A DNA stretch of 64,000 bases, from contig JAIXOR010000003.1 in assembly GCA_027486655.1 (NCBI GenBank), forward strand, positions 1 to 64,000. Direction: 5' to 3'. Below are positions 1 through 64,000 of the stretch, one piece after another. The position numbers and the translations under genes were made by a program. Within the stretch, counting starts at the first letter, position 1; each line of letters begins with the position of its first letter. The stretch comes from Verrucomicrobiaceae bacterium. Its GTDB lineage: Bacteria; Verrucomicrobiota; Verrucomicrobiia; Verrucomicrobiales; Akkermansiaceae. Under the pieces are notes generated by a model. That model was not told where the DNA came from. It ran no database searches and worked only from the letters and a program-made list of their open reading frames with translations.

Positions 1-3000
1 GAGCCGGCCTTCTCGACCCAGTTCAACGCGCCAAGCGACCCCGACTTGCCGACGGTCGAGGCATTCAGGCCTGTGTTGTTGGGACGGTCGAAGTTGTCCG
101 CGAACATGACGAAAACGGGCGTCGGCGCTTCAGTTTCGAAGTTCCACGCGGTGTCATTGGTGATGCCAGCGAAGCTGTTCCCGGCCAGGTCATCAATCGC
201 GGTCGCTGCGATCTGGATGGCGTAGTTTTTTCCGGCCAGTAGGTCTGCCGTCGGGTTGATCGTCAGGGTTGCTCCTGAGACCGTCACCTGGGCATCGGTA
301 ACCGCGATGTTTGTGGCCGTTCCGTCCGTAAGATTCTTGATCGTGATGTTGCCGGTGCCCTTGGCGATGGGTTCGCTGAAGGTAGCCACAAGGTCTGAGT
401 CGACGGCCACGCCGGTCGAGTCGTCCGCAGGGCTGTAGGTGGAGATCAAGGGCGCGGCATAGGCGGTGGTCATGCCATACTTTGCCGTCAGATAGCTGCC
501 GACCTGTTCGACCTCAACCGCGCTTAAAGCTCTGTTGTAAACGAGAACCTCAGCGATGTCGCCTTCCCAGGATCGGTTGAATGTGCGATCGCTACTCAGT
601 GTGCTGGCCGTGACGACATCTGTGGTTGTCACCGAGAGCAAATTCCAACCGGCTGGCAAATTGGTCGTGGTTCCATTGACAGCCAGTCCGTTCAAGCTTG
701 TGGTGCCGTTTCTGATATTGGACGAAGTATGCACGGAATGCCAGATCGTTGAGGGAATCACTGTGCCACGATGAAAATGGTAGTCGGTAGTATCACCCAA
801 TAAGAACCTCATTTCGCTGGGATTCTGCTGTTTCATCACCCAGAAAGCCGTGCGGATGTTGGTCAGGCGTGGAAAGCTAAAGCTGGCTCCGTTGCCAACG
901 GGAAAACGCACGATCGGTCGCCCGTTGAGTTCATTGGTCTCATAGGTGGGTGCGCCGGTGGTCCTTGTGGCATGATTGCCGAGTCCGGACATTTCGTTCC
1001 AAGTATTGAGCGTGGCCCCGTCGCTCAAGCCCGTGATCTGCGAGGCATCCAGCCACAAGGCGAGGCCGGTCACGCCAGCCGGTGGTGGGGTGAGGGTGGT
1101 GAAGTTCCAAGTCGTGGTGTCGGTGATCCCGGCAAAACTATTGGTGACCACGCCATCAAGCGCGGTCGGATCAATTTTGATAGCATACGTTTTGCTGGGA
1201 AGGAGGTTCGCGGTTGGATTGATCGTCATCACTTCGCCAGCGATGGAAACCTGGGCTGTGTTGGTGATGGCGATGTTGGTGGAGGTGCCATCGGTCAGGT
1301 TCATGAGCGTGATGTTGCCCGTGCCGCGAACCACGGCCTTGTTGAAGGTCACCACCAGATTGGCGTCCAGGGCGACGCTCGTGGAATTGTCGCTGGGGCT
1401 GAAATTTCCGACGACGGGCCCGGTGATGGTGGTGGGGCGGCCGTTGGGGTAGTAGAGGTCGAGGAGTTCCTGCACCCGGTTGGTGATGCCGAGGGCGGAA
1501 TTCTCAGTGTAGTTGTTCCACTGGGTCGCGTGCTCGCGCTCCTCCCAGAAACCGCTGGAGCTGGGTTGCCGGGTCCACCACTTGGTGGCGAAATCCCGGA
1601 AGGCGGTATTGTTGGCCGGTGCGAGGGATTTGTAACGCACGAGCCGGTCGTAGATTTCCACTGGCGCGACGAGCCCGGCAGTGTTGATGGCATTGCGCAA
1701 GTTGGTGGCGTTCTGCGGGTAAATGCCCCAGAAGTGAAGCAGCGGCCGGACGTCCGCACCCACGTTTTTGGACAAGCGCAGTATGAGGCTATCCGTGTCC
1801 GTCGCGTAATTGATGCCATTCTCGGAATCGGTCACGAAAGACTTCCAGTAGTTGCCCAGAACGCCCCAACCGTAGATGCGGGCGATGTCCACCCACTTCG
1901 CGTGGCCCTTGAGCTGGTAGGCCTTTTCTCCATCGGCCATCTCCGCTTTGTTCGGTGAGAAGTTGAACACGGTCATCCACGCCATCGCAGTCGTCTCCAG
2001 CGTGCGATAGGTATTGCCCTCGCCCAGCGACGCCCGGAAGGCGGTGTCCAGATTGACCCCGAATTTCCGGTGCAGGACGGGCACAAACGGCAGGTTCACG
2101 TTGGACTCGGTCTCGCCGGGAAACTTGTCAAAGAAGTAGCCGTGGCCCTGCTCGTGAAACTCCACCTGCGCGTCATCGGTGCCATACTGCGGACCCCGGA
2201 TCAGGTAGTGGGTATGATAGCCGTTGTTGTAGTTGGCCGTGGCATTGAAGCCTCCGACGTTCACGGCCGGATAGCCGGGTGCGAAAACCGAAGTGCGAAT
2301 CAGGACATCGGCCTGAAGGTAGAAGGATTCCTTGCCGCGGATTTGCGGAAAGCCGAGCAGGTCGTTGAAGGCATCCATCGCGGCGTCCCAGTCCTTCATC
2401 ACCTGGGTCGGGTCGGGCATCGCGTAGATCCAACTCCTTGGCACCTGCATCATGAATTTGTCGGACTGGAAATCCGCCCACGGCCCGGGGTTGGTGCGTT
2501 CGGCCAGCCATTCCGCCGGCGTCGTCTGGTGAAAACTCTTCGCGGAGAAGTAGGGCGAGCGGACCGCATTGCGCACGGACACGTTCACGTTGCCCTGGTT
2601 GGCGAGCCATGGCACCTCGATGTAGATGCCGCCGCCATGCGGGCAGGCGACTTTGGTTTCCACCGCGTTAATCGGGTAAAGGACCGTGGAACGATCCAGT
2701 CGCTTGATCGAAGGTTTGTTAGAGAAATCCCACGAGTGCGCGCCGACCCGGATCTTGAAACCCTTGCCCACCAATGCCGCCGGCACGGTGACGGTGGCAA
2801 TCGAGCCGGGCGCGAGGTAACAGCCCGTCGGTTTGCGGGCGAAAGTGCCGCTGCCATCTCCCTGCGTCGCCCAGCCCACCGTATTCGCGTAGCTGGCTTT
2901 GATGGTCACAGTGCGTGTGGTGTCCGCCGGATTCGCCGGCGGGTTGCATGCACCGGGGAAGCTTGACGCGCTGCCAAACTTGAAACCGTTCAGCACGCTC

Positions 3001-4256
3001 TCGTGGTTTGCGAGTGTGGTCTCGTTGTAAACCACATCCATGATGTATTGCTGCACGTTCCACAGCGTCCAATGGATATCGTTGGTGACGGAAGCCCTGG
3101 CGGGCAGGCCGTTGACGTACCAACGGTTTCCAGTGGAAGCGTCGTAGGCCTTCACCAGGTCGAACGCTGCGGTGATGAGTGCGGCGCTGTCGGCAAGACG
3201 GACGTGTTGCTGGTCGATGGTCGTCTTGTGCGCGGAGATCTGCGTGGCGTTGAGCGGGGTGGCTCCGGTGATGTGGTTCTTGAGCGCCACGAGCGCGAGA
3301 TATAGCGGATCGCCCAGGCCGGTGTTGAAGTTCCACGTGGTGTCGTTGGAGATGCCGGGATAAGTATCGCCGAGAGCGCTGGTGATGGCGGTGGGGTCGA
3401 TGCGCACGGCCCAGGCTTTGCTCGCGATGAAACCGCTGCCGGGATTGACCGTGAGCAGGTTCTCGGAAATCACGACCCGCGGGTCGGTGACGGGGATGAC
3501 GATGCTGGTGTTGTCGGTGAGATTCCTGAGGGTGATGTTGCCGGTGCCGCGCACGATGTTCTGACTGAAGGTGGCCAAGAGCGGATTCGAGGCGTAAACA
3601 TTGGTGGCATTGTCCGCAGGATCGGTGGCGACGAGCGACCAGCCGCCGATGGGCTTCTCGATGTCGAGATGAAACCGGCGGTCATCATCGCCGGCGGTGA
3701 TCGTGGTATTTCCCACGCCGCTGGTGCCTGAACCATAGCTCACCCCATCGGAGAACTCGTCTGCCGTCATGGAGATATAGGGAATTCCATCCCCCCACGG
3801 AGTGGTGGAACTCTTCAGCGCCACGTCGACGCCGTAAAACGTGTTCGGCTGCAGGATGAGAGGAGTGTCAAGCCGCCAGGTGACGTGATTATTGGCGGCC
3901 CAGGCAGCAGTCTGGGTGGCGGTTTCGGTATAGACCGGAGTGAACGTGGCGCCGGAAATCTTGCCGATGCGGATGGTATAGACCTTGGTCCCGGGCGTGC
4001 TTTGTGTGATCCGGTAGGTCACGGCCTTGAACCGGAGCGCCTCGTTGCGGGTGCGGAAGGTCTGGCCCTTGGCGGCACCGGCGGCGGAGTTCTCGGGCCA
4101 CCATTTGTCGGTGGCGGTCTGCGAGGTTAGATTGGCGATGTCCTCGCCGTCGATGACGGGAGCTGCCGAGCTGGCGGTCACGCTGGCGGCTTTGGCTGGA
4201 AGGATGGCCATGACCAGGGCGGCGAGCGCCACGCCAAGAAGCGATTGGGTTTTCAT
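1..4256 (-). CDS. Secreted M60-like (enhancin/mucinase-type) zinc metallopeptidase with SbsA-type Ig and LamG-like domains, C-terminus truncated by window edge
   Basis: The reading frame runs from an ATG at 4256 to the window edge without a stop (about 1418 residues visible). The N-terminus is a signal peptide (MKTQSLLGVALAALVMAILP, then AKA cleavage). A choice-of-anchor-like domain occupies about residues 25-200. SbsA/Big_5 Ig-like domains lie at about 205-310, 945-1057 and 1265-1370, each ending in a W-N-F-(N/T/E)-T strand. The catalytic signature HEQGH is at residues 701-705, with a downstream acid in PGETE (715/717), fitting the gluzincin pattern HExxH-x(8-28)-E of family M60. A concanavalin A/LamG-like domain (starts LALWLDASQI, ends EVEQVGSYLTAKYG) is at about 1064-1250. 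M60 enzymes cut glycoprotein backbones; here the target is probably extracellular glycoprotein (inference). No Shine-Dalgarno is evident. A C-terminal PEP-CTERM signal may lie outside the window. The shorter frames on the other strand here are shadows. Confidence 0.85.
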   Translation of the reverse strand, partial: MKTQSLLGVALAALVMAILPAKAASVTASSAAPVIDGEDIANLTSQTATDKWWPENSAAGAAKGQTFRTRNEALRFKAVTYRITQSTPGTKVYTIRIGKISGATFTPVYTETATQTAAWAANNHVTWRLDTPLILQPNTFYGVDVALKSSTTPWGDGIPYISMTADEFSDGVSYGSGTSGVGNTTITAGDDDRRFHLDIEKPIGGWSLVATDPADNATNVYASNPLLATFSQNIVRGTGNITLRNLTDNTSIVIPVTDPRVVISENLLTVNPGSGFIASKAWAVRIDPTAITSALGDTYPGISNDTTWNFNTGLGDPLYLALVALKNHITGATPLNATQISAHKTTIDQQHVRLADSAALITAAFDLVKAYDASTGNRWYVNGLPARASVTNDIHWTLWNVQQYIMDVVYNETTLANHESVLNGFKFGSASSFPGACNPPANPADTTRTVTIKASYANTVGWATQGDGSGTFARKPTGCYLAPGSIATVTVPAALVGKGFKIRVGAHSWDFSNKPSIKRLDRSTVLYPINAVETKVACPHGGGIYIEVPWLANQGNVNVSVRNAVRSPYFSAKSFHQTTPAEWLAERTNPGPWADFQSDKFMMQVPRSWIYAMPDPTQVMKDWDAAMDAFNDLLGFPQIRGKESFYLQADVLIRTSVFAPGYPAVNVGGFNATANYNNGYHTHYLIRGPQYGTDDAQVEFHEQGHGYFFDKFPGETESNVNLPFVPVLHRKFGVNLDTAFRASLGEGNTYRTLETTAMAWMTVFNFSPNKAEMADGEKAYQLKGHAKWVDIARIYGWGVLGNYWKSFVTDSENGINYATDTDSLILRLSKNVGADVRPLLHFWGIYPQNATNLRNAINTAGLVAPVEIYDRLVRYKSLAPANNTAFRDFATKWWTRQPSSSGFWEEREHATQWNNYTENSALGITNRVQELLDLYYPNGRPTTITGPVVGNFSPSDNSTSVALDANLVVTFNKAVVRGTGNITLMNLTDGTSTNIAITNTAQVSIAGEVMTINPTANLLPSKTYAIKIDPTALDGVVTNSFAGITDTTTWNFTTLTPPPAGVTGLALWLDASQITGLSDGATLNTWNEMSGLGNHATRTTGAPTYETNELNGRPIVRFPVGNGASFSFPRLTNIRTAFWVMKQQNPSEMRFLLGDTTDYHFHRGTVIPSTIWHSVHTSSNIRNGTTSLNGLAVNGTTTNLPAGWNLLSVTTTDVVTASTLSSDRTFNRSWEGDIAEVLVYNRALSAVEVEQVGSYLTAKYGMTTAYAAPLISTYSPADDSTGVAVDSDLVATFSEPIAKGTGNITIKNLTDGTATNIAVTDAQVTVSGATLTINPTADLLAGKNYAIQIAATAIDDLAGNSFAGITNDTAWNFETEAPTPVFVMFADNFDRPNNTGLNASTVGKSGSLGALNWVEKAG

Positions 4257-4799
4257 TGATTCAGAAATGAATGGGCAGGTCGCGGATGGAGAATCATTCG
4301 GCGCATCATGGGTTGTGATCTTTGAACGACCCGCAGTAGATGAGGTTGGAGGCTGCACTCCCAACCCTTCAGCGAATCATCCTTTTCTATTCCGCGCCAT
4401 CGGACTTCGTTAGCGGAAAATGCCGGACCTAGCCTGGGTTTCTCTGCGAACCACAAACGCAATCCGAGCCTGGAAGAGCGGCTCGCCCCAGACAGCAGAC
4501 TCGCCATCACCGCCAGTCAGTTCCCAAGGGAGACGTCTTAAAGGGACCGGCTGGTGATCCGCGAATGGAATGGATGCGGCGACTGCGGTCCTTTGCACGT
4601 GCTCGACAAATCGAATGAACGGACGGAAAGGCCTGAGGGGGTTTCGGTGTTCATGATGAGGGTTCGGCGAAGGTGCATGATCATGGATTTTCGGAGTCTT
4701 TCATTCGGATGGGTCGTTTGTGGAGCTGAAGCAGACTTCGAATCGAGCCCTCTGGGGCATTCCGGATGACGGCTAAAAGTTAATCAAAAAAACCGATAT

Positions 4800-4813
4800 C
4801 CGGAAAATTCCGG
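4800..4813. promoter_or_regulatory. Short inverted repeat CCGGAA-AA-TTCCGG, candidate operator half of the sulfatase promoter region
   Basis: Six-base arms CCGGAA and TTCCGG are separated by two bases, 135 bases upstream of the chosen sulfatase start. The same TTCCGG core recurs at about 4760 and inside the perfect palindrome at 4894-4907. Its role as a protein-binding site is an inference from recurrence and position only. Confidence 0.3.
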
Positions 4814-4893
4814 TGAGTTCCTATGGTTCGATGGATCGAAAACAAATAAAAGGGCGATGTCGCGGGTCTTTGTCGAATCAGGCGTTGCCGATT

Positions 4894-4907
4894 CCATTCC
4901 GGAATGG
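4894..4907. promoter_or_regulatory. Perfect 14-bp palindrome CCATTCCGGAATGG upstream of the sulfatase
   Basis: The sequence is identical to its own reverse complement and ends 40 bases before the sulfatase ATG at 4948. It shares the TTCCGG core with the inverted repeat at 4800-4813. A dimeric regulator site is the simplest reading. It lies in the 5' leader if the start is 4948, so it could alternatively act as an RNA hairpin. Confidence 0.35.
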
Positions 4908-4947
4908 TCCCATCCGTGTGCCGATTCCCGAACCCATGATCAAGCCC

Positions 4948-6798
4948 ATGAAGATCCTGATTGTTTGCCTTCTCGGTGTCTTTCCCTTGCTCGGCGCGGC
5001 GGAAAGGCCGAACGTTCTATGGATCACCTCGGAAGACAACTCATGGAACTGGATCGGCTGCTATGGCAGCAAGGAAGCCCGGACTCCGCGACTGGATGCG
5101 CTCGCCAAAAACGGGCTTCTCTTCACCCATGCCTATTCGAATGGACCTGTCTGCGCGGTTGCGCGATCGACGATTCTCAATGGCGCCTACGCGGTGACGC
5201 AGGGGACACAGCACATGCGCAGTCGTCATCCGATACCTGCTTCGTTCAAACCGCATGTGGCCTACATGCGGGACCAAGGCTACTATTGCACGAACCACTC
5301 GAAAACCGACTACAACTTCAAGGGCAATGACGCAGCGATCTGGGACGATTGCTCGCAGAAGGCGCATTACAGGAACCGACCGGACGGCAAGCCGTTCTTC
5401 GCGATCTTCAACCTCACGGTCTCCCACGAAAGCTCCCTTTTCCCTGAGAACATTGCGAAGAACCGGAAAGATGGCGTGATTCCGGAAATGCCTCGTATCC
5501 CGCTTTCAGAGGTCATGGTTCCTCCCTATCTTCCGGACCTGCCTGAAATCCGTTCCGATGCTTCGATCTATCATGACACCATAACGGCCTTGGATAACCA
5601 GGTCGGCAAACTGCTGGATGAACTTGATGCGTCCGGACTGTCAGAGGATACAATCGTATTCTACTATAGTGACCATGGCGGCATTCTCCCGCGTGGCAAA
5701 CGCTATCTTGAAGATACAGGTGTCCGCGTTCCGATGCTTGTGCATCTTCCCCGCAAATGGCGGGGTCTTTCTCCCTTCAAGCCCGGTGACCGGATCGACG
5801 AGCCGGTGGCCTTCGTGGATCTTGCTCCAACCTTGCTTTCACTCATTGGTCTTGAAAAGCCATCGCAAATGCAAGGACGCGCATTCCTTGGTCCCAAGCG
5901 CGTTGCTCCACAGTCCAAGGAGTTCGTCTTCCTTTACGCCGATCGATTTGACGAAGTCTACGGTATGCGCCGTGGCATCACGGATGGCCGTTGGAAGTAC
6001 ATCCGTTGTTTCACCCCCTATGAACCTGCGGCACCCTACAGCAGCTACCAGTTCAAGCAGGCTGGCTGGGCCGCATGGCACAAGGCCTGGAAAGAAGGTT
6101 CACTCAAAGAGCCGTTCGTCCGTATCTGGGAGACTCCTCAATCCTTTGAGCGCCTGTATGACACACGGAGCGACCCATTCGAGTTGACGGACCTTGCACG
6201 AGAGTCCGGTCACTCGGAGCGTCTGGCTTTGATGCGGCGTAAGCTTGAAGAAAAAATGACCGAAGTTTCCGACTCCGGCATTGTTCCGGAGCCAATGTTT
6301 TCCGAGCTTTCCCGTGATCAGCCCATTGCCGGTTTCCTTTCGAGTCGGAAACAGGATTTTGCGACATGGGTGTCACTGGCATTTCTGGCGTCATCTTCGG
6401 ATGTGGAAAACCTCCCGGAACTCGTCAAGGGGCTTTCCTCCCGGGATCCCGTCATCCGTTACTGGTCCGCTCAGGGTTGTTTGATTCTCGGCGAGGCTGC
6501 GGCATCCGCGTCGGATGCGTTGCTCCCGTTGTTGAATGATTCCAGTTCCGCAGTGCGGGTCTCGGCGGCCTCGGCCCTCCATGCTTTGGGGCAGGCCGAC
6601 AAGGGACGAGCCGGGTTGTTGGCGGAACTTGAAGGAAAACATCATGACGAGGCTGAGCTGCATGCCGTGGGTGCGCTCAGAAGAATTCATGCACTTGACT
6701 CAATCCCGGACTCCTGGATCAAGCGGACATTGAATGACCGAACAAAGAGTGAGTATTTGAAACGGCTGGCCGATCAGCTTGCCAGCGAGAGGAAGTGA
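4948..6798 (+). CDS. S1-family sulfatase with C-terminal HEAT-like repeats
   Basis: The product is an exported formylglycine-type sulfatase of about 616 residues. ATG 4948 is chosen because it begins a signal peptide (MKILIVCLLGVFPLLGAAE) directly followed by the family opening PNVLWITSEDNS. ATG 4936 is a possible alternative. Frames reaching back to 4813 add a segment that does not look secretory. The active-site Cys is residue 69 in CAVAR, where family consensus is C-x-P-x-R, so the proline is replaced by valine while Cys and Arg are kept. Further sulfatase landmarks are YYSDHGG and TGVRVPMLVHLP. Residues about 480-610 are HEAT-like helical repeats (VRVSAASALHALG). No sulfatase-maturing enzyme lies in the window. 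The substrate is unknown; sulfated polysaccharide is likely. It faces the FecR/sigma pair convergently. Confidence 0.88.
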   Translation: MKILIVCLLGVFPLLGAAERPNVLWITSEDNSWNWIGCYGSKEARTPRLDALAKNGLLFTHAYSNGPVCAVARSTILNGAYAVTQGTQHMRSRHPIPASFKPHVAYMRDQGYYCTNHSKTDYNFKGNDAAIWDDCSQKAHYRNRPDGKPFFAIFNLTVSHESSLFPENIAKNRKDGVIPEMPRIPLSEVMVPPYLPDLPEIRSDASIYHDTITALDNQVGKLLDELDASGLSEDTIVFYYSDHGGILPRGKRYLEDTGVRVPMLVHLPRKWRGLSPFKPGDRIDEPVAFVDLAPTLLSLIGLEKPSQMQGRAFLGPKRVAPQSKEFVFLYADRFDEVYGMRRGITDGRWKYIRCFTPYEPAAPYSSYQFKQAGWAAWHKAWKEGSLKEPFVRIWETPQSFERLYDTRSDPFELTDLARESGHSERLALMRRKLEEKMTEVSDSGIVPEPMFSELSRDQPIAGFLSSRKQDFATWVSLAFLASSSDVENLPELVKGLSSRDPVIRYWSAQGCLILGEAAASASDALLPLLNDSSSAVRVSAASALHALGQADKGRAGLLAELEGKHHDEAELHAVGALRRIHALDSIPDSWIKRTLNDRTKSEYLKRLADQLASERK

Positions 6799-6889
6799 TC
6801 GGAGGCCGTCAGCACGGGCCATCCGGTGCAAACCCACTCCTCTCGATCTCCCTGACGTGGTTTGGACGGTTGCAAGGTGTGCGATCACG

Positions 6890-9172
6890 CTACTTGGAGC
6901 CGATATGGGAGGTGCGCCCGGTTGAAACGAGGGCTTCCTTTGCCGAACGGTACTGCTGCTCCACTTCAATCTGTGTCAATGCGCGATCCCAAATCGCAAA
7001 TTCGTCGATGTCACCGGTGAAGAGCACGGTCTCGTTTTCTTGCTGTCCGCGCCCTGCCCGAAGCTCGGGCAGGTTGCCTTGCAACAGCTCGCGGTTTTCG
7101 CGTTCCCGTGCAACTTGCTGGCCGTCCAGGTAGAGATCAGCGGAGTCAGGGCTCCAACTTGCGGTCAGATGGTGCCAGCGGCCATCAACAATTTTTTCCT
7201 CTGAGGTGACCATGACATCGTAGCGTCCGTTTTCGATGAAAAAGCCGATCCGTCCATCGGCTTCAAGGCGGACCTGCATGGAGTCGTCGTTGGCATTGAG
7301 GCCGGCGGACCAGAGGATGGTTCTCCGACCGCTGCCTGATTCGCGACGCATCCAGCAAGAAACAGCCCCGGCTCTCCGAATGAGCCGTGAAGGTCCATCG
7401 GCGCGGACCTGACTCGCGGTTTGCCCGTTTACCGCCTCGGCCCGCAGTGAAAAGTCCGAGACTTTGGCACTGAGATTGCCGCCCGAAACGGCGATGCCTA
7501 CCGAGCGTATTCCTTCATTGGGAAGAGTGATGGTGTCTCGAACCTTCACGTAGTCGCCTGTTCCGGGGCGTCGTGCGAACCAAGTCGCATTCCATTTTCC
7601 GTAACCCTGGGTGGTATCGAGCACGATGCGCATGTCGATGTCTCCTCCGACTCCGGAGGTCCAGTTTTCCCAAGGTCTCGGATTCGAGCTGCCGACGTCG
7701 TGAGTCTCGTTTACCAGCTTGGATCCGCTCCCGCGGAACAACATCCAGGCACGTCCTGTGACTTCTCCCAAGACGAAGCGATCGCTCGTTTTGGATCCGG
7801 TGGATTGGCCTTTGGCAAAACCGATCCCCACCCAAGGATAGGTTCCATCGGGGGATGTGACGCCACGGAAAGATCCATCCAATGTGTATTTCACTCCATC
7901 GACCGGTTTGAACGCGAGCGTTGCGCTTCCGAAGCCTGGAGACAGGTTCCCGTTGGCCCTGAAGTGGGTTCCCGCCACCCATGGAGTTTGGTTCAAGGAG
8001 GACAGGGGTTTGCGGCGGTTGAGAAATCCCTTGCCCTCGAAAGACTCGTGAAAAAGGAGTCCGTCATGGCGCAGGGGTGCGGCACCAAGCGAGAGTGGCG
8101 AGTCGCCCGGTTGGCCGGTCAGACTTGCGGTTCGGTTTGCCGGATCAAATCCGCCATAACCATCGCTGGTTACGGGACCACTGGCACCAAACGAAACGTC
8201 CGGTCTGGCGCGACCAGCGGGTTCACCCTCCACCTCGTTGTGAAGGGTTCCATTGACTGCCTCGTCAAATCGCCAGTAAGACACGGGGCTCTGACCTCTC
8301 ACCGTGGTTGAATAGTTGGCAGGCGCTGACAACAGCCCGTAGATGCCTGGAAAGGGATCACGCGCGAACTCCACCGGTGTGGGTTCGCCTTGTGGAGGGA
8401 TGACGAGGCCGGTTGCGTCCGGGGCGAGTTTGAGCACATCTCCCGGCGTCGATTCCGAGCTGACTTCGAGTTTCCCTTTGACGAGGTGGACTTCTGCGGA
8501 TCCTTCCGTGGGCACCCTCACCCCGAAGCGGGTGCCGAGGTTGCGGATGCGCAGGTCCGGAGTGCCAATCTCGAATTTTTCGCCCGATGTGCCGGTGTCG
8601 AGCCAGAACCAACCGCTCCTCACCACCGGCCGCATGAGTTCGGGAAAGGAAACATGGGCAGGCCCCTGGAGCACCATCATGGCTCCCGAGTTGAGACGCA
8701 TTTCCAAAGTGCCTGATTCCACGCGGACCGTGGAGCCCTTGCGCAGGTTCGCCCGTTGATCGTCGATTTGTTGCGCATTCCCCGACACCGACCACCGGGT
8801 TTCCGCGGCTGCGACGAGAGAGATCTGCTTCGGCTCATAATGGGTGACTTTGAAAAGTATCACCGCCGAAGCGGAGAGTGTCAGCACTGCTGCGGCGGCC
8901 AACCCCCAACGAGGGAGCCTTCGAGGGGGCTGAGTTGCTTTGAAGGATTCTGGCAGCTGCCCCTGCTCGGCGTGGGTTGCGGCTTCGGCTACAAGCATCG
9001 CTGAGATCTCGAAATATTCCAAGTATGCACGTTGCCCCTCAGGAGAGCCGTTGATCAGATGAATCAACTTGTCCCGCTCTGCCGGAATGAGGGTTCCGCA
9101 CTCCAAATCCTGCAGAGCCATCTCGATCTTGCTGATATCGAGCACGCCTTCTTCTGTCTCGTAATCGCTCAT
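6890..9172 (-). CDS. FecR-domain anti-sigma factor fused to LamG-like domains
   Basis: 760 residues. The N-terminal 85 residues are a cytoplasmic anti-sigma-like helical region, followed by one membrane segment (LPRWGLAAAAVLTLSASAVI, about 90-110). A FecR domain with LRKGSTVRVESGTLEMRL and GWFWLDTGTSGEKFEIGTPD follows, and after it a concanavalin A/LamG region. That LamG region seems to be interrupted by a second jelly-roll-like segment and ends with GDIDEFAIWDRALTQIEVEQ. The start at 9172 is preferred over 9178. It overlaps the sigma gene stop as ATGA, and GGAGGA (9181-9186) sits 8 bases upstream of 9172 but only 2 from 9178. The topology suggests a sensor that binds extracytoplasmic carbohydrate and releases the co-encoded sigma factor. 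The ligand is not deducible. Confidence 0.88.
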   Translation of the reverse strand: MSDYETEEGVLDISKIEMALQDLECGTLIPAERDKLIHLINGSPEGQRAYLEYFEISAMLVAEAATHAEQGQLPESFKATQPPRRLPRWGLAAAAVLTLSASAVILFKVTHYEPKQISLVAAAETRWSVSGNAQQIDDQRANLRKGSTVRVESGTLEMRLNSGAMMVLQGPAHVSFPELMRPVVRSGWFWLDTGTSGEKFEIGTPDLRIRNLGTRFGVRVPTEGSAEVHLVKGKLEVSSESTPGDVLKLAPDATGLVIPPQGEPTPVEFARDPFPGIYGLLSAPANYSTTVRGQSPVSYWRFDEAVNGTLHNEVEGEPAGRARPDVSFGASGPVTSDGYGGFDPANRTASLTGQPGDSPLSLGAAPLRHDGLLFHESFEGKGFLNRRKPLSSLNQTPWVAGTHFRANGNLSPGFGSATLAFKPVDGVKYTLDGSFRGVTSPDGTYPWVGIGFAKGQSTGSKTSDRFVLGEVTGRAWMLFRGSGSKLVNETHDVGSSNPRPWENWTSGVGGDIDMRIVLDTTQGYGKWNATWFARRPGTGDYVKVRDTITLPNEGIRSVGIAVSGGNLSAKVSDFSLRAEAVNGQTASQVRADGPSRLIRRAGAVSCWMRRESGSGRRTILWSAGLNANDDSMQVRLEADGRIGFFIENGRYDVMVTSEEKIVDGRWHHLTASWSPDSADLYLDGQQVARERENRELLQGNLPELRAGRGQQENETVLFTGDIDEFAIWDRALTQIEVEQQYRSAKEALVSTGRTSHIGSK

Positions 9173-9705
9173 GCGCATTCTCCTCCGGATTGGATTCTAC
9201 GACTGATGCATATTCTCAGCGCCGTACGGATACGGTGCAAGGAGACCTTCAGACTGTCCTTCTTCCTTCCTGACTTTTCCTCAAGTCGACTCAGGTTGTT
9301 TTCGGCAATGTATCTGTTGAGGATCAAGATCCGATCCTCGGCACGGAGCCGGTCGAGACAGATTCGCAAGGCGTCATACCGCGCTTCGGTGTCGGCTAGC
9401 GCGCCTTCCTCGATCCGTTCTATCAGCATATTGAGTGTTTCCTCCGGCACGGTCCAGACCTTGCGGCGCTGCTGGTCACGCCAAACCGACATCACCTTGA
9501 ACTTGGCGACGGAAAACATCCACGATTTGAAGTTTGTTCCAATCCGAAAGTCACCGCGCTTTGCCCAGATTTCGGAGTTGGTGTCCTGGATGACATCGTC
9601 CACCTCAGGACTGCCGGGGAGAAGCGAAAGCACGAAGGCGCGCAAGGCTGGCTGGTGATTTACCACCAGCTGCACAAAGGTTTGCTCGGGATCCGGCTTC
9701 ATCAT
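9169..9705 (-). CDS. ECF RNA polymerase sigma factor, Rhodopirellula/Verrucomicrobium type
   Basis: 178 residues from ATG 9705 (MMKPDPEQTFVQLVVNHQ); ATG 9702 is equally possible. The open frame continues upstream to about 10071, but that extension is rich in Arg/Ser and matches no sigma region, so it is left out. Region 2 is seen as FVLSLLPGSPEVDDVIQDT then FKSWMFSVAKFKVMSVWRDQ. Region 4 is ILNRYIAENNLSRLEEKSG with the helix-turn-helix KKDSLKVSLHRIRTALR. The sequence fits the small ECF family described from Rhodopirellula and Verrucomicrobium (TIGR02989-like), whose members are usually paired with FecR/LamG proteins. The stop codon overlaps the anti-sigma start in ATGA, indicating translational coupling. 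Targets might include nearby surface-enzyme genes, but no promoter motif was identified. Confidence 0.88.
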   Translation of the reverse strand: MMKPDPEQTFVQLVVNHQPALRAFVLSLLPGSPEVDDVIQDTNSEIWAKRGDFRIGTNFKSWMFSVAKFKVMSVWRDQQRRKVWTVPEETLNMLIERIEEGALADTEARYDALRICLDRLRAEDRILILNRYIAENNLSRLEEKSGRKKDSLKVSLHRIRTALRICISRRIQSGGECA

Positions 9706-10393
9706 CGGAAGTCTCAACGAGTGCTTATTCCAGTATTCCTCGAAAAGTAAGCTGGGAAATGCGTTTCTTGTGAAATGCGACCGGAGCGAGGCGAGTGAGT
9801 TTCGCAGAAGGGCACATCCGCGCTCCATTTGAATGAGGCATGCCTCATTTCGGCGATACGGATGAGCAATCCTATCCCGGTCGTTGAAGTTGCTCAAAGT
9901 CGGCGAGCCGTTTGCGATCCTTCCGAAGACGCTGCCTTTGCTGTTGGTTTTTCTTGGTCTTGGAGCCCGAGTTCTCCGTGCTCGACGCGTAGGTTCGGAC
10001 CGGTCTGAGATGCGTCCAAAAGCCAGACATCCGGGCAAATCCGAGATTCGGAAACAAGTCTCTTTGGCCACAGGATGATCTGGAGGATCAAGTCAGATTC
10101 GAAGCCGACCTTTTGCTATTTCGGGATTGCGACTGATCCATCGCCCAGTTTCCCGCTGACCGAGCTTTCAGACTTGAAGGGGCGCCAGGCCACTCGCGGG
10201 AACCCAAAGCCGCAATGATGTCCCTGACAGTCAGAAACAGACGCAAACACTGGCGCACCGCATGCACTCTGGATGATTCCAAGTTGCTCGTGACATGGAA
10301 CCAGCGGGGAGGGCCATCAATGTTGGTCAGCGAGCCCAAGAAACTGTCGACTCAAGCCAATCAAGAAGCCCCGGAACTTATTGATCATCAATA
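9706..10393. other. Intergenic region between the sigma factor and tRNA-Leu
   Basis: 688 bases without a gene I can support. Open frames on both strands here lack family features. They are either the upstream run-on of the sigma frame or arginine-rich random translation. It should contain the sigma/anti-sigma promoter, but no clear elements were recognised. Confidence 0.4.
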
Positions 10394-10480
10394 TGGTGCG
10401 CGCGAGAGGACTCGAACCTCCACAGGGTTGCCCCTACTAGAACCTGAATCTAGCGCGTCTACCAATTCCGCCACGCGCGC
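10394..10480 (-). tRNA. tRNA-Leu (anticodon CAG)
   Basis: Read on the minus strand, the gene starts GCGCGCGTGGCGGAATTGG, with a D-loop of GGTAGAC type. The anticodon stem-loop is CTAGA-TTCAGGT-TCTAG (anticodon CAG, reading CUG). A long variable arm around AGGGGCAACCCT is typical of class II tRNA-Leu. The T arm is GAGG-TTCGAGT-CCTC, and the 7-bp acceptor GCGCGCG/CGCGCGC is followed by A and a genome-encoded CCA (10394-10396). No integrase or duplicated tRNA end suggests an attachment site. Confidence 0.95.
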
Positions 10481-10631
10481 ACATGGGCCTTTCGGCCGGG
10501 CCGCGAAAACACCACGGCCGGGCCGAGATTGCAACCCCGTTTTCACCAAGGCTTGAAAATCGTCGTTTCTCCGGGTTTGGCGTCGGTTTTCGGCGTTGCC
10601 AAAGGGGGACTGGCTCCACCAACCTGCCGCC

Positions 10632-13580
10632 GTGCAAAAGGCTACTCCTCTCGTTCTGGTCCTGATTCTTGCCGTCACGGCGACCTTCCTGTCCTTGCGC
10701 AGTCCGAAGCCCGCTCCGCCAGCCCCGGCACCACCGCCCGTGGTGGAGGTCCCCAAGGCCGCTCCGATCCCCGCCGTCGGCGAGCCCGTCCAGACCGCCA
10801 AGACCGACGTGGCCGTTCCCAAGGTCACCCCCCGCCCCTGGCCGCAGGACGGCTCCGACATCCGGCCGGACGCCGGTGCCACCTTCGGCACGCTGGAAAA
10901 TGGCATGCGCTACATCATCTACCCGAATGCCGAGCCGCCGAAGCGCGTCTCGCTCCGCCTGCACATCGCCGCCGGATCGCTGATGGAGGCCGACGACCAA
11001 CGGGGACTCGCCCATTTCCTCGAGCACATGGTCTTCAATGGCACCAAGAACTACTCCGCTGCCGAGCTGATCCCGAAAATGCAGCGCCTTGGCATCGCCT
11101 TCGGTGCACACGCCAACGCCTACACGTCGTTTGACGAGACGGTCTACATGCTCGATCTGCCCGACCTCTCGGAAGACACGATGAAGCTCGCTTTCACCGT
11201 GATGCGGGACTTCGGCGACGGCGCCAAGCTCGACCCCGTGGAAATCGACAAGGAGCGCGGGGTGATCCTCTCGGAAAAAATCAGCCGTGACTCCGTGGGC
11301 TACCGCCTGATGGAGCAGCAGTTCTCCAGCCTGCTTCCGGATTCGCTGCTGACGAAACGATTCCCGATCGGCACCGAGGAAGTGATCAAGTCGGCACCGC
11401 GCGACCGTTTTGTGGATTTCTACACCCGCTATTACACGCCGGAGCGCATGACCTTCGTAGTGGTGGGCGACGTCCAGCCTGAGGAAATCCGCGCGCGGAT
11501 CGAGGCCACCTTCGCTTCGATGAGCAATCCGGAAAAACCCGGTGCCAACCCGGACCTCGGGAAAATCCGCCAGCCCGAGGGACTGGAAACCGCGGTGTTC
11601 CATGACAAGGAAGTCACCTCCACGGATGTTTCGCTGATGCTCGTGCGGCCCTATCTTCCGAAGCCGGACACCGCCGCCAACCGTGCCGAGCGGATGCCCT
11701 TGTCCATCGCCCACTCGATCATCGACCGCCGCTTCGAGCGCATCTCCAAGGAAAAGGACTCGCCGGTGGCTCAAGGTGGCGCATCGCGCGACGAACTCTT
11801 CAACTTCGTCGAACTCGGCAGCATCAGCATCACCGCCGCGGACGATCGCTGGAAGGAAGTGGTGCCCATCCTTGAAAAGGAATTCCGGCGCGCGATGGAG
11901 CATGGTTTCACCGAGACCGAGCTCGCCGAAGCGAAGTCCAACCTCCTCAACGCTTACGAACAACAGGTCAAACAAAAGGCCACCCGCAAGTCCGAGGGCA
12001 TCGCCACCGTGCTCGCACGCTCCGTCAACGACAACTCGGTGTTCTCCGATCCTGAGACGGATCTGGAACTCGCCCGCCGGAATCTTGAAACCATCAATCC
12101 CGAGGCCTGCCACAAGGCCCTGCGCACGTTCTGGGAGGCGAGCGGTTTCCATTTGATCCTGACCACCAAGGAAAAACCGGAGGGAGCCGAGAAGGATCTC
12201 GCGGCGCTTTTCGAGGACTCGCGCGGCACCCCGGTGGAGGCCCCGGCCGCACGTGCCGTCCAGGTCTTCGACTACACGGACTTCGGCAAGCCCGGCAGCA
12301 TCGCCAGCACGCGCGAGGTGGCGGACCTCGGCATCACCCAGATCGTGCTTTCCAACAAGGTGCGGGTGAACCTGAAGCGCACCGAATTCGAAAAAGGCAA
12401 AATCCGCATCCTCGCGCGAATCGGCTCCGGCAAGCTCGGCCAGCCGAAGGACATGCCGATGCTCGATGCCTTCGCCCAGGCCGTCTTCGAGGGCGGCGGA
12501 CTTGGCAAGCATTCCAACGACGACCTCCAGCAGATCCTCGCCGGCAAGAACGTGGGCTCCTCCCTCAGCATCGGCGAGGACGCATTCACCCTCGGCGGCA
12601 CCACCACTCCGGCGGACTTCGCCACCCAGTGCAAGCTGATGTGCGCGTCCCTCACCGATCCCGGCTACCGCGAGGAGGCGCTCTGGCAATTCCAGAAGGC
12701 CATCCCCATGCTCTATCAGCAGCTCAAACACACCCCCGCAGGGCCCCAGCAGGAAATGGAATCCTGGCTCCACGGAGGGGACCCGCGATTCTCCATGGCT
12801 CCGATCGAGAAGCTTTCCTCCTACACCATCGCAGACGCGAAGAAATGGCTTACCCCGGAGCTCACCCGCGGGCACATGGAGATCAGCATCGTCGGCGACT
12901 TCGATCCCGCGGTGGTCCTTCCCGATCTGTTAGCCACCTTTGGCGCACTCCCACCGCGCGCTCCCGCCCCGCTTCCGATGCCGGAGGCTCGCAAGGTCAG
13001 GTTCCCCAACGCTCCCGCCAACAAGGTCTTCACCTACGAATCGAAGATCCCGCAGGCCGTGGCCTTCACCCTGTGGAAAACCGCGGGGCTCAGGGACAAC
13101 CAGAAGGAGTTCCGCCGCCTCAACCTGCTCGGCGAAATCCTCGGCGACCGCCTGCGTGAGGAAATCCGCGAGAAACTCGGTGCCTCCTACAGCCCCAACG
13201 CCGGTGCGGACGGCTCGGACGCCCTCGACTCGTTCGGCTACCTCCTCTCCCAGAGCGTCGGCAAACCGGAAGACCTCGAACGGCTTCTCGAAACCATGCG
13301 CGATCAAGCCGACAAACTCGCCCTCGAGGGGGCCAGCGCCGATGAACTCGACCGCGCCCTCAAGCCCACCCTCGGCATGCTCGAAAAATCCCTGCGCGAC
13401 AACAGTTACTGGCTCGGAACCGTCATGAGCCAGTCCCAGGCAGATCCCAAACGCCTCGACATGGCCCGCACCCGCGACGCGGATTACAAGTCGATCACAC
13501 TGGAGGAAATCAACGCCCTCGCGAAGAAATACCTCGGTGCGGAAAACGCCCTGCTCGTTTCGATCAAACCGAAGGAGTGA
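10632..13580 (+). CDS. M16 (pitrilysin/PqqL-like) zinc peptidase, exported
   Basis: About 982 residues from GTG 10632, which opens a hydrophobic export or anchor segment (ATPLVLVLILAVTATFLSL) and a Pro/Ala linker. A TTG at 10596 would add 12 residues, and neither start has a well-spaced Shine-Dalgarno. The inverted zinc motif HxxEH is HFLEH at residues 128-132 in RGLAHFLEHMVFNG. The third ligand, Glu, comes from the region around EIDKERGVILSEK. The length and a second M16-like half (about residues 540-970, with AVFEGGGLGKHSNDD and EILGDRLREEIREKLGASYS) match two-lobe periplasmic M16 peptidases that degrade short peptides. It is divergent from tRNA-Leu and convergent with the histidine kinase gene. 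Confidence 0.92.
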   Translation: MQKATPLVLVLILAVTATFLSLRSPKPAPPAPAPPPVVEVPKAAPIPAVGEPVQTAKTDVAVPKVTPRPWPQDGSDIRPDAGATFGTLENGMRYIIYPNAEPPKRVSLRLHIAAGSLMEADDQRGLAHFLEHMVFNGTKNYSAAELIPKMQRLGIAFGAHANAYTSFDETVYMLDLPDLSEDTMKLAFTVMRDFGDGAKLDPVEIDKERGVILSEKISRDSVGYRLMEQQFSSLLPDSLLTKRFPIGTEEVIKSAPRDRFVDFYTRYYTPERMTFVVVGDVQPEEIRARIEATFASMSNPEKPGANPDLGKIRQPEGLETAVFHDKEVTSTDVSLMLVRPYLPKPDTAANRAERMPLSIAHSIIDRRFERISKEKDSPVAQGGASRDELFNFVELGSISITAADDRWKEVVPILEKEFRRAMEHGFTETELAEAKSNLLNAYEQQVKQKATRKSEGIATVLARSVNDNSVFSDPETDLELARRNLETINPEACHKALRTFWEASGFHLILTTKEKPEGAEKDLAALFEDSRGTPVEAPAARAVQVFDYTDFGKPGSIASTREVADLGITQIVLSNKVRVNLKRTEFEKGKIRILARIGSGKLGQPKDMPMLDAFAQAVFEGGGLGKHSNDDLQQILAGKNVGSSLSIGEDAFTLGGTTTPADFATQCKLMCASLTDPGYREEALWQFQKAIPMLYQQLKHTPAGPQQEMESWLHGGDPRFSMAPIEKLSSYTIADAKKWLTPELTRGHMEISIVGDFDPAVVLPDLLATFGALPPRAPAPLPMPEARKVRFPNAPANKVFTYESKIPQAVAFTLWKTAGLRDNQKEFRRLNLLGEILGDRLREEIREKLGASYSPNAGADGSDALDSFGYLLSQSVGKPEDLERLLETMRDQADKLALEGASADELDRALKPTLGMLEKSLRDNSYWLGTVMSQSQADPKRLDMARTRDADYKSITLEEINALAKKYLGAENALLVSIKPKE

Positions 13581-13584
13581 CCGG

Positions 13585-13627
13585 AACCCGCCCGTGCCCG
13601 GGGTCGGAAATCCCGGCGTGGCGGGTT
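13585..13627. terminator. GC-rich hairpin between convergent genes
   Basis: AACCCGCC (13585-13592) pairs with GGCGGGTT (13620-13627), and an outer CCG/CGG extends the stem with a bulge. It lies 4 bases after the M16 stop and 57 bases before the histidine kinase stop. No U-tract follows on either strand, so termination is only an inference from structure and position. Confidence 0.3.
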
Positions 13628-13684
13628 CGGGTTGACTCACGAAGGATTCGCCGGGCCACAGCCGGGAACGGATCCTGCCAAATC

Positions 13685-16399
13685 TCAAACAGGCTCCAGG
13701 ATTCGCGGCAGCAATCCGCGCAGGCCGGCCGCCAGTTCGGAGACCGTGTAGGGCTTTTGCAGGCAGGCCGCGCTTTCCATTCCGATCCCCTGCGAGGTGA
13801 GGAGCCCGGATGCGTGGCCCGAAACATAAAGCACGGGGAGGCCTGGCTGGATCTCCTTCAGGACATCGGCGAGTTCGCGACCGTTCATTCCCGGCATGAC
13901 CACGTCCGTGACTAACAGGTCGATGGCACCAGGATCCGCATTGAAGATCGCGATCGTCTCGCCGGGCGATGACGCGGTGATCACCCGGTATCCCAACGAA
14001 CCGATGATCGCCGCAGCCAGCGAAAGAACCGATGCCTCGTCCTCCACGAGCAGGATCGTCTCATGCCCGCCGGGAAGCGGACCGATCTCTTCGGCCAAGA
14101 CGGGCAAAGAAGCTTCCGTGCAAAGCGGAAGATGAATCACAAAGGTCGATCCGGTTCCAGGATAGCTCGTCACCCGGATGCACCCGTGGTTCTGTTTGAC
14201 GATGCCGAAAACCGTCGAAAGCCCGAGCCCGGTACCCAGGCCTGCCGCCTTGGTGGTGAAGAACGGCTCGAAGATGCGCTCCATGGTCTTCTCATCCATG
14301 CCGCAGCCGTTGTCGCGGATCGAGAGCACCACATGCGGTCCTGACGAAAGACCGGAATGATTGTCCTCCGGGGCCGGAGACACGTCTTCGACCATGGTGT
14401 GGATCTCCAGCACTCCGACGCCGTTGCCAATCGCGTCCCTCGCATTCACACAAAGGTTCGCCAGGATTTGATCGATCTGGGAGGGGTCGATGAACACACG
14501 GCAGGGCTCCGGACACGGAGTCCAGCGAAGATCGATGTCCTCGCCGATCAGACGCCGCAGCATCTTGATCATCGACTCGATGGCCTCGTTGACGTCCACC
14601 ACGGCGGGTTTCACCGCTTGACACCTCGCAAAGGCCAGCAACTGGCGGGTGAGCGCCGCGGAGCGGTTCGAGGCATACTGGATCTCGCGGAGGCTTTCAT
14701 GCATGCGCCCGATCGGCGGCACCGCATCAAGGAGAAGCTCGGTGTGGCCCAGGATCACTCCGAGCATGTTGTTGAAGTCATGGGCGACTCCTCCCGCAAG
14801 TCGGCCGATGGATTCCATCTTCTGCATCTGCCGGAACTGCTGTTCAAGCAGCATGTGCGAGGTCACATCCATCACCACGCCGACCGAGGAAACCGTCCTT
14901 CCGGATTCGTCCCGCTGGTGCTGGCATCTCAACCTGACATGGACCACCGGTACTGACGGCTCGCGGAGGATGCGGTATTCCCACTCGAAGGTTGGCAGGC
15001 CATCGCGGATCGATCCGAGGTATCGCTCCTCCAACTCGAGGCGGTCATCCGGGTGGACGCGCTCCAGCAGAGACTTCCGGGAGCATTGATCCTTGCAGGG
15101 ACCGAGACCAAAGATCCGGCAGGCTTCCGGTGACATCGTCACCGTGTCCTGGGAAAAGTCGTGCTCCCACCCGCCGAGGCTGGCGATCTGCTGGGCCTGC
15201 ATGAAGAGCATCTCCCGCTTGCTTCGCTCCTCCTCGGCCCTTCGGATGAGGGTCACGTCGCGTGAAACTCCCAAAACGCCGAGAATTTCGCCGCTTGCCG
15301 AGCGCATGGGCACCTTGATGGTATCAAACCAAAGCACCTCGCCATCCCATTCGGCGCGGTCGTTCGGAATGTGGACGGTTTCCCCGGAAAGGACGCGCTG
15401 ATCCTCCTTGCGGTATTTTTCCACATCGGCGGCCGGCCAGCCGTTTTCCTGATCGGTCCGGCCGATCATGTGTTCGGGTTTTTTGCCGAGGAGGGCGGCA
15501 CAAGCCTTGTTGCAGATCAAGGTCCGGCCGCCCAGATCCTTGGCGAAGATCAGGTCGGGCGTGGAGTTGATCACCGCGCGCAGCATCCCAGCCGCATTGG
15601 CGAGCTCGACCTGGGCCGCTTTCAAGGCAGTGACATCCTTGTCGGTGCCCACGTATCCCGCAAGGGAGCCATCCTCGCGGATCATGGGCACGGCATTGGT
15701 CTCCACCCAGGTGATTCGGCCGTCCGGCCGGAGGATCGGATTGAGGAAACTGACGAATGGCTCTTTCCTCTCGAAGATCCTCAGAAAGTCCCGCCTCAAG
15801 GCGTCGCGGTTCAGCGGGGCAAACAGGTCGTGGAAGCGCATCTTGCCGATCAATTCACAAGGATGATAGCCCCAGACCTGCATCGAGGTTCCGCCGACGG
15901 TGGTGTAGAGGCCCGTCTCATCGATCCGCCAGAACACGGTTCCACTCTGCATCGCTAGCAGGTCACTTTCCTCACGCGTGCCACGGGCTTCCTCGGAAGC
16001 CTCGACTTCCGCGGTGATGTTCTCGGCGATCGCGAGGAACCGGCTGATCGCGCCCGAGGAGTCAAAGACCGGACGGATCGTAACCACCGCCCAGTACATC
16101 GAGCCGTCCTTGCGTTTGTTGTGCAGCCTCCCGGTCCAGACCTGCCCTTGGAGGATGGTTTCCCACAGCTCCTTGTAAACGGCGCCTCCCAGACCATCGG
16201 CCCGCAGCAGTCCGGGCTGTCTGCCGATCAATTCCTCCTCGCTGTAGCCATTCAGGGCGATGAACGCGGGGTTCACCCGCTCGATGCGGCCCGAGCGGTC
16301 GGTGACCATGATGGAACAAGGCGAGTGCTGCCACACCGTGGCGAGAATACCGTCATCGATTGCGGCCGGACGGCTGGTTTCAAGAGTGGTTGGATTCAT
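13685..16399 (-). CDS. Multi-PAS hybrid sensor histidine kinase with C-terminal receiver domain
   Basis: 904 residues from ATG 16399, preceded by AGGGAAG; longer upstream frame ignored. Four PAS/PAC units lie at about 20-140, 150-265, 275-395 and 405-520 (for example FIALNGYSEEELIGRQPG and DLIFAKDLGGRTLICNKA). HisKA has the phosphoacceptor His near residue 536 in AGGVAHDFNNMLGVILGH. The ATPase domain has the N box NLCVNARDAIGN, then DNGCGMDE, EPFFTTK and GTGLGLSTV. The receiver (about 780-895) has EDE, phospho-Asp in LLVTDVVMPGMNG near 831, and the conserved Lys in LQKPY. No transmembrane segment is seen, so sensing is probably cytoplasmic. There is no adjacent response regulator, so it is an orphan kinase whose receiver may act in a phosphorelay. 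Confidence 0.93.
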   Translation of the reverse strand: MNPTTLETSRPAAIDDGILATVWQHSPCSIMVTDRSGRIERVNPAFIALNGYSEEELIGRQPGLLRADGLGGAVYKELWETILQGQVWTGRLHNKRKDGSMYWAVVTIRPVFDSSGAISRFLAIAENITAEVEASEEARGTREESDLLAMQSGTVFWRIDETGLYTTVGGTSMQVWGYHPCELIGKMRFHDLFAPLNRDALRRDFLRIFERKEPFVSFLNPILRPDGRITWVETNAVPMIREDGSLAGYVGTDKDVTALKAAQVELANAAGMLRAVINSTPDLIFAKDLGGRTLICNKACAALLGKKPEHMIGRTDQENGWPAADVEKYRKEDQRVLSGETVHIPNDRAEWDGEVLWFDTIKVPMRSASGEILGVLGVSRDVTLIRRAEEERSKREMLFMQAQQIASLGGWEHDFSQDTVTMSPEACRIFGLGPCKDQCSRKSLLERVHPDDRLELEERYLGSIRDGLPTFEWEYRILREPSVPVVHVRLRCQHQRDESGRTVSSVGVVMDVTSHMLLEQQFRQMQKMESIGRLAGGVAHDFNNMLGVILGHTELLLDAVPPIGRMHESLREIQYASNRSAALTRQLLAFARCQAVKPAVVDVNEAIESMIKMLRRLIGEDIDLRWTPCPEPCRVFIDPSQIDQILANLCVNARDAIGNGVGVLEIHTMVEDVSPAPEDNHSGLSSGPHVVLSIRDNGCGMDEKTMERIFEPFFTTKAAGLGTGLGLSTVFGIVKQNHGCIRVTSYPGTGSTFVIHLPLCTEASLPVLAEEIGPLPGGHETILLVEDEASVLSLAAAIIGSLGYRVITASSPGETIAIFNADPGAIDLLVTDVVMPGMNGRELADVLKEIQPGLPVLYVSGHASGLLTSQGIGMESAACLQKPYTVSELAAGLRGLLPRILEPV

Positions 16400-16748
16400 G
16401 GAAGACTTCCCTGTAAACGATGGACTTTCGTGACCCGCTCCTCTCGAAGCAGGCTGTATACAGGGGGGGACCAATCTCTATCAGGTTCACCGGCTTTTCC
16501 CTTTCGGAATCAGCCTGCGGACCGCTTTCCAAATCCTTTTTTGCCGAGACAAAAGGAATATTTTCGAGCCAAAATCACTGAAAATATTACCGCGGATCAA
16601 GATTATAAAAGTTACAATTTTGTTAAAAGAAAATGAACATCGCACCCGGAACGAGGAGGAAGGCCCCGATGTTTCACGGTGAGACGATTTTTCCAACGAG
16701 AGGAGGCGATTCATTGCGGAGCGCGGTCGATCCCGCTTGAATCGCCGC
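16400..16748. other. AT-rich divergent promoter region between the histidine kinase and the MMPL exporter
   Basis: About 350 bases, with a block around 16545-16640 markedly richer in A+T than the surroundings. It contains the inverted repeat at 16557-16588 and an AGGAGG at 16701-16706. No gene is supported. Promoters for both flanking genes probably lie here. Confidence 0.45.
16557..16588. promoter_or_regulatory. 9-bp inverted repeat AATATTTTC/GAAAATATT with 14-base spacer
   Basis: Perfect arms at 16557-16565 and 16580-16588 sit in the AT-rich block between divergent genes, about 160 bases from each start. The arrangement fits a dimer-binding operator or a promoter-overlapping site. It is not a terminator, since no coding sequence ends here. 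Confidence 0.4.
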
Positions 16749-19163
16749 ATGATGCGCCGTTTTGGCATTCCCCTTCTTCTTGTCGGCTCCCTGCTGGTGG
16801 CGACGCTGGGGCTCTCGCGGCTGCGTTTCGACACGGACATCCTCTCGATGCTGCCTCGGGACCTTCCGGAGGTGAAGGGCCTCAAGGCCTATCAGAATGC
16901 CTTTTCGCGGAGCGAGGAGCTCATCGTCTTGATCCAGGGTGGGACTGGAGAAGACGCCCCCACGGAAGATGCCGCCGCCGCGCTGGGAGAGTGCCTCAAG
17001 CAGCAGGGCCTCGCGAAGAATATCCGCTGGAGGCCCGCTTGGAATGAAGAGCCGGAGGGCTTTGCCGAGCTGGTTGCCTACCTCTGGCTCAACGGGCCCG
17101 CGGAACCCGTCGAAGCCCAGCTTTCCCGCTGGTCCCCTGGGAACTCGGCTGACGGCTTTCGCGAATCCCTCGATCGGGTGGCCACCTCGATGGAGGGCAT
17201 GGACTTGTTGATGCGGGCGCATGATCCGATGGGCTTCCTCGATCACCCGGCGCTGGCGCAGTTGATGGAGGCGGGCAGCGGCGCTGGTGGTGGCTTCGAG
17301 AGCACGGACGGGAGCATTCGTTTGTTGATCATCGATGCCCCGGCCCCCATGGCGGGCTATCGAGAGGCGGCGGCGTGGTTGGATCAAGTGCGGAAGGCCA
17401 TCGACGGCTGGCGGAAGGAGGAAGGACAGGGCCTGCGGGCCAGTCTGACCGGAGAGCCCGCGTTTTCCGCGGAGATCGGCACGGCCATGGAAAACGACCT
17501 GAGCGGTTCGATCGGCATCACCCTCGGGCTGATCGGGATCCTTTTCTGGTGGATGCAGCGACGTTTCAGCCTGCTGCTGGGACTCACGGGAGTGCTGGTG
17601 CTGGTGTTCGTGGTGGCGCTCGGCACGGCGGGATGGATCTACGGGCACCTGAGCATCATGGCGCTGAGTTCGGCGGAGATCCTGATCGGCCTGGCGGTGG
17701 ACTACGGGCTGGTGATCTGCCAGGAGGCGAAGGTGGCCGGGCACGATCGCGCGGAGTTGCGCAAAGCCTGCCACAAACCGGTGTTCTTCGGCGCGCTCAC
17801 GACCTCGGTGGTCTTTCTCGCCCTGAACCTCGGCGGGCTGCCGGGCATGGCGCAGCTTGGCAGCATTGTGGCCATCGGCCTGAGTGCGGCGGCGCTGCTG
17901 ATGCTTGGCATTTATCTGCCCTTCGTGGCGAGGTTCGGAGTGGATCGCGCGCCGGCGACCGGCGACGGCGGCTTCCTGCCACGGAGCCGGCGTTCCTGGG
18001 GACTCACCGGATCCCTGGTTCTCGCATCCGCGGCGGTGCTCGCGTTCAAGGGACTGCCGGCGACCGATTTCAGTTCGGAAATCATGCGACCGCGCAACAG
18101 CCCTGCGATGGATGCGTTCGAGTCGTTGAGGAAGGCGTTCCCGGCCTTCGGCGGTGAGGCCCTTGGGATTGTCGTGGAGGCGGCGGGCGATGAGGAAATG
18201 CTCGGCCGGCTGAAAGAGGCGGAGCAGCGGTTGTTGACCGCGAGGAAATCCGGACTGCTTGCCTCTTCGAGCCTGCCCTCATCATGGTGGCCGGATCTCC
18301 AGTCCCAAAAATCCAACCGCGAAACCCTGCGCACATTGGCAGACGGGCGGAACCGACTGCTCGCTGAAGCCTCCGCCGCCGGATTCAGCGACGAGGGACT
18401 CGCCCTCGGAAAAAGCGTGCTCGACCAACTGAACCGCATGTCCCGGGCGGAAAGCGTCGTGTTTCCCGAATCCACCACCGCCAGGGAGATCCTGCGCGCC
18501 TTTCTCAGCCGCGACGACCGGGGCCGTGGCTGTGTCGCCGGCACCCTTCTGCCCGCGGACGGGGTCGAAGCGGCGGGCAAGGACTTCGCAGCCTTCCGCG
18601 CGCTCACCGGCAACGGCATTTGGCTGAGCGGATGGGACCTCTTCAAACCGGCCATCGCCGGACTCGTTCGCGAGGATCTGCCGAAGATGCTCGCCCCGAT
18701 GTTCCTGCTGCTGGTGGGGATGATGGCGCTGATTTTCCGCCGCGGCACCGACGTCGGGCTGGCCCTGCTCGCGATGGCGGTGAGCACCGTCATGCTCCTC
18801 GCGGTGATGAGCGCGGCGGGCTTGAAATGGAACTTCGTGAACCTGATGGCCACGCCGCTTCTGTTAGGAACCGGGATCGACTACGCCATCCACGTCACCC
18901 TCAGCCTGCGGCGGACCGGCGGCGACTTCAGGGAACTCTGGCAAGGCACAGGCAAGGCACTCCTCTTCTGCGGGGCGTCGAACGTCATCGGCTTCGGCTC
19001 GCTCGCATTCTCTTCCAGCGACGCCTTGGTCAGCCTGGGTGTCACCGCCGTGATCGGCATCCTGCTCTCGATGGCCGTCTCGATCTTCCTGCTTCCCGGC
19101 TGGCGGGATGGAGCGGAAATCAAGCGCCGAGATATGCCGCCCTCACCTCCGGATTCGCCTTGA
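16749..19163 (+). CDS. MMPL/RND-superfamily exporter
   Basis: About 804 residues. The duplicated RND plan is visible: TM1 (FGIPLLLVGSLLVATLGLS), a large periplasmic loop to about residue 250, five TMs (about 255-400, including LSSAEILIGLAVDYGLVICQ), TM7 (about 415-435), a second loop, and five TMs (about 650-795, with LLGTGIDYAIHVTLSLRRT). The D-Y motifs in TM4 and TM10 are typical proton-relay positions. Such exporters move lipids or hydrophobic molecules, and HpnN-like hopanoid transport is possible but unproven. The start is uncertain. ATG 16749 or 16752 lack a spaced RBS, TTG 16737 is possible, and the only strong AGGAGG (16701-16706) is correctly spaced for an in-frame ATT at 16713. Its 3' end overlaps the convergent livF by 44 bases. 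Confidence 0.87.
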   Translation: MMRRFGIPLLLVGSLLVATLGLSRLRFDTDILSMLPRDLPEVKGLKAYQNAFSRSEELIVLIQGGTGEDAPTEDAAAALGECLKQQGLAKNIRWRPAWNEEPEGFAELVAYLWLNGPAEPVEAQLSRWSPGNSADGFRESLDRVATSMEGMDLLMRAHDPMGFLDHPALAQLMEAGSGAGGGFESTDGSIRLLIIDAPAPMAGYREAAAWLDQVRKAIDGWRKEEGQGLRASLTGEPAFSAEIGTAMENDLSGSIGITLGLIGILFWWMQRRFSLLLGLTGVLVLVFVVALGTAGWIYGHLSIMALSSAEILIGLAVDYGLVICQEAKVAGHDRAELRKACHKPVFFGALTTSVVFLALNLGGLPGMAQLGSIVAIGLSAAALLMLGIYLPFVARFGVDRAPATGDGGFLPRSRRSWGLTGSLVLASAAVLAFKGLPATDFSSEIMRPRNSPAMDAFESLRKAFPAFGGEALGIVVEAAGDEEMLGRLKEAEQRLLTARKSGLLASSSLPSSWWPDLQSQKSNRETLRTLADGRNRLLAEASAAGFSDEGLALGKSVLDQLNRMSRAESVVFPESTTAREILRAFLSRDDRGRGCVAGTLLPADGVEAAGKDFAAFRALTGNGIWLSGWDLFKPAIAGLVREDLPKMLAPMFLLLVGMMALIFRRGTDVGLALLAMAVSTVMLLAVMSAAGLKWNFVNLMATPLLLGTGIDYAIHVTLSLRRTGGDFRELWQGTGKALLFCGASNVIGFGSLAFSSSDALVSLGVTAVIGILLSMAVSIFLLPGWRDGAEIKRRDMPPSPPDSP

Positions 19164-19827
19164 GCTCTGAGGAACGGCCCTCGAGGAGGATGCTTCCGGA
19201 TTCGAGCACGTAGGCGTAAGACGAGACCTCCAGGGCCAGGTTGGCATTCTGCTCGACCAGCAGGATGGTCAGTCCCTGCTCGCGGTTGATCTCGACGATC
19301 CGTTCAAAGATCGTCTTTACCAAAAGGGGCGCGATGCCCAGCGAGGGTTCGTCGAGCATCAGGAACTTCGGACGCCCCAGAAGGGCGCGCCCGATGGCCA
19401 GCATCTGTTGTTCTCCGCCGGAAAGGGTGCCGGCGGACTGGTTCTCCCGCTCCTTGAGGCGGGGGAAAAGCGAGAACACATACTCGGTCTGCGTGGCGAT
19501 CCACTTGCGGTCGCGCTGCAGGTAGGCTCCCATCAGCAGATTCTCATGCACCGTCAGGTTGGCGAACACCATGCGGCCCTCCGGCACGTGGCAAAGCCCC
19601 TGCGCCACGATCCGGTGGGGCGCGCTTCTTGCGATGTCGCGGCCCTCATACAGGATTTTTCCCGAGGCCGGCTTCACCAGGCCGGAGAGCGCCCGCAGCG
19701 TGGTCGATTTCCCTGCGCCATTCGCACCGATCAAGGTCACGATGCTGCCCTGAGGAACCTCCAGGCTGACACCGTGGAGGGCCTTGATGGCACCGTATGA
19801 AACGTGGAGATCCTTGACCGTAAGCAT
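19120..19827 (-). CDS. livF: Branched-chain amino acid-type ABC transporter ATP-binding protein LivF
   Basis: 235 residues. Walker A is GANGAGKST, the Q-loop region contains HVPEGRMVFANLTVHENL, the signature is LSGGEQQ, Walker B is KFLMLDEPSLGIAP, and the switch His is replaced by Gln in LLVEQNA, as is usual in LivF. The C-terminus ends NPEVRAAYLGA, the standard LivF tail. It is the last gene of livKHMGF, six bases after livG, and energises uptake together with LivG. The substrate class (branched-chain amino acids, or urea/amides as in related systems) cannot be fixed from the ATPase alone. Confidence 0.95.
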   Translation of the reverse strand: MLTVKDLHVSYGAIKALHGVSLEVPQGSIVTLIGANGAGKSTTLRALSGLVKPASGKILYEGRDIARSAPHRIVAQGLCHVPEGRMVFANLTVHENLLMGAYLQRDRKWIATQTEYVFSLFPRLKERENQSAGTLSGGEQQMLAIGRALLGRPKFLMLDEPSLGIAPLLVKTIFERIVEINREQGLTILLVEQNANLALEVSSYAYVLESGSILLEGRSSELKANPEVRAAYLGA

Positions 19828-19833
19828 GGTTCG

Positions 19834-20613
19834 TCATTCGTGAAGGGCGGAGGCGCCGAGGTAGGCCTCGATCACCTTCGGATGCACCTGGATTTCCTTC
19901 GGGGTTCCTTCGGCGATCTTGATGCCGTATTCGAGCACGGCGATGCGCTCGCAAATGCCCATGACCACCTTCATGTCGTGCTCGACGAGGAGAATGGCCA
20001 TGCCGAAGCGTTTTCGGATGAACTCGATGAGGTGCATGAGCTCCTCTTTTTCCGACGGATTCATGCCGGCAGCGGGTTCGTCGAGCAGCAGCAGCTTCGG
20101 CTGGGTGGCCAGGGCCCGCACGATCTCAAGGCGGCGCTGCCCGCCATAGGGAAGGCTGCGCGCGGGTTCATCGCGGAAATCCTGGAGCGAAAACACCTGG
20201 AGCAGATCCATCACCCGCTCCTCCACCTCCTTCTCGCCCGCGTGGTGCGAACGACCGCGCCACAGCGCCTCACGGATGCCGTGGGGCCTGTGGACCTGGG
20301 TCGCCACCCGCACGTTGTCGAAAACCGACATCGAACCGAAAAGCCGGATGTTCTGGAAAGTCCGGGCCATGCCCCCCTTGGTCAAGGCGTGGGGCCGCAG
20401 CCCTGCGGTGGGGCTGCCGCGGAACGAGATCGATCCGGCCGTCGGCTGATAGACTCCGGTGATCATGTTGAACACCGTGGTTTTCCCGGCGCCATTCGGG
20501 CCGATCAAGCCGATGAGGCCGCCTTCCGGCACCGAGAGGTTCACGCCATTCACCGCCACCAGACCGCCGAAGCGGATGGTGACGTCCTTGAGTTCCAATA
20601 AGGTCGCACTCAT
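19834..20613 (-). CDS. livG: Branched-chain amino acid-type ABC transporter ATP-binding protein LivG
   Basis: 259 residues. Walker A is GPNGAGKTTVFNMITG, the signature is LPYGGQRRLEIVRAL, Walker B is LLLDEPAAGMNPSE, the H-loop is ILLVEHDMKVVMGI, and the C-terminal HPKVIEAYLGA is characteristic of LivG. The insertion between Walker A and signature (VHRPHGIREALWRGRSHHAG) matches the extended helical region of this family. It lies four bases downstream of livM and six upstream of livF, so co-transcription and near translational coupling are expected. Confidence 0.95.
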   Translation of the reverse strand: MSATLLELKDVTIRFGGLVAVNGVNLSVPEGGLIGLIGPNGAGKTTVFNMITGVYQPTAGSISFRGSPTAGLRPHALTKGGMARTFQNIRLFGSMSVFDNVRVATQVHRPHGIREALWRGRSHHAGEKEVEERVMDLLQVFSLQDFRDEPARSLPYGGQRRLEIVRALATQPKLLLLDEPAAGMNPSEKEELMHLIEFIRKRFGMAILLVEHDMKVVMGICERIAVLEYGIKIAEGTPKEIQVHPKVIEAYLGASALHE

Positions 20614-20617
20614 GGGT

Positions 20618-21559
20618 TCAGGCAGCGGAGGACCTCTTCCGGCGTTCGAAGTGAAACAGCCCCTGGGGCCGGGCGATCATCAGGAAGATGATGAGCAGCG
20701 CGTAAATGATCATCCGGTATTCCGCCACGGAACGCAGGAACTCGGGGGCCAGTGTTAGAAGGACCGCCGCTAGAATCACCCCCGCCGTGCGTCCCATGCC
20801 ACCGAGGATCACCATGACCACCACCTCGAAGCTCTTCATGAAATCAAACACCTGCGGGGTGATCGAGGTCTTGTGATGGGCGAACAAACCGCCGGCAATG
20901 CCCGCGAAGAACGCTCCGATCACAAAGGCGGTGACCTTGTAGCGGGTGGGATTGAGCCCCATCGCGCTGGCGGCGACCTCGTCGTCATGCACGGCGATGA
21001 AGCCGCGGCCGTAGGTCGAGTTGACGAGGCTGGCGACCACATACACGGCCACGGCGGCCAGGATGAAGGTCCAGGCCAGGCCGGTCATCCTCGGGATGCC
21101 GCTCAATCCGCTGGCCCCGCCGGCGGCTTCCACGTTCTGGAAGATCACGCGGATGATCTCACCGAAGCCGAGGGTGACAATCGCGAGGTAGTCCCCCCTC
21201 AGGCGCAGCGAGGGAACCCCGACCAGCAAGCCCGCAAGGGCAGCGACCAGCCCCCCGGCAACAAGCGTGGGAAGGAACAGCCAGGCAAGTTGGTCCGCGC
21301 CCATGCTCTGCCGGAGCGCGAGGGTGATCATGGCGGAAACATAGGCTCCCACCGACATGAACCCGGCGTGACCGAGACTGAACTGCCCGGTGTGCCCGTT
21401 GATGAGATTGAGGCTGACGGCGAGGATGATCGCAATGCCGATGTCGATCACCACCCCCCGGTAATACGGGTTCATCAAATCCGCGCAAAGACCTGCGGCC
21501 ACGGCCGCGACGATGGCGATCAGCAGGAGGGCGCGGGGTGCTTTGAGGAAGAGCTGCAT
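20618..21559 (-). CDS. livM: Branched-chain amino acid-type ABC transporter permease LivM
   Basis: 313 residues with about nine to ten hydrophobic segments beginning ALLLIAIVAAVAAGLCADLM. Family landmarks are LINGHTGQFSLGHAGFMSVG near residue 55, VTLGFGEIIRVIFQN, and the ATPase-contact EAA-like loop AVHDDEVAASAMGLNPTRYK. It pairs with LivH in the inner membrane. Start and stop fit tightly between livH (one base) and livG (four bases). The C-terminus is short and basic (FHFERRKRSSAA). Confidence 0.94.
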   Translation of the reverse strand: MQLFLKAPRALLLIAIVAAVAAGLCADLMNPYYRGVVIDIGIAIILAVSLNLINGHTGQFSLGHAGFMSVGAYVSAMITLALRQSMGADQLAWLFLPTLVAGGLVAALAGLLVGVPSLRLRGDYLAIVTLGFGEIIRVIFQNVEAAGGASGLSGIPRMTGLAWTFILAAVAVYVVASLVNSTYGRGFIAVHDDEVAASAMGLNPTRYKVTAFVIGAFFAGIAGGLFAHHKTSITPQVFDFMKSFEVVVMVILGGMGRTAGVILAAVLLTLAPEFLRSVAEYRMIIYALLIIFLMIARPQGLFHFERRKRSSAA

Positions 21560-21560
21560 G

Positions 21561-22472
21561 TCAGACTTTCTCGATCTGCTTGGAACCTAACAGGCCGGTG
21601 GGTTTGAAGATCAGGATGATGATGAGGATGGCGAAGGCGATCCCGTCCCGATAGGTCGAGACGCCGGACATGCCGCCGGCGAAGGTTTCCACGACGCCGA
21701 GCACCATCCCACCGAGGGCGGCTCCCGGCAGGTTGCCAATGCCACCGAGCACGGCGGCGACGAAAGCCTTGAGGCCGACGTTCACGCCCATCAGGGGATC
21801 GATGCCGGTGTAGGTCATGCCGTAGAGGATGCCGCCCGCACCGGCCAGGGCGGATCCGAGGCCGAAGGTGAAGGAGATGATGAAGGTGTTGCTGATGCCC
21901 ATCAAGGAGGCGGCGGAGGCATTGTGGGAAACGGCGCGCATGGCCATCCCGATGCGGGTTTTCTTCACGATGAAGGTGAGGGCTGCGAGCAGCACCACCG
22001 TCACGCCGAGCACCACGAACTGGGTGGTGTTGAACGAAAGACCGCCCAGTTTGAAAACACCGGCGGGCAGAAGATCGGGGAAGGCCTTCTGGGAAGCGCC
22101 GAAGACGGCCTTGTGCTGGCAGGTGTACTCGATCAGCAGGGAGACCCCGATGGCGGTGATCAGGACCGTGAGCTTCGGCCGGTCGCGCAGGGGCCGGTAG
22201 GCGAGCAGCTCGATGAGGATGCCAATCGCCGCGCAGATGACCATGGAAAGCACCATCACCAGGGTCCAGCCGGCCCAGCCGGGAAGCGGGAACCACTGCG
22301 CCACGCGGGGCGCGAGGTAGTAGCCGGCGAAGGAGCCCAGCATGAAAACATCGCCATGGGCGAAGTTGATGAACCTCAGCACCCCATAGACCATCGTGTA
22401 TCCGATGGCGATGAGGGCGTAAACCGCACCGAGGGCCAGGCCGTTGACGAGTTGCTGCGAGATCTCGTTCAC
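21561..22472 (-). CDS. livH: Branched-chain amino acid-type ABC transporter permease LivH
   Basis: About 303 residues from GTG 22472 (VNEISQQLVNGLALGAVYAL), where family similarity begins. The frame stays open to 22565, but that stretch overlaps the livK end and does not resemble LivH. Characteristic features are YTMVYGVLRFINFAHGDVFM, the EAA-like loop MRAVSHNASAASLMGISNT, and GALAGGMVLGVVETFAGG-type C-terminal helices (GAALGGMVLGVVETFAGG). About eight membrane helices form the permease with LivM. No Shine-Dalgarno is visible, so translation probably follows livK, whose stop is 55 bases upstream. Confidence 0.93.
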   Translation of the reverse strand: MNEISQQLVNGLALGAVYALIAIGYTMVYGVLRFINFAHGDVFMLGSFAGYYLAPRVAQWFPLPGWAGWTLVMVLSMVICAAIGILIELLAYRPLRDRPKLTVLITAIGVSLLIEYTCQHKAVFGASQKAFPDLLPAGVFKLGGLSFNTTQFVVLGVTVVLLAALTFIVKKTRIGMAMRAVSHNASAASLMGISNTFIISFTFGLGSALAGAGGILYGMTYTGIDPLMGVNVGLKAFVAAVLGGIGNLPGAALGGMVLGVVETFAGGMSGVSTYRDGIAFAILIIILIFKPTGLLGSKQIEKV

Positions 22473-22527
22473 AAGCGGTCGGCGGAGGTCGTTCGGAGGA
22501 AGGTGGTGGCGAAACCTTGCGGACGAA

Positions 22528-23673
22528 TCAGGGAGCGATGGTTTCGAGGAAACGGAACTTCCCATCCTTGATCTGGAGGATGGCTGCGGATTTCACCGCA
22601 TCACGCTTGGCATCGAGCGAGAACTTGCCGGTGACTCCCTCGAAATCCTTGGTGGCGGCAATCGCGTCGCGGAGCTTGGCCCCCTCGGTGGTGCCGGCAC
22701 GCTGGATGGCATCGGCGAGCACATACGCGGAATCATAGCCAAGCGCGGCCATGGCGTCGGGGGTCTTGTTGTACTTCGCCTTGTACGCGGCGACGAAGGC
22801 GGTCATCTTCGGCGAGGCATCCTCGGGCGAGCAGTGGGTGGAGAAGTAGTTGCCCTCCACGGCGTCCTTGCCCACTTGGAGCAGGTTTTCGGACTCCCAG
22901 CCATCGCCGCCGAAGAGAGGCACGCCAAGGCCGAGCTCCTTGGCCTGGATGGCGATGAGGGCGACGTCGTTGTAGTATCCCGGCACAAACACGGCATCCG
23001 CTCCGGCTCCCTTGATGGTGGTGAGCTGCGCCTTGAAATCCTTGTCACCGCCGTTGTAATCGAGCTCCGAGGCAAGGGTGCCGCCGTTCTTGGCGAACTG
23101 CTCTTTGAAATACTTCGCGAGGCCCTTGGAGTAATCGCTTTTGGCATCGGTGAGAATGGCAACCTTGCCCGCCTTGAGAGTCTTGGTGGCGAAGTTGGCC
23201 ATGACCGTTCCCTGGAAGGGATCGATGAAACAGATGCGGAAAATGTAGTCGCCGACTTCCGTGACTTTCGGGTTGGTCGAAGCGGGTGAGATCATCGGAA
23301 TGCCGGCGGCCTGGGCGATCGGAGCAGCTTCCAGCGAGCGGCTGGAGGCGACCTCGCCCAGGATGGCCACCACCCCGTCGCGGGAGATCAGCTTGTTGAC
23401 GATGTTGGCGGGCTCTCCGGCCTTCGACTGGTTGTCCTCGGTGAGGAGTTCGATCTTTTTACCGAGCACTCCGCCCTTGGCGTTGATTTCCTCGATGGCA
23501 AGCAGGGTGCCTTCATGGGAGGACGTGCCGAAGGTGGCTTCCTTGCCGGTCAGCGAGGCAAATTCACCCACCTTGATGGTGTCCCCGCCGCCGGATTTGC
23601 ATCCGGAAAGGCCGAGTGCGAGGAGCGCGGCGGAACCGGCGATGGCGGAAATGAGGGGAAGGCGGGGATTCAT
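22528..23673 (-). CDS. livK: Branched-chain amino acid-type ABC transporter substrate-binding lipoprotein LivK
   Basis: 381 residues from ATG 23673. The signal peptide ends in a lipobox (LGLSGC), so it is a lipoprotein. The type I periplasmic binding fold (Peripla_BP_6) is seen from IKVGEFASLTGKEATFGTSS through VAILGEVASSRSLEAAPIAQ, PMISPASTNPKVT and FVPGYYNDVALIAIQAKELG. It is the first gene of the liv cluster and so the likely 5' end of the transcript. Ligand specificity (leucine-type, amide or other) cannot be assigned by eye. Confidence 0.94.
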   Translation of the reverse strand: MNPRLPLISAIAGSAALLALGLSGCKSGGGDTIKVGEFASLTGKEATFGTSSHEGTLLAIEEINAKGGVLGKKIELLTEDNQSKAGEPANIVNKLISRDGVVAILGEVASSRSLEAAPIAQAAGIPMISPASTNPKVTEVGDYIFRICFIDPFQGTVMANFATKTLKAGKVAILTDAKSDYSKGLAKYFKEQFAKNGGTLASELDYNGGDKDFKAQLTTIKGAGADAVFVPGYYNDVALIAIQAKELGLGVPLFGGDGWESENLLQVGKDAVEGNYFSTHCSPEDASPKMTAFVAAYKAKYNKTPDAMAALGYDSAYVLADAIQRAGTTEGAKLRDAIAATKDFEGVTGKFSLDAKRDAVKSAAILQIKDGKFRFLETIAP

Positions 23674-23816
23674 GGAAAGGATCTTGGAAGTGCCGGGCAA
23701 TCTAGGAACCCGCCCGGGCCAGTGCAACAGCATTTTCCATACCGGAAAACACCCCGCAAGGGCCCTTGAACCTCCTCGGAAAACGAGCTCCCGGACCCGG
23801 TTACCATCCCCCACCC

Positions 23817-24722
23817 TCACGATCCCCCACCGCTGGCGCTTCGCCGGGCCGTCTTCCAGACAAGCAGGACAAGAAGAGCCAAGCCTAGCAGCCCAAGCAG
23901 CCGGATGACGGGATTCCCACCTCGGTGAGACTCCGCTCCCGACCCCTCCCCCATCCGCGGACCCGGAGCACGGGCGGCTGGATGCCGCGGGCCGGGCGAG
24001 GAGGCGTGGCGGAGCCCGTTCCGTGGTTCCGCTTTCGGGACCTCCAGGTGTTCGCAACCCGGCCAGTTGGCCTTCAGCCAGCGGGCGAGTTCGAGTACCT
24101 TCGCGGATTCGGGCATGTCTTCGAGACCTGGAAAAACTTCGGTGATGAATGGAGAATCCGCCTTTCTAAGGTCGGACGTGATCGTTCCAAAAGTGTAGAT
24201 CGAGATGTCAGACAAACGGTTTTCCGTTTGGGACTGACCATGCTTTGCCGCGACACCGCGCATCAAAAGACCTCTGGATCGCTCCACCATAAACGACTCT
24301 CCGTACCCGAACATCGGCTCTTCAAAGTAACGCGACATTTCCGCCAGTTGGTAGAAACGACCCGAATCCTGCTCCGCGTTCATCAAGCGGCGCCATTCGC
24401 CAAGATCCTGAATCTCACGTTTGGGCGAAAGTAGAATCTGAACTGCAATTCCTGGAATTGAAGCATGGTCTCTCCTCGGATGATTGAACATCCACTGCGC
24501 GGTTGCTCGAAGTTTTTCAGCGTCACTCAGGCCATCGAGCGCTTTTCGCCGAATCGTTTCCCGTTCAAGTGAATCAAAGGGGGCGCTTGATTTCCGGACT
24601 TCTTTGATCCCTTCGCTGAATCGGGCCAAAACCTCATCCGTGACCAGGGCTTGGCTTCCTAACAACGATTGGCAGGATGCAAGAAGCATGCAGCCAACGG
24701 CTCTCGGGATCATGAGTTTCAT
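23817..24722 (-). CDS. Unrecognised exported protein with C-terminal membrane anchor
   Basis: 301 residues, not recognised. The ATG at 24722 starts a signal peptide-like segment (KLMIPRAVGCMLLASCQSLL) and is preceded by AAGGGAG. The body (about 30-230) is mainly helical with charged surface and aromatic motifs (TAQWMFNHPRRDHASIPGIA, LARWLKANWPGCEHLEVP). A Pro/Gly/Arg-rich linker (about 230-270) leads to one TM segment (VIRLLGLLGLALLVLLVW) and a short basic tail, so both ends suggest a periplasmic domain tethered to the inner membrane. It follows the ABC exporter gene by 44 bases on the same strand. Base use is slightly lower in G+C than its neighbours. Confidence 0.7.
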   Translation of the reverse strand: MKLMIPRAVGCMLLASCQSLLGSQALVTDEVLARFSEGIKEVRKSSAPFDSLERETIRRKALDGLSDAEKLRATAQWMFNHPRRDHASIPGIAVQILLSPKREIQDLGEWRRLMNAEQDSGRFYQLAEMSRYFEEPMFGYGESFMVERSRGLLMRGVAAKHGQSQTENRLSDISIYTFGTITSDLRKADSPFITEVFPGLEDMPESAKVLELARWLKANWPGCEHLEVPKAEPRNGLRHASSPGPRHPAARAPGPRMGEGSGAESHRGGNPVIRLLGLLGLALLVLLVWKTARRSASGGGS

Positions 24723-24766
24723 GGCTCCCTTGTGGATGTGTAGCGTGCGGACGACCCGAGGGTCTA

Positions 24767-26533
24767 TCAGACCAGCTGGGTCTCGACGAGAAGGCGGTAG
24801 GTTCCGTCGCGGGCGATGAGTTCCTCGTGGGTTCCGCTTTCGACGACGCGGCCGTGGTTGAAGACGAGGATGTGGTCGGCGTGGCGGACGGTGGAGAGGC
24901 GGTGGGCGATGACGAGGGAGGTGCGGCCGCGCATGAGGCGTTCGAGGGCTTCGTTGACGAGGCGTTCGCTTTCGGAGTCGAGGGCGGAGGTGGCCTCATC
25001 GAGGAGGAGGACGCGGGGATCGGCGAGGATGGCGCGGGCGATGGCGATGCGCTGGCGTTGGCCGCCGGAGAGTTTGGTGCCGCGGGGGCCGACGACGGTG
25101 TCATAGCCCTCGGGCAGGGAGGCGATGAATTCGTGGGCGTTGGCCTGGGCGGCGGCGGCCTCGATTTCGGCGTGGGATGCGCCGGGTTTTCCGTATTCGA
25201 TGTTTTCGCGGATGCTGCCGCCGAAGAGCAGGACTTCCTGGGGGACGATGGCGGTTTGCGAGCGGATGGCCTGGAGGGCGAGCGAGGAGGCGCAGCGCCC
25301 GTCGAAGAGGACGCGGCCGGCTTCGGGATCATTGAAACCGAGGATGAGGGAAAAGGTGGTGGATTTCCCGGCACCGGAGGGTCCGACGAGGGCGACGCGG
25401 CTGCCGGGCTCGACCTGGAACGAGACATCCTCGAGCACGAGGGCCTCGGGGCGGGACGGGTAGCGGAACGAGACGTTTTCGAAAGCGACCGCGCCGCCGA
25501 GGGTGGCGGAGCTGTCGCCATCGGCGCGTTCCGGCGGGATGTCCAACAACTCGCGGAGGCGCTCGGTGGCGCCGGCGGTTTGCTGGAACTGGGAGATGAT
25601 CTCGGGGAAGGAGCCGAGCGAGGCACCGACGAAGATCGAGAAGAGGATGAAGTAGGCGAAGTTTTCCCAGGTGATCTGCTCGGTGGCGAGCATGCGCGCG
25701 CCGTACCAGGCGACGAAGGAGATGGTGCCGAAGAGGGCGAAGATGATGAAGGCGAGGAAGGCGGCGCGGTTTTTCGCGCCACGGCGGGTGACATCGAAGA
25801 ACGCATCGAGCGAGCGCGAGTAGCGTGCGGCTTCGAAGCGCTCGTTGGTGAAGGCCTTGACGTCGGCAATGCCCTGCACGGTCTCCTCGATCACGGTGCC
25901 CGCCTCGGCGAGCGAGTCCTGGGCGGCTTTGGAGAATCCGCGCACCTTGCGGCCGAAGAAGGCGATGGCGAGCACGACCACCGGCACGCTGCCGAGCATG
26001 ATGAGCGAGAGTTTCCAGGAGGCGATGAAGATGAAGATGAGTCCGCCGACGAGGATGACGCTCTGGCGGACGGCCTGGGGCACGGTGGTGAGGAGGGTTT
26101 CCCGGACCACGCCGAGATCGGCGGAAACGCGGTTGCTGAGCGCGCCGGAGCGTTGTTCCTGGAAGTAGGACATCGGCAGCCGGACGAGGTGGGCGAAGAG
26201 ATCGCGGCGCAGGTGGTTGAGGGCGGACTCCCCGGAGCGGATGAAGCCCTGGACGCGGAAAAAGGCGACGAAGGCTTGCAGGCCGAGCACGGCGACGAGC
26301 TGGAGCACCACTTCGTTGGACCGGGCGAGCACGATCTGGGGGTCGATGCGGTGTTTCAACGCATCCGAAGGGCTGCCGACGAGTTTCCCGAGGAAGTAGG
26401 GAAAGGCCAGCGAGAGCATGGCGGTGAAGAACAGGGCCGCGAGCGAGGGCAGGAAGACCGCTTTTTCCCGCATGAGGTAGCCGAGAATCCACCGATGTGA
26501 GGAGATGGATGTCTTCGGTTTCGGCTCGGGCAT
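24767..26533 (-). CDS. MsbA-like ABC exporter (fused permease and ATPase)
   Basis: 588 residues from ATG 26533 (MPEPKPKTSISSHRWILGYL); upstream frame rejected. The six-TM exporter domain (about 20-320) contains LRRDLFAHLVRLPMSYFQ and EQRSGALSNRVSADLGVVRE, typical of type IV ABC exporters. The ATPase domain (about 345-585) has Walker A GPSGAGKST, Q-loop QTAIVPQEVLLFGG, signature LSGGQRQRIAIARAI, Walker B VLLLDEATSALD and switch His in LVIAHRLST. It would act as a homodimer in the inner membrane exporting lipid A core, lipids or drugs; the substrate is not deducible. It is the upstream neighbour of the unrecognised anchored protein and follows a PEP-CTERM protease gene on the same strand. Confidence 0.92.
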   Translation of the reverse strand: MPEPKPKTSISSHRWILGYLMREKAVFLPSLAALFFTAMLSLAFPYFLGKLVGSPSDALKHRIDPQIVLARSNEVVLQLVAVLGLQAFVAFFRVQGFIRSGESALNHLRRDLFAHLVRLPMSYFQEQRSGALSNRVSADLGVVRETLLTTVPQAVRQSVILVGGLIFIFIASWKLSLIMLGSVPVVVLAIAFFGRKVRGFSKAAQDSLAEAGTVIEETVQGIADVKAFTNERFEAARYSRSLDAFFDVTRRGAKNRAAFLAFIIFALFGTISFVAWYGARMLATEQITWENFAYFILFSIFVGASLGSFPEIISQFQQTAGATERLRELLDIPPERADGDSSATLGGAVAFENVSFRYPSRPEALVLEDVSFQVEPGSRVALVGPSGAGKSTTFSLILGFNDPEAGRVLFDGRCASSLALQAIRSQTAIVPQEVLLFGGSIRENIEYGKPGASHAEIEAAAAQANAHEFIASLPEGYDTVVGPRGTKLSGGQRQRIAIARAILADPRVLLLDEATSALDSESERLVNEALERLMRGRTSLVIAHRLSTVRHADHILVFNHGRVVESGTHEELIARDGTYRLLVETQLV

Positions 26534-26564
26534 GGGCGGATGGGAGACGATGGGAAGCGATCCG

Positions 26565-27452
26565 TCAATGGCGGCGGCGGCCGGCGAGCAGCAGCAGGGA
26601 AACCACGCCAAGGAGGGCGGAGGACGGTTCGGGGATGATGCTGAGAATGCTGGAGCGGTAGGTGCTCACGCGGGCGAAGGCGTTGATGTCGCCATTGGGC
26701 GAGGCGGAGGTGTCGTTTCCGAAGATCGAAGTGCCGCCGGTCTCGACTGCGGTGGTGAGGCCGATGAGGTACCAGATGCCCCCGAGTTTCTGGAAGAGGG
26801 CGGAGCCGGAGTCATAGAGGGTGGCGGCGGCCTCGGAGTCGCCCAGGCCGGCGGGCGTGCCGGTATCCGTGCCGAGCACGGTGTAGATCGAGGTGTAGGT
26901 GCCGGATTGGTAAGCCACATTGGTGAGGCCGCGCGGGGTGTTGATGCCCCAGCGCTTGGCGAGGGTGCTGCTGTCTCCCCAGGCGACGCTGGCGGAGTCC
27001 ACGGGCACGGTGGGATTCCTGCCGACGCCCCAGCCGACCAGCAGGGCGGGAGCGATCTGCTCGCCAAAGCCGCCGTAGAGGCTCGCCGAGCCCACGGTGG
27101 GGGTGGTGGTGAGGCGGAAGACCTGCATGTCCACATTGGCAGCGACCTGCACCGGGCTGAAGGAAAGATCGCGCTGATAGAACGTGGAGCCGTCGAAGGT
27201 GACGTAGGGCCTCATGCCGACATGGTTGGCGGTGAGCATGTAGCCGCCGCCGAGGTGGACGGCGGAGCCGCTGGGATTGGCCTTCCCCGCATCCGCGACC
27301 AGGGCCACGGTGCTGAAGGGGGAGCCGCTTCCCGGGTCGGTGCGGTTGGCCGAATTGTCGAGGCCGAAGAGAATCACGGCCTGGCAGGCCGGAGCCGCGG
27401 CGATGACCGCGACCGCACCACCGAGGAGTTTCCCGAGCCATCCCGTTTGCAT
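26565..27452 (-). CDS. PEP-CTERM-anchored trypsin-like serine protease
   Basis: 295 residues from ATG 27452, with signal peptide LLGGAVAVIAAAPACQA. A chymotrypsin-fold protease is suggested by the triad motifs LTANHVG (His), NVDMQVFRL (Asp) and YDSGSALFQ (Ser, replacing the usual GDSGSP), followed by GIWYLIGLTTA. The C-terminus is a PEP-CTERM sorting signal: IIPEPSSALL, a hydrophobic helix, then GRRRH. Such proteins are processed by an exosortase, which is not encoded in this window. Many PEP-CTERM proteins of this type have unknown targets. It ends 31 bases upstream of the exporter start on the same strand. Confidence 0.85.
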   Translation of the reverse strand: MQTGWLGKLLGGAVAVIAAAPACQAVILFGLDNSANRTDPGSGSPFSTVALVADAGKANPSGSAVHLGGGYMLTANHVGMRPYVTFDGSTFYQRDLSFSPVQVAANVDMQVFRLTTTPTVGSASLYGGFGEQIAPALLVGWGVGRNPTVPVDSASVAWGDSSTLAKRWGINTPRGLTNVAYQSGTYTSIYTVLGTDTGTPAGLGDSEAAATLYDSGSALFQKLGGIWYLIGLTTAVETGGTSIFGNDTSASPNGDINAFARVSTYRSSILSIIPEPSSALLGVVSLLLLAGRRRH

Positions 27453-27546
27453 GGGCGGAGGCTCGATCAGCGGGCCTCGGGCTGTCAACGCTTCGCTCGC
27501 CCCGGGGATTGCGAAACGTCAGGGAGCGCCCTAGCCTCGCCGCCGG

Positions 27547-28440
27547 ATGCGAGAACTGATCGATGCCGCCGTGGCCCGGCGAAAACCGCTTTTGACCCAC
27601 GAAAACAACCTCGTCCGCCTGGTGGACGGCGCGGGCGACGGACTTCCGGACCTTTTCCTGGAGTCCTATGCGGACAGGCTCCTGCTTTCGACGACCGTGC
27701 CAAGGGTGGAGCCCGCCGTCCGCGGCTGGCTGGAGCGGAGCGGCCGGACCTGTTATTGGAAGCGTCTGGACCAGCACCAGAAGGAATCCCCCACCCTGCT
27801 GTGTGGCGAGGCGGTGGGTGAGCCCTTCACCGTGATGGAAAACAGCATCCGGTTTGAGATCTCGTTCCAATCCGGCTATTCGCAGGGGATCTTCCTCGAC
27901 CAGCGTGACAACCGCGCCGAGGTGCGCCGCAGGTCGGCGGCGGGGACGCGCATCCTCAACACCTTCGCCTACACCGGAGCCTTCTCAGTGGCGGCCGCCA
28001 TGGCCGGGGCGGAGACCACCACGCTCGATCTCTCCCAGCCGTATCTCGACTGGGCGCGTCGGAACTTCTCCCTCAATGGCATGGATCCCGCGGCGCATCA
28101 TTTCTGCAAAGGGGACACCTTCCACTGGCTGCGGCGCTTCGCCAAACAGGGACGCCGCTTCGATGGCATCGTGCTCGATCCGCCGACCTTTTCCCGGGAT
28201 GAAAAAGGCCGGGTCTTCCGCGTTGAGGAGGACTTCGGCGAGCTCGCCGCGCTGGCGGCGGAAGTGCTCGCACCGGGGGGGTGGATGCTTTGCTGCACCA
28301 ACTTCCGCCGGATGTCTCCAGGGGCCTTCGAGCGGCAGTTGTTAGAGCGCCTGCCGCGGGGCATCCAGGCAAGCCATGCCGACATGCCCGCGGACTTCAC
28401 GGATGCACCCTATCTGAAGTCCGTCTGGCTCCAGTCCTGA
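27547..28440 (+). CDS. Class I SAM-dependent rRNA methyltransferase (RlmI/COG1092-like), without PUA domain
   Basis: 297 residues. It has a RlmI-type central fold (LVDGAGDGLPDLFLESYADR), then SQGIFLDQRDNR, the SAM-binding glycine-poor loop ILNTFAYTGAFSVAAAMAGA, acidic end of beta2 in TTTLDLSQPYLDWARRN, and the catalytic-type motif IVLDPPTFSRDEKG. Typical RlmI is about 390-400 residues with an N-terminal PUA domain; here that domain is absent, matching shorter bacterial homologues. The probable product is 5-methylcytosine in 23S rRNA, but the exact site is not assignable. It is divergent from the PEP-CTERM protease gene, with a 94-base gap. Confidence 0.88.
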   Translation: MRELIDAAVARRKPLLTHENNLVRLVDGAGDGLPDLFLESYADRLLLSTTVPRVEPAVRGWLERSGRTCYWKRLDQHQKESPTLLCGEAVGEPFTVMENSIRFEISFQSGYSQGIFLDQRDNRAEVRRRSAAGTRILNTFAYTGAFSVAAAMAGAETTTLDLSQPYLDWARRNFSLNGMDPAAHHFCKGDTFHWLRRFAKQGRRFDGIVLDPPTFSRDEKGRVFRVEEDFGELAALAAEVLAPGGWMLCCTNFRRMSPGAFERQLLERLPRGIQASHADMPADFTDAPYLKSVWLQS

Positions 28441-28527
28441 ACCGGCCGCGGGGCCTCACTCTGGAATCGGAGGTGACATCATGAGTCTCGTGAAATCCCG
28501 TGTCTTTCGGGGTTCCCGATTCCCCCA

Positions 28528-30666
28528 TCAAGGTTCCTCCACGTTTTCCTCCATCACTTCCTCGTCCTCCTCCACGGGCAGGGCGCGGGCGGGAGCGGAA
28601 TCGGCGGGTTCCTCCGCGGGCTCCGAGTCGTCATCGGCTCCCGAGTCCATCGGTTTCACCGGCAGGGCCTTCATCGGCTTGACGCCGGAAGGATCGCGGA
28701 TCTCCTCGCCGCTGTCCGGGTCCACCTGCGCGGGGGCATCGGCCGGGGTGGCGGTCTCGGATTCATCCACAACGACCAGCGCCTTCTTCGGCGGGGCGAT
28801 GATCTCCTTGATGTCGTCCTTGATGCCCTCGAAGAACTTGCGGACCATCGGTGCGGCCATGCGACCGCCGGAAACGGTTTCTCCGGGGCGGCCTTCGTAA
28901 AGCACGGCAAAGGCATAGCGCGGATTGTCCTCGGGCAGGAATCCGGCGAACCAGGCCAGGCGTTGGTTCTTGGACTTGGGTCCCCACTGGGCGGTGCCGG
29001 TCTTGCCGCAAAGCGTGGTGTAGCTGAGCCCGGCGCTGCGGCCGGTGCCACCTCCGGAGTTGACCACATCCGACATGCCCTTGTGCACGACTTCGACGGC
29101 CTTGGGATCCACGCCGAGCCAGTTCTTGCGCTCCGGCAACGGGGCCTGGACGACGCGGCCGCGGGTGTCCTGGACCTGACGGACGAGGTGGAGCTTCGGC
29201 AACGCCCCGCCATTGGCGATGCCGGCCATGGCTTGGGCGACCTGAAGTGGCGAGGCGAGCAGCGTGCCCTGGCCGATCGAGAGGTTGGCCGTATCGCCAT
29301 CGAGGATGCGGCGTTTCTCGTGCTTGAGCATCCATTCGTCGTTGGGCACCAGCCCGCGGGTCTCGCCGATGAGCGGGAGGCCGGTCAACTCGCCAAAACC
29401 GAGACGCCTTGACAGATTCAGGAACGCGGAAGGCCCCACCTCGATGCCCACCTGATAGAACCAGGTGTTGCAGGAACGGGCGATCGCGCGTTTCACGTTG
29501 ATCGATCCCTCGGGGGACTTGCTCCAGTTGTTGAACACCGTGCGGCCGATGGTGATGGCCGCCGGGCAGTAGATCTCGGAGTTTTCCGTCACCACGCCGT
29601 TGTTGAGCGCGGCCAGGGCGACGATCGGCTTGTACGACGAGGCGGGCGGATAGGCGGACTGGAAGGCACGGCCGTAGAGCGGAGTCGCGGGATCCTGTTC
29701 GAGCGCCTTGAAATCCGTGTCGCTGATGCCGGGGATGAAGCGGTTGAGGTCAAAGGACGGGCGTGAGGCCATGACGAGCACCTCGCCCGTGACCACATCG
29801 ATCACCACGAAAGCACCGCGCTTGCAGCCGTTGCGCAGGGTCTTCTCGGCGAGTTGCTGCCACTTCAAATCGAGTGTCGTGACCAGCGTGCCACCCGGCC
29901 GCGGGCGCTTCACCTGCTCTTCGAGCAGTTTGTTTCCGCTCTCGTCGAAGAGGAGCTTCTTCATCCCGGGATCGCCGGTGAGCTGGGTGTTGAAGATCTT
30001 CTCCAACCCGGCGCGGCCCTCGGATTCCTCCCAGAGCGGCTCGTTGAAATTGATCGGGCCGGTGGGCAGCTTGCCGACGCTGCCCGAGTAACCGAGGATG
30101 TGTGCGGCGAGCTCGCCCTGCGGATAGAACCGGCGGTAAAGCGGGTTGAGCACGAGGCCCGTGGTGAGGCGGGATTCGATCTCGCGGGCCTCCTTTTCGC
30201 CGAGCTGCCCGGTGACCAGCAGGGGCAGCCAGCGCCGATGTCGATAGTGATCGTATAACTCGTCGTCCGTCTTCGGCACCACATTGCGGACGATGGCCTG
30301 GAGCGAATCCAACCTCGTGCGCGCCCAGTTGAGGACAAAGTCGCGGTCCGCATTCTCGAACTGGCTGAACTGCAGCGCCACCTGATAGGCCACCTGGTTC
30401 TGGGCCAGCGGTTCGCCCACGCGGTCGACAATCATGCCGCGCGGTGCGGGAATCTTGAGGGTGATGGTGCGGGCGTCCTTGCGGGTGATGATCGCGCCAT
30501 CGGCAGCTCCCTTCGCGGCGGGCGGCTCGGTGGGAGCCATCAGTTCCGATCCGGCGGGACGGCCCGCATTGACCAGCGACGGAGAGGCCGGATTCTGGCC
30601 ATGCACGGGAATGCCCGCGATCAGGAAGACCAGCGGAATCCGGCGGAGGAGGGAGGGTTTCACCAT
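28528..30666 (-). CDS. mrdA: Penicillin-binding protein 2-type transpeptidase with long acidic C-terminal tail
   Basis: 712 residues from ATG 30666 (MVKPSLLRRIPLVFLIAGIP). The N-terminal hydrophobic segment is short and could be cleaved rather than an uncleaved anchor. A PBP dimer domain (IPAPRGMIVDRVGEPLAQNQ through YSGSVG) precedes the transpeptidase. The active-site motifs are SxxK as SSYK in YPPASSYKPIVAL, SxN as SCN in ARSCNTWFYQVG, and KTG in CGKTGTAQWG. The last roughly 90 residues are rich in Asp, Glu, Pro and Ala, an extension not usual in PBP2. The role is peptidoglycan cross-linking during elongation. No mreBCD or rodA is adjacent. The start of 30666 is supported only by the hydrophobic segment. 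Confidence 0.9.
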   Translation of the reverse strand: MVKPSLLRRIPLVFLIAGIPVHGQNPASPSLVNAGRPAGSELMAPTEPPAAKGAADGAIITRKDARTITLKIPAPRGMIVDRVGEPLAQNQVAYQVALQFSQFENADRDFVLNWARTRLDSLQAIVRNVVPKTDDELYDHYRHRRWLPLLVTGQLGEKEAREIESRLTTGLVLNPLYRRFYPQGELAAHILGYSGSVGKLPTGPINFNEPLWEESEGRAGLEKIFNTQLTGDPGMKKLLFDESGNKLLEEQVKRPRPGGTLVTTLDLKWQQLAEKTLRNGCKRGAFVVIDVVTGEVLVMASRPSFDLNRFIPGISDTDFKALEQDPATPLYGRAFQSAYPPASSYKPIVALAALNNGVVTENSEIYCPAAITIGRTVFNNWSKSPEGSINVKRAIARSCNTWFYQVGIEVGPSAFLNLSRRLGFGELTGLPLIGETRGLVPNDEWMLKHEKRRILDGDTANLSIGQGTLLASPLQVAQAMAGIANGGALPKLHLVRQVQDTRGRVVQAPLPERKNWLGVDPKAVEVVHKGMSDVVNSGGGTGRSAGLSYTTLCGKTGTAQWGPKSKNQRLAWFAGFLPEDNPRYAFAVLYEGRPGETVSGGRMAAPMVRKFFEGIKDDIKEIIAPPKKALVVVDESETATPADAPAQVDPDSGEEIRDPSGVKPMKALPVKPMDSGADDDSEPAEEPADSAPARALPVEEDEEVMEENVEEP

Positions 30667-30711
30667 GAGGTCGGGAAAAAGCCTAGGCGGGATTTCCGGG
30701 GCGCGCAACGA

Positions 30712-31344
30712 TCAATCCCAGCCCTTGTCGTCCCATTCCCCGGGTGGTTTTCCTATGCTTTCCGCGATTTCCGTGGGGATGAAGATGAACTCGTCCCGCC
30801 TGCCTTGCGAGGGTTTCATCCGGAAGCGCACCTGCTTCCGCTCGGAGCGGGCGGTGGTCCTCACCGTGAGGTCGACGGTCACTTCCAGCGCACCATCCTC
30901 GCGTGGCTTGACCAGCAACAGGCCCGGGATCGGGTAAAGCGCGCGGGACTGGCCGGGAGAACCGTCCTGTGGTTTGAAATCGCAGCGCAGGTCGAGGTAG
31001 CGCTCCGGATACCATTCATCGCGCTTCGTCACCGAGGTGCGGGTGCGGATCCGGTGGATCTCGATGGATTGATGGAGCCCGGGTTTTCCCAACGCCTCAA
31101 GCCGCCAGCTGAACGGGCCGTCGAAGGTGGCTACCGCCGTGCTCACCACCATGGCGCTGACGGCATAACTGCCCCCATCCGTGCCCTCCGGCCTCACCTG
31201 CATGCGGATGTCCGCGCCGTTCACCTTTGCAGGGGCCGACGAGGCCGAGTAGCTGTGCTTGGAGGCGATGAGGCTCATGCATCCGCCGGAGAGCAGGCTC
31301 GCGGCGAGAATGCACGTCCTTGCGGGACGCTGGATGCCATGCAT
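30712..31344 (-). CDS. Unrecognised lipoprotein
   Basis: 210 residues, family not recognised. From ATG 31344 a signal peptide ends in the lipobox LLSGGC, giving an N-terminally lipidated mature protein. The rest is predicted beta-rich (MQVRPEGTDGGSYAVSAMVV, RSERKQVRFRMKPSQG) and ends GEWDDKGWD. It precedes the PBP2 gene on the same strand by 45 bases, so they may share a transcript. Its start is only 10 bases from the divergent M48 start, so at least one start or promoter must lie inside the neighbour. Confidence 0.72.
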   Translation of the reverse strand: MHGIQRPARTCILAASLLSGGCMSLIASKHSYSASSAPAKVNGADIRMQVRPEGTDGGSYAVSAMVVSTAVATFDGPFSWRLEALGKPGLHQSIEIHRIRTRTSVTKRDEWYPERYLDLRCDFKPQDGSPGQSRALYPIPGLLLVKPREDGALEVTVDLTVRTTARSERKQVRFRMKPSQGRRDEFIFIPTEIAESIGKPPGEWDDKGWD

Positions 31345-31354
31345 GATGGGCGCG

Positions 31355-32614
31355 ATGACCGATTGGAACTTCATGACGCTCGCCATCGTGGCCGCGCTCT
31401 TCCTGCTTTGGAAGCTGGAATTCATTGCCACGATTCTGAACGTGAGCGCCTTCCCGGAAAAAGTGCCCGCGGAGCTTCAAAACCTGATGGACGAGGAAAA
31501 GCTGGCCCGTGCCCGCGACTACCTGACCGTCAACGCGAGATTCGGCGTCATTCAGTCGATCGTTTCGCTGTGCGCGCTGCTCGCCTTCTGGTTTGCACAC
31601 GGGTTTGGCGGATTGGATGCCTTTTCACGGAGTATCTCCTCGCATCCGGTGGCTGCGGGCTTGATTTTCCTATCGCTGCTCTTCCTCGGCCAGTCGCTGC
31701 TGTCGCTGCCGTTTTCCGTGTATGAGACCTTCGTCATCGAGAACCGCTTCGGTTTCAACCGATCCACACCGGCGACCTTTGTTGTGGACCGCCTCAAGGG
31801 GCTGCTTCTCGCCGCTCTCATCGGCCTGCCGCTGATGGCGGCGGTGCTGTGGATTTTCCTGAACGTTTCCCATGCCTGGCTCTGGGCCTGGCTGGTGGTC
31901 ACCGCGTTCCAACTGCTTCTCACCTGGCTCGCACCCACCTTCATCATGCCCTTGTTCAACAAGTTCACTCCAATGCCGGAGGGTGACCTGCGCCAGCGCA
32001 TCGAGGAACTTGGAAACCGTTGCGGCTTCCCGCTCGACGGCGTCTTCGTGATGGATGGCTCCAAGCGCTCCAGCAAGGCCAACGCCTTTTTCACCGGCTT
32101 GGGGAAACGCAAGAAGATCGCGTTGTTCGACACCCTGATGGAAAAATGCTCGGAGCCGGAGCTGCTCGGCGTGCTCGCCCACGAGATCGGCCACTTCCGC
32201 CGCGGCCACATCCGCCAGCGGCTGGTGGCGGGGATCCTCCAGACGGCTGCGATCTTTTTCCTGTTAGGCATCGCCACCGATCCCGGCGGGAGTTTTTCGC
32301 GCGCGTTGTTCGACGCGTTTGGTGTGAAGCAGATCTCACCGCATGTCGGTCTGGTTCTGTTTTCCATCCTTCTGGAGCCGGTGTCCAAGGCGCTGGGCGT
32401 GGCCATGAACGCGTGGTCCCGCCGCCACGAGTTCGAGGCGGACGCCTATGCCGCCGAAGTAACCGGCGATGCGGAACCCCTCGCCTCCGCGCTGCGCAAG
32501 ATGACTGCGGACCACCTCTCGCATCCGTGCCCGGCGAAGCTGCGGGTGTGGCTGGATTACTCGCATCCTCCGCTCATCGAACGGCTGCGCGCCCTGTTGC
32601 CCCAGCGTGGCTGA
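31355..32614 (+). CDS. M48-family (Ste24/CAAX-prenyl-protease-like) membrane zinc peptidase
   Basis: 419 residues from ATG 31355 (MTDWNFMTLAIVAALFLLWK). In-frame upstream ATGs exist but would overlap the divergent lipoprotein start. The N-terminal half has about five TM segments with the Ste24 N-terminal motif YETFVIENRFGFNRSTPATF. The zinc site HEIGH is at residues 276-280 in LLGVLAHEIGHFRRGH, and the third ligand is in RRHEFEADAYA near residue 357. SKRSSKANAFFTGLGKRKKI is another family hallmark. Bacterial homologues act in membrane protein quality control. The aldo/keto reductase gene follows on the same strand after 66 bases. Confidence 0.92.
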   Translation: MTDWNFMTLAIVAALFLLWKLEFIATILNVSAFPEKVPAELQNLMDEEKLARARDYLTVNARFGVIQSIVSLCALLAFWFAHGFGGLDAFSRSISSHPVAAGLIFLSLLFLGQSLLSLPFSVYETFVIENRFGFNRSTPATFVVDRLKGLLLAALIGLPLMAAVLWIFLNVSHAWLWAWLVVTAFQLLLTWLAPTFIMPLFNKFTPMPEGDLRQRIEELGNRCGFPLDGVFVMDGSKRSSKANAFFTGLGKRKKIALFDTLMEKCSEPELLGVLAHEIGHFRRGHIRQRLVAGILQTAAIFFLLGIATDPGGSFSRALFDAFGVKQISPHVGLVLFSILLEPVSKALGVAMNAWSRRHEFEADAYAAEVTGDAEPLASALRKMTADHLSHPCPAKLRVWLDYSHPPLIERLRALLPQRG

Positions 32615-32680
32615 GCGGCCGGGACATCCCGCCCGAGCTTGGGGCTTGGCAAAGCGCACTCGTCGCGGCAGTTTCCGGGC

Positions 32681-33670
32681 ATGTTCGATACCGCCCGCTA
32701 CGACGGCCGCATGCCTTACCGGCGTTGTGGCGATTCCGGCCTGCTGCTTCCCGCCATCTCGCTCGGGTTCTGGCACAACTTCGGCGCCGTCGACGACTTC
32801 GAGGAAGCCCGCCGGATGACCCGCCGCGCCTTTGACCGCGGAGTCACCCACTTCGATCTCGCCAACAACTACGGTCCGCCTCCCGGATCCGCGGAGGAAA
32901 ACGTCGGCCGCATCCTCGTCAGCGACTTCGCCTGCCACCGCGACGAACTGGTCATCTCCAGCAAAGCCGGGCACGACATGTGGAACGGCCCCTATGGCTC
33001 GAAGGGCTCGCGCAAGCACCTGCTTTCCTCGCTCGACCAATCGCTCAAGCGCCTGCGTCTCGAATACGTGGATATCTTCTACTCCCACTGCCCGGATCCG
33101 GAGACCCGTCTCGAGGAAACCATGTCCGCTCTGGCCACCGCGGTGAACAGCGGCCGCGCGATCTACGCCGGACTCTCGAAGTATCCCCTCAAACGCCTCA
33201 AGAAGGCCGTCCGCATCCTCAAGGACATGGGCATCCGCTGCATCATCTATCAGCCGCCGTATTCGATCCTCCAGCGCGAGTATGAAAGCGATGGCATCCT
33301 CGACTGGCTGCACGACGAGGGCATCGGCTGCATCGTCTTCAGCCCGCTGGCCCAGGGCATGCTGACGCCGAAATACCTCCATGGCATTCCCGCGGATTCC
33401 CGCGCCGCGCGGGCGGAGGGTTTCTTGCAGACCGATCAGGTGCTCGCGCGCCAGGAGAAGATCCGCGCCCTTGGCGATCTCGCCGAGGCGCACGGCATGT
33501 CGCTCCACCACCTCGCCATGAAATGGGCGCTGCGCCATCCGGCGGTGACCTCAGCCATCATCGGCGCGCGGAATGTCTCCCAACTCGATGACACGCTCGA
33601 CTCGCTGCAAGCGCCGGATCCGGACGAGGGCCTGCTCGCCGCCATCGACGCGATCGCCCCTGTCTGTTAG
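32681..33670 (+). CDS. Aldo/keto reductase, YghZ/L-glyceraldehyde-3-phosphate reductase type
   Basis: 329 residues from ATG 32681. It has the AKR barrel with catalytic tetrad regions: Asp and Tyr in FDLANNYGPPPGSAEENVGR, Lys in LVISSKAGHDMWNGPYG, and His in VDIFYSHCPDPETRLEETM. YQPPYSILQREYE and TSAIIGARNVSQL are the NADPH-site segments. The GHDMWNGPYGxxGSRKHL signature matches the YghZ group, which reduces small aldehydes such as glyceraldehyde-3-phosphate and methylglyoxal. The gene ends in TAG at 33668-33670, overlapping the stop of the convergent prenyl-synthase gene. Confidence 0.92.
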   Translation: MFDTARYDGRMPYRRCGDSGLLLPAISLGFWHNFGAVDDFEEARRMTRRAFDRGVTHFDLANNYGPPPGSAEENVGRILVSDFACHRDELVISSKAGHDMWNGPYGSKGSRKHLLSSLDQSLKRLRLEYVDIFYSHCPDPETRLEETMSALATAVNSGRAIYAGLSKYPLKRLKKAVRILKDMGIRCIIYQPPYSILQREYESDGILDWLHDEGIGCIVFSPLAQGMLTPKYLHGIPADSRAARAEGFLQTDQVLARQEKIRALGDLAEAHGMSLHHLAMKWALRHPAVTSAIIGARNVSQLDDTLDSLQAPDPDEGLLAAIDAIAPVC

Positions 33671-34575
33671 AAAAACGCGCGCCAGGCAGCCAGATAGACG
33701 CGTCTCCGCGGCACCTTGATGCGGGCCTCCAGGGTTTCCCAATCCGCGCCTGCGAGGCGGTCCAGCGTTTCCACGGCGATGCGGGCGGGCAAACCCGAAG
33801 CCGCGCGCAGGCGGCGGGAGCGGAGGGAAGCCGCATAGGGAAATCCGGCGTTCACCCGGTCCCTTGCCTTTGCCAGCCAGGCATGGTGCGCGGCGAGCAG
33901 CGCCGTCCTGTCGTGCGGATCCGCCACCGGCAGATAGCAGCGCCCTGCGGCGAGGTCCGCAGGCAGATCGCGCAGGATGTTCACCAGTTGCAGCCCGCTG
34001 CCATAGGCCCGGCCGAGGTCCAAAAGCGTGGCGGACGATTCTTTTGAGAACCCATCGCCGAGAGTGAGAAATCCGAGCTGCGTCCAGAACTCGCCGACGC
34101 ATCCCGCGACCCGCCAGGTGTAGTCATCGAGCTCGCGATCATCCGCCAGCACATGCGGCTGGGCGGTGTCCGCGCCATCGAAGCGCTCGAGGTCGAGCCG
34201 TTGACCGCCGATGATGGTGGCCACCACCCCGCGCACCAGCACCGCTTCCGCGGCGGGCAGATCGGCAAGCCAGGCGAGAAGATCACCCGTGCCCTCCAGC
34301 AGTTGCCGCTCGCGGGGATCGGCCACTGCATTGAGCACCGGCAGCGGCCAGCGCGGCGGCGGCTCGGCTCCGGCCAACGAGCGATCGAACCAATCGAGGC
34401 AGAGCAGACGCGCCTCGATCGAGGCCCCGCTGCTGTCCGCAATCGTGTCGCTGGTCCGCGCCAGCAGATACCCGAGCCCTGCGGCGGGCCGCATTTCCCG
34501 CGGCAGGAGGCGGAGGCTCAGATAGAACGATCGCGACACTCCCTTGAGCCATCGATTCGCGGTTCGTCCGGTCAT
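33667..34575 (-). CDS. Squalene/phytoene synthase family protein
   Basis: 302 residues from ATG 34575; an in-frame TTG at 34587 is less likely. The two Asp-rich motifs are DTIAD in LLARTSDTIADSS (first) and the NILRDLPADLAAGRCYLP segment (second). This family condenses two prenyl diphosphates head to head, such as farnesyl diphosphate to presqualene or squalene, or geranylgeranyl diphosphate to phytoene. RSFYLSLRLLPREMRPA is the conserved N-terminal element. No carotenoid or hopanoid pathway gene is adjacent, so the product is open. It is convergent with the aldo/keto reductase and divergent from the phosphatase gene. Confidence 0.9.
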   Translation of the reverse strand: MTGRTANRWLKGVSRSFYLSLRLLPREMRPAAGLGYLLARTSDTIADSSGASIEARLLCLDWFDRSLAGAEPPPRWPLPVLNAVADPRERQLLEGTGDLLAWLADLPAAEAVLVRGVVATIIGGQRLDLERFDGADTAQPHVLADDRELDDYTWRVAGCVGEFWTQLGFLTLGDGFSKESSATLLDLGRAYGSGLQLVNILRDLPADLAAGRCYLPVADPHDRTALLAAHHAWLAKARDRVNAGFPYAASLRSRRLRAASGLPARIAVETLDRLAGADWETLEARIKVPRRRVYLAAWRAFF

Positions 34576-34678
34576 GCGCGGAGGCAAGCAGCCCGCGCGC
34601 CACGCCGCAAGATCCTCTGGTGGAAACTTCCAAGTCCGTCTTGCCGTGGAGCCTCGGGCGCGGCATGGTCTGCATGCG

Positions 34679-36283
34679 ATGAATGAGGACCGCGACGAAT
34701 TTCAGGACCGCGACGCGGTGAAGCTGGAGCGTCTCGAACTCGCGCTCAAGGCTTCCAACGAAGGCATCTGGGACTGGTGGACGGACCGCCGGGAGATCTA
34801 CTACTCACGGCGGATTCTTGAGTTTCTCGAATGCGGGAAAAAGCGTGCGCCCCATTTGTTTCTCGCGCCGCATGATTCCATCCACCCGGACGACCGGCGC
34901 GCCTTCGAGATGGCGCTCACCCAGGCCATGCAGGACAGCGGCCCTGAAACCCTCGCCGTGGACACCCGCGTACGGACCGGTGGCGGCGACTGGCGCTGGC
35001 TCCGCATCCGCGGCACCGTGGTCAGGAACCGCGATGGCAAGGTCTATCGGATCGCCGGATCGATGATCGACATCAGCCGCCGCAAGCAGGCCGAGGCCCA
35101 GGTCGAGGAAGAACGCTATCTGCTCCGCCAGCTCATCGATCACATTCCTCTGCAAGTGTATTTCAAGGACCTCGCTTCACGTTTCGTGATGGCCAACCAG
35201 GGCATGGCCGAGTGGATGGGCCTGGGAGCCGCCTCCGATCTCACCGGAAGGCACGATCGCGACTTCTTCGGCGAAGAACATTGGAAACCCGCGGAGGAGG
35301 ACGAGCTGAGGATCATCCGCAGCGGTGAACCGGTGACCGGCAAGCTGGAACAGGAAACCTGGCACGAAGGCGAGGCCACCTGGGTGCTCACCTCCAAGTT
35401 TCCCTGGCGGGACCGCCACGGTCATGTCAAAGGCACCTTCGGCGTGTCCAGCGATGTCACCACGCTGGTCACCGCCCAACGCGAGGCCACCGAGCTGGCA
35501 GGCGAACTGCGATCGAAAAACGAAGCCTACGAGGAGGAACTGCACCTCGCCCGCGAGATCCAGCAAGCCCTCACCGATCGCGGATTTCCGGTCATGGCCG
35601 GCGCTCACGGCCGCCTTTCCTTCGGCTCCCGCTACATCCCGATCTCCGGGCTGGCGGGCGATTTCTTCGAGGTCCTCCAGGTGGGGCCGGACTGTGCAGG
35701 CATCCTGATCTGCGACGTGATGGGGCATGGCGTGCGCTCGGCTCTCATCGTTGCGATGCTGCGTGGCTTGCTGGAAACCCAGCGTTCGCGGGCCGCCGAA
35801 CCGGGAGCCTTCCTGGAAGGACTCAACGAAGGGCTGGCCTCGATTCTCCAGCGGGCGGGAACCACCATGTTCGCCACCGCGTTTTACGGCGTGATCGATC
35901 TCGGCAAAGGCACCTTCCAATACGCTTGCGCCGGCCATCCGGGCCCGGTGATTGAAGGACCCGACGGCATCCGCCAGATCGCCACGACACGCGCGGAAAA
36001 AGGTCCGGGCCTCGGCCTTCTGCGCGGCTCGAAGTTTCCCACCCTCGACCTCCCGCTCACCGCCCTGCGCCGCATCATCCTTTTCACCGACGGTGTGCTT
36101 GAGGCAGAAAACCGCGAGGGCGAACCTTTCTTTGAGAAGCGCCTCATGGAAATCATCGCAGCCCGCGGCGGAGAGCCTCTCGAAGCCGTGCTGGACGGCA
36201 TCCTTTCGAGCGTGCTCGCGTTTTCGGAAAACCTGCAATTTGACGACGACGTCTGCCTGCTCGCGATGGAGGTTTCCCGCTAA
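34679..36283 (+). CDS. PAS-domain SpoIIE/RsbU-type PP2C serine phosphatase
   Basis: 534 residues from ATG 34679 (MNEDRDEFQDRDAVKLERLE). It has a PAS/PAC pair at about 15-140 (NEGIWDWWTDRREIYYSRR, then DWRWLRIRGTVVRNRDGKVY), a second PAS at about 150-270 (LIDHIPLQVYFKDLASRF), a coiled linker, and a SpoIIE-like PP2C domain at about 300-530. Metal-site motifs are GLAGDFFEVL (usual GGDFYD), CDVMGHGVRSAL and LFTDGVLEAENREGEPF. It probably dephosphorylates an anti-sigma-factor antagonist or similar STAS protein in a partner-switching pathway; no such partner lies nearby. No membrane segment is seen, so it is cytoplasmic. Confidence 0.9.
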   Translation: MNEDRDEFQDRDAVKLERLELALKASNEGIWDWWTDRREIYYSRRILEFLECGKKRAPHLFLAPHDSIHPDDRRAFEMALTQAMQDSGPETLAVDTRVRTGGGDWRWLRIRGTVVRNRDGKVYRIAGSMIDISRRKQAEAQVEEERYLLRQLIDHIPLQVYFKDLASRFVMANQGMAEWMGLGAASDLTGRHDRDFFGEEHWKPAEEDELRIIRSGEPVTGKLEQETWHEGEATWVLTSKFPWRDRHGHVKGTFGVSSDVTTLVTAQREATELAGELRSKNEAYEEELHLAREIQQALTDRGFPVMAGAHGRLSFGSRYIPISGLAGDFFEVLQVGPDCAGILICDVMGHGVRSALIVAMLRGLLETQRSRAAEPGAFLEGLNEGLASILQRAGTTMFATAFYGVIDLGKGTFQYACAGHPGPVIEGPDGIRQIATTRAEKGPGLGLLRGSKFPTLDLPLTALRRIILFTDGVLEAENREGEPFFEKRLMEIIAARGGEPLEAVLDGILSSVLAFSENLQFDDDVCLLAMEVSR

Positions 36284-36291
36284 GCCCCCGT

Positions 36292-36732
36292 TTACGGAGG
36301 TACTGCCCCCGGCGCGTCCAGGATCGAGCGCTGCAAGGTGCGCGTGCCGTCCGGTCCGATGTGGAAATCCAGTCGCTGGCTTCCCGCCGGCAGCATCGCG
36401 GGAAAGCGGTCCGCCCATTCGGCGATGATGACCGCGTCCTGATCCAGCAGCTCATCCCAGCCGATGGCGAGAAGCTCGCTCTCGTTCTCAAGCCGGTAGA
36501 AGTCCAGATGAAACACCGGCAGCCTGCCGCCCGGGTATTCATGGACCAGCCCGAAGGTGGGACTGGTAACCTCGGCCTGCGATCCAAGCCCGGCGACAAA
36601 TCCCTTGGTCCAATGGGTTTTCCCCGCACCCAGGCCGCCGACCAGGGCGATGACGTCGCCCGCACGCGCCTCCGCCGCGGCACGCGCGCCGAGCGCCTGC
36701 ATCGCGTCCGGGGAATCGGCTCGGTCAATCAT
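36292..36732 (-). CDS. tsaE: tRNA threonylcarbamoyladenosine biosynthesis ATPase TsaE
   Basis: 146 residues from ATG 36732. The P-loop is VGGLGAGKTHWTKGFVAGLG; the family motifs SPTFGLVHEYPGG, FHLDFYRLE and AEWADRFPAMLP follow. TsaE is the ATPase that resets the TsaB-TsaD complex making t6A37 on ANN-reading tRNAs. Length is normal (about 150). It lies downstream of rpsR on the same strand but is separated by a probable terminator, so it may have its own promoter within the 90-base gap. It is convergent with the PP2C gene, stops 8 bases apart. Confidence 0.93.
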   Translation of the reverse strand: MIDRADSPDAMQALGARAAAEARAGDVIALVGGLGAGKTHWTKGFVAGLGSQAEVTSPTFGLVHEYPGGRLPVFHLDFYRLENESELLAIGWDELLDQDAVIIAEWADRFPAMLPAGSQRLDFHIGPDGTRTLQRSILDAPGAVPP

Positions 36733-36764
36733 GGACAAGGAAAACGGTTGCTCCGGTGGAGACG

Positions 36765-36794
36765 AAAAAGCCGGACCGCGTGAACGGACCGGCT
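36765..36794 (-). terminator. Rho-independent terminator after rpsR
   Basis: On the minus strand, AGCCGGTCCG and CGGTCCGGCT form a ten-base stem with one mismatch around a 6-base loop, then TTTTT. It begins 30 bases after the rpsR stop and so should end the dksA-like/rpmG/rpsR transcript. Confidence 0.65.
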
Positions 36795-36823
36795 GTTTCG
36801 AGATCAGCGTCCTGATCGGTGGA

Positions 36824-37066
36824 TCAGGGAAGAAGGTTCACCGAGCGCGACTGCTTGATCGCGTTGGTGATCTTGCGGTGAAGCTTGGCGGAGACACCCG
36901 TGACGCGGCGCGGAAGGATCTTGCCGGTCTCGGAAGTGAACTTGGTGAGAAGCTCCGGATTGGTGAACACCACTTGATCCGCAGGGATGTCATGACGACG
37001 GCGCGGCATCTGCCGGTTCGCCTTGCGGAAGTTGATGCGACGTTGGACGGTCTTTGGCTCGGACAT
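36824..37066 (-). CDS. rpsR: 30S ribosomal protein S18
   Basis: 80 residues from ATG 37066. The conserved core is [20 protein letters not shown] then [20 protein letters not shown] and [11 protein letters not shown], covering the whole S18 fold that binds S6 in the small subunit platform. The open frame continues upstream through rpmG, but similarity starts at [10 protein letters not shown]. It is eight bases after the rpmG stop, so both are in one transcript. The usual partners rpsF and rplI are not adjacent, as the gene is instead grouped with L33. Confidence 0.96.
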
Positions 37067-37074
37067 GGGACAGA

Positions 37075-37248
37075 TTAGCGGAGTTCGCGGTGAAGGGTGC
37101 GGCGCTTGAGGAAAGGATTGAATTTCACTTTCTCCAGACGGCCGGGAGTGCGGAGGCTCTTCTTGTTGCGCGTGGTGACGTAACGTGAAGTCGGTTTGCC
37201 CTCGGCTTTCGCTTCGGTGCATTCAAGGATGATGATCTCGCGTGGCAT
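37075..37248 (-). CDS. rpmG: 50S ribosomal protein L33
   Basis: 57 residues ([20 protein letters not shown] at the start, ending RRTLHRELR). It has the L33 signature [19 protein letters not shown] and [12 protein letters not shown]. It carries one cysteine only and lacks the CxxC pairs, so it is the zinc-free form. It sits between the DksA-like gene (26 bases upstream) and rpsR (8 bases downstream). Confidence 0.97.
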
Positions 37249-37274
37249 GGGAACTTTGGGGGGCGGATAGTGGT

Positions 37275-38318
37275 TTAATCTTCGTCCTCGTCAAGAGAAA
37301 CCGTTTCGGAATCCTCGTCGTCGATGTAATTTCCTCCGGAAAAGCCCACTTCGTTGGACGGACGGAAGCGGCGTTTGCCATATTCCTTCTCCCACTGGGC
37401 CTGGCATTCGACGGTCAGGCGGGCGAAGGGAATGGCTTCCAGACGGGCTTGGGGGATCTTTTTGGACGACATTTCGCAGATCCCGTAGGTTCCGGCCTGG
37501 ATGCGGCGGAGGGCCTGCTCGATTTCGTAAAGCGCGTCCTGCTCCTTCGCGAGCACCGAGAGCGCGAAGTCGCGGTCGTAGGCGTCGCTGCCGGCATCGC
37601 CCTGATGCTGGCCGGATCCGGAGGCCTCGGAGCCCTCGGGAGCGTTGCGGATGGTGTCACGGGTCATGCCGGACATCGAATCCACAAGCTCGTCGCGAAG
37701 ATCGAGAAGACGCTGCTTCTGCTTCTGCACGAAGGCCGGGCTGTGGGAACCGTTCGGACCGGAAGCCAGCGGCTCGGACTCCGGAGCGGGATTGACCGGC
37801 TTGGGCGGAACGAAGGGAGGCTTCACCGGAGCAGGCGGCGGAGTGAAGTCCACCAGGGAGGACTTCGGCTTCACCGGAGCGGGCTTCGCGGCGGCAGGCT
37901 TGGCCGCAGGCGCGGGTTTCGCGGCAGGTGCGAGGGCCTTGGCAGCAGGTGCGGGTTTCGCAGCAGGTGCGGGCTTGGCGGTGGGGGCGGCAGCCGTTGT
38001 TGGAGCCGCCTTTTTGGGAGCGGGAGCGGCTTTTTTCGGCGCGGGAGCTGGCTTGGCCGGGGCTTTCTTGACGACCGGAGCGGCCTTCTTGACCGGAGCG
38101 GCTGCCTTGGGCGCGGCTTTCTTGGCAGGCGCGGGCTTCTTCGCGGGAGCCGCGGCCTTCTTGGCGGGCGCGGGCTTTTTGGCGGGAGCCGGAGCCGCCT
38201 TCTTCACCGGCTTGGGGGCGGGCTTCTTCGCCACAGCCGCAGGTTTCGCGGGCTTTGCAGCGGTTTTCGCCTTCGCGGAGGAAGGAGCGGCTTTCGACTT
38301 GGTGTTCTTCGCGGCCAT
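37275..38318 (-). CDS. DksA/TraR-like protein with long Lys/Ala/Pro-rich N-terminal tail and half zinc finger
   Basis: 347 residues from ATG 38318 ([20 protein letters not shown]). Residues 1 to about 185 are a repetitive Lys-Lys-Ala-Pro-Ala tract resembling histone H1/AlgP-type tails, probably disordered and nucleic-acid binding. A Pro-rich linker follows. The C-terminal about 130 residues are DksA/TraR-like: coiled coil ([20 protein letters not shown], then [18 protein letters not shown]) and the finger region [20 protein letters not shown] to [12 protein letters not shown]. Of the four usual Cys only the first and fourth remain (CxxS and TxxC). It starts an apparent operon with rpmG and rpsR. 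The acidic C-terminus ends SLDEDED. The role is either RNA polymerase secondary-channel regulation or nucleoid binding (inference). Confidence 0.87.
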
Positions 38319-38522
38319 GGCGCAGAGATGAGGATGCGGGGTGGGAGATCTACGCCAGAAAAACCCGGAAAAACCATCCCCGGGCCGCGGCGAGCGCGGT
38401 GGGTTAGCCCGTGATGCCCGGTCCATCAAGGCGAAAGTTCATTGTTTCAAAAATATCCGCCGCCAAGGATCGCGGCAGGAAGCTTGAAATGCCACTTCGC
38501 TTGTCTAAGGTGCGGCCCCGCC

Positions 38523-39254
38523 ATGCAGCTCAGCGCCATCGTCGAAGCCCTTCTCATCGCCTCGCAGAATCCACTCTCGTCCGAGGAGATTGCCCGACTC
38601 GTGCGCTCCCGAGTGGCCGAAGCCGAGGACTCTCGCGCCCGCGATGTGGAGGAAGGCCGCGAGCCCCCTGCCCTGCCGGACTGGCTCAGCGCCCTGGCCG
38701 CCACCTCTTCCGAGCACATCGCCGCGGCCATCTCCGAACTCAACGACTCCTACAGCCAGAGCAGCCGCGCCTTCACCGTTCTCGAACGTCCCAAGGGCTG
38801 GAAACTCTACACCCGCGTCGAATACGGCGATTTCGTCCGCCAGCTCTTCCCCGGGCGCAAGCCGGAGCGCATGAGCGGCCCGGCCATGGAAACCCTCGCC
38901 ATCATCGCCTACCGCCAGCCGATCACCAAGGCCGCCATCGAAGCGGTTCGCGGAGTGGCCTGCGACGGCATGATCCAGAAACTCCTCGACCGCGACCTCA
39001 TCCGCATCGGCGGACGCGCCGAGCTTCCGGGCAGGCCGCTGCTCTATGAAACCACCGATCTGTTTTTCGAACACTTCGGCATCCGCTCGATCGACGACCT
39101 GCCCAACGCCTCGGAACTCCGCAAGGTGAAGCTGCCCGATCCGGAAGACGTCAAACCCGCCGCCGACCCCGAACAACAGCTCGCCCTGAGCGCCATCGGC
39201 AGCCCGGCCGCGGCCGCCGGAAGCGAAGACGACACACCATCCTCCGAAGCCTGA
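38523..39254 (+). CDS. scpB: Segregation and condensation protein B
   Basis: 243 residues from ATG 38523. The two winged-helix domains of ScpB are visible: AIVEALLIASQNPLSSEEIA, then AFTVLERPKGWKLYTRVEYG, and the hallmark second domain LAIIAYRQPITKAAIEAVRG followed by ELPGRPLLYETTDLFFEHFG. An insertion of about 30 residues rich in Asp/Glu/Arg (about 32-60) and an Ala/Glu/Asp-rich tail are typical variants. It acts with ScpA and SMC in chromosome condensation; scpA is not in the window. The pheA start codon follows after 16 bases, suggesting co-transcription. Confidence 0.94.
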   Translation: MQLSAIVEALLIASQNPLSSEEIARLVRSRVAEAEDSRARDVEEGREPPALPDWLSALAATSSEHIAAAISELNDSYSQSSRAFTVLERPKGWKLYTRVEYGDFVRQLFPGRKPERMSGPAMETLAIIAYRQPITKAAIEAVRGVACDGMIQKLLDRDLIRIGGRAELPGRPLLYETTDLFFEHFGIRSIDDLPNASELRKVKLPDPEDVKPAADPEQQLALSAIGSPAAAAGSEDDTPSSEA

Positions 39255-39270
39255 AACCTTTTTTCCCACT

Positions 39271-40341
39271 GTGAATCTCGACGACATCCGCCGCCAAATC
39301 GACGCCATTGACCAAGACCTGTTAGGACTGCTCGGCAAGCGGGCCGACCTGGTCCACGAGGTGGGGATCGTCAAAAAACGGGACGGCCTCCAGATCTACG
39401 CGCCGGAACGCGAGGAAGCCCTGCTGCGCCGCCTCATCGAGATGAACCAGGGCCGCCTGCCGGAAAAATCCATTCGTGCCATCTACCGGGAAATCATGTC
39501 CGCCGCCCTCGCCCTGGAGGACGATCTCAAGATCGCCTACCTCGGCCCGGAGGGAACCTGGACCCATCAGGCGGCCATCAAGAAGTTCGGCCACTCGGTC
39601 AACTACTCCGCCCAGCCGAATTTCTCGGACGTCTTCGACCAGGTCGCCCGCCGCACTGCGGACTACGGGGTGGTGCCCATCGAAAACTCCACCGAGGGCG
39701 CCGTTTCCCACACGCTGGACCTCTTCGTCGACTCCCCGCTGCACATTTGCGCGCAGATCCTCCTGCGGATCGAAAACGGGCTGATGGCCTCCATTCCCCG
39801 CGAGAAAATCCGCACCCTTTACTCCCACCCGCAGGTATTCGGCCAGTGCCGGTCGTGGATCCTCAAGCACTTCCCCGAGGCCGATCTGGTCGAGGTGTCG
39901 TCAACCACCAAGGCCGCCCAGCTCGCCGTGGAAAATGCCAAAGACGGCGCGGCGGCCCTCGGTGGCCCGCTTGCCGCCGAAATGTATGGCCTCACCCTCC
40001 TGGAGGAATCCATCCAGGACCGCGCCACCAACACCACGCGCTTCCTGGTCATCGGCGAGAAAACCTGCCCCCAGACCGGCAACGACCGCACCTCGATCCT
40101 GTTTGCGATCCACGACCGCCCCGGCTCGCTGGTCAAGGCGCTGCAGGCCTTCGACCGCTTCCACATCAACATGTCCAAGATCGAGTCCCGACCGTCCAAA
40201 CGCAAGGACTGGGAATACGTCTTTTACGTCGATCTGGCCGGCCACTGCGAGGATGCGGCCGTCGCCGAGGCCCTCGACGAGCTGCGCAACCACTGCTCGA
40301 TGGTCAAATTGCTCGGGTCCTATCCGGACTCCGTCGAATGA
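39271..40341 (+). CDS. pheA: Bifunctional chorismate mutase/prephenate dehydratase (P-protein)
   Basis: 356 residues from GTG 39271, where the AroQ helix starts (LDDIRRQIDAIDQDLLGLLG). Chorismate mutase spans residues 1-85, prephenate dehydratase about 88-265 (LGPEGTWTHQAAIKKFG, PIENSTEGAVSHTLDLF, TNTTRFLVIGEK) and the ACT domain about 275-350 (RPGSLVKALQAF, IESRPSKRKDWEYVFYVDL). It converts chorismate through prephenate to phenylpyruvate for phenylalanine synthesis, with phenylalanine feedback expected through the ACT segment ESRP. It follows scpB by 16 bases. Confidence 0.96.
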   Translation: MNLDDIRRQIDAIDQDLLGLLGKRADLVHEVGIVKKRDGLQIYAPEREEALLRRLIEMNQGRLPEKSIRAIYREIMSAALALEDDLKIAYLGPEGTWTHQAAIKKFGHSVNYSAQPNFSDVFDQVARRTADYGVVPIENSTEGAVSHTLDLFVDSPLHICAQILLRIENGLMASIPREKIRTLYSHPQVFGQCRSWILKHFPEADLVEVSSTTKAAQLAVENAKDGAAALGGPLAAEMYGLTLLEESIQDRATNTTRFLVIGEKTCPQTGNDRTSILFAIHDRPGSLVKALQAFDRFHINMSKIESRPSKRKDWEYVFYVDLAGHCEDAAVAEALDELRNHCSMVKLLGSYPDSVE

Positions 40342-40426
40342 ACCTATCCACCCCCGGAAACCTTCACAAATTTAGCCGAAAACCGCACTAGCCTACTGGA
40401 ACCGAAACTGCTTACCTCCGCCGCGC

Positions 40427-41710
40427 ATGAACCGAACCGTGGAATTGAATATTGATGGCAAGCCTGTCGAGTTGCCGACCGTCGTGGGATCCGAGGGAGA
40501 AGTGGGGATCGACATCGCCACCCTGAGGAACAAGACGGGCTGCATCACCCTGGATCCCGGATACGGAAACACCGGCGCCTGCAAGAGCGCCATCACCTTC
40601 ATCGACGGCGAACAAGGCATCCTGCGCTACCGCGGATACGACATCGCCGAACTCGCCGAGAAAAGCACCTTCATCGAGACCGCCTACCTTCTCATCTACG
40701 GCGAACTCCCCACCCGTCCCGAGCTCGCCGCCTTTTCCGATCTCCTCACGGAGAACCAGATGCTGCACGAGGACATGCGGCACTTGTTCGACGGCTTCCC
40801 GCCCACCGCTCACCCGATGGCGATCCTCTCGGCGATGATCAACGCGGCCTCCTCCTACCACCCGAACATCATCTCCAAGCGCGAGGAACGCTTCCCTTGG
40901 CACGCCGCACGACTGATCTCCCAAGTCCGCACCATCGCTGCCTATTCGTACCGCAAGGCCCACGGCCTGCCGACGATCTATCCGAAGACCACTCTCAAAT
41001 ACACGGCGAACTTCCTCCACATGATGTTCTCGCACCCCGGCGAGGACTGCGACCTCAAGCCGGAGGTGGTCAAGGCGCTCGACCTCATCTTCCTGCTCCA
41101 CGCGGACCACGAGCAGAACTGCTCCACCTCCACCGTGCGCATGGTGGCCTCCAGCCGCGCCAACCTCTTCGCTTCCGCCTCCGCCGGTGTCTGCGCCCTC
41201 TGGGGCCCGCTCCACGGCGGGGCCAACCAGGCCGTGCTGGAAATGCTTGAGGAGATCCACGCCGATGGCGACGACGGCACCAAGTTCCTCAACCAGGTGA
41301 AGAACAAGACCACCAACCGCCGCCTGATGGGCTTCGGCCACCGGGTTTACAAAAACTTCGACCCGCGCGCCGTCATCATCAAGCAGCAGTGCGACAAGGT
41401 GCTGTCCCAGCTCCACAAGTCCGACCCGCTTCTCGACATCGCGAAGAAACTCGAAGAGATCGCTCTTCACGACGATTACTTCATCGCCCGCAAGCTCTAT
41501 CCGAACGTCGACTTCTACAGCGGCATCATCATGCGTGCGATCGGCATCCCGATGGACATGTTCACGGTGATGTTCGCCATCGGCCGCATGCCCGGATGGA
41601 TCGCCAACTACAAGGAGGTCATGGAGGACACGGACAGCCGCATCTGCCGCCCGCGCCAGATCTACACCGGCTCCACGCTCCGCTCCTACACTCCGATGGA
41701 ATCCCGTTGA
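40427..41710 (+). CDS. gltA: Citrate synthase
   Basis: 427 residues, the length of the hexameric type II enzyme. The domain opens with a beta-rich N-terminus (VELNIDGKPVELPTVVGSEG) and GILRYRGYDIAELAEKSTF. Catalytic residues are His in GPLHGGANQAVLEML (about 262), His in RRLMGFGHRVYKNFDPRA (about 305) and Asp in AIGIPMDMFTVMFAIGR (about 375). It condenses acetyl-CoA with oxaloacetate at the head of the TCA cycle. ATG 40427 begins at the usual N-terminus. It lies 86 bases after pheA, with a GC hairpin just past the stop. Confidence 0.97.
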   Translation: MNRTVELNIDGKPVELPTVVGSEGEVGIDIATLRNKTGCITLDPGYGNTGACKSAITFIDGEQGILRYRGYDIAELAEKSTFIETAYLLIYGELPTRPELAAFSDLLTENQMLHEDMRHLFDGFPPTAHPMAILSAMINAASSYHPNIISKREERFPWHAARLISQVRTIAAYSYRKAHGLPTIYPKTTLKYTANFLHMMFSHPGEDCDLKPEVVKALDLIFLLHADHEQNCSTSTVRMVASSRANLFASASAGVCALWGPLHGGANQAVLEMLEEIHADGDDGTKFLNQVKNKTTNRRLMGFGHRVYKNFDPRAVIIKQQCDKVLSQLHKSDPLLDIAKKLEEIALHDDYFIARKLYPNVDFYSGIIMRAIGIPMDMFTVMFAIGRMPGWIANYKEVMEDTDSRICRPRQIYTGSTLRSYTPMESR

Positions 41711-41725
41711 TCGGGCCTAGGACCC

Positions 41726-41746
41726 GGCCCGGGAAGACCCCGGGCC
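41726..41746. terminator. GC hairpin between convergent gltA and SDR genes
   Basis: GGCCCGGG (41726-41733) pairs with CCCGGGCC (41739-41746) around a five-base loop, 15 bases past the gltA stop and 9 before the SDR stop. No clear U-tract follows, so factor-assisted or bidirectional termination is only plausible. Confidence 0.4.
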
Positions 41747-41755
41747 TCAGATCCT

Positions 41756-42559
41756 TCAGGATCGTCTCGGTCTCGCCGTCATGGCGAGCCGCAGCACGAC
41801 GATCGGCAGCGCGGAGATGACCAGCGCCGCCGCCGCGATCCGCAGCGAGGGAAACACCCGGGCACGGCGAAGCGAGAGCGCCCGCAGGGACTCACTCACC
41901 ACCTGCTCCTTCGGCACGCAAAAGCACTCGCTGACGGGCAGTTTCGATCCCGCCGAGCGGCGCGCCACCTCGCCAAAGCCGGTGTGGACCGGCCCCGGGC
42001 ATACCGCCAGCACCGGAATGCCATGGCCCATCAACTCGATGCGCAGCGCTTCGGAGAAGCTCGTCACATAGGCCTTGGTCGCTGCATACACGGCAAAGTC
42101 CGGGATTGGCAGCAGGCTCGCCAGCGAACTGACGTTGATCACCGCGCCGCTCTGCCTGCGGATCATCCCAGGGACCAGCGCATGGGTGAGGTGGGTGAGC
42201 GCCTCGATGTTCACCTTGAGCATCGCCTCCAGACGGGGCCACTCGGAGGTGGAGAATTCACCGTAATCGCCGAGGCCCGCGTTGTTCACTAACAGATCCG
42301 GCATGGTCCCGCGGGCGCCGAGGGCGTCCACCAGTTTCACCCGCTCCACCTCGGAGGCCAGGTCACAGGCAAACACCGAAACCTCCACTCCGGGAAAAGC
42401 CGTGCGGATCCGCTCGCCCAGCGCGTGCAGCAACGGCTCACGGCGCGCCACCAGAACGAGGTGCCTCACCGAGGGCGCAAGCTGCAGGGCGAACTCCTCG
42501 CCAAGTCCGGAGGAAGCCCCGGTGATCAGGGCGCAGGAATACGTGGATGAAGTCGGCAT
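41756..42559 (-). CDS. Short-chain dehydrogenase/reductase
   Basis: 267 residues. The NAD(P)-binding TGASSGLGEEFALQLA is at the N-terminus, then LLVNNAGLGDYGEFSTSE, catalytic Ser in VINVSSLASLLPIPDFA and the YxxxK motif YAATKAYVTSFSEAL. VCPGPVHTGF follows. A C-terminal hydrophobic segment (IAAAALVISALPIVVLRLAM) suggests membrane association, as in the DltE/YqjQ-type SDRs. The substrate is unknown. It is convergent with gltA and divergent from the SHD1 gene. Confidence 0.9.
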   Translation of the reverse strand: MPTSSTYSCALITGASSGLGEEFALQLAPSVRHLVLVARREPLLHALGERIRTAFPGVEVSVFACDLASEVERVKLVDALGARGTMPDLLVNNAGLGDYGEFSTSEWPRLEAMLKVNIEALTHLTHALVPGMIRRQSGAVINVSSLASLLPIPDFAVYAATKAYVTSFSEALRIELMGHGIPVLAVCPGPVHTGFGEVARRSAGSKLPVSECFCVPKEQVVSESLRALSLRRARVFPSLRIAAAALVISALPIVVLRLAMTARPRRS

Positions 42560-42679
42560 GAAGGGTTCCTACACCATCGCCCCACCCAGCGCCATCGGAC
42601 ATTTGGTGGAGCCGCCGCCGGCGGAACAAGGCCACATTCCCGCTTTCCCGACGATGCCGGAGGCGATAGCGTTCCAAGC

Positions 42680-43147
42680 ATGAGGAAAACCTTCCTTCTC
42701 CTTTCCGGCAGCCTGCTGCTGGCCACGCCCGTTCGGTCGCAAGTGGACATCCCACCGCCGCCCGGATCGGGTATCGGCAGACGCCAGGTCGGCGGCCTCG
42801 GCGGAGGAGGCGCGGAGGTCGTCCCCAAGGAAACCGCAAACCCGGTGACCCGCTACGTGACCTACCTCACCCTCTCCGTGTCCCGCATCTGGCAGAGCAG
42901 CGAGGGCAAAACCCTGGAGGGCAAACTGATCGCCTTCGAGGACCTGGTGGTCGAGGCTCCGAAAGGTGCCGCCCCACCCACCCCGGAAGCGCCGAAACAC
43001 CCGACCGTGGTCAGGGACGGCCGGATCCGGGTGCTGATCGATCGCAAGCCGGTGGAAATTCCGCTCTCCCGCCTCAGCCGTGGCGATCAGGAATTCGTCG
43101 AAGGCGTGCGCAAGGCCAACGAAAAGAAAACACCGCCGAGCCCCTGA
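42680..43147 (+). CDS. Secreted SHD1 (SLA1-homology) domain protein
   Basis: 155 residues. The signal peptide is KTFLLLSGSLLLATPVRS, followed by a Gly/Pro-rich stretch. The rest resembles the SHD1 fold common in secreted proteins of Planctomycetes and Verrucomicrobia: SRIWQSSEGKTLEGKLIAFE, then GRIRVLIDRKPVEIPLSRLS and RGDQEFVEGV. In other lineages this small beta domain is thought to bind partners, and no enzymatic role is known. Its stop codon TGA (43145-43147) lies in the loop of the terminator of the opposite-strand gene. Confidence 0.8.
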   Translation: MRKTFLLLSGSLLLATPVRSQVDIPPPPGSGIGRRQVGGLGGGGAEVVPKETANPVTRYVTYLTLSVSRIWQSSEGKTLEGKLIAFEDLVVEAPKGAAPPTPEAPKHPTVVRDGRIRVLIDRKPVEIPLSRLSRGDQEFVEGVRKANEKKTPPSP

Positions 43148-43161
43148 GGACCGGCGGTGTT
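43129..43161 (-). terminator. Rho-independent terminator of the pectin cluster, overlapping the SHD1 gene 3' end
   Basis: A perfect ten-base stem (AACACCGCCG/CGGCGGTGTT) with a 13-base loop, followed on the minus strand by TTCTTTTC (the T-tract starts in the stem base). It lies 36 bases after the stop of the PATR gene at 43198. The plus-strand SHD1 gene ends within its loop. Confidence 0.75.
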
Positions 43162-43197
43162 GTGAGAACTGGACTTGAGGTCCCGGAAACCCGTGCC

Positions 43198-45330
43198 TCA
43201 GAAGCGGCGGCGGCGCAGCAGCGCCAGCGCACCCAGTCCGCCTAACAGCGCCGCGCCGGGCTCCGGAACGGCGGTGAAGTTCAGCATCAGGTTGTTTCCG
43301 CTCTGCGTGACCGAGAACGATCCGCCTGCCAGATCATTGCTGAATCCGGCGGCACCATTGTTCGCACCGGTCCAAATCACGAAATCCGAAGGATCGAAGC
43401 CGATGATTCCGTCCGTCGTGCTCGCAAGCGTCCAACTGTAGGAAGACGTATTGTTGAAACCGGAAGCGTTTCCACTCACGTCCGGCCCGGTCGATGAGAG
43501 GGTCCACAGATTGATGTTGAAGCCACCGGCGGACAAGGCGCTGAGATCGAGGGTGCCTGTAACGGCCACGGTATCGTAGCCGGAACCTGCACTGCCGGCT
43601 GCGTCAAGCACCTGCCAATTGTAGTCACCTCCATCCAACCAGGAAAGACTGCCTGATGAGAGCGTTCCCGGGCTGTTGCCGGGAGAGATCGTCCCGGCGA
43701 TGCTCATGGCTCCGGTCACCGATCCACTTCCGGAAATCGACTGTCCGGACGCAAGGGTGAATCCGGTCACCGCGGAGACATTGAAGTTTCCGTTGTTAAT
43801 GATCGTGGAACTTGCGATCGAGCCCCCGGCAGACAAGGCGAGGGTTCCCGCACTGATCACGGTGGAACCGGTGTAGGAATTGGCAGCCCCGAGGGTGAGC
43901 GTGCCGCCGCCGGTCTTGGTCAAGCCGCCCGTGCCGCTGAGCACGCCGCTGAGGCCGATGTCAAAACTCGCATTGGTCGCATCCGCCGCCCTGAAGGTGG
44001 CGACTCCACCGAGGGTGATCGGCTGGCTGGTCGTCCAGGACGCCTTGGCTCCGACCGTGGCACCAGTCACGCTGAAGTTCGAGGTGTAGGCGTTCGTGGA
44101 AACCACCGAAACGCCGCCGGATCCCACGTAAAGGACGGCACCGTTGTTGATGATCACATCGCCACGACTGGCGGCGGTCGATGTCGCCACCCCGTATCGG
44201 ATGGCCTCCGTGGTGGTGGTGCCACCGGTAAGCAACAATTGCGAACTGTTGGCGGTGGTGGTGTTGGTGCTGAGCTGAATGCCGCTGGCTCCTGTCACCG
44301 AAAGTGTGCCATTGCTGACCTGGAGGGTGCTCCAGCGGGTGTTGGTCGTGTTTCCGATGATGGCTGAGCCACCAATGGTCAGATCACCGCCATCGACGCG
44401 CGCGGTGGCCGAGCTGTTGCTGGTGCCGATGGTGAGGTTGTTGGTGATGCCGGCCGTGCCGCCGGTCACCACGAAGCCCGATGTCAGGGGCGCGGATGTC
44501 TGACCCGGATTCGCGGTGCGCGCGAGACTCACACTCGAGGCAGTGAATGTTCCGCCGCTCACCTTGATGAGTGAACCGTCGGTGGTCGATGTTCCCACAC
44601 CACCGTTGAAGTTCATCGTTCCAGACTGGAGCTCGAACTTGGCGTTGGTCGACGACGAGCCGTAGGTGGAACTGGTGTTCGAGTTGACGGTCGCACCATT
44701 GACGATGACCGATCCCGAAGTCGTGGCGCTGAGGGTGGTGATATTGGAAACTCCTCCGGTGAAGGTCGTGGTGGTACCCGAGCCGGTGGTCGTGATGTTC
44801 AAGGGGCTCACGCTGTTGGTGAGCGCTTTGCTGAAATTGATGGATCCGCCACCTGTGGCTGTGATCGTGGTCGTACCACCCTGGGTGGAGAGGGTGGTGT
44901 CGATGTTGAGGGTTCTTCCGGAAGGCACCGTGAACGACTGCGATGCGCTGGAGGCCGTCCGGAGGTTGCCCGCGCCGGAAATGGTCAGGTTGACGGTAGC
45001 CTGGCTCAGGTCGATACCCGCGGTGCCCAGCGTGAGTGTCCGGGTCGAATTGATGCCGAGTCCGACGTTTCCACCCGGGTTGCCGCTTGCATCACCGATT
45101 TTGATCCCCTGCCAGGCAGCGGTGGTTCCCAAATTGCTGGTGTTTGCAGCGGTGACCGTGTTGTTCCAAACCGCGCGGTCGGCACTGGTCGGGGCAACGG
45201 TTGTCCAGGAACCCGCAGTAGCAAGATCATTGGTGTTGTTCGCCTTGAAGATATCAGCGGCCTGGATTCCCTGGGACATGCCACCGGCGAAGGCCGCGGC
45301 AAGGAACACATTGAAAAATCGGGGTTTCAT
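43198..45330 (-). CDS. PATR-repeat (autotransporter-associated beta-strand) surface protein with PEP-CTERM anchor
   Basis: 710 residues from ATG 45330, with signal peptide FFNVFLAAAFAGGMSQGIQA. The body is a Gly/Ser/Thr-rich beta-helix with many short parallel strands (for example SGAGNLRTASSASQSFTVPS) and a clear PATR unit (LTKTGGGTLTLGAANSYTGS) near residue 500. The C-terminus is a PEP-CTERM signal: AVPEPGAALLGGLGALALL then RRRRF. No outer-membrane barrel domain follows, so it is not a type V autotransporter. An exosortase encoded elsewhere should anchor it. It is the last gene of the pectin cluster; the role may be adhesion to plant polymer or a scaffold (inference). Confidence 0.85.
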   Translation of the reverse strand: MKPRFFNVFLAAAFAGGMSQGIQAADIFKANNTNDLATAGSWTTVAPTSADRAVWNNTVTAANTSNLGTTAAWQGIKIGDASGNPGGNVGLGINSTRTLTLGTAGIDLSQATVNLTISGAGNLRTASSASQSFTVPSGRTLNIDTTLSTQGGTTTITATGGGSINFSKALTNSVSPLNITTTGSGTTTTFTGGVSNITTLSATTSGSVIVNGATVNSNTSSTYGSSSTNAKFELQSGTMNFNGGVGTSTTDGSLIKVSGGTFTASSVSLARTANPGQTSAPLTSGFVVTGGTAGITNNLTIGTSNSSATARVDGGDLTIGGSAIIGNTTNTRWSTLQVSNGTLSVTGASGIQLSTNTTTANSSQLLLTGGTTTTEAIRYGVATSTAASRGDVIINNGAVLYVGSGGVSVVSTNAYTSNFSVTGATVGAKASWTTSQPITLGGVATFRAADATNASFDIGLSGVLSGTGGLTKTGGGTLTLGAANSYTGSTVISAGTLALSAGGSIASSTIINNGNFNVSAVTGFTLASGQSISGSGSVTGAMSIAGTISPGNSPGTLSSGSLSWLDGGDYNWQVLDAAGSAGSGYDTVAVTGTLDLSALSAGGFNINLWTLSSTGPDVSGNASGFNNTSSYSWTLASTTDGIIGFDPSDFVIWTGANNGAAGFSNDLAGGSFSVTQSGNNLMLNFTAVPEPGAALLGGLGALALLRRRRF

Positions 45331-45443
45331 GAATGGGGTTCTCTGGGTTTTCGAGGAAACGGAACAAGCCCGTTTCCGGGATTGACGGTGGGATTGAAAA
45401 GCAGGGGCAGGTGAGCGGCCAATCACCCGTACGGGTTAGCGGG

Positions 45444-48400
45444 TTACTTCACGAAGCGAAGGCGGATGAATCCGCGCTCTGGTGGGGATGCGGGGAAGGT
45501 CTTGGTGGCGCGGACGGTTTCCGGGTCGGAGCCGGGATTGAGCACTTCGAGGGTGAGGGCTTCCCAGGATTGGAAGGTGGAACTGATTTCCGCATGGAAA
45601 CTCACGTCACCGAGGTGGGCCGGGCGCTGGAAGGTCATCGAGACCGAGTTGGCGTCCCGGCTGGCGGCCGGCTGTGGGGTGAAGGCGAGCGGCTGGCCGC
45701 CGAGGGCGTATTCGGCAAGGTTGGTGAGCCCGTCCGCATCCGGATCCGCATCGGCGGCGGACAAACCGGCAAGGATCTGGGCCGGGCTGAAGTTCGCGGT
45801 TTCCCACGATGAGAACGAGCGCGGGTTGATGACCAATGCGGCGCTGGCGCTGCCGGTGTGGGCGGGATCATCGACCGTGGCAACGACCGTGTAGGTGCCG
45901 GGAGCGGCTGGAGGAGTGGATGCGCCGTTGTAGGTGGTGACCACCTGGAGTCCTCCGGGATCGGTGGCGACACTGACCGGCTTGGGAGCACCGTCGTAGG
46001 TGGCGCTGAGGTTTTGCAGGGTGATGACCGCACTGGCTTTCACCACCGTGACAGCCGCGCTGTTTGAAAGCGCGCCGCTGGTGGCGGTGACTTGCCAGGG
46101 ACCACCCGCCGCGGTGGCGGAATAGACTCCGGAAGAGTTGATGGTTCCGCCGGTGCCTGTCGAACTCCAGAGGATCGTGGGATTGGCGATCGGTGAGCCG
46201 AACTGGTTGGAAACCACAGCGGAGAAGGAGGAAGTCCCGCCGACCGTCACGCTCGCCGAGCCCGGGCTCACGCTGATCTGGGTCGGTGTGGAAATGACGT
46301 TGACCACTGCCGTGCTGGTCACCGAGAGGCCGGGTCCGTCGGCAACGGTGACGGTGATCGAGTAGGAACCGGGAGCGCCGAAGAGGGCCGCGGCGTTCTT
46401 TGCAGCGTTGGTTCCATTCGGCGAGAAGGAGACGGCGGCGGGTCCGACGGCGGACCAGGTGTAGGTCAGCCCGGGTTCGCCCGCATCGTCGGTGGCGGAA
46501 ACCGCGAGTGACGTGCCGGTGGTAGTCACGTTGGAGGGAGTGGCGGTGGCGGCGCTGGCGATGACCGGCGCTTGGTTGAGCGCGCTGACCACGAGCCGCA
46601 CCTGGCCGATGGTGGAGGTGTTGACCACCGCGGCGTATCCGGCCGGGACGTTGCCGATGTTGAGTGTGTTGTTGACGAGCGTGCCGGTGTAGGTGGCAAG
46701 GGTGAAAGTGCCTGCGGAGAATCCGGACGCGGCGGAAAGATGAACGGTGCCGTCCAGCGTGAGGTTTCCGGTGACGGCGATGAGGTCGGATGTGGATCCG
46801 AGATCCGCCTCGATCACGGCGGTCGAGGAGAGCGTGAGACCGTTGGAAAGGGCAAGCGTGCCGGTGGGATTTCCCGGAGCGAGCGTGCCATGGCAGGTCA
46901 CGGCACCGGCGATGGTTCCGTTGCCGGCGAGGCTTCCAGCGGCGGAAACGGTGGTGGGACTGGCGGCGAGCGAGCCGGTGACGGTGAGTTTCCCTGCGGA
47001 AACGGTGGTGTTGCCGGTGTAGGTGCTGGCTCCGGAGAGCACGAGGTTTCCACTGCCGGTCTTGATGACGTGCACCAGCTTGGAGGTGCTGCCGTTGGCG
47101 ATGACCCCGGCGAAGCTGCTGTCGATGTTCTTTCCACCGATGGTGTAGGTGCAGCTCGACGAGCTGTTGCTGGAGACCATGCCGAGGGCGCTTCCCGTCT
47201 GGCCGGCGAGCGCACCGATCTTGTAGGCGCTCCCCTGTCGGGCGCTGAGGTTGCGTGTGCCCAGATCAAAGGTGGCGGCGGCGCTGCCGTCGAAGGTGGT
47301 GGAAAACAGGCGGAACGAACTGGTCCCTGTGAGATAAAAGGTTCCGGAGAATCCTGAAATGTCGCCCTCGAGGTCGAAGACGTTGGTGGCGTTCAGGGTG
47401 AGGTCGGCCGAGCCGGAAACATTGCGGATGGCATGGGCTCCTCCGCCATCGCCACCCGAGATCACGGATGGTGCGGTGACGACGATGGCGTTCTGTGGCG
47501 AGAGGGCGCCGGTGGCCCAGGTGCCGCCGTTGAGGGTGACCGCGCCGGAGCCGAGGGCGGCGGCATTCGAGATGGCGACCGTGCCCTGGTGGATGGTGGT
47601 TCCTCCGTCAAAGGTGTGCGCGCCGGACAGGGTGAGCGTGCCGGATCCGGATTTGGCCAGCGAGGCGGTGCCGGTGATCTGCCCGGCTCCGGAAATCGTG
47701 TAATTCTTGGCCGCATTCACCGCGACGGCGGCCGGTGACACATTGGCCGGCAGGCTGATGGCCGATGTGGCATTGCCCGAGTCGGTGAACGAGGGGCTGT
47801 CGCCTGTCTGATAGATCGCGGGTTGCGCACCGGCGGTCCAGTTGGCGGTGGAGCTGTCCCAGGTGAATCCATTGGCCCCGGTCCAGGTGATGGGCCCCGG
47901 CCCGCGGGGTGGCTCGGCGAAGGTGATGACAAGTTGACCGGCCGTGGCGGTGCTGAAGGTGGCGGTGAGCAGCGAGCCCGCGGGCGCTTCCCAGGTGAAA
48001 ACCGGAGTGCCCGAAAGCGTGCCGGAGTAGGTGAGTGCGATGTAGGCACCGGGAGCGGGAGTAAAACCCGGAGCCGCACGGACCACGGCTCCTCCGGCGA
48101 AGGACAGGTTTCCAACAATGGCAAGGGGCGCGGATCCGAGTTCGAGGGCACCGCCGGCCTGGATGCTGACGTTTCCGGTAAGGGTGCCGCTGCCGCCGAG
48201 AGTGCCGCCGGAAGAAACGGTGAAGGCGGAACCGCTGGTCGAGCCGGTGAGGCGGAGGCGACCGGCAGAAACCGTGGTGGCTCCGGTGTAGGTGGATGCG
48301 CCGGAAAGCGTGAGGGTTCCCGTGCCGGTCTTTGTCAGGGCGACCGGACCGGTGCCGTTGGTGAGGACACCGGCGAAAGTGCCATCCTCATTGCGGGCTC

Positions 48401-51400
48401 CCACCTGATAGGTGACGGTGCGCCCGGCGGTGAGGCCGCCGCGGAGTTGCGAAGCGGCGTTTCCTGTTAGATTTCCGATCGGGATGGTGAGGTTTCCCGT
48501 CATGGTCTTGTTGTAATACGCGTAAACATCCGCGCCGAGGTCGAGCAGGGCGGCCGGATATCCCGAGGAACTCTGGAAACGGAAATCGCCGCCATCCGCA
48601 TCCGCGATGACGAAGATGCGCCCGGTGAAAGCCGACCAATTCCCGATGACCTCGGTGCGCACATAAGGCGTGTAAAACGTGAAGTCGCCCCCGCCGGTGA
48701 GAGCCCCTGTGAGATTGCAGCGACCATCGGCATTGAGACGGCCGGCGGATCCGGCTGGCACGTGGATGGACCAGGAACTGGTCGCCCACGATGGAGTATC
48801 GATGTTGTCGGTCATCTGGAGCGTGCCGCCATTCAAGGTGAGGCCGCCAGTGCCGATGCCGGAAACATTGGCGGTGTCCGAAGCAAGCACGAGTTTTCCT
48901 TCCGAGACGAAGGTGCCGCCGGCGTGGGTGTTCGAGCCGGCGAGCACGAGGTTTCCGGCACCGGTTTTGACGAGGGCCCCGGCACCGGTGAGCTGGCCGG
49001 AGATTTGCAGGGAATTGGAGGCGGGAACCGAAATCGTCCCGCCGAGGCTGCCGAGGGTGAGCGAGCGGTTGGTGCTGGTCTGCTCGCCGACAAGGGCGAC
49101 CACGCCACCGTTGATGACAAGATTGGAAGCGGCGGTTCCCGCGGCTCCGATGGAGCTGGGCGAACCTCCGTCACCCAGATTTCCGACCGCCAGCGTTCCG
49201 CCGGTGATCGATACGGGACCGGTGAATGCATTGGTGGTGGTGATGGTCAGCACACCCGTGCCGGTCTTCGTCAAGCCGCCGGATCCGGAAAGCGATCCCA
49301 CTCCGCCAAAGGTGTAGTTGGTGTCCGCCGAGACGGTGATGCCGCCGACGGGCATCGCATGGTTGAGGGTGACGTTCGGGTTGGCGGATCCGCTGGAATC
49401 AAAGGTTACCGAGTCTCCGGAAACAAAGGTGTCTGGCGAACCGCCGCGGGACCAGTTGATGGTTCGGGCGATGTCCCACGCGTTTCCACCATTGCCGCCG
49501 GTCCAGGTGATGGAGGCCGCAGCGCGGGTGACCGGGACCGTGAGGGTGATCGCTCCCGACCCGACGTTGAGGGTGTGGGCCGTGCCCTCCGGCAGGGTGA
49601 GGGCGATGTTGGCGGCCGAACCTGTTAGAGAGCCTGCGTAGGTCAGCAGCGTGTAGGTCCCCGGGGCCAACGAGCCGTTGAGCGCGGTGACCACCATGTG
49701 AACCGTTCCGGAAAGATTGAGATTTCCAGCCACCTGGATGCGATCGCTCGGAACGGTGGTTCCTGAGGGATCGTTGGACAAATCCATTGCCAGGACCGCA
49801 CCATCCTCTGCCGTGAGGGAGGATCCGAGCTGGAGGGTGCCCGCGTTGCCCATGCCGCTTCCCGGGGTGATGGCACCGCGGTATCCCAGGGTGACCGGCT
49901 GGCTGATGGTGCCGGTGCCGGCCAGGCGTCCGCCGGTTTGGCCCATCGCGAGGGAACCACCCCAAGTGCCACCCCAGACGGTGACGGGACTGGCGGAAAG
50001 CTGGCCATTGACCACCAGCGCGCCGTCCCAGATCGTGGTCGCTCCGGTGAACGGATGGCTGCCGGTGAGGATGGTCCGGCCCTTGCCGGACTTCATGAGG
50101 GTCATCGACCCCGCCAGCGATCCCGAGCCACCGAGGGTGAAATCCTGGGGATTGAAGAACGAGACCGCGGCAGGACTGAGGGTGCCTGATAGAGCGATGC
50201 TCGAGGCGTTCGATCCGGAGATGTCAAACAGCACGCGGTTCCCCTGCGAGAACGCCGCCGATGCTCCCGCGTTGTTTTTCCAAGAAGCGGAAGCGCCCGC
50301 GTCCCACGTGTTTCCCGAGGACCAGGTGAGGTCGGTGGCCACCATCGGCGCGGGCGGCACGGCGGACGGCATGCCGAAGCCAAGATAGTAGTCCACATAA
50401 CTCGCCTGCACGTATCCCTTGGTGGTCGCCTGGCAGCGATACTGCGGGTTGTGCATCAGCGTGTAGAGCCGGTTGGTAGCGGCGTTGGTGGTGGTGTAGA
50501 TGCGCAGTGCGGTGCAATCGGTCTGGACGAACACGAGTTCCTCGCGCCAATCCCCGAGGATGTCCCCCCAGAAGGTGGGGCGGCCACCGTAGGCCTGCTC
50601 GATGCTGTAAGCCCCCCAATCGCTGTACATGGTCCAGACCCGGTCGGTGACACCGGTGGTCGCATTGAACTTGTTGATGACGGGGCTCATCGCGCCGCTG
50701 CCCGCGCCATCGATGAACTCGCGGCCGAGGTCGCCGTCCCACCAGAGTCCTTCCGGAGCCCAGACGTTGTTGGCATAGATCTGCTGGCCCTTGGCATTGT
50801 AGATACCCGGCTGGGTGGAATACATTTCGTAGCCCTTGTGCACGGAGTTGATATCAAGGGCGATGCCGCGGCCGACATCCACCATGCTGCCGGAATACCA
50901 TTTGCGGATCATGTTGCCATTACTAGAATCGTAGTAGGCGGTGGCCAGCATGGTCGCGTTGTTCTGCTGGATGGCGAAGGTTTCCAGTCCCGGACGGTCC
51001 GGGTTGATGTCCGCGATGTGGAAGCGGTCGCCGTGAACGAGCGGCGTGACGAAAAGCTGGGTGCCGTTGTCGTCGAGCGTGTAGCCGAGGTCGCAGATCT
51101 CGTCCTTGCCGTCGTTGTCCACATCCGCCACGCGGATCTGGTGGCCTTCCGCGCCTGGATTCACGTTGGGATCCATGGCCCAGGTCCAGCGCAGGGAAAG
51201 CGTGCCGTTCCGGTAGTCGAAGGCATTGATCACGCGGTAGAAATCCTGGTTGTCCGCGCGGTTGTTTCCATACATCACCACGCTCGGGCGCTTACCATCG
51301 AGGTAGGCGATCATCGCCTTGTTGGTCAGCACGCCGTGCACGGCCCAGGGGTTCGGCAGCGGCGCGCGTCCGAGTTCCACACCGGAGAGCCCGTCGATCA

Positions 51401-52187
51401 CGGAAAGAAACTGCGCGGTGTCCGCCGAGGTCACGGACACCACCTGGTTGCCTGCGGCGTTGGTCACGGTGACTCCGTTCGACGTGCGGACGCAGACTTC
51501 GGCGCGGCCGTCGCCATCGAGGTCGTGGACGGTGACATTGTCGGTATCCCCCACGCTGATGGCGGAGGAGCCGGGTTCGATGGCGTATTGGTTCAGGCTG
51601 TTAGGCCCCATGGCCATGCGCCAAAGGAAGGTGCCGTCATTGGTGTAGGCTTCCAGAAACTGCTCGTAAGCCCCGAGCGTGGAGAGGCGGTCCACGACAT
51701 AATCGTAGTCCCCGTCGCCATCGAGGTCGCCGACCCAGCAGAACTTCACCGTGTAGGGGCCGTTGGGCCCGGTATCGGCACGCAATGGCAGGGTGAGGAA
51801 TTGTTTCTGCGGGGCCGCCGCGGGGAGCGCCACGGTCTCGGAAGCCGCTTGTTCGACGCCGTTGACTACAGGGCGGACGAAGTAGGTGTAGGCGTTGTTG
51901 GTGAGATTCGTGGATCCCGGGCTGTCGGTGTAGTCGGTGGTCGCAGTGATGACCGCGGTGTTGAGCTTGGTGGCGGCACCTCCGTTCGCAGAGCGGTAGA
52001 GATTGAATCCAAGATTCGGTGCCTCATGACCGAGAAGACGCCAGCTCAAGTAGATCTGGGTCGAGTTTTTCCGGACGGCGACGAGGCCGCGGTTGAGATT
52101 CTCCATCTGGCGCTGGGCATGCGCCGAACCGGCCAGCCACAGGGAAGCGGCCAGCCAGAGGATGCCGACGAAAAATCGATGCTGCAT
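45444..52187 (-). CDS. Rhamnogalacturonan lyase (PL11) fused to PATR repeats, Ig-like and MBG domains
   Basis: 2247 residues from ATG 52187, with signal peptide FFVGILWLAASLWLAGSAHA. Residues about 22-610 are a full PL11 eight-bladed propeller: RQMENLNRGLVAVRKN, then calcium loops such as WVGDLDGDGDYDYVVDR, TVHDLDGDGRAEV, DVDNDGKDEI and WGDILGDWREELVF. PL11 cleaves rhamnogalacturonan I between rhamnose and galacturonate. From about 640 to 1850 follow beta-helix segments with six clear PATR units starting near 696, 971, 1069, 1281, 1506 and 1706 (typical LTKTGTGTLTLSGASTYTG). Then a PKD/Ig-like domain (about 1870-1962), a Big_2-like domain, an MBG-like domain (about 2051-2116) and a terminal module beginning DPDADGLTNLAEYALGG and ending GFIRLRFVK. 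No barrel or PEP-CTERM signal is seen. Confidence 0.88.
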   Translation of the reverse strand: MQHRFFVGILWLAASLWLAGSAHAQRQMENLNRGLVAVRKNSTQIYLSWRLLGHEAPNLGFNLYRSANGGAATKLNTAVITATTDYTDSPGSTNLTNNAYTYFVRPVVNGVEQAASETVALPAAAPQKQFLTLPLRADTGPNGPYTVKFCWVGDLDGDGDYDYVVDRLSTLGAYEQFLEAYTNDGTFLWRMAMGPNSLNQYAIEPGSSAISVGDTDNVTVHDLDGDGRAEVCVRTSNGVTVTNAAGNQVVSVTSADTAQFLSVIDGLSGVELGRAPLPNPWAVHGVLTNKAMIAYLDGKRPSVVMYGNNRADNQDFYRVINAFDYRNGTLSLRWTWAMDPNVNPGAEGHQIRVADVDNDGKDEICDLGYTLDDNGTQLFVTPLVHGDRFHIADINPDRPGLETFAIQQNNATMLATAYYDSSNGNMIRKWYSGSMVDVGRGIALDINSVHKGYEMYSTQPGIYNAKGQQIYANNVWAPEGLWWDGDLGREFIDGAGSGAMSPVINKFNATTGVTDRVWTMYSDWGAYSIEQAYGGRPTFWGDILGDWREELVFVQTDCTALRIYTTTNAATNRLYTLMHNPQYRCQATTKGYVQASYVDYYLGFGMPSAVPPAPMVATDLTWSSGNTWDAGASASWKNNAGASAAFSQGNRVLFDISGSNASSIALSGTLSPAAVSFFNPQDFTLGGSGSLAGSMTLMKSGKGRTILTGSHPFTGATTIWDGALVVNGQLSASPVTVWGGTWGGSLAMGQTGGRLAGTGTISQPVTLGYRGAITPGSGMGNAGTLQLGSSLTAEDGAVLAMDLSNDPSGTTVPSDRIQVAGNLNLSGTVHMVVTALNGSLAPGTYTLLTYAGSLTGSAANIALTLPEGTAHTLNVGSGAITLTVPVTRAAASITWTGGNGGNAWDIARTINWSRGGSPDTFVSGDSVTFDSSGSANPNVTLNHAMPVGGITVSADTNYTFGGVGSLSGSGGLTKTGTGVLTITTTNAFTGPVSITGGTLAVGNLGDGGSPSSIGAAGTAASNLVINGGVVALVGEQTSTNRSLTLGSLGGTISVPASNSLQISGQLTGAGALVKTGAGNLVLAGSNTHAGGTFVSEGKLVLASDTANVSGIGTGGLTLNGGTLQMTDNIDTPSWATSSWSIHVPAGSAGRLNADGRCNLTGALTGGGDFTFYTPYVRTEVIGNWSAFTGRIFVIADADGGDFRFQSSSGYPAALLDLGADVYAYYNKTMTGNLTIPIGNLTGNAASQLRGGLTAGRTVTYQVGARNEDGTFAGVLTNGTGPVALTKTGTGTLTLSGASTYTGATTVSAGRLRLTGSTSGSAFTVSSGGTLGGSGTLTGNVSIQAGGALELGSAPLAIVGNLSFAGGAVVRAAPGFTPAPGAYIALTYSGTLSGTPVFTWEAPAGSLLTATFSTATAGQLVITFAEPPRGPGPITWTGANGFTWDSSTANWTAGAQPAIYQTGDSPSFTDSGNATSAISLPANVSPAAVAVNAAKNYTISGAGQITGTASLAKSGSGTLTLSGAHTFDGGTTIHQGTVAISNAAALGSGAVTLNGGTWATGALSPQNAIVVTAPSVISGGDGGGAHAIRNVSGSADLTLNATNVFDLEGDISGFSGTFYLTGTSSFRLFSTTFDGSAAATFDLGTRNLSARQGSAYKIGALAGQTGSALGMVSSNSSSSCTYTIGGKNIDSSFAGVIANGSTSKLVHVIKTGSGNLVLSGASTYTGNTTVSAGKLTVTGSLAASPTTVSAAGSLAGNGTIAGAVTCHGTLAPGNPTGTLALSNGLTLSSTAVIEADLGSTSDLIAVTGNLTLDGTVHLSAASGFSAGTFTLATYTGTLVNNTLNIGNVPAGYAAVVNTSTIGQVRLVVSALNQAPVIASAATATPSNVTTTGTSLAVSATDDAGEPGLTYTWSAVGPAAVSFSPNGTNAAKNAAALFGAPGSYSITVTVADGPGLSVTSTAVVNVISTPTQISVSPGSASVTVGGTSSFSAVVSNQFGSPIANPTILWSSTGTGGTINSSGVYSATAAGGPWQVTATSGALSNSAAVTVVKASAVITLQNLSATYDGAPKPVSVATDPGGLQVVTTYNGASTPPAAPGTYTVVATVDDPAHTGSASAALVINPRSFSSWETANFSPAQILAGLSAADADPDADGLTNLAEYALGGQPLAFTPQPAASRDANSVSMTFQRPAHLGDVSFHAEISSTFQSWEALTLEVLNPGSDPETVRATKTFPASPPERGFIRLRFVK

Positions 52188-52270
52188 GGGTTTGCCGAGC
52201 CCCCGAGGCTTTCCAAGGGCTTCCGGGAACGATCCACCCATGTATGTTCCATGTCCATACCCCTGCCGGG

Positions 52271-52852
52271 TTAATGCCGAGGCTCTGGTTTCACCGCCCG
52301 GGTGGCTTCGAAAATTTTCACCCCCTCCTGGGAACATCGGAACAAAAACGCATCGTCCACCCGGTGAAGGCGCTTGCGGGCGAGTGGCTCGGCATCCCGC
52401 GTCGCCGCGTCACGGGTCAGATCGATCAGGCGGAAAGCGCCTTCATCGACACCGCCAAGCAGCTCGAAAAATGCCGCACGAAACCGGATCTGCGGATCAC
52501 CCGGGGGCATGTCGTAAACGAAAAGAAACGCGGCGTGCTCATCGAGTTCGAATACGCAATCCACTCGACGGGGCTTGAGCGCCTGATCACCGGCCTTGAG
52601 CGAGACCAGGCCTGGCGCCTTCTCCTTGAGGAGCGGTCGGGCCCTTTCCTGCGACGCCTGACCCGCATCTGCCGGGGCCTTTTCCCCGAGCAGCTTCCAG
52701 GCGAAGAGCATCGACGTGCGCAAGGTGATCTCGATGCGGTCCTTGCGAACGCGGATCTCGGTCTCGTTCTCAAGACCATCATGAGCCATGGCCGCGGACC
52801 AGGGGAGAACGGCCAACAGGGCGAGCAGGAGACGACGGAAAAGGTGCGTCAT
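52271..52852 (-). CDS. Small exported protein of unknown function inside the pectin cluster
   Basis: 193 residues, family not recognised. ATG 52852 begins a signal peptide (LFRRLLLALLAVLPWSAAMA) cleaved before HDGLENETEI. The mature part alternates charged beta strands and an Ala/Lys/Glu helix (RVRKDRIEITLRTSMLFAW, FELDEHAAFLFVYDMPPGD, FFELLGGVDEGAFRLIDLTR) and has two cysteines that could form a disulfide. It is 14 bases after the PL10 stop and 83 before PL11. The N-terminus after cleavage (AHD) is reminiscent of HupE-like periplasmic regions, but I do not rely on that. A pectin-specific role is guilt by association. Confidence 0.72.
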   Translation of the reverse strand: MTHLFRRLLLALLAVLPWSAAMAHDGLENETEIRVRKDRIEITLRTSMLFAWKLLGEKAPADAGQASQERARPLLKEKAPGLVSLKAGDQALKPRRVDCVFELDEHAAFLFVYDMPPGDPQIRFRAAFFELLGGVDEGAFRLIDLTRDAATRDAEPLARKRLHRVDDAFLFRCSQEGVKIFEATRAVKPEPRH

Positions 52853-52866
52853 GCAGGCTGCAGGAT

Positions 52867-53862
52867 TCAACGGTGAGGCCACTTGGCGTAGGTCTTGGCG
52901 ACGGATTCACCCCAGTTTCCATACCAGGCGTAGCCGTTGCGGCGCTCCTTGCCGATCTCGTTGTAGTTCCATTTTTTGACGCCATCACGATCGCAGAAAA
53001 ACGGACGATTGGTTTCCAGATCGTAGAACCGCGCCCACAAGGCCGGTGCTTGCGGGTCCGGCACGGCGGTGCGGACGCCGTCGATTTTTTCGACTTTCAA
53101 TCCCTGCACCTTGGACGACTCGAACCACGCCACACCTGCCTTGACGGCTGCGATGATTTCGGCCGAAGGCTTTTCAATCGACATGAGAAAACGGAGGATG
53201 CCCGCGCTTTCCGAGCCGCTGAGGGAGTCCAGTTCGTAGCTTCGTGCCACGGCAGGCTTGAGCGTGATCTCGTCATGCTGGGCACACCAGACGGTGGCCT
53301 TGCCATCGCGGACGACCTGGCACTTCAGGATGCAGCCGATACCGGCGTCGAAGGCCTTCCGCCCTGCGGCGCGGCGTTCCCCGCCGATGAAGTCGTAACG
53401 TTTTTCCGTGGTTGCATCACGAAGGAACTCGAGGATGCGCGTCATCGAGTTGTCATTGAAGGTGATATGGCGGTGATACTGCTTGCTGAGAGGAAAATAC
53501 TGCGGCCAGCCGCCGTTGGGAAACTGAGCTTCGAGGATGTGGTCATAGCCCTTGAGGAAGGCGTCGCGGCATGTCGGATCACCGGTCACCTCGAAGGCGC
53601 GGGCGAGGAAGCGCAGTTCGTCGGTGGTGGAACCGTTGTCGAAAGTGCCGGTCTTCTTCTTTTTCCCTGAGAAGGCCTTGCGCGAGTTGTCCTGGTTCTT
53701 CGGCCAACTGCCGGATTCGGCCTGCCACGAGAGCACATTGGAAACCGCGGCCTTGCCGGGTTCCGAGCGGAACCAGTCGTCCGGTTTTTCCAACAACTCG
53801 GATGGAAACGAGAAGGCGCAGGAAATGAGACTGAGGAACGTGAGGGTGATGCGGTTTTTCAT
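52867..53862 (-). CDS. Pectate lyase, PL10 family
   Basis: 331 residues from ATG 53862, with signal peptide RITLTFLSLISCAFSFPSE. ATG 53877 is an alternative that overlaps the PL4 stop as ATGA, implying coupling. PL10 landmarks are QAESGSWPKNQDNSRKAFSG, FDNGSTTDELRFLARAFEVT, LEAQFPNGGWPQYFPLSKQY with HITFNDNSMTRILEFLRD, WCAQHDEITLKPAVARSYEL, and the C-terminal YNEIGKERRNGYAWYGNWGE. PL10 enzymes cleave de-esterified homogalacturonan by beta-elimination, calcium dependent. Length is normal for a single-domain PL10. It probably works outside the cytoplasm on backbone regions between rhamnogalacturonan stretches. Confidence 0.93.
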   Translation of the reverse strand: MKNRITLTFLSLISCAFSFPSELLEKPDDWFRSEPGKAAVSNVLSWQAESGSWPKNQDNSRKAFSGKKKKTGTFDNGSTTDELRFLARAFEVTGDPTCRDAFLKGYDHILEAQFPNGGWPQYFPLSKQYHRHITFNDNSMTRILEFLRDATTEKRYDFIGGERRAAGRKAFDAGIGCILKCQVVRDGKATVWCAQHDEITLKPAVARSYELDSLSGSESAGILRFLMSIEKPSAEIIAAVKAGVAWFESSKVQGLKVEKIDGVRTAVPDPQAPALWARFYDLETNRPFFCDRDGVKKWNYNEIGKERRNGYAWYGNWGESVAKTYAKWPHR

Positions 53863-53873
53863 GGATGTGGAAG

Positions 53874-56800
53874 TCATGGAGGAAGGACGATCTGATAGAA
53901 AGCGCGACCGACGGGAGGCGCGGGATCGGTGAAGGAGGACGTGCTGCCGGAACCGGCAGCTTGAGTGGCGATGGGAACCCAGGGACCGGACGGCGAGCCC
54001 GCACGCTGGATCTGGAATTGCAGACCGGGTTTCGATGGCCACGAAATGTGGAAACCCGGGCCCGTACTCAAACTGGTCGCTTTGAAGGACTGCTGCGGGT
54101 TACCGGGATCGAGGCCGAGACGGAACTCCGTTTTGTCGGAAGAGCCATCTCCATCCAGATCGGCGACGCCGTCGCGGGACAAACTTTTGAAGTGCGCAGC
54201 TTCCCACGCGTCGGCCAAGCCATCTTCATCGAGATCGGGGAATGGATTCCCACCGGTGGTGAACTGAAGGGTCGGACGATTCGCCGCAGTGGCGTCCTCA
54301 TCGGCCTGGGTGAGATACTGGGTGCTGCCTCCATGAAGAATCAGCGTGATCAACCGGTCCGTGGCGAGTGCGTCGGTGAGAGCGGAGCGCAGGCTGGTCT
54401 CTCCCGTGCCGAAAGTGTCCACATTGCCCGCGCCGGTTCCATTCGTGAAGCTGAGCAAGGACGCCACGGAGCCCGGCGCGAAGTCGGTATCGGTCAGGGT
54501 CTCCGGCTGATAGGAATCCTCGATGAACGGATTCGCGGCATCATAACGAATCGAAGGCATGACCAGCGAGTCATCTCCCAGAAAAACCGAAAGCGTGCGC
54601 GATCGATTGCCGATGGTGGAGCTGTTGATGGTGAGCTTGAAGTTGGCAGCGACGACCGGTTTTACAGGAATGGACGCGAGGTCGAACTTGAACACAGAAA
54701 AAAAGTGGCGCGGCCCCGCAGGGTCCTGACGGACGAAGTTCCGTTTGTTGGAATCCACGGTGACGAAGCTCCCCGAGTAGAGTCCATTGCCGTCGACTTC
54801 ATACAGCGTGCCGTCGAAACCCGCGCCACCGACCGAAGTCACCGAGTGGGCGAGAGCCTCTGGAAAAGATCCCGGATCGACGGGAGACGTGCCGGCGAGG
54901 AACTCGGCGTAGGTATTGTAGCCGTCGCCATCGGAATCATCAAGCGGACCTGCCGTGGTGATCGCCGGATAATGTGAAAGCTCCCAGGCATCTTTGATCA
55001 GATCCAGATCCGCGTCCTCCACCACGAGCACCAGTTCCAAGCGCCCATTCGCCGTGACCAACGACGCGGCATAGGCCGTGGAAACCGGGGCATCGAGAAT
55101 GACTTCCGGCAAGCCGGACACGGAACCGCTGAAGGTAGCGATGAGATGGGACCCGGAACCGGGATCCGCTGGAGCGCGGATGGTCATGGCCCCGGGCAGC
55201 GCGAGGTTTCCGGTGATGGAAAGCGGAGCACTGGAAAGCTCAAGCACACCGCCTTCCTCGATCTGGACGTCGCCGGTGATCGAACCCGTGCCGCCAAGCG
55301 CTGCGTCCGCCGCCACGGAAATGGCGGATCCAGTCGTGGAACCGGTGATGCGCAAGGTCCCCCCGGAGACCCGCGTGGGCCCGGTGTGGGTATGGGTTCC
55401 TGCCAGGGTCCAGATGCCGTCTCCGGTTTTCTCAATCGCACAACGGGCGACCGCGGAACTGTCCCGGATGGTGCCGTGGAAGATCGAGTCATCCGCATTC
55501 CTGGAGCCGACTTTCCACGTGACGAGCGCGGCCGTAGCACCGGTCTCCGTCGCCTTGAGAACGGACGATGCGTTTCCACGGAGATCGCCGAGTGGTATGG
55601 CCTGGTTTCCTGTTAGAACGCAGTAGGCGTTGACCAGCGGACCAAGCTCCACCAATGCCTGGGGAAGCCCGAGGTTGTTGCCGACACGCCAGTCGCCGCC
55701 GTCAGTGTCGGTCAGGATGCTCAGGTTTCCGGAAAAACCCGACCAGTTTCCCATCACGCTGGCCCGGATATAGGGTGTGTGAAAGGTGAGGTTCCCTCCC
55801 CCGGAGAGGCTGCCGCAGAGGTCGACTCGTGAGCCGGCGTTGACCCGGCCGCTGGAGCCGATGGGCACCACGAGGTCCCAGAAGGACCGGTGGTTCGCGG
55901 TTAGATTGTTCCACATCGTGACAGTGCCGCCGTTGAGCGTCACCAGACCTGTTCCGAATCCGTAGCTGTTGGCGGTCGCGTTGCCGAGAACGACCGTGCC
56001 GGCATCGATGGTGGTGCCCCCATAGAACGAGTGAGCTGCGCCAAAGTTCAACGTGATGTTGTTGCGGGTGGTCACGGCGTTCGCCGAGAGGGTGATGGTG
56101 GTGGGACCATCCACGCTGAGAATGCGGGTGCCATGGGGGAAATCGTGCGCCGCACTGGAGCTGGCGTAGGCAAGCCCGGCGACGAGGCCGCTGCTGGAGG
56201 AAACCGTGACGACCGGCGAACCCGCGACAACACTGGCGGTGACCGCCTGCTGGAAGGGGCTGAGTGTGAGAGTGCCGTTGCCCGGTTTGAGAAGCTCGAA
56301 TGGGCCTGCGAGGGTCCCGCTGCCGCCGAGCGTGAAGGGTTTGGCGCTGGTGTTGGTAAAGGTCATGCGGCCCGGTTGAATGGTGCCGGACATGTTGACG
56401 GAGGGTGAATTCGATCCCGCATCATTGAAGATCGGACGATCGCCATCCTGATAGAAAACCGCGGGATTCGCGGTTCCGGAGACGCGCCAGTTGGTCGCCG
56501 CATTGTTCCAAAGATTGGATGAAACACCTCCCTTCCAATCCAGGTCACGGCCGGGCGGAAGCACCGGAGGATGGGGTGCCTCAAGACTGAGGTAGTCATA
56601 CATGAAGCCCGCCGTCGCACGGTTGGTGTGAACCTCATGATCGAGCGTGATCGTGTTGACCCCCGGACGAAGGCGGCTGGCTGGGATCGGGATGCGGACG
56701 TGGGAATACTTCGTCTGCACCGACTGCCTCATGAAGCTGGATGCCCCGGGCCGCGCGTTGGGCGGGGTGAAGGTGGCGAAGGCATTGTTGTCATTGACGC

Positions 56801-58580
56801 GCAGAATCTGGATCGAGTCTGCGGAGGCGTAGGCAATGGTGAGCCAATAGGTTCCGGGAATCACCTCGTTCAGTGGGAAGTTCAGGTTCCACTTCCACGG
56901 TGCGGTGCCCACGTAGTCCACGGTGTGGGAGAAGTTGAAATTCGTCGCCCAGTTTCCCGCGGCGACATCGTAGTTGTGGGGATTGGCAAACTCGTTTGCG
57001 TATTCCAGCCACAAGGCCGGTTTCGCATATTCATCGCCGTGGCGGAACTCCGCAGCGCTCCGGTCCGGGATGCCGATCTCCCACACCAGTGATCCGCCCG
57101 GGTGGTCCACCGTGAGCGGAATCTCTCCGAGGTTCTTGCTCTCGCCGGGCGCGAAAGTGTGCTGGCCGAGCCGGAACTCGCCGACCGCGCCGGTGCCGGG
57201 CGTTTCACCCGCGCTGTAAACATAGAGCTGATAGGTCTCCGCGCCGCCGTAGGTGGAGGTCGTCTGGATGTCTGGGATGGTAAAGTTTCCGGCGGCGTCG
57301 GCCCGGACCCAATACTGGTGGCGGTCGGCCTGGAACTGCCAGTTGTCCGACGAGTTCTCACCCGAGTCCGGAGCAGCGAGGCCCACCCAGGCACCGGCCG
57401 CACTCACTCCCGGGCGGAGCGGGTCGGTTAGAACGATGCGGCCTGTCAGACTGGCGCGCTGGGCCTGCGCCTGATAGGCCGGATGGGTAACCCACGCATA
57501 AGGCCAAGCGCCGGCCTCGGCCTCTCCCTGGGCCTTGGCATCCGTCCAGGCCTGGGCTCCGGTGGGCAGGCCGTTGAAGTAGAGGCCCCAGGGCCCGATG
57601 ATCTTGGTCCACGCCCGCCCCGCGGGGATGGAAATGCCGCGATTGCTGTAGTGATTGCTGATCGGCTGGTGATAGACCAGCCCCCAGCCGTGGACGTATT
57701 CGCGACGGGTGGGGCCGTTGTTACCGTATTCCTGACTGCCCGCGACCACCCAGCTGCCGACGTCATTGATGTCACTGGCTCGCCCCCAGGTTTTGTAAAT
57801 GTTGTGCGGGATGTTGTAGGAGTATTTTCCGGTAAGCTGACCCGTGAAGGGACCGCTGGTGAGGCGGTTGATCTCACCCGGAAGGCCGGTCACCCACACC
57901 GCGTTCTTGATGTCTCCGTAACTGGGCTCCAGCGAGTTTCTCCGGAGCCGGTTGCCATTCAGGCTGAGACCGAGCTTCACGTTGTCGTCGATGTAGAGGT
58001 TCTCGCAAAGAAAGTCCGTCGCATTGTGGGCAATGGGCCAGATCATCTGGATGAACTGGAGATCCGCCTGCGGATAGGCAAGCGGGTGGTTCAGCGCGGC
58101 ATGGATGTAGAGCGTCGATTCACCCCGGCCTAGGGTGTAATGAAGCTCCACATCCATCGGCAACTGGTGAATCGAGGGCGTGTAAGGTCGCTGGTAGACA
58201 AGATCGAGACGGTCCGCATTGCCGACAGTGGCCTGGTAGGCGGTGCCTGCGGTGCCGTCCGGATACCAGTAATAGTAGATCTCGGTGTGGTTGCCAAAAC
58301 CACCGGTGCCCACACCGGACTGGCTCACCATTTCCAAGCCGTTGGCCGCAGGAGTGCCGGACAGACCGGGCTTGAGGAAGCGGATCGACTGCACGTTGCC
58401 AGTCGGGCTGATGATCGCGCGAATGATCCCGTTGTCGAGAAAGCGGCAGGTCTTGCTCCGGTAGGTCACGGTTCCCGAGGTCACCGGTGCGGTGACGAGG
58501 GTGGTGAATCCACCGGGTTCGTTGGCCCGTAGCCATGCACACGGCAGACAAACCAACAGAATTGCAAGAATCCGGATCAT
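53874..58580 (-). CDS. Rhamnogalacturonan lyase (PL4) fused to PATR repeats and a DNRLRE-like domain
   Basis: 1568 residues from ATG 58580, with signal peptide RILAILLVCLPCAWLRA. A PL4-like N-terminal super-sandwich (about 20-370) contains NGLEMVSQSGVGTGGFGNHT, ALNHPLAYPQADLQFIQMIW and YVHGWGLVYHQPISNHYSN. A fibronectin III/rhamnogalacturonase-B-like domain (about 373-490) contains ASLTGRIVLTDPLRPGVSAA, and a jelly-roll domain (about 493-665) contains TIAYASADSIQILRVNDNN. The plan matches fungal-type rhamnogalacturonan lyase (EC 4.2.2.23). Then PATR-like units near 840 and 1047, a DNRLRE-like region (about 1260-1445), a thrombospondin-3-like calcium segment (DLDEDGLADAWEAAHFKSLS) and a beta module ending AFYQIVLPP. 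The stop overlaps the alternative PL10 start. PL4 in bacteria is less common than PL11. Confidence 0.85.
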   Translation of the reverse strand: MIRILAILLVCLPCAWLRANEPGGFTTLVTAPVTSGTVTYRSKTCRFLDNGIIRAIISPTGNVQSIRFLKPGLSGTPAANGLEMVSQSGVGTGGFGNHTEIYYYWYPDGTAGTAYQATVGNADRLDLVYQRPYTPSIHQLPMDVELHYTLGRGESTLYIHAALNHPLAYPQADLQFIQMIWPIAHNATDFLCENLYIDDNVKLGLSLNGNRLRRNSLEPSYGDIKNAVWVTGLPGEINRLTSGPFTGQLTGKYSYNIPHNIYKTWGRASDINDVGSWVVAGSQEYGNNGPTRREYVHGWGLVYHQPISNHYSNRGISIPAGRAWTKIIGPWGLYFNGLPTGAQAWTDAKAQGEAEAGAWPYAWVTHPAYQAQAQRASLTGRIVLTDPLRPGVSAAGAWVGLAAPDSGENSSDNWQFQADRHQYWVRADAAGNFTIPDIQTTSTYGGAETYQLYVYSAGETPGTGAVGEFRLGQHTFAPGESKNLGEIPLTVDHPGGSLVWEIGIPDRSAAEFRHGDEYAKPALWLEYANEFANPHNYDVAAGNWATNFNFSHTVDYVGTAPWKWNLNFPLNEVIPGTYWLTIAYASADSIQILRVNDNNAFATFTPPNARPGASSFMRQSVQTKYSHVRIPIPASRLRPGVNTITLDHEVHTNRATAGFMYDYLSLEAPHPPVLPPGRDLDWKGGVSSNLWNNAATNWRVSGTANPAVFYQDGDRPIFNDAGSNSPSVNMSGTIQPGRMTFTNTSAKPFTLGGSGTLAGPFELLKPGNGTLTLSPFQQAVTASVVAGSPVVTVSSSSGLVAGLAYASSSAAHDFPHGTRILSVDGPTTITLSANAVTTRNNITLNFGAAHSFYGGTTIDAGTVVLGNATANSYGFGTGLVTLNGGTVTMWNNLTANHRSFWDLVVPIGSSGRVNAGSRVDLCGSLSGGGNLTFHTPYIRASVMGNWSGFSGNLSILTDTDGGDWRVGNNLGLPQALVELGPLVNAYCVLTGNQAIPLGDLRGNASSVLKATETGATAALVTWKVGSRNADDSIFHGTIRDSSAVARCAIEKTGDGIWTLAGTHTHTGPTRVSGGTLRITGSTTGSAISVAADAALGGTGSITGDVQIEEGGVLELSSAPLSITGNLALPGAMTIRAPADPGSGSHLIATFSGSVSGLPEVILDAPVSTAYAASLVTANGRLELVLVVEDADLDLIKDAWELSHYPAITTAGPLDDSDGDGYNTYAEFLAGTSPVDPGSFPEALAHSVTSVGGAGFDGTLYEVDGNGLYSGSFVTVDSNKRNFVRQDPAGPRHFFSVFKFDLASIPVKPVVAANFKLTINSSTIGNRSRTLSVFLGDDSLVMPSIRYDAANPFIEDSYQPETLTDTDFAPGSVASLLSFTNGTGAGNVDTFGTGETSLRSALTDALATDRLITLILHGGSTQYLTQADEDATAANRPTLQFTTGGNPFPDLDEDGLADAWEAAHFKSLSRDGVADLDGDGSSDKTEFRLGLDPGNPQQSFKATSLSTGPGFHISWPSKPGLQFQIQRAGSPSGPWVPIATQAAGSGSTSSFTDPAPPVGRAFYQIVLPP

Positions 58581-58755
58581 GAAATGGAGCGAATCAGAGA
58601 TTTGGAAAGCCTTCCGACGAGAAAGAATGGATGATCGGTAAATAGCACCTTGCCCATAATGATGAAAGGCCAGGAGGCGAAAACGAGTCCCCCAATTGGA
58701 TTAGAGGCGAGAAACCGAAGCAGCGAGCCTGCCTGCGGGGCACCTTGGTTCGGGT
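58581..58755. other. Gap between GH95 and PL4 genes
   Basis: 175 bases, the longest gap in the cluster, without a gene or clear hairpin. A second promoter for PL4 and downstream genes could lie here, but none was recognised. Confidence 0.3.
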
Positions 58756-61218
58756 TCAAGGGGCGACGATCTGATAACGCTTGCCAGCCTTTGCCTCGAA
58801 CTTGGTCAAGGTCCTTTGGAGGTCCCCGACCTTCAGCGGCTCGGACGTGAAGCGGATGCCGTCGACCTTGATCGGAAACTCCGTGCATACCACGCAGGTG
58901 CCATCCCTGGCCGCATGAAGCGTCGCAGTGGAGAGACGCGCTTGTTTCCACTCCATGTCCACCGTGTAGCCGCCCGCCGCGCGCAGGCCCTTGACGCGGC
59001 CGGACTCCCAGGCATCCGGAAGGGCGGGAAGCAACTGGAGCATGCCGAGATGGCTCTGCAGCAACATTTCGGTTATCCCTGCCGTGCCGCCGAAGTTGCC
59101 GTCGATCTGGAAGGGGGGATGGGCGCAAAGCAGATTCGGATAAGTGCCGCCCTTCTCCTTGAAACTGACCGATCCGTAGTTGTCGGACATCTGGAACAAC
59201 TCGCCCAACAACTTGTGCGCGTGATTGCCATCCAGCAGACGCGCCCAGAAGCAGATCTTCCAAGCCTTGCTCCAGCCGGTTCCACCATCGCCGCGCATTT
59301 CGAGAGTCTTTCGGCAGGCGTCGGAAAACCTCGCGTCGATCAACGGCGAGATCTCAGCGGCCGGGTGCAGGCCGTAAAGATGGGAAACATGGCGGTGCGC
59401 AGGATCGAAATCCTCGTAATCTTCGATCCACTCCTGCAATTGCCCGTGGCTTCCGATGCGCTGGGGACGCAGTTTCACCAGCTGGCCTTCGAGTTTCTTT
59501 CTGAAATCCTCGTCCTTTCTGAGAATCTTTGACGCCTCAATGACACTCGAAAACAAATCGCGGATGATCGACATGTCCATCGTCGAGCCGACACTGATTT
59601 CCACCCTCCTGCCATCGTGCTTGAACGAATTCTCCGGAGACGTCGACGGAGCCGTGACAAGGAAGCCGTCTTTACCGGGGATCAGGAAATCGCTGCAGAA
59701 CTCCGCAGCTCCCTTCATGAGAGGATAAGCGGTTTCTGACAGAAATACGGTGTCTTGTGAAAACTGATAGTGTTCCCACAAATGGCGGCACAACCATGCT
59801 CCGGCCATTGGCCAGCAACTCCACCGCGGCACCCCTCCCCCGCCTCCGGCGGGATTGCAGGCTCCCCAGGGATCCGAATTGTGGTGCACGCACCAACCGC
59901 CGCAGTTGTAGAAATCCCTTGCAGCGGCAGCCCCCGTCACAGACAGCCGTCGGATCTGTTTGAAAAGCGGCTCATGCATCTCCGCGAGGTTGCATGATTC
60001 CGCAATCCAGTAGTTCATCTCAAGATTGATGTTGGTCGTGTAGTTCGAACGCCAGGTGGGGCGGAGATCCTTGTTCCAGAGTCCCTGGAGATTCGCCGGA
60101 ACCTCGCCACGGGAACAGGAAATGAGCAGGTATCGGCCATACTGGAAATACAGTGCTTCCAGCCCCGGATCCGGTTTGCCCTTATTGTGGCTTACGAGAC
60201 GCTCGTCGGTTGGAAGATGTGAGGAATCCGTGGTTCCCAGCTCAAGGTCCACGCGATTGAAGAATTTCTGATAGTCCCTGACGTGCGCTTCCCTTAGCTG
60301 TTGGAATGTCTTCTGGGAAGCGGCCTTCATTGCATTGGCAGCGATCAACGATTCGTCCCTGCCATCCCGATCCGGGCACTTGTCAAAGCCATTGTAGGAA
60401 GACCCGGCGGTGACCAGGATCATGACCTCCGAAGCGCCGGCAACATGAATGCCAGCCGCATCCGAAGTAACGGTTCCATCCTTGGGAATCACCTTGATAT
60501 GATACTGGAATCGGACGCCCTTGCATCCCTCGGCATCATCGAAGACCAGGGGTTTCGGGCTCTTCGGGTCATCCCCGCGAATGCGGGTTTTGCCCTTCAC
60601 AATGAACTCATTGCTGCCCTCCGGCACATTCAGGTGTCGAAGCTGGCAAACGCTCACGATGTCGAAGTCGAGGGCCCCGTTTTTCGAGGCCTTCAGGTTC
60701 ATCACCACCGCCTGATCGGGATTGGAAACGAAGGCCTCGGTCGAGTAGTCCACGCCCTCAAAGGTGAAACGAGAGGAAGCGATGCCGGTGGCAAGGTCCA
60801 ACTCACGATGATAGCCGGTGAAGTTTCCCGTGCGGCGGAAGTTCAATAGCATGTCGCCCATCGGCTGATAGGCTTCACAGCTCACCCCCTGCATCTTTTT
60901 CTGGATGGCGGTGGCATCCTCGAAGCGGTTTTCAAACAAAGCCTTGCGGATGTCGTCGAGATGGGTGTGGGCATCCGGATTGTTGTGAAGATTGACCGGA
61001 CCACCGCTCCAAAGCGTTTGCTCGTTGAGATGGATGGTTTCCTTGAAGGGCTGGCCGTAGACCATCGCGCCCAAGGAACCATTCCCGAGAGGCAGCGCCT
61101 CGTTGAAGTGTCCGGCTGGCTTCTGATACCAAAGCTTCAGATCACCAGCCTCCGACCGCTCCGCCAGTGCCGGGAAAAGAACAACCATCAAGCTTGTGAA
61201 ACAGAGTCTTATCTTCAT
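58756..61218 (-). CDS. GH95 alpha-L-fucosidase/alpha-L-galactosidase
   Basis: 820 residues from ATG 61218, with signal peptide [21 protein letters not shown]-terminal domain landmarks are [20 protein letters not shown] and [20 protein letters not shown]. The (alpha/alpha)6 barrel carries the Asn pair of [16 protein letters not shown] (about 393), Glu in PSTSPENSF (about 526), and Asp in [20 protein letters not shown] (about 704). These correspond to the catalytic Asn, Glu and Asp of the inverting Bifidobacterium AfcA enzyme. It removes terminal alpha-1,2-L-fucose or L-galactose, probably from pectin or hemicellulose side chains. It follows the esterase gene by 19 bases. Confidence 0.94.
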
Positions 61219-61237
61219 GGAATCAACCGATTGAAGT

Positions 61238-62701
61238 TCAAGGATCCGCCGGGCGGTGAATGTTCACCGGCCAGTCGTCGGTGCGGAACGAACGCGCCGG
61301 GAGCCCGCCCGCATTGACGAGGTTCGGATTCGCCCGTTCATTCCATGCAAAGCGGACGGCAACGGGTTTGGGAACCTTTTTGGAACTAACGAAGACGTAT
61401 CCGCTGCGGATCGTTGCCTCGGCGGGATGAAACACACGATCGTCGCCCGCCAAAGTGAACTCACCGGGTGGCTGCCGATCTTTCGTGCGCAGTCCTCCCG
61501 CGTGATCAAACTTGAGGGCCACCTTGTCGCCTTGTACCCGCATCTCCTTGAAAACCGGTCCGGAGTCCACCACGTCCTTCACGCCATAGGTGCGGGCAAG
61601 AGCGATCCGGGCAAGCCGATCACCGACGTCCTTCTTGTTAGTGGGGTGAATGTCGCCCAACTGAGCCACGGTATCGGTGATCACCGCCATTCCGGTGTTG
61701 GGGATGGAGAGCGCTTTGGCTTGCGCCTCCCAGAACATGGGCAGCGCCTCGGCGGAATAGGGTTTCGGTATCTTCCTAGCGGAGTACGTGTGAGGAGCGA
61801 GTTGGACGTAATAGAACGGAGCCTCCGGCAGCTTCCAAACAGACCGCCAACCCGAGATCAAGGCGCGCATTTTGTCGGCGTAGATCATGCCATCGTTCGC
61901 CATCAGATTGGACTCCCCCTGATACCAGAGAAATCCTCGGAGCGCATAGGGTGCCAGCGGCTTGATCATCGGATCATACAAGCCGCCGATCCTGACATCG
62001 CCCAGCTTCCGGTCCCCTGCGGCGGCTTTGGCGATATCCTCGAGTCCGGCGATTCCCTGATAGGCTTCCGGTGGCGTCCACAGCTCAATGCGGGTCCCAC
62101 CGACACTCGAATGAATGAGACCGACCGGAACATCCAGCTTCGCCTGCACTTCGCGGCCGAAGAAATAGGCGGCGGCCGAAAAGCTCATTTGGTTCACCAC
62201 CTCGGAGCTGCATGGATGCCAGCGCATCGTGAGATCGTTTTCCTGCGCCCGACCGCCCCTCGGCATTTGAAAAACGCGAAGGTTTGGATGATTGGCTTCC
62301 CGGATTTCCTTCTCGGCGTTGTCGGTAGGGCGTTGTCCTTTGCGTTCGCCAAGTGGCTTCTCCATGTTCGACTGCCCCGAACAAAGCCAGACCTCGCCGA
62401 CCAGCACATCGTCGAAACGAATCTCATTGGTGCCTGAGACCAAAAGCACCCTCGGAGCCGAACTTGCGGCAAGGGGTGGAAGTTTCACCTGCCATTTCCC
62501 ATCGCTTCCCGCGATCGAATGGGATTCGTTCCCTGCAAACTTCACCGTGACTTTCTCACCCGCATTTGCGGTCCCCCAGATCGGAATCGTTTGATCACGC
62601 TGAAGCACCATGTGGGAACCAAACACAGGAGGACACTTCACTTCAGCACGGGCAAGGAAGGGCCATCCTGCTAGACTCAGGAAAATGACTGTGTGTTTCA
62701 T
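61238..62701 (-). CDS. Sialate O-acetylesterase-like (SGNH) carbohydrate esterase
   Basis: 487 residues from ATG 62701, with AGAAGG upstream and signal peptide [19 protein letters not shown]. An N-terminal beta domain ([20 protein letters not shown]) precedes the SGNH esterase domain: block [17 protein letters not shown] with nucleophile Ser near residue 109, [25 protein letters not shown], and the Asp-His of [20 protein letters not shown]. Family members remove O-acetyl groups from sialic acid or xylan/pectin sugars. In this neighbourhood plant polymer acetyl groups (pectin) are the likely target (inference). It lies 53 bases after the GH29 stop. Confidence 0.9.
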
Positions 62702-62754
62702 AAAAAACCTTCTATTGTTGAAAAGCATGTGACGGATGCCAGGACATTCCCCAT

Positions 62755-64000
62755 TCATTCGCGAACAGGATCCAGAACCACCTTTCGAAGGCGAAACAAT
62801 TCCGCGCCGCCAACCTCCACGGCACCGACCCGGAGAACGTGTTTGCCCGGCTCCAGTGAAACCCTGCCAAGTGATTCGCTCACCGCGCGCCCAATCCGGA
62901 CATTCTTCGAAAACCGCTCTCCCGCCAAAGTGACGGCATAAGACCCGCCCGCTCCGGTGTTGGCCGCGGCAAGCTCTTTCCCGGCGTCACCCTCGACCAA
63001 GCGGTTCGTCGTTGTCGGCGCGGAGGCGTCGTAGATGACGGAGACATCAAACACCGCTTTTTCTGTCAGCCTGACCGACCAACTTTCAGCAGCAGTGGCA
63101 TCGATCCAGTTCACCGACCAGGCGTCGCCGATTCCGCGTCCGACACGATAGGCCGCCGAGCCTTCAAGTTTTCCATCGAGCACGCTCAGGGTATTCCGCC
63201 CGATTGCTGGCAAAACCAATCTCGATTCGTCGGTGACTGGCGGAGCCTCACATTCAAGAGCGATCACCGAGTTATCTGGGTCCGGGGGACCGGCAGGAAG
63301 ACCGGTGAGAACCACATCGAAATCATTCAACCGCTTCACCGCGATTGCCTGCGCTGGAGCACTTAGCAACCTCGCCTTCTTCACGCCGGTCTTGAGTCCA
63401 CTGACAAGCAGTTCGCCGTTCTTCGGCCACTCGAAAACATGGAGATACAGGGTGGAGCCTTTGAGTGTGGATTCCCCCGTCCAGGTCTGGCGCGGCAACG
63501 GCGTGCGGGTCGTGCCACGGATCGATTCGCCATTGATCTTCCACCACGCTCCGATGCCTTCGAAGACTTTGACATCCGCGGGATCCACCGCGCCATCCGG
63601 ACGCGGTCCCATGTTGAGAAGCACATTTCCTCCGCGAGAAGCGGCCTTTGCAAGCATCTGGGTGAAATGCCCCGGCTTCTTGTGAGATTTATCCTTTGAA
63701 TTGTAACCAAAGGATTCGTTTGTCGTCGGCACGCCCTCCCAATCACCGTCCTTCGGCGCGAACTCACCCGGCTTGTCGCCGGTATTGACGTAGTCGGTCA
63801 GCTTGAGCAACCCGGTATCGACATCGGCGAAGATGCGGCCGTTGATGACGATATTGGGATCGGCTTTGCGCACCGCAGCGAAAATGCGGAGATTCTCCTC
63901 CGGAGGAAGCTTGTGGGGGGTGTCGAACCACAGGATATCGGGCTGATAGTTCCGGATCAGTTCCAGAATCTGAGGGATCGCTTTTTCATCCACATACTTC
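62755..64000 (-). CDS. GH29 alpha-L-fucosidase, N-terminus outside the window
   Basis: 415 residues are visible; the coding sequence continues beyond 64000, so start, signal peptide and the first half of the catalytic barrel are missing. The visible part begins KYVDEKAIPQILELIRNYQ and contains the nucleophile Asp in PDILWFDTPHKLPPEENL, where the usual residue after Asp is Gly, then GDWEGVPTTNESFGYNSKDK and GGNVLLNMGPRPDGAVDPAD, all typical of GH29. The C-terminal beta domains (about 150-415 of the visible part) include YDASAPTTTNRLVEGDAGKE and a jelly-roll CBM-like end. GH29 retains configuration and removes alpha-1,3/1,4 or other fucosyl groups. It is the first visible gene of the pectin cluster. 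Confidence 0.92.
   Translation of the reverse strand, partial: KYVDEKAIPQILELIRNYQPDILWFDTPHKLPPEENLRIFAAVRKADPNIVINGRIFADVDTGLLKLTDYVNTGDKPGEFAPKDGDWEGVPTTNESFGYNSKDKSHKKPGHFTQMLAKAASRGGNVLLNMGPRPDGAVDPADVKVFEGIGAWWKINGESIRGTTRTPLPRQTWTGESTLKGSTLYLHVFEWPKNGELLVSGLKTGVKKARLLSAPAQAIAVKRLNDFDVVLTGLPAGPPDPDNSVIALECEAPPVTDESRLVLPAIGRNTLSVLDGKLEGSAAYRVGRGIGDAWSVNWIDATAAESWSVRLTEKAVFDVSVIYDASAPTTTNRLVEGDAGKELAAANTGAGGSYAVTLAGERFSKNVRIGRAVSESLGRVSLEPGKHVLRVGAVEVGGAELFRLRKVVLDPVRE

Follow-up and report, generated by a model that had tools for sequence, protein, structure and literature searches.

How might a bacterium without SusC/SusD retain large pectin-degrading enzymes at its surface? What substitutes for this pair at the verrucomicrobial outer membrane is posed as an open question in PMC8857213. 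The locus described here comes from a Luteolibacter-like member of Verrucomicrobiota. The stretch of DNA analyzed, hereafter called the window, comprises 64,000 nucleotides at the start of a 147 kb contig, and the genome measures 5.33 Mb; window and contig positions coincide. We interpret the window as holding the lower part of a 13-gene operon of exported enzymes that act on pectin.

Gene content and boundaries of the cluster

An earlier note on the window had listed eight genes: GH29, an SGNH esterase, GH95, PL4, PL10, an exported protein, PL11 and a PATR-repeat protein. All eight are present on the minus strand with short gaps and one terminator, as domain matches, the list of gaps and a stem-loop bear out, and the profiles for PL4, PL10, PL11, GH29 and GH95 each match the gene to which the family had been assigned. 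The gene count had to be raised, since the window edge cuts GH29 and the cluster continues to contig position 83865, giving 13 genes over 40.7 kb, all on the minus strand.

At the downstream end, a PATR-repeat protein with a signal peptide and a PEP-CTERM-like C terminus (VPEPGAALLGGLGALALLRRRRF) is encoded at 43198..45330 (PF12951, 40.8 bits). Beside it lies a PL11 rhamnogalacturonan lyase of 2247 amino acids (45444..52187; PF21348, 277 bits; PF18370, 78 bits; PATR, 140 bits), which also carries PKD/MBG modules and a C-terminal domain, and which aligns with the solved structure of YesW (2z8r) at 274 bits over residues 24-617. A small exported protein without a Pfam match (52271..52852) is followed by a PL10 pectate lyase that has no repeats (52867..53877; PF09492, 351 bits). 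The latter scores 221 bits against the solved structure 1gxm and preserves the ARxYELxSLSGSES segment. The downstream of two PL4 rhamnogalacturonan lyases (53874..58580) shares an ATGA overlap with PL10 and combines catalytic-family domains with PATR repeats (40 bits) and a C-terminal domain of the type called B below. Its domains II and III exceed their cut-offs (PF14683, 84 bits; PF14686, 29 bits), and PF06045 falls exactly at its cut-off with 22.8 bits; the search against solved structures returned no match for this protein. The remaining genes of the window encode a GH95 enzyme of the alpha-L-fucosidase family (58756..61218; PF22124, 599 bits; PF14498, 220 bits; PF21307, 88 bits), a SASA-type carbohydrate esterase (61238..62758; PF03629, 73 bits) and a GH29 alpha-L-fucosidase. 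The GH29 gene occupies 62755..64000 in the window and 62755-64650 in full (PF01120, 243 bits for the full gene), and it overlaps the esterase gene by four bases provided that the first ATG is taken as the start.

Five more genes lie beyond the window edge, upstream of GH29. They encode GH78 (contig 64658-67378), a DUF4450 protein (67375-70902) for which the solved-structure search gave no match, a pectate-lyase-like protein with PATR repeats (70963-75843), a PL4-PATR protein in which PL4 domains I, II and III score 61.5, 83.7 and 111 bits (75840-81557), and a two-domain GDSL+SASA esterase (81607-83865). The pectate-lyase-like protein is called PL1-like here because it matches the solved pectate lyase 9buj with 91 bits; the label does not come from a Pfam model. 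PF09284 gave no match, and its control gave none either.

Most neighbors overlap or nearly touch. The gaps among the 13 genes are -4, -4, 7, -4, 19, -4, 14, 49, 60, 83, 113 and 175 bases, including four 4-base overlaps and, as the widest, the 175 bases between GH95 and the downstream PL4, and the cluster is probably transcribed as a single RNA. A strong intrinsic terminator on the minus strand (43121..43159) lies 3′ of the last gene, where a stem-loop of about -25 kcal/mol is followed by TTTTCTTTT (43159-43121); it overlaps the 3′ end of a convergent plus-strand ORF (42680-43147). A pattern scan for sigma-70-type promoters and terminators performed at chance level, and this simple scan overlooked the real terminator. 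The sole Rfam match in the window is a tRNA.

The families present support the earlier reading of homogalacturonan and rhamnogalacturonan I (RG-I) as targets. The two PL4 enzymes and PL11 would cut RG-I, PL10 and the PL1-like protein would cut the homogalacturonan backbone, and GH78, GH95 and GH29 together with three esterase domains would trim rhamnose, fucose and acetyl groups. From sequence, we infer that pectin is the probable substrate and that it may also induce the operon. Polysaccharide utilization loci (PULs) for RG-I in Bacteroidota carry a similar set of RG-I lyases, GH78, fucosidase-family enzymes and esterases. Unlike them, the present cluster holds no SusC/SusD pair, the mark of a Bacteroidota-type PUL, and no recognized glycan-binding lipoprotein or sensor, and it contains giant repeat-tailed lyases. 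An algal or microbial polysaccharide rich in fucose and rhamnose, instead of plant-type pectin, is an improbable target. GH29 and GH78 are indeed frequent in verrucomicrobial loci for fucose/rhamnose algal glycans (PMC8857213), and the window PL11 has its nearest named relative in Luteolibacter marinus (77% identity). However, the pectin-backbone families PL4 (twice), PL11 and PL10 are joined here by a pectate-lyase-like protein, and no sulfatase was found in the cluster.

The earlier note had also described the system as self-contained. Neither the 13 genes nor the genes adjoining them include SusC/SusD, a transporter or a regulator; within the cluster there is likewise no TonB or sugar transporter and no recognized unsaturated-uronide hydrolase. 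One flank consists of an SDR dehydrogenase and citrate synthase, and the other of ORFs resembling, as judged by eye, an aminopeptidase and an M20-type peptidase, followed by DnaG. Because the genes on both flanks are unrelated and the cluster has no transporter or regulator, it is better described as an enzyme operon that is not self-contained. Extending the sequence past position 64000, as had been suggested, thus added five cluster genes but yielded neither a transporter nor a regulator.

The absence of SusC/SusD from the cluster was correctly noted, and it extends to SusD in the whole genome, where SusD_RagB had no match and a Bacteroides control was positive. However, its presentation as an alternative to the Bacteroidota Sus arrangement cannot be taken as special to this locus. 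Polysaccharide clusters without SusCD are already published for Verrucomicrobiota, members of Akkermansiaceae are among the published sets, and this absence is usual for the phylum (PMC8857213, PMC11980603). Our locus resembles those clusters in its contiguous, co-localized genes for exported GH, PL and CE proteins and in having no SusCD or TonB. It differs in being a pectin operon in which four lyases bear PATR tails and in having no sugar transporter, and the passages searched in the same two papers mention neither such tails nor the C-terminal domain discussed below.

Repeat tails and known export routes

Four lyases of the operon carry fused PATR repeats, namely both PL4 enzymes, the PL1-like protein and PL11. 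The expectation of lyases fused to surface repeats therefore held for PL4 and PL11 and failed for PL10. The PL11 tail (46980..50105, minus strand) contains six PATR units, and the repeat region of the downstream PL4 spans 55347..56054 on the same strand. The tails of the four lyases are mutually homologous, with about 30-40% identity across long stretches. The repeats are not confined to this operon, since at least 150 matches occur genome-wide. In 42 genome stretches plus the window, the sample on which all passenger counts are based, we found 73 PATR ORFs with very diverse passengers, among them pectinesterase, GH30, peptidase M66 and RCC1 repeats. The C termini of these ORFs fall into two groups, 20 with PEP-CTERM and 51 with a domain like that of the lyases, while two ORFs run off their stretch.

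PATR (PF12951/TIGR02601) is the passenger-associated repeat of autotransporters, which would make type V secretion by an own or shared beta-barrel an obvious route for these proteins. However, none of the cluster proteins has a barrel, and the whole genome contains one autotransporter barrel against at least 150 PATR matches. This sole barrel belongs to a protein without a significant PATR match. Classical autotransporter export was therefore rejected, and the notion that PATR passengers depend on a barrel, largely refuted, is extremely improbable.

PEP-CTERM signals, first seen in Verrucomicrobiota (PMC4960237), were also considered. The genome has this system, including three exosortases, and uses the signal at the ends of about 20 of 73 PATR proteins and probably at that of the last gene of the operon. 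In contrast, the PEP motif, hydrophobic stretch and basic cluster are absent from the C termini of the four lyases, and PEP-CTERM anchoring of these enzymes was rejected on that basis. For the last gene (43198-45330), the earlier identification as a PATR/PEP-CTERM protein stands with respect to the repeats and the intact motif, although the PF07589 score of 17.2 bits is below the cut-off of 20.7.

The type IX secretion system (T9SS) sorting models TIGR04183 and PF18962 do not match the C-terminal domains of the window, and identical scans detect the sorting domain in a Bacteroidota homologue described below. A search of the genome for SprA gave no match, nor did it give any in the control genomes. 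Secretins are present in the genome.

A C-terminal domain shared by the lyases

All four PATR lyases terminate in a C-terminal beta domain (CTD) without a match to any Pfam or NCBIfam model. Where the earlier note had the lyases held in place by their beta-helix repeats, the repeats form the tails, and the possible holder is this unnamed domain, not a barrel or a PEP-CTERM signal. In PL11 it is a predicted beta-sandwich at 45447..45728 (minus strand), scoring 66.7 bits against a CTD profile in whose building PL11 was included. Two types can be distinguished, type A in PL11 and a distantly related type B at the ends of the PL4 and PL1-like proteins; the type-B profile was built from four sequences and yields internal matches too. 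A Trp and a Phe are nearly invariant in the domain.

Genome-wide, the CTD profile gives 101 matches. Of 58 matches to type A, 57 lie at the very C-terminal end of the protein, and reversed sequences give none. In cross-validation, 44 of 51 withheld members were found again; the window PL11 and one PL4 of the cluster are among the seven that were not, which marks the ends of the cluster's proteins as outliers within the CTD family. Other genomes in a sample of the phylum have few copies of type A (0-11), so either the profile is tuned to this lineage or the domain is not universal. Some carriers of type A have no PATR repeats, which makes it unlikely that the CTD simply caps the ends of PATR solenoids.

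An AlphaFold2 model of the PL11 CTD is a beta-sandwich with an overall pLDDT of 77. Fold searches place it closest to FN3 and CBM21 sandwiches, weakly so (best Foldseek E value 1.6e-3, best Z score 9.0), and this likeness makes a carbohydrate-binding role possible. T9SS sorting domains are not among the fold matches listed for the CTD, an observation that carries no weight either way. Our literature search, conducted outside subscription journals, found no paper that describes PATR-fused lyases, this CTD or, for Verrucomicrobiota, repeats called PATR or "autotransporter-associated". We consider the repeat tails, the CTD and the exchange of terminal domains described next to be new, in distinction to verrucomicrobial clusters without SusCD, which PMC8857213 and PMC11980603 already document.

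Exchange of terminal domains and its implications

The window PL11 belongs to a 19-member clade (support 100/96) whose members are all PATR-tailed and, by record titles, all from Verrucomicrobiota. Among the PL11 loci of other groups, 60 of 61 have no PATR on PL11; the loci compared are the best 80 of a motif-seeded search, a sample and not a census. Fusion of PL11 to PATR is typical of Verrucomicrobiota and the rule for this PL11 clade. A second PL11 subfamily is PATR-fused too in other genomes of the class, and the present genome has a second PL11, without a tail, on contig 42. The Luteolibacter marinus locus carries PL1-like-PATR and PL10 genes beside PL11-PATR, and in another Verrucomicrobiaceae genome PL4-PATR directly follows PL11-PATR, which points to partial conservation of the cluster core.

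Homologues of the small exported protein adjoin PL11 in three other Verrucomicrobiota genomes. In one related genome the homologue is located between PL11-PATR and a gene for an ABC-transporter ATPase, which it overlaps by four bases, and in two further genomes it lies divergently beside PL11-PATR. The ATPase is predicted to be of the sugar-importer type, and this arrangement provides one lead for uptake.

One Bacteroidota PL11, from Carboxylicivirga linearis, has a PATR tail and is collinear with the window PL11 over residues 1-1334 of its 1510, with 37% identity. Its tail scores 312 bits against the window PL11 tail versus 113 bits for the best other PATR protein in the fetched stretches. 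Its catalytic domain groups with Bacteroidota PL11 sequences (89/87) on a long branch whose placement is unsure. The C terminus of this protein is a T9SS sorting domain of type A (PF18962, 29.6 bits; TIGR04183, 33.6 bits; each above its cut-off), which occupies the place of the verrucomicrobial CTD. This replacement on a homologous PL11-PATR protein, a single natural case in one Bacteroidota protein, is the best evidence for the CTD as a sorting or anchoring signal. The ends of PATR proteins thus alternate among PEP-CTERM, the CTD and the T9SS domain, which suggests that the three may be alternative sorting signals. Like T9SS sorting domains, the CTD is a beta domain of about 75-100 amino acids that stands at the very C-terminal end of a variety of exported proteins, and the two have equal positions on the homologous lyases, although the CTD has no sequence match to the T9SS models.

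Could the CTD instead be a carbohydrate-binding or structural module on PATR lyases that are merely secreted and not anchored? The FN3/CBM21-like predicted fold agrees with this idea, substrate binding would profit lyases acting on insoluble cell walls, and verrucomicrobial CAZymes are reported to be secreted for the most part (PMC11980603). However, we regard it as rather unlikely given the near-exclusive location of type A at the extreme C terminus, the occurrence of PATR on passengers as different as peptidase M66, pectinesterase and RCC1 repeats, the alternation of the CTD with PEP-CTERM among PATR proteins, and its substitution by a T9SS domain in the Bacteroidota homologue.

We infer a sorting role for the CTD, and the arrangement that we moderately favor for the locus as a whole is built on it. 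The four large lyases would be exported by their signal peptides and then cross the outer membrane by a separate route that involves neither an autotransporter barrel nor SusC/SusD. Each would bear a long PATR beta-solenoid as a stalk, the C-terminal beta-sandwich most likely would serve as the sorting or anchoring signal, and the catalytic heads would be displayed outside the outer membrane; this surface location is a prediction from domain architecture. The PATR protein of the last gene would be sorted separately by the PEP-CTERM/exosortase route, and uptake and regulation would be encoded elsewhere in the genome. A more general proposal, which we advance tentatively as a serious possibility somewhat short of probable, is that Verrucomicrobiota possess a C-terminal sorting signal of their own. 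The CTD, with about 100 copies, would bring barrel-less enzymes on PATR stalks to the surface through a putative export and anchoring machine that operates in parallel to PEP-CTERM/exosortase and fills the role that T9SS signals have in Bacteroidota.

The widespread combination of enzyme, stalk and terminal domain, together with the T9SS exchange in another phylum, makes part of the SusCD question testable by a few fusion proteins. The architecture also suggests how bacteria without a Sus uptake system may retain such enzymes at their surface.

C-terminal domains of the PATR proteins

The unnamed C-terminal domain, a predicted beta-sandwich that ends the four PATR-tailed lyases of the operon, has approximately 101 matches across the source genome (for example in stretches L044, L061, L064 and L076), where it alternates with PEP-CTERM as the terminus of PATR proteins. 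Small-genome relatives from the same family carry zero to five copies. One copy lies in a frame reported with a single in-frame TAG stop (G000:C17:85554-85853), and this PATR gene may be in decay. This genome has just one protein with an autotransporter barrel, a 2017-aa open frame (L105; G000:C37:1-6051) that contains many near-repeats and lacks PATR.

Tailed PL11 lyases outside the Luteolibacter branch

PL11 with a PATR tail also occurs in Carboxylicivirga linearis of the Bacteroidota (L172:10001-14533), where the tail is homologous to its verrucomicrobial counterpart and the protein terminates in a T9SS sorting domain. A PATR-tailed PL11 is likewise present in a MAG labelled Akkermansia muciniphila (L123), and it clusters with IMCC26134-like Verrucomicrobiota, outside the Luteolibacter branch. 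This placement may reflect a mislabelled MAG, contamination or transfer.

Neighbours of PL11 and the DUF4450 protein

Genes for PL11 in Verrucomicrobiota are repeatedly adjoined by one for a small exported protein (window 52271-52852; L111:842-1510; L095:10500-11054; L096:11077-11640), for which a Pfam search gave zero matches. In L111, it is flanked by an ABC ATPase gene on one side and the PATR-tailed PL11 on the other. Just past the window edge, the pectin operon encodes a DUF4450 protein of 1175 aa (contig 15, 67375-70902; L001:7376-10903) that has no relatives among solved structures and is a candidate uncharacterised glycoside hydrolase. Elsewhere in the genome, an untailed PL11 on contig 42 (L097:12616-18164) adjoins genes for a GntR/periplasmic-binding-type regulator and a BNR-repeat/laminin-G protein, and this region is possibly a separate, regulated pectin locus.

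Follow-up and report, generated by a model that had tools for sequence, protein, structure and literature searches.

Results

Locus and Reading Frame

The DNA analyzed here, referred to in what follows as the window, is a stretch of 64,000 nucleotides. On its minus strand a single open frame of 2247 amino acids with 0 internal stops extends over positions 45444-52187, with the ATG at 52187 and the stop codon at 45444-45446, and the plus strand of the same interval contains many stops and no open gene frame. An alternative in-frame ATG is located upstream at 52337; the signal peptide starts at 52187. The protein is made up, in order, of a signal peptide, a PL11 enzyme, six PATR repeats, PKD/Ig and MBG domains and a C-terminal module that we refer to as the CTD, without a barrel; these features and those of the neighboring pectin cluster are all on the minus strand. 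The signal peptide (residues 1-25, MQHRFFVGILWLAASLWLAGSAHAQ; 52113..52187) was read from the translation, in which no lipobox is seen, and the most hydrophobic 19-aa stretches start at residues 4-6.

Directly downstream of the PL11 gene lies a protein with one PATR repeat and a PEP-CTERM-like tail, VPEPGAALLGGLGALALLRRRRF (43198..45426), that scores 17.2 bits against PEP-CTERM, below the cut-off of 20.7. On the other side are a pectate lyase (Pec_lyase, TIGR02474; 52867..54042, E 5.7e-105), a PL4 rhamnogalacturonate lyase that by Pfam and our CTD model has both PATR repeats and a CTD (53874..58580), the latter of a second subtype that ends in FYQIVLPP (53877..54212, E 2.6e-17), a GH95 protein (58756..61218, E 6.1e-180) and, from domain matches, an acetylesterase of the SASA type and an alpha-L-fucosidase of the GH29 type, the latter running past the window edge (61241..63999). 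Judged by their predicted functions, the same-strand neighbors all fit the breakdown of rhamnogalacturonan and fucosylated pectin. At positions 3-4376 the window also encodes a protein of the M60-like_N peptidase type that carries Big_5 and Laminin_G_3 domains and has no relation to the pectin cluster.

PL11 Enzyme and Its Relatives

Two Pfam domains cover the start of the mature protein, the RGI_lyase beta-sheet domain (PF18370, residues 26-120, 51828..52112; E 7.5e-22, 77.9 bits versus a cut-off of 27.8) and the PL11 propeller, RGL11_C (PF21348, residues 139-609, 50361..51773; E 3.5e-82, 277.2 bits versus a cut-off of 27), the propeller region, for which calcium loops had been proposed, giving in addition only a weak FG-GAP match (Pfam, E 0.017). 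When the first 600 residues are compared with the PDB using phmmer the matches include YesW (2z8r, E 1.8e-79) and 4cag (E 4.4e-79). Both PL11 domains are shared with YesW and YesX of Bacillus subtilis (phmmer E 1.8e-79 and 2.2e-71), but these are single enzymes of ∼600 aa, whereas the window protein carries 1600 more residues after the enzyme. A preliminary description of this DNA had placed a 2247-aa PL11 lyase at 45444-52187 with the enzyme in the N-terminal ∼600 residues, and the open frame together with the two above-threshold Pfam domains bears this out; the window protein is a secreted PL11 rhamnogalacturonan-I lyase, with secretion and activity predicted from sequence. The same genome encodes a second, free-standing PL11 frame of 622 aa (C42:33766-35238), too short for rod and module, so that short and rod-borne versions coexist.

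Of 384 genomes of the class, 53 have PL11, many of them with frames near 600-800 aa. We examined 26 PL11 frames, 24 of which had been picked for an open frame of >1100 aa, and PATR is present in 21 of these 26, a share of long frames and not of all PL11, with exactly six repeats in 11 and a terminal CTD match in 14. A search of relatives for PL11 followed by six PATR repeats thus succeeds in 11 of 26 cases, and the protein, contrary to the emphasis of the preliminary description, is not a one-off. The two halves also belong to one protein, as had been assumed, since they lie in a single open frame here and the PL11-PATR fusion is kept in relatives. Seven of the 21 PL11-PATR relatives (L155, L156, L161, L162, L163, L164 and L175) are without a CTD match and have tails resembling FYRVVVAP, AFYRIEVP or RFYMLHVP, which perhaps represent a further CTD subtype.

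PATR Rod

The PATR beta-helix rod extends over residues ∼610-1865 (46593..50360), as delineated by Pfam, NCBIfam and an alignment of orthologues. Pfam finds six PATR stretches, 139.9 bits in total, at residues 697-726, 972-1001, 1072-1101, 1284-1313, 1510-1538 and 1708-1736, and the NCBIfam model TIGR02601 likewise finds six; in a reversed-ORF control there were 0 PATR and 0 CTD matches among 1468 reversed ORFs. An AlphaFold2 model of residues 600-1240, computed from an alignment with two orthologues, is almost purely beta (mean pLDDT 71, pTM 0.56) and its best match in the PDB is the passenger of the Ssp autotransporter (8e7f, E 1.0e-5), followed by a fragment of IcsA (E 0.013). The model, of medium confidence and covering about half of the rod, supports a beta-helical structure, so that the earlier assignment of six PATR repeats on a passenger-type beta rod holds. 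The PATR motif and the predicted beta-helical stalk are features in common with the type Va autotransporters Ssp (8e7f), EprS and IcsA, from which the window protein differs by having no barrel, six repeats versus one, another enzyme head and another C-terminus. The Ssp paper places a PATR in the stalk and cites work on secretion efficiency (PMC9977779).

Spacer Domains

Between the rod and the CTD are a PKD domain (residues 1871-1964, 46296..46577; PKD_4, 29.8 bits, above its cut-off of 27 in a separate scan of the last 510 aa), an Ig-like (Big) domain at residues ∼1966-2050 (46038..46292; a weak Big_1 match, E 0.011) and an MBG_3 domain (residues 2053-2122, 45822..46031; E 1.8e-22 in the last 510 aa and 2.9e-21 in the whole protein). 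PKD/Ig, Big_2-like and MBG-like domains had been proposed for this region; PKD and MBG could be confirmed, while the 'Big_2-like' domain reached only the Big_1 match above.

Two orthologues, from Luteolibacter marinus NBU1238 and from the Verrucomicrobia MAG UWPOB_VERRUCO3, are each 78% identical to the window protein over the enzyme and collinear with it over enzyme and rod. The PKD and Ig domains are missing in both and thus found only in the window protein, and MBG occurs in two of the three aligned proteins, being kept in the MAG (L178) and missing in Luteolibacter marinus (L179). The PKD/Ig/MBG block, with which the protein had been said to end, is therefore optional, and we reject it as the functional end. 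What comes last is the constant module of ∼123 aa that the preliminary description left unnamed and that is shared with >100 other proteins; in the Luteolibacter marinus orthologue it is of the other subtype than in the window protein.

Absence of a Barrel and of Known Terminal Signals

C-terminal pieces were scanned separately because a whole-protein scan missed the one true autotransporter of this genome, which is empty when scanned whole and gives PF03797 with E 2.1e-27 when only its last 317 aa are used. No PF03797 barrel was found in the whole PL11 protein, in its last 300 aa, in its last 510 aa or in the 300 aa before those. Ten relatives, scanned over their last 300 aa, also lack it, and a missed barrel is accordingly rejected. 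With the positive control recovered by the same piecewise scan, the statement that the protein has no autotransporter barrel stands.

Neither a strongly hydrophobic segment near the C-terminus nor an LPXTG motif was found in the PL11 protein and, with no lipobox and no LPXTG, a lipoprotein or LPXTG anchor was ruled out. A PEP-CTERM tail was ruled out as well: the protein ends in GFIRLRFVK with no hydrophobic segment, and a set of 60 CTDs contains no match to PF07589.

C-Terminal Module

The CTD of the window protein (residues 2125-2247, 45447..45815) consists of a Trp, a TSP3-like loop, DPDADGLTNLAEYALG, a beta-sandwich and the terminal strand GFIRLRFVK, as defined by an iterated HMM, a 60-copy alignment and an AlphaFold2 model (pLDDT 70), and the model match ends 3 aa before the stop. 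The last ∼123 residues themselves match neither Pfam nor NCBIfam, whereas a search of the same genome with them gave 78 matches at E ≤0.01, and the HMM was then iterated to 98 ORFs taken from stretches around PATR and CTD matches. The 98 copies have a median pairwise identity of 25% and in 96 of them the ORF ends ≤12 aa from the module. They sit on very different proteins, 252-3970 aa in length, 62 with and 36 without PATR (by our own HMM), and 87 have signal-peptide-like starts by a crude rule. The 60-copy alignment has three invariant positions, W4, D28 and N32, and shows conservation of at least 90% at D24, D26, G29, E35, P42, W84, F116 and R118; the window protein has this signature, namely the terminal position, the Trp and D-x-D-x-DG-x-x-N-x-x-E loop and the terminal F-x-R strand.

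When the genome was searched with the 60-copy alignment, 150 of 316 candidates were scored and at least 149 CTD matches reached E 1e-3; in the corresponding PATR search 150 of 506 candidates were scored, so that both genome totals are lower bounds. We fetched 136 CTD-matching ORFs, of which 129 end ≤9 aa from the CTD, a figure that rests on a model built from C-terminal copies; five of the seven not counted as terminal run off the fetched stretch. Internal matches also exist, three running as far as the model end and 29 partial ones that are mostly to the calcium loop. Proteins with two copies, one of them internal, are rare (L188, C54:1-2200 of this genome, and L193, C50:8000-13000), and at C17:85554-85922 of this genome a CTD match lies in a frame with one TAG stop, which the genome search read through.

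In scans of 60 copies at E 0.01 none of the Pfam and NCBIfam families consistently covers the module; 6 of the 60 match TSP3_bac and 10 match NF042425 (Amuc_1099_fam), the latter taken to be a match to the calcium loop. Among open-licence papers we found no title or abstract describing the CTD. AlphaFold2 models of five CTDs (pLDDT 70, pTM 0.65) predict a short helical start, the loop and a sandwich with the last strand at residues 115-122. Among solved folds the model comes closest to cytokine-receptor FnIII domains (Z 7.2) and to a CBM21 chain (VIA Z 5.7); Foldseek ranks CBM21 domains first (E 8.8e-3, prob 1.00), and the best PDB sequence match of the CTD profile is the starch-binding domain of glucoamylase (E 0.1). 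The predicted likeness to FnIII and CBM21 would be at the level of a common sandwich fold. There is thus a weak resemblance in fold and sequence to CBM20/CBM21 starch-binding domains, but no match at a convincing level, and the CTD has in addition a calcium loop at its start.

Two Ends for PATR Proteins

In order to obtain a set selected independently of the tail we picked 69 ORFs of the genome by PATR score alone. Forty-nine end in a CTD, 18 in a PEP-CTERM-like tail, assigned by our own regular expression and not by a family model, and 0 in a barrel; of the remaining two, one runs off its stretch and one was not located, leaving 0 barrels in 67 classified ORFs. The count of zero among the 69 follows from the genome's only PF03797 match being another ORF. 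Over all PATR ORFs fetched there are 62 CTDs, 19 PEP-CTERM-like tails and 3 open cases, none with both ends.

The genome has three exosortase matches. Like PEP-CTERM, the CTD is a C-terminal region common to many unrelated secreted proteins and it is the alternative PATR end in this genome; unlike PEP-CTERM, it has no PEP motif, hydrophobic helix or basic tail, is five times longer and does not match PF07589. Type IX secretion relies on C-terminal domains of ∼70-100 aa with an Ig-like beta-sandwich at the C-terminus, and the CTD is similar in being a terminal beta-sandwich, here a predicted one, on many large enzymes. None of 60 CTDs matches the type IX CTD families among the Pfam and NCBIfam profile models at E 0.01. 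A search of the genome for SprA_N (PF14349) gave no match and a control search was equally silent; type IX domains are absent from the fold-search matches of the CTD, an absence that proves nothing.

Distribution in Verrucomicrobiota

Of 288 Verrucomicrobiota genomes, 200 contain the CTD (E 1e-4), those without a match including reduced genomes of families f4, f7 and f9, and in 24 genomes of the window's own family the copy number varies from 0 to 147. One barrel is found in the genome studied here and 0-3 in 26 family members outside one genus, designated g2 and from size and kinship presumably Akkermansia, with 0-147 CTDs, while all 16 genomes of g2 have 4-34 barrels and 0-8 CTDs. Over the 42 genomes, 18 of which have CTD counts from the best ≤15 candidates each (three of these counts being lower bounds), the barrel and CTD counts are anticorrelated (rho -0.36), but inside either group they increase together (rho 0.55 and 0.38). 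Because of this reversal we count the trade-off as one event, essentially a single between-genus difference. At G005:C1:62701-63459 a barrel match falls within a single open frame of 21153 aa, which would make an extremely large autotransporter. In Akkermansia muciniphila, for comparison, a barrel domain is reported for nine outer-membrane proteins and a PEP-CTERM is predicted for 23 proteins (PMC4960237).

In the phylum sample exosortase was found in 133 of 134 strong-CTD genomes (E 1e-10) versus 81 of 154 others. The sole exception, G113, whose genome is 100% complete in one contig, has a strong CTD (E 8.5e-23) and no exosortase match. Because shared ancestry and genome size may be all that lies behind this association, we have left it out of the main evidence.

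Discussion

The CTD is terminal, occurs on unrelated secreted proteins, is exchanged for another subtype on orthologous enzymes and is never accompanied by another terminal signal, and for these reasons we favor a reading in which the last ∼123 residues of this stalked rhamnogalacturonan-I lyase, standing in the place of a barrel, are an unclassified C-terminal targeting or anchoring module; from the sequences at hand we would put its chances at about even. The protein would be exported by Sec via its signal peptide, the PL11 domain would, by homology, fold as a catalytic head and the PATR beta-solenoid, in part modeled, would form a rod of ∼1250 residues, with the optional PKD/Ig/MBG units, as comparison of orthologues shows, lengthening the spacer. 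The CTD, a putative calcium loop and beta-sandwich with a terminal F-x-R-hydrophobic-x-V strand, may then be recognized by an exporter in the outer membrane or by machinery for surface attachment, and the lyase would thereby be held on or near the cell beside PATR proteins sorted by PEP-CTERM. No gene for an export or attachment partner of the CTD was found, and the internal matches, three of them full copies and 29 partial, argue against targeting.

The main rival reading makes the CTD a carbohydrate-binding module through which the enzyme would adhere to its substrate or to exopolysaccharide of its own cell; such a module would act after export and take no part in membrane crossing. A glycan-binding domain could yield much of the same pattern, and a binding role would fit a predicted Ig/FnIII-like sandwich resembling CBM21 equally well. 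The CBM21 and glucoamylase matches point this way, as does the location in a pectin cluster, and exosortase, a marker of exopolysaccharide-linked sorting, is present in nearly all strong-CTD genomes. However, the structural matches are all weak, Ig-like folds are common and FnIII scores higher than CBM21; exosortase is also present in about half of the other genomes, with shared descent and genome size as confounders, and a binding module need be neither exclusively C-terminal nor an alternative to PEP-CTERM. We regard this explanation as somewhat unlikely.

A lower probability still attaches to the CTD being no more than a cap that helps long beta rods to fold or shields them from proteases, in which case it would have no targeting role and the proteins would simply be secreted. 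Rods often need a cap, and 62 of the 98 CTD proteins carry PATR rods. The other 36 do not, however, 19 PATR proteins without a CTD end in PEP-CTERM-like tails, and in the window protein PKD/Ig/MBG domains stand between the rod and its supposed cap.

That the protein is instead a type V autotransporter with a missed barrel, or one served by a separate TpsB-like barrel in two-partner secretion, is very improbable despite the passenger-like rod and the presence in the genome of one PF03797 protein. Neither the protein, its scanned pieces nor the ends of 10 relatives contain a barrel; the sole recognizable barrel of the genome (L152:1-6051, contig C37) belongs to its own 2017-aa frame on a different contig, in which no PATR was found. 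Two-partner secretion relies on an N-terminal TPS domain, which appears in no scan of the window protein. Finally, the artefact of two genes joined by an assembly or sequencing error can be dismissed, as the fusion is conserved in 21 of the 26 PL11 frames, from independently assembled genomes, and 11 of these have exactly six PATR.

The secreted enzymes with which Verrucomicrobiota degrade polysaccharides of plants and algae are very large, and it is usually for their PATR repeats that such proteins are labeled autotransporters. Since 49 of the 69 top-scoring PATR ORFs end in a CTD for which there is no Pfam or NCBIfam model, a label derived from PATR alone is misleading. Neither the enzyme of the window protein nor, within its family, the fusion is out of the ordinary, and the interest lies in the CTD, by which the 'unknown route' of the preliminary description becomes a concrete, testable module. 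Tentatively, and with less assurance than for the targeting or anchoring reading itself, we suggest that the CTD might mark an unrecognized pathway by which Verrucomicrobiota would export or anchor proteins through their C-terminus, distinct from type V, type IX and exosortase. Such a pathway would serve >100 rod proteins and giant enzymes in a single genome and replace barrels in free-living members of the family. The module is short and terminal, occurs in dozens of natural fusions and can be tested singly; if it is a targeting signal it would provide a handle on how the phylum places its enzymes outside the cell.
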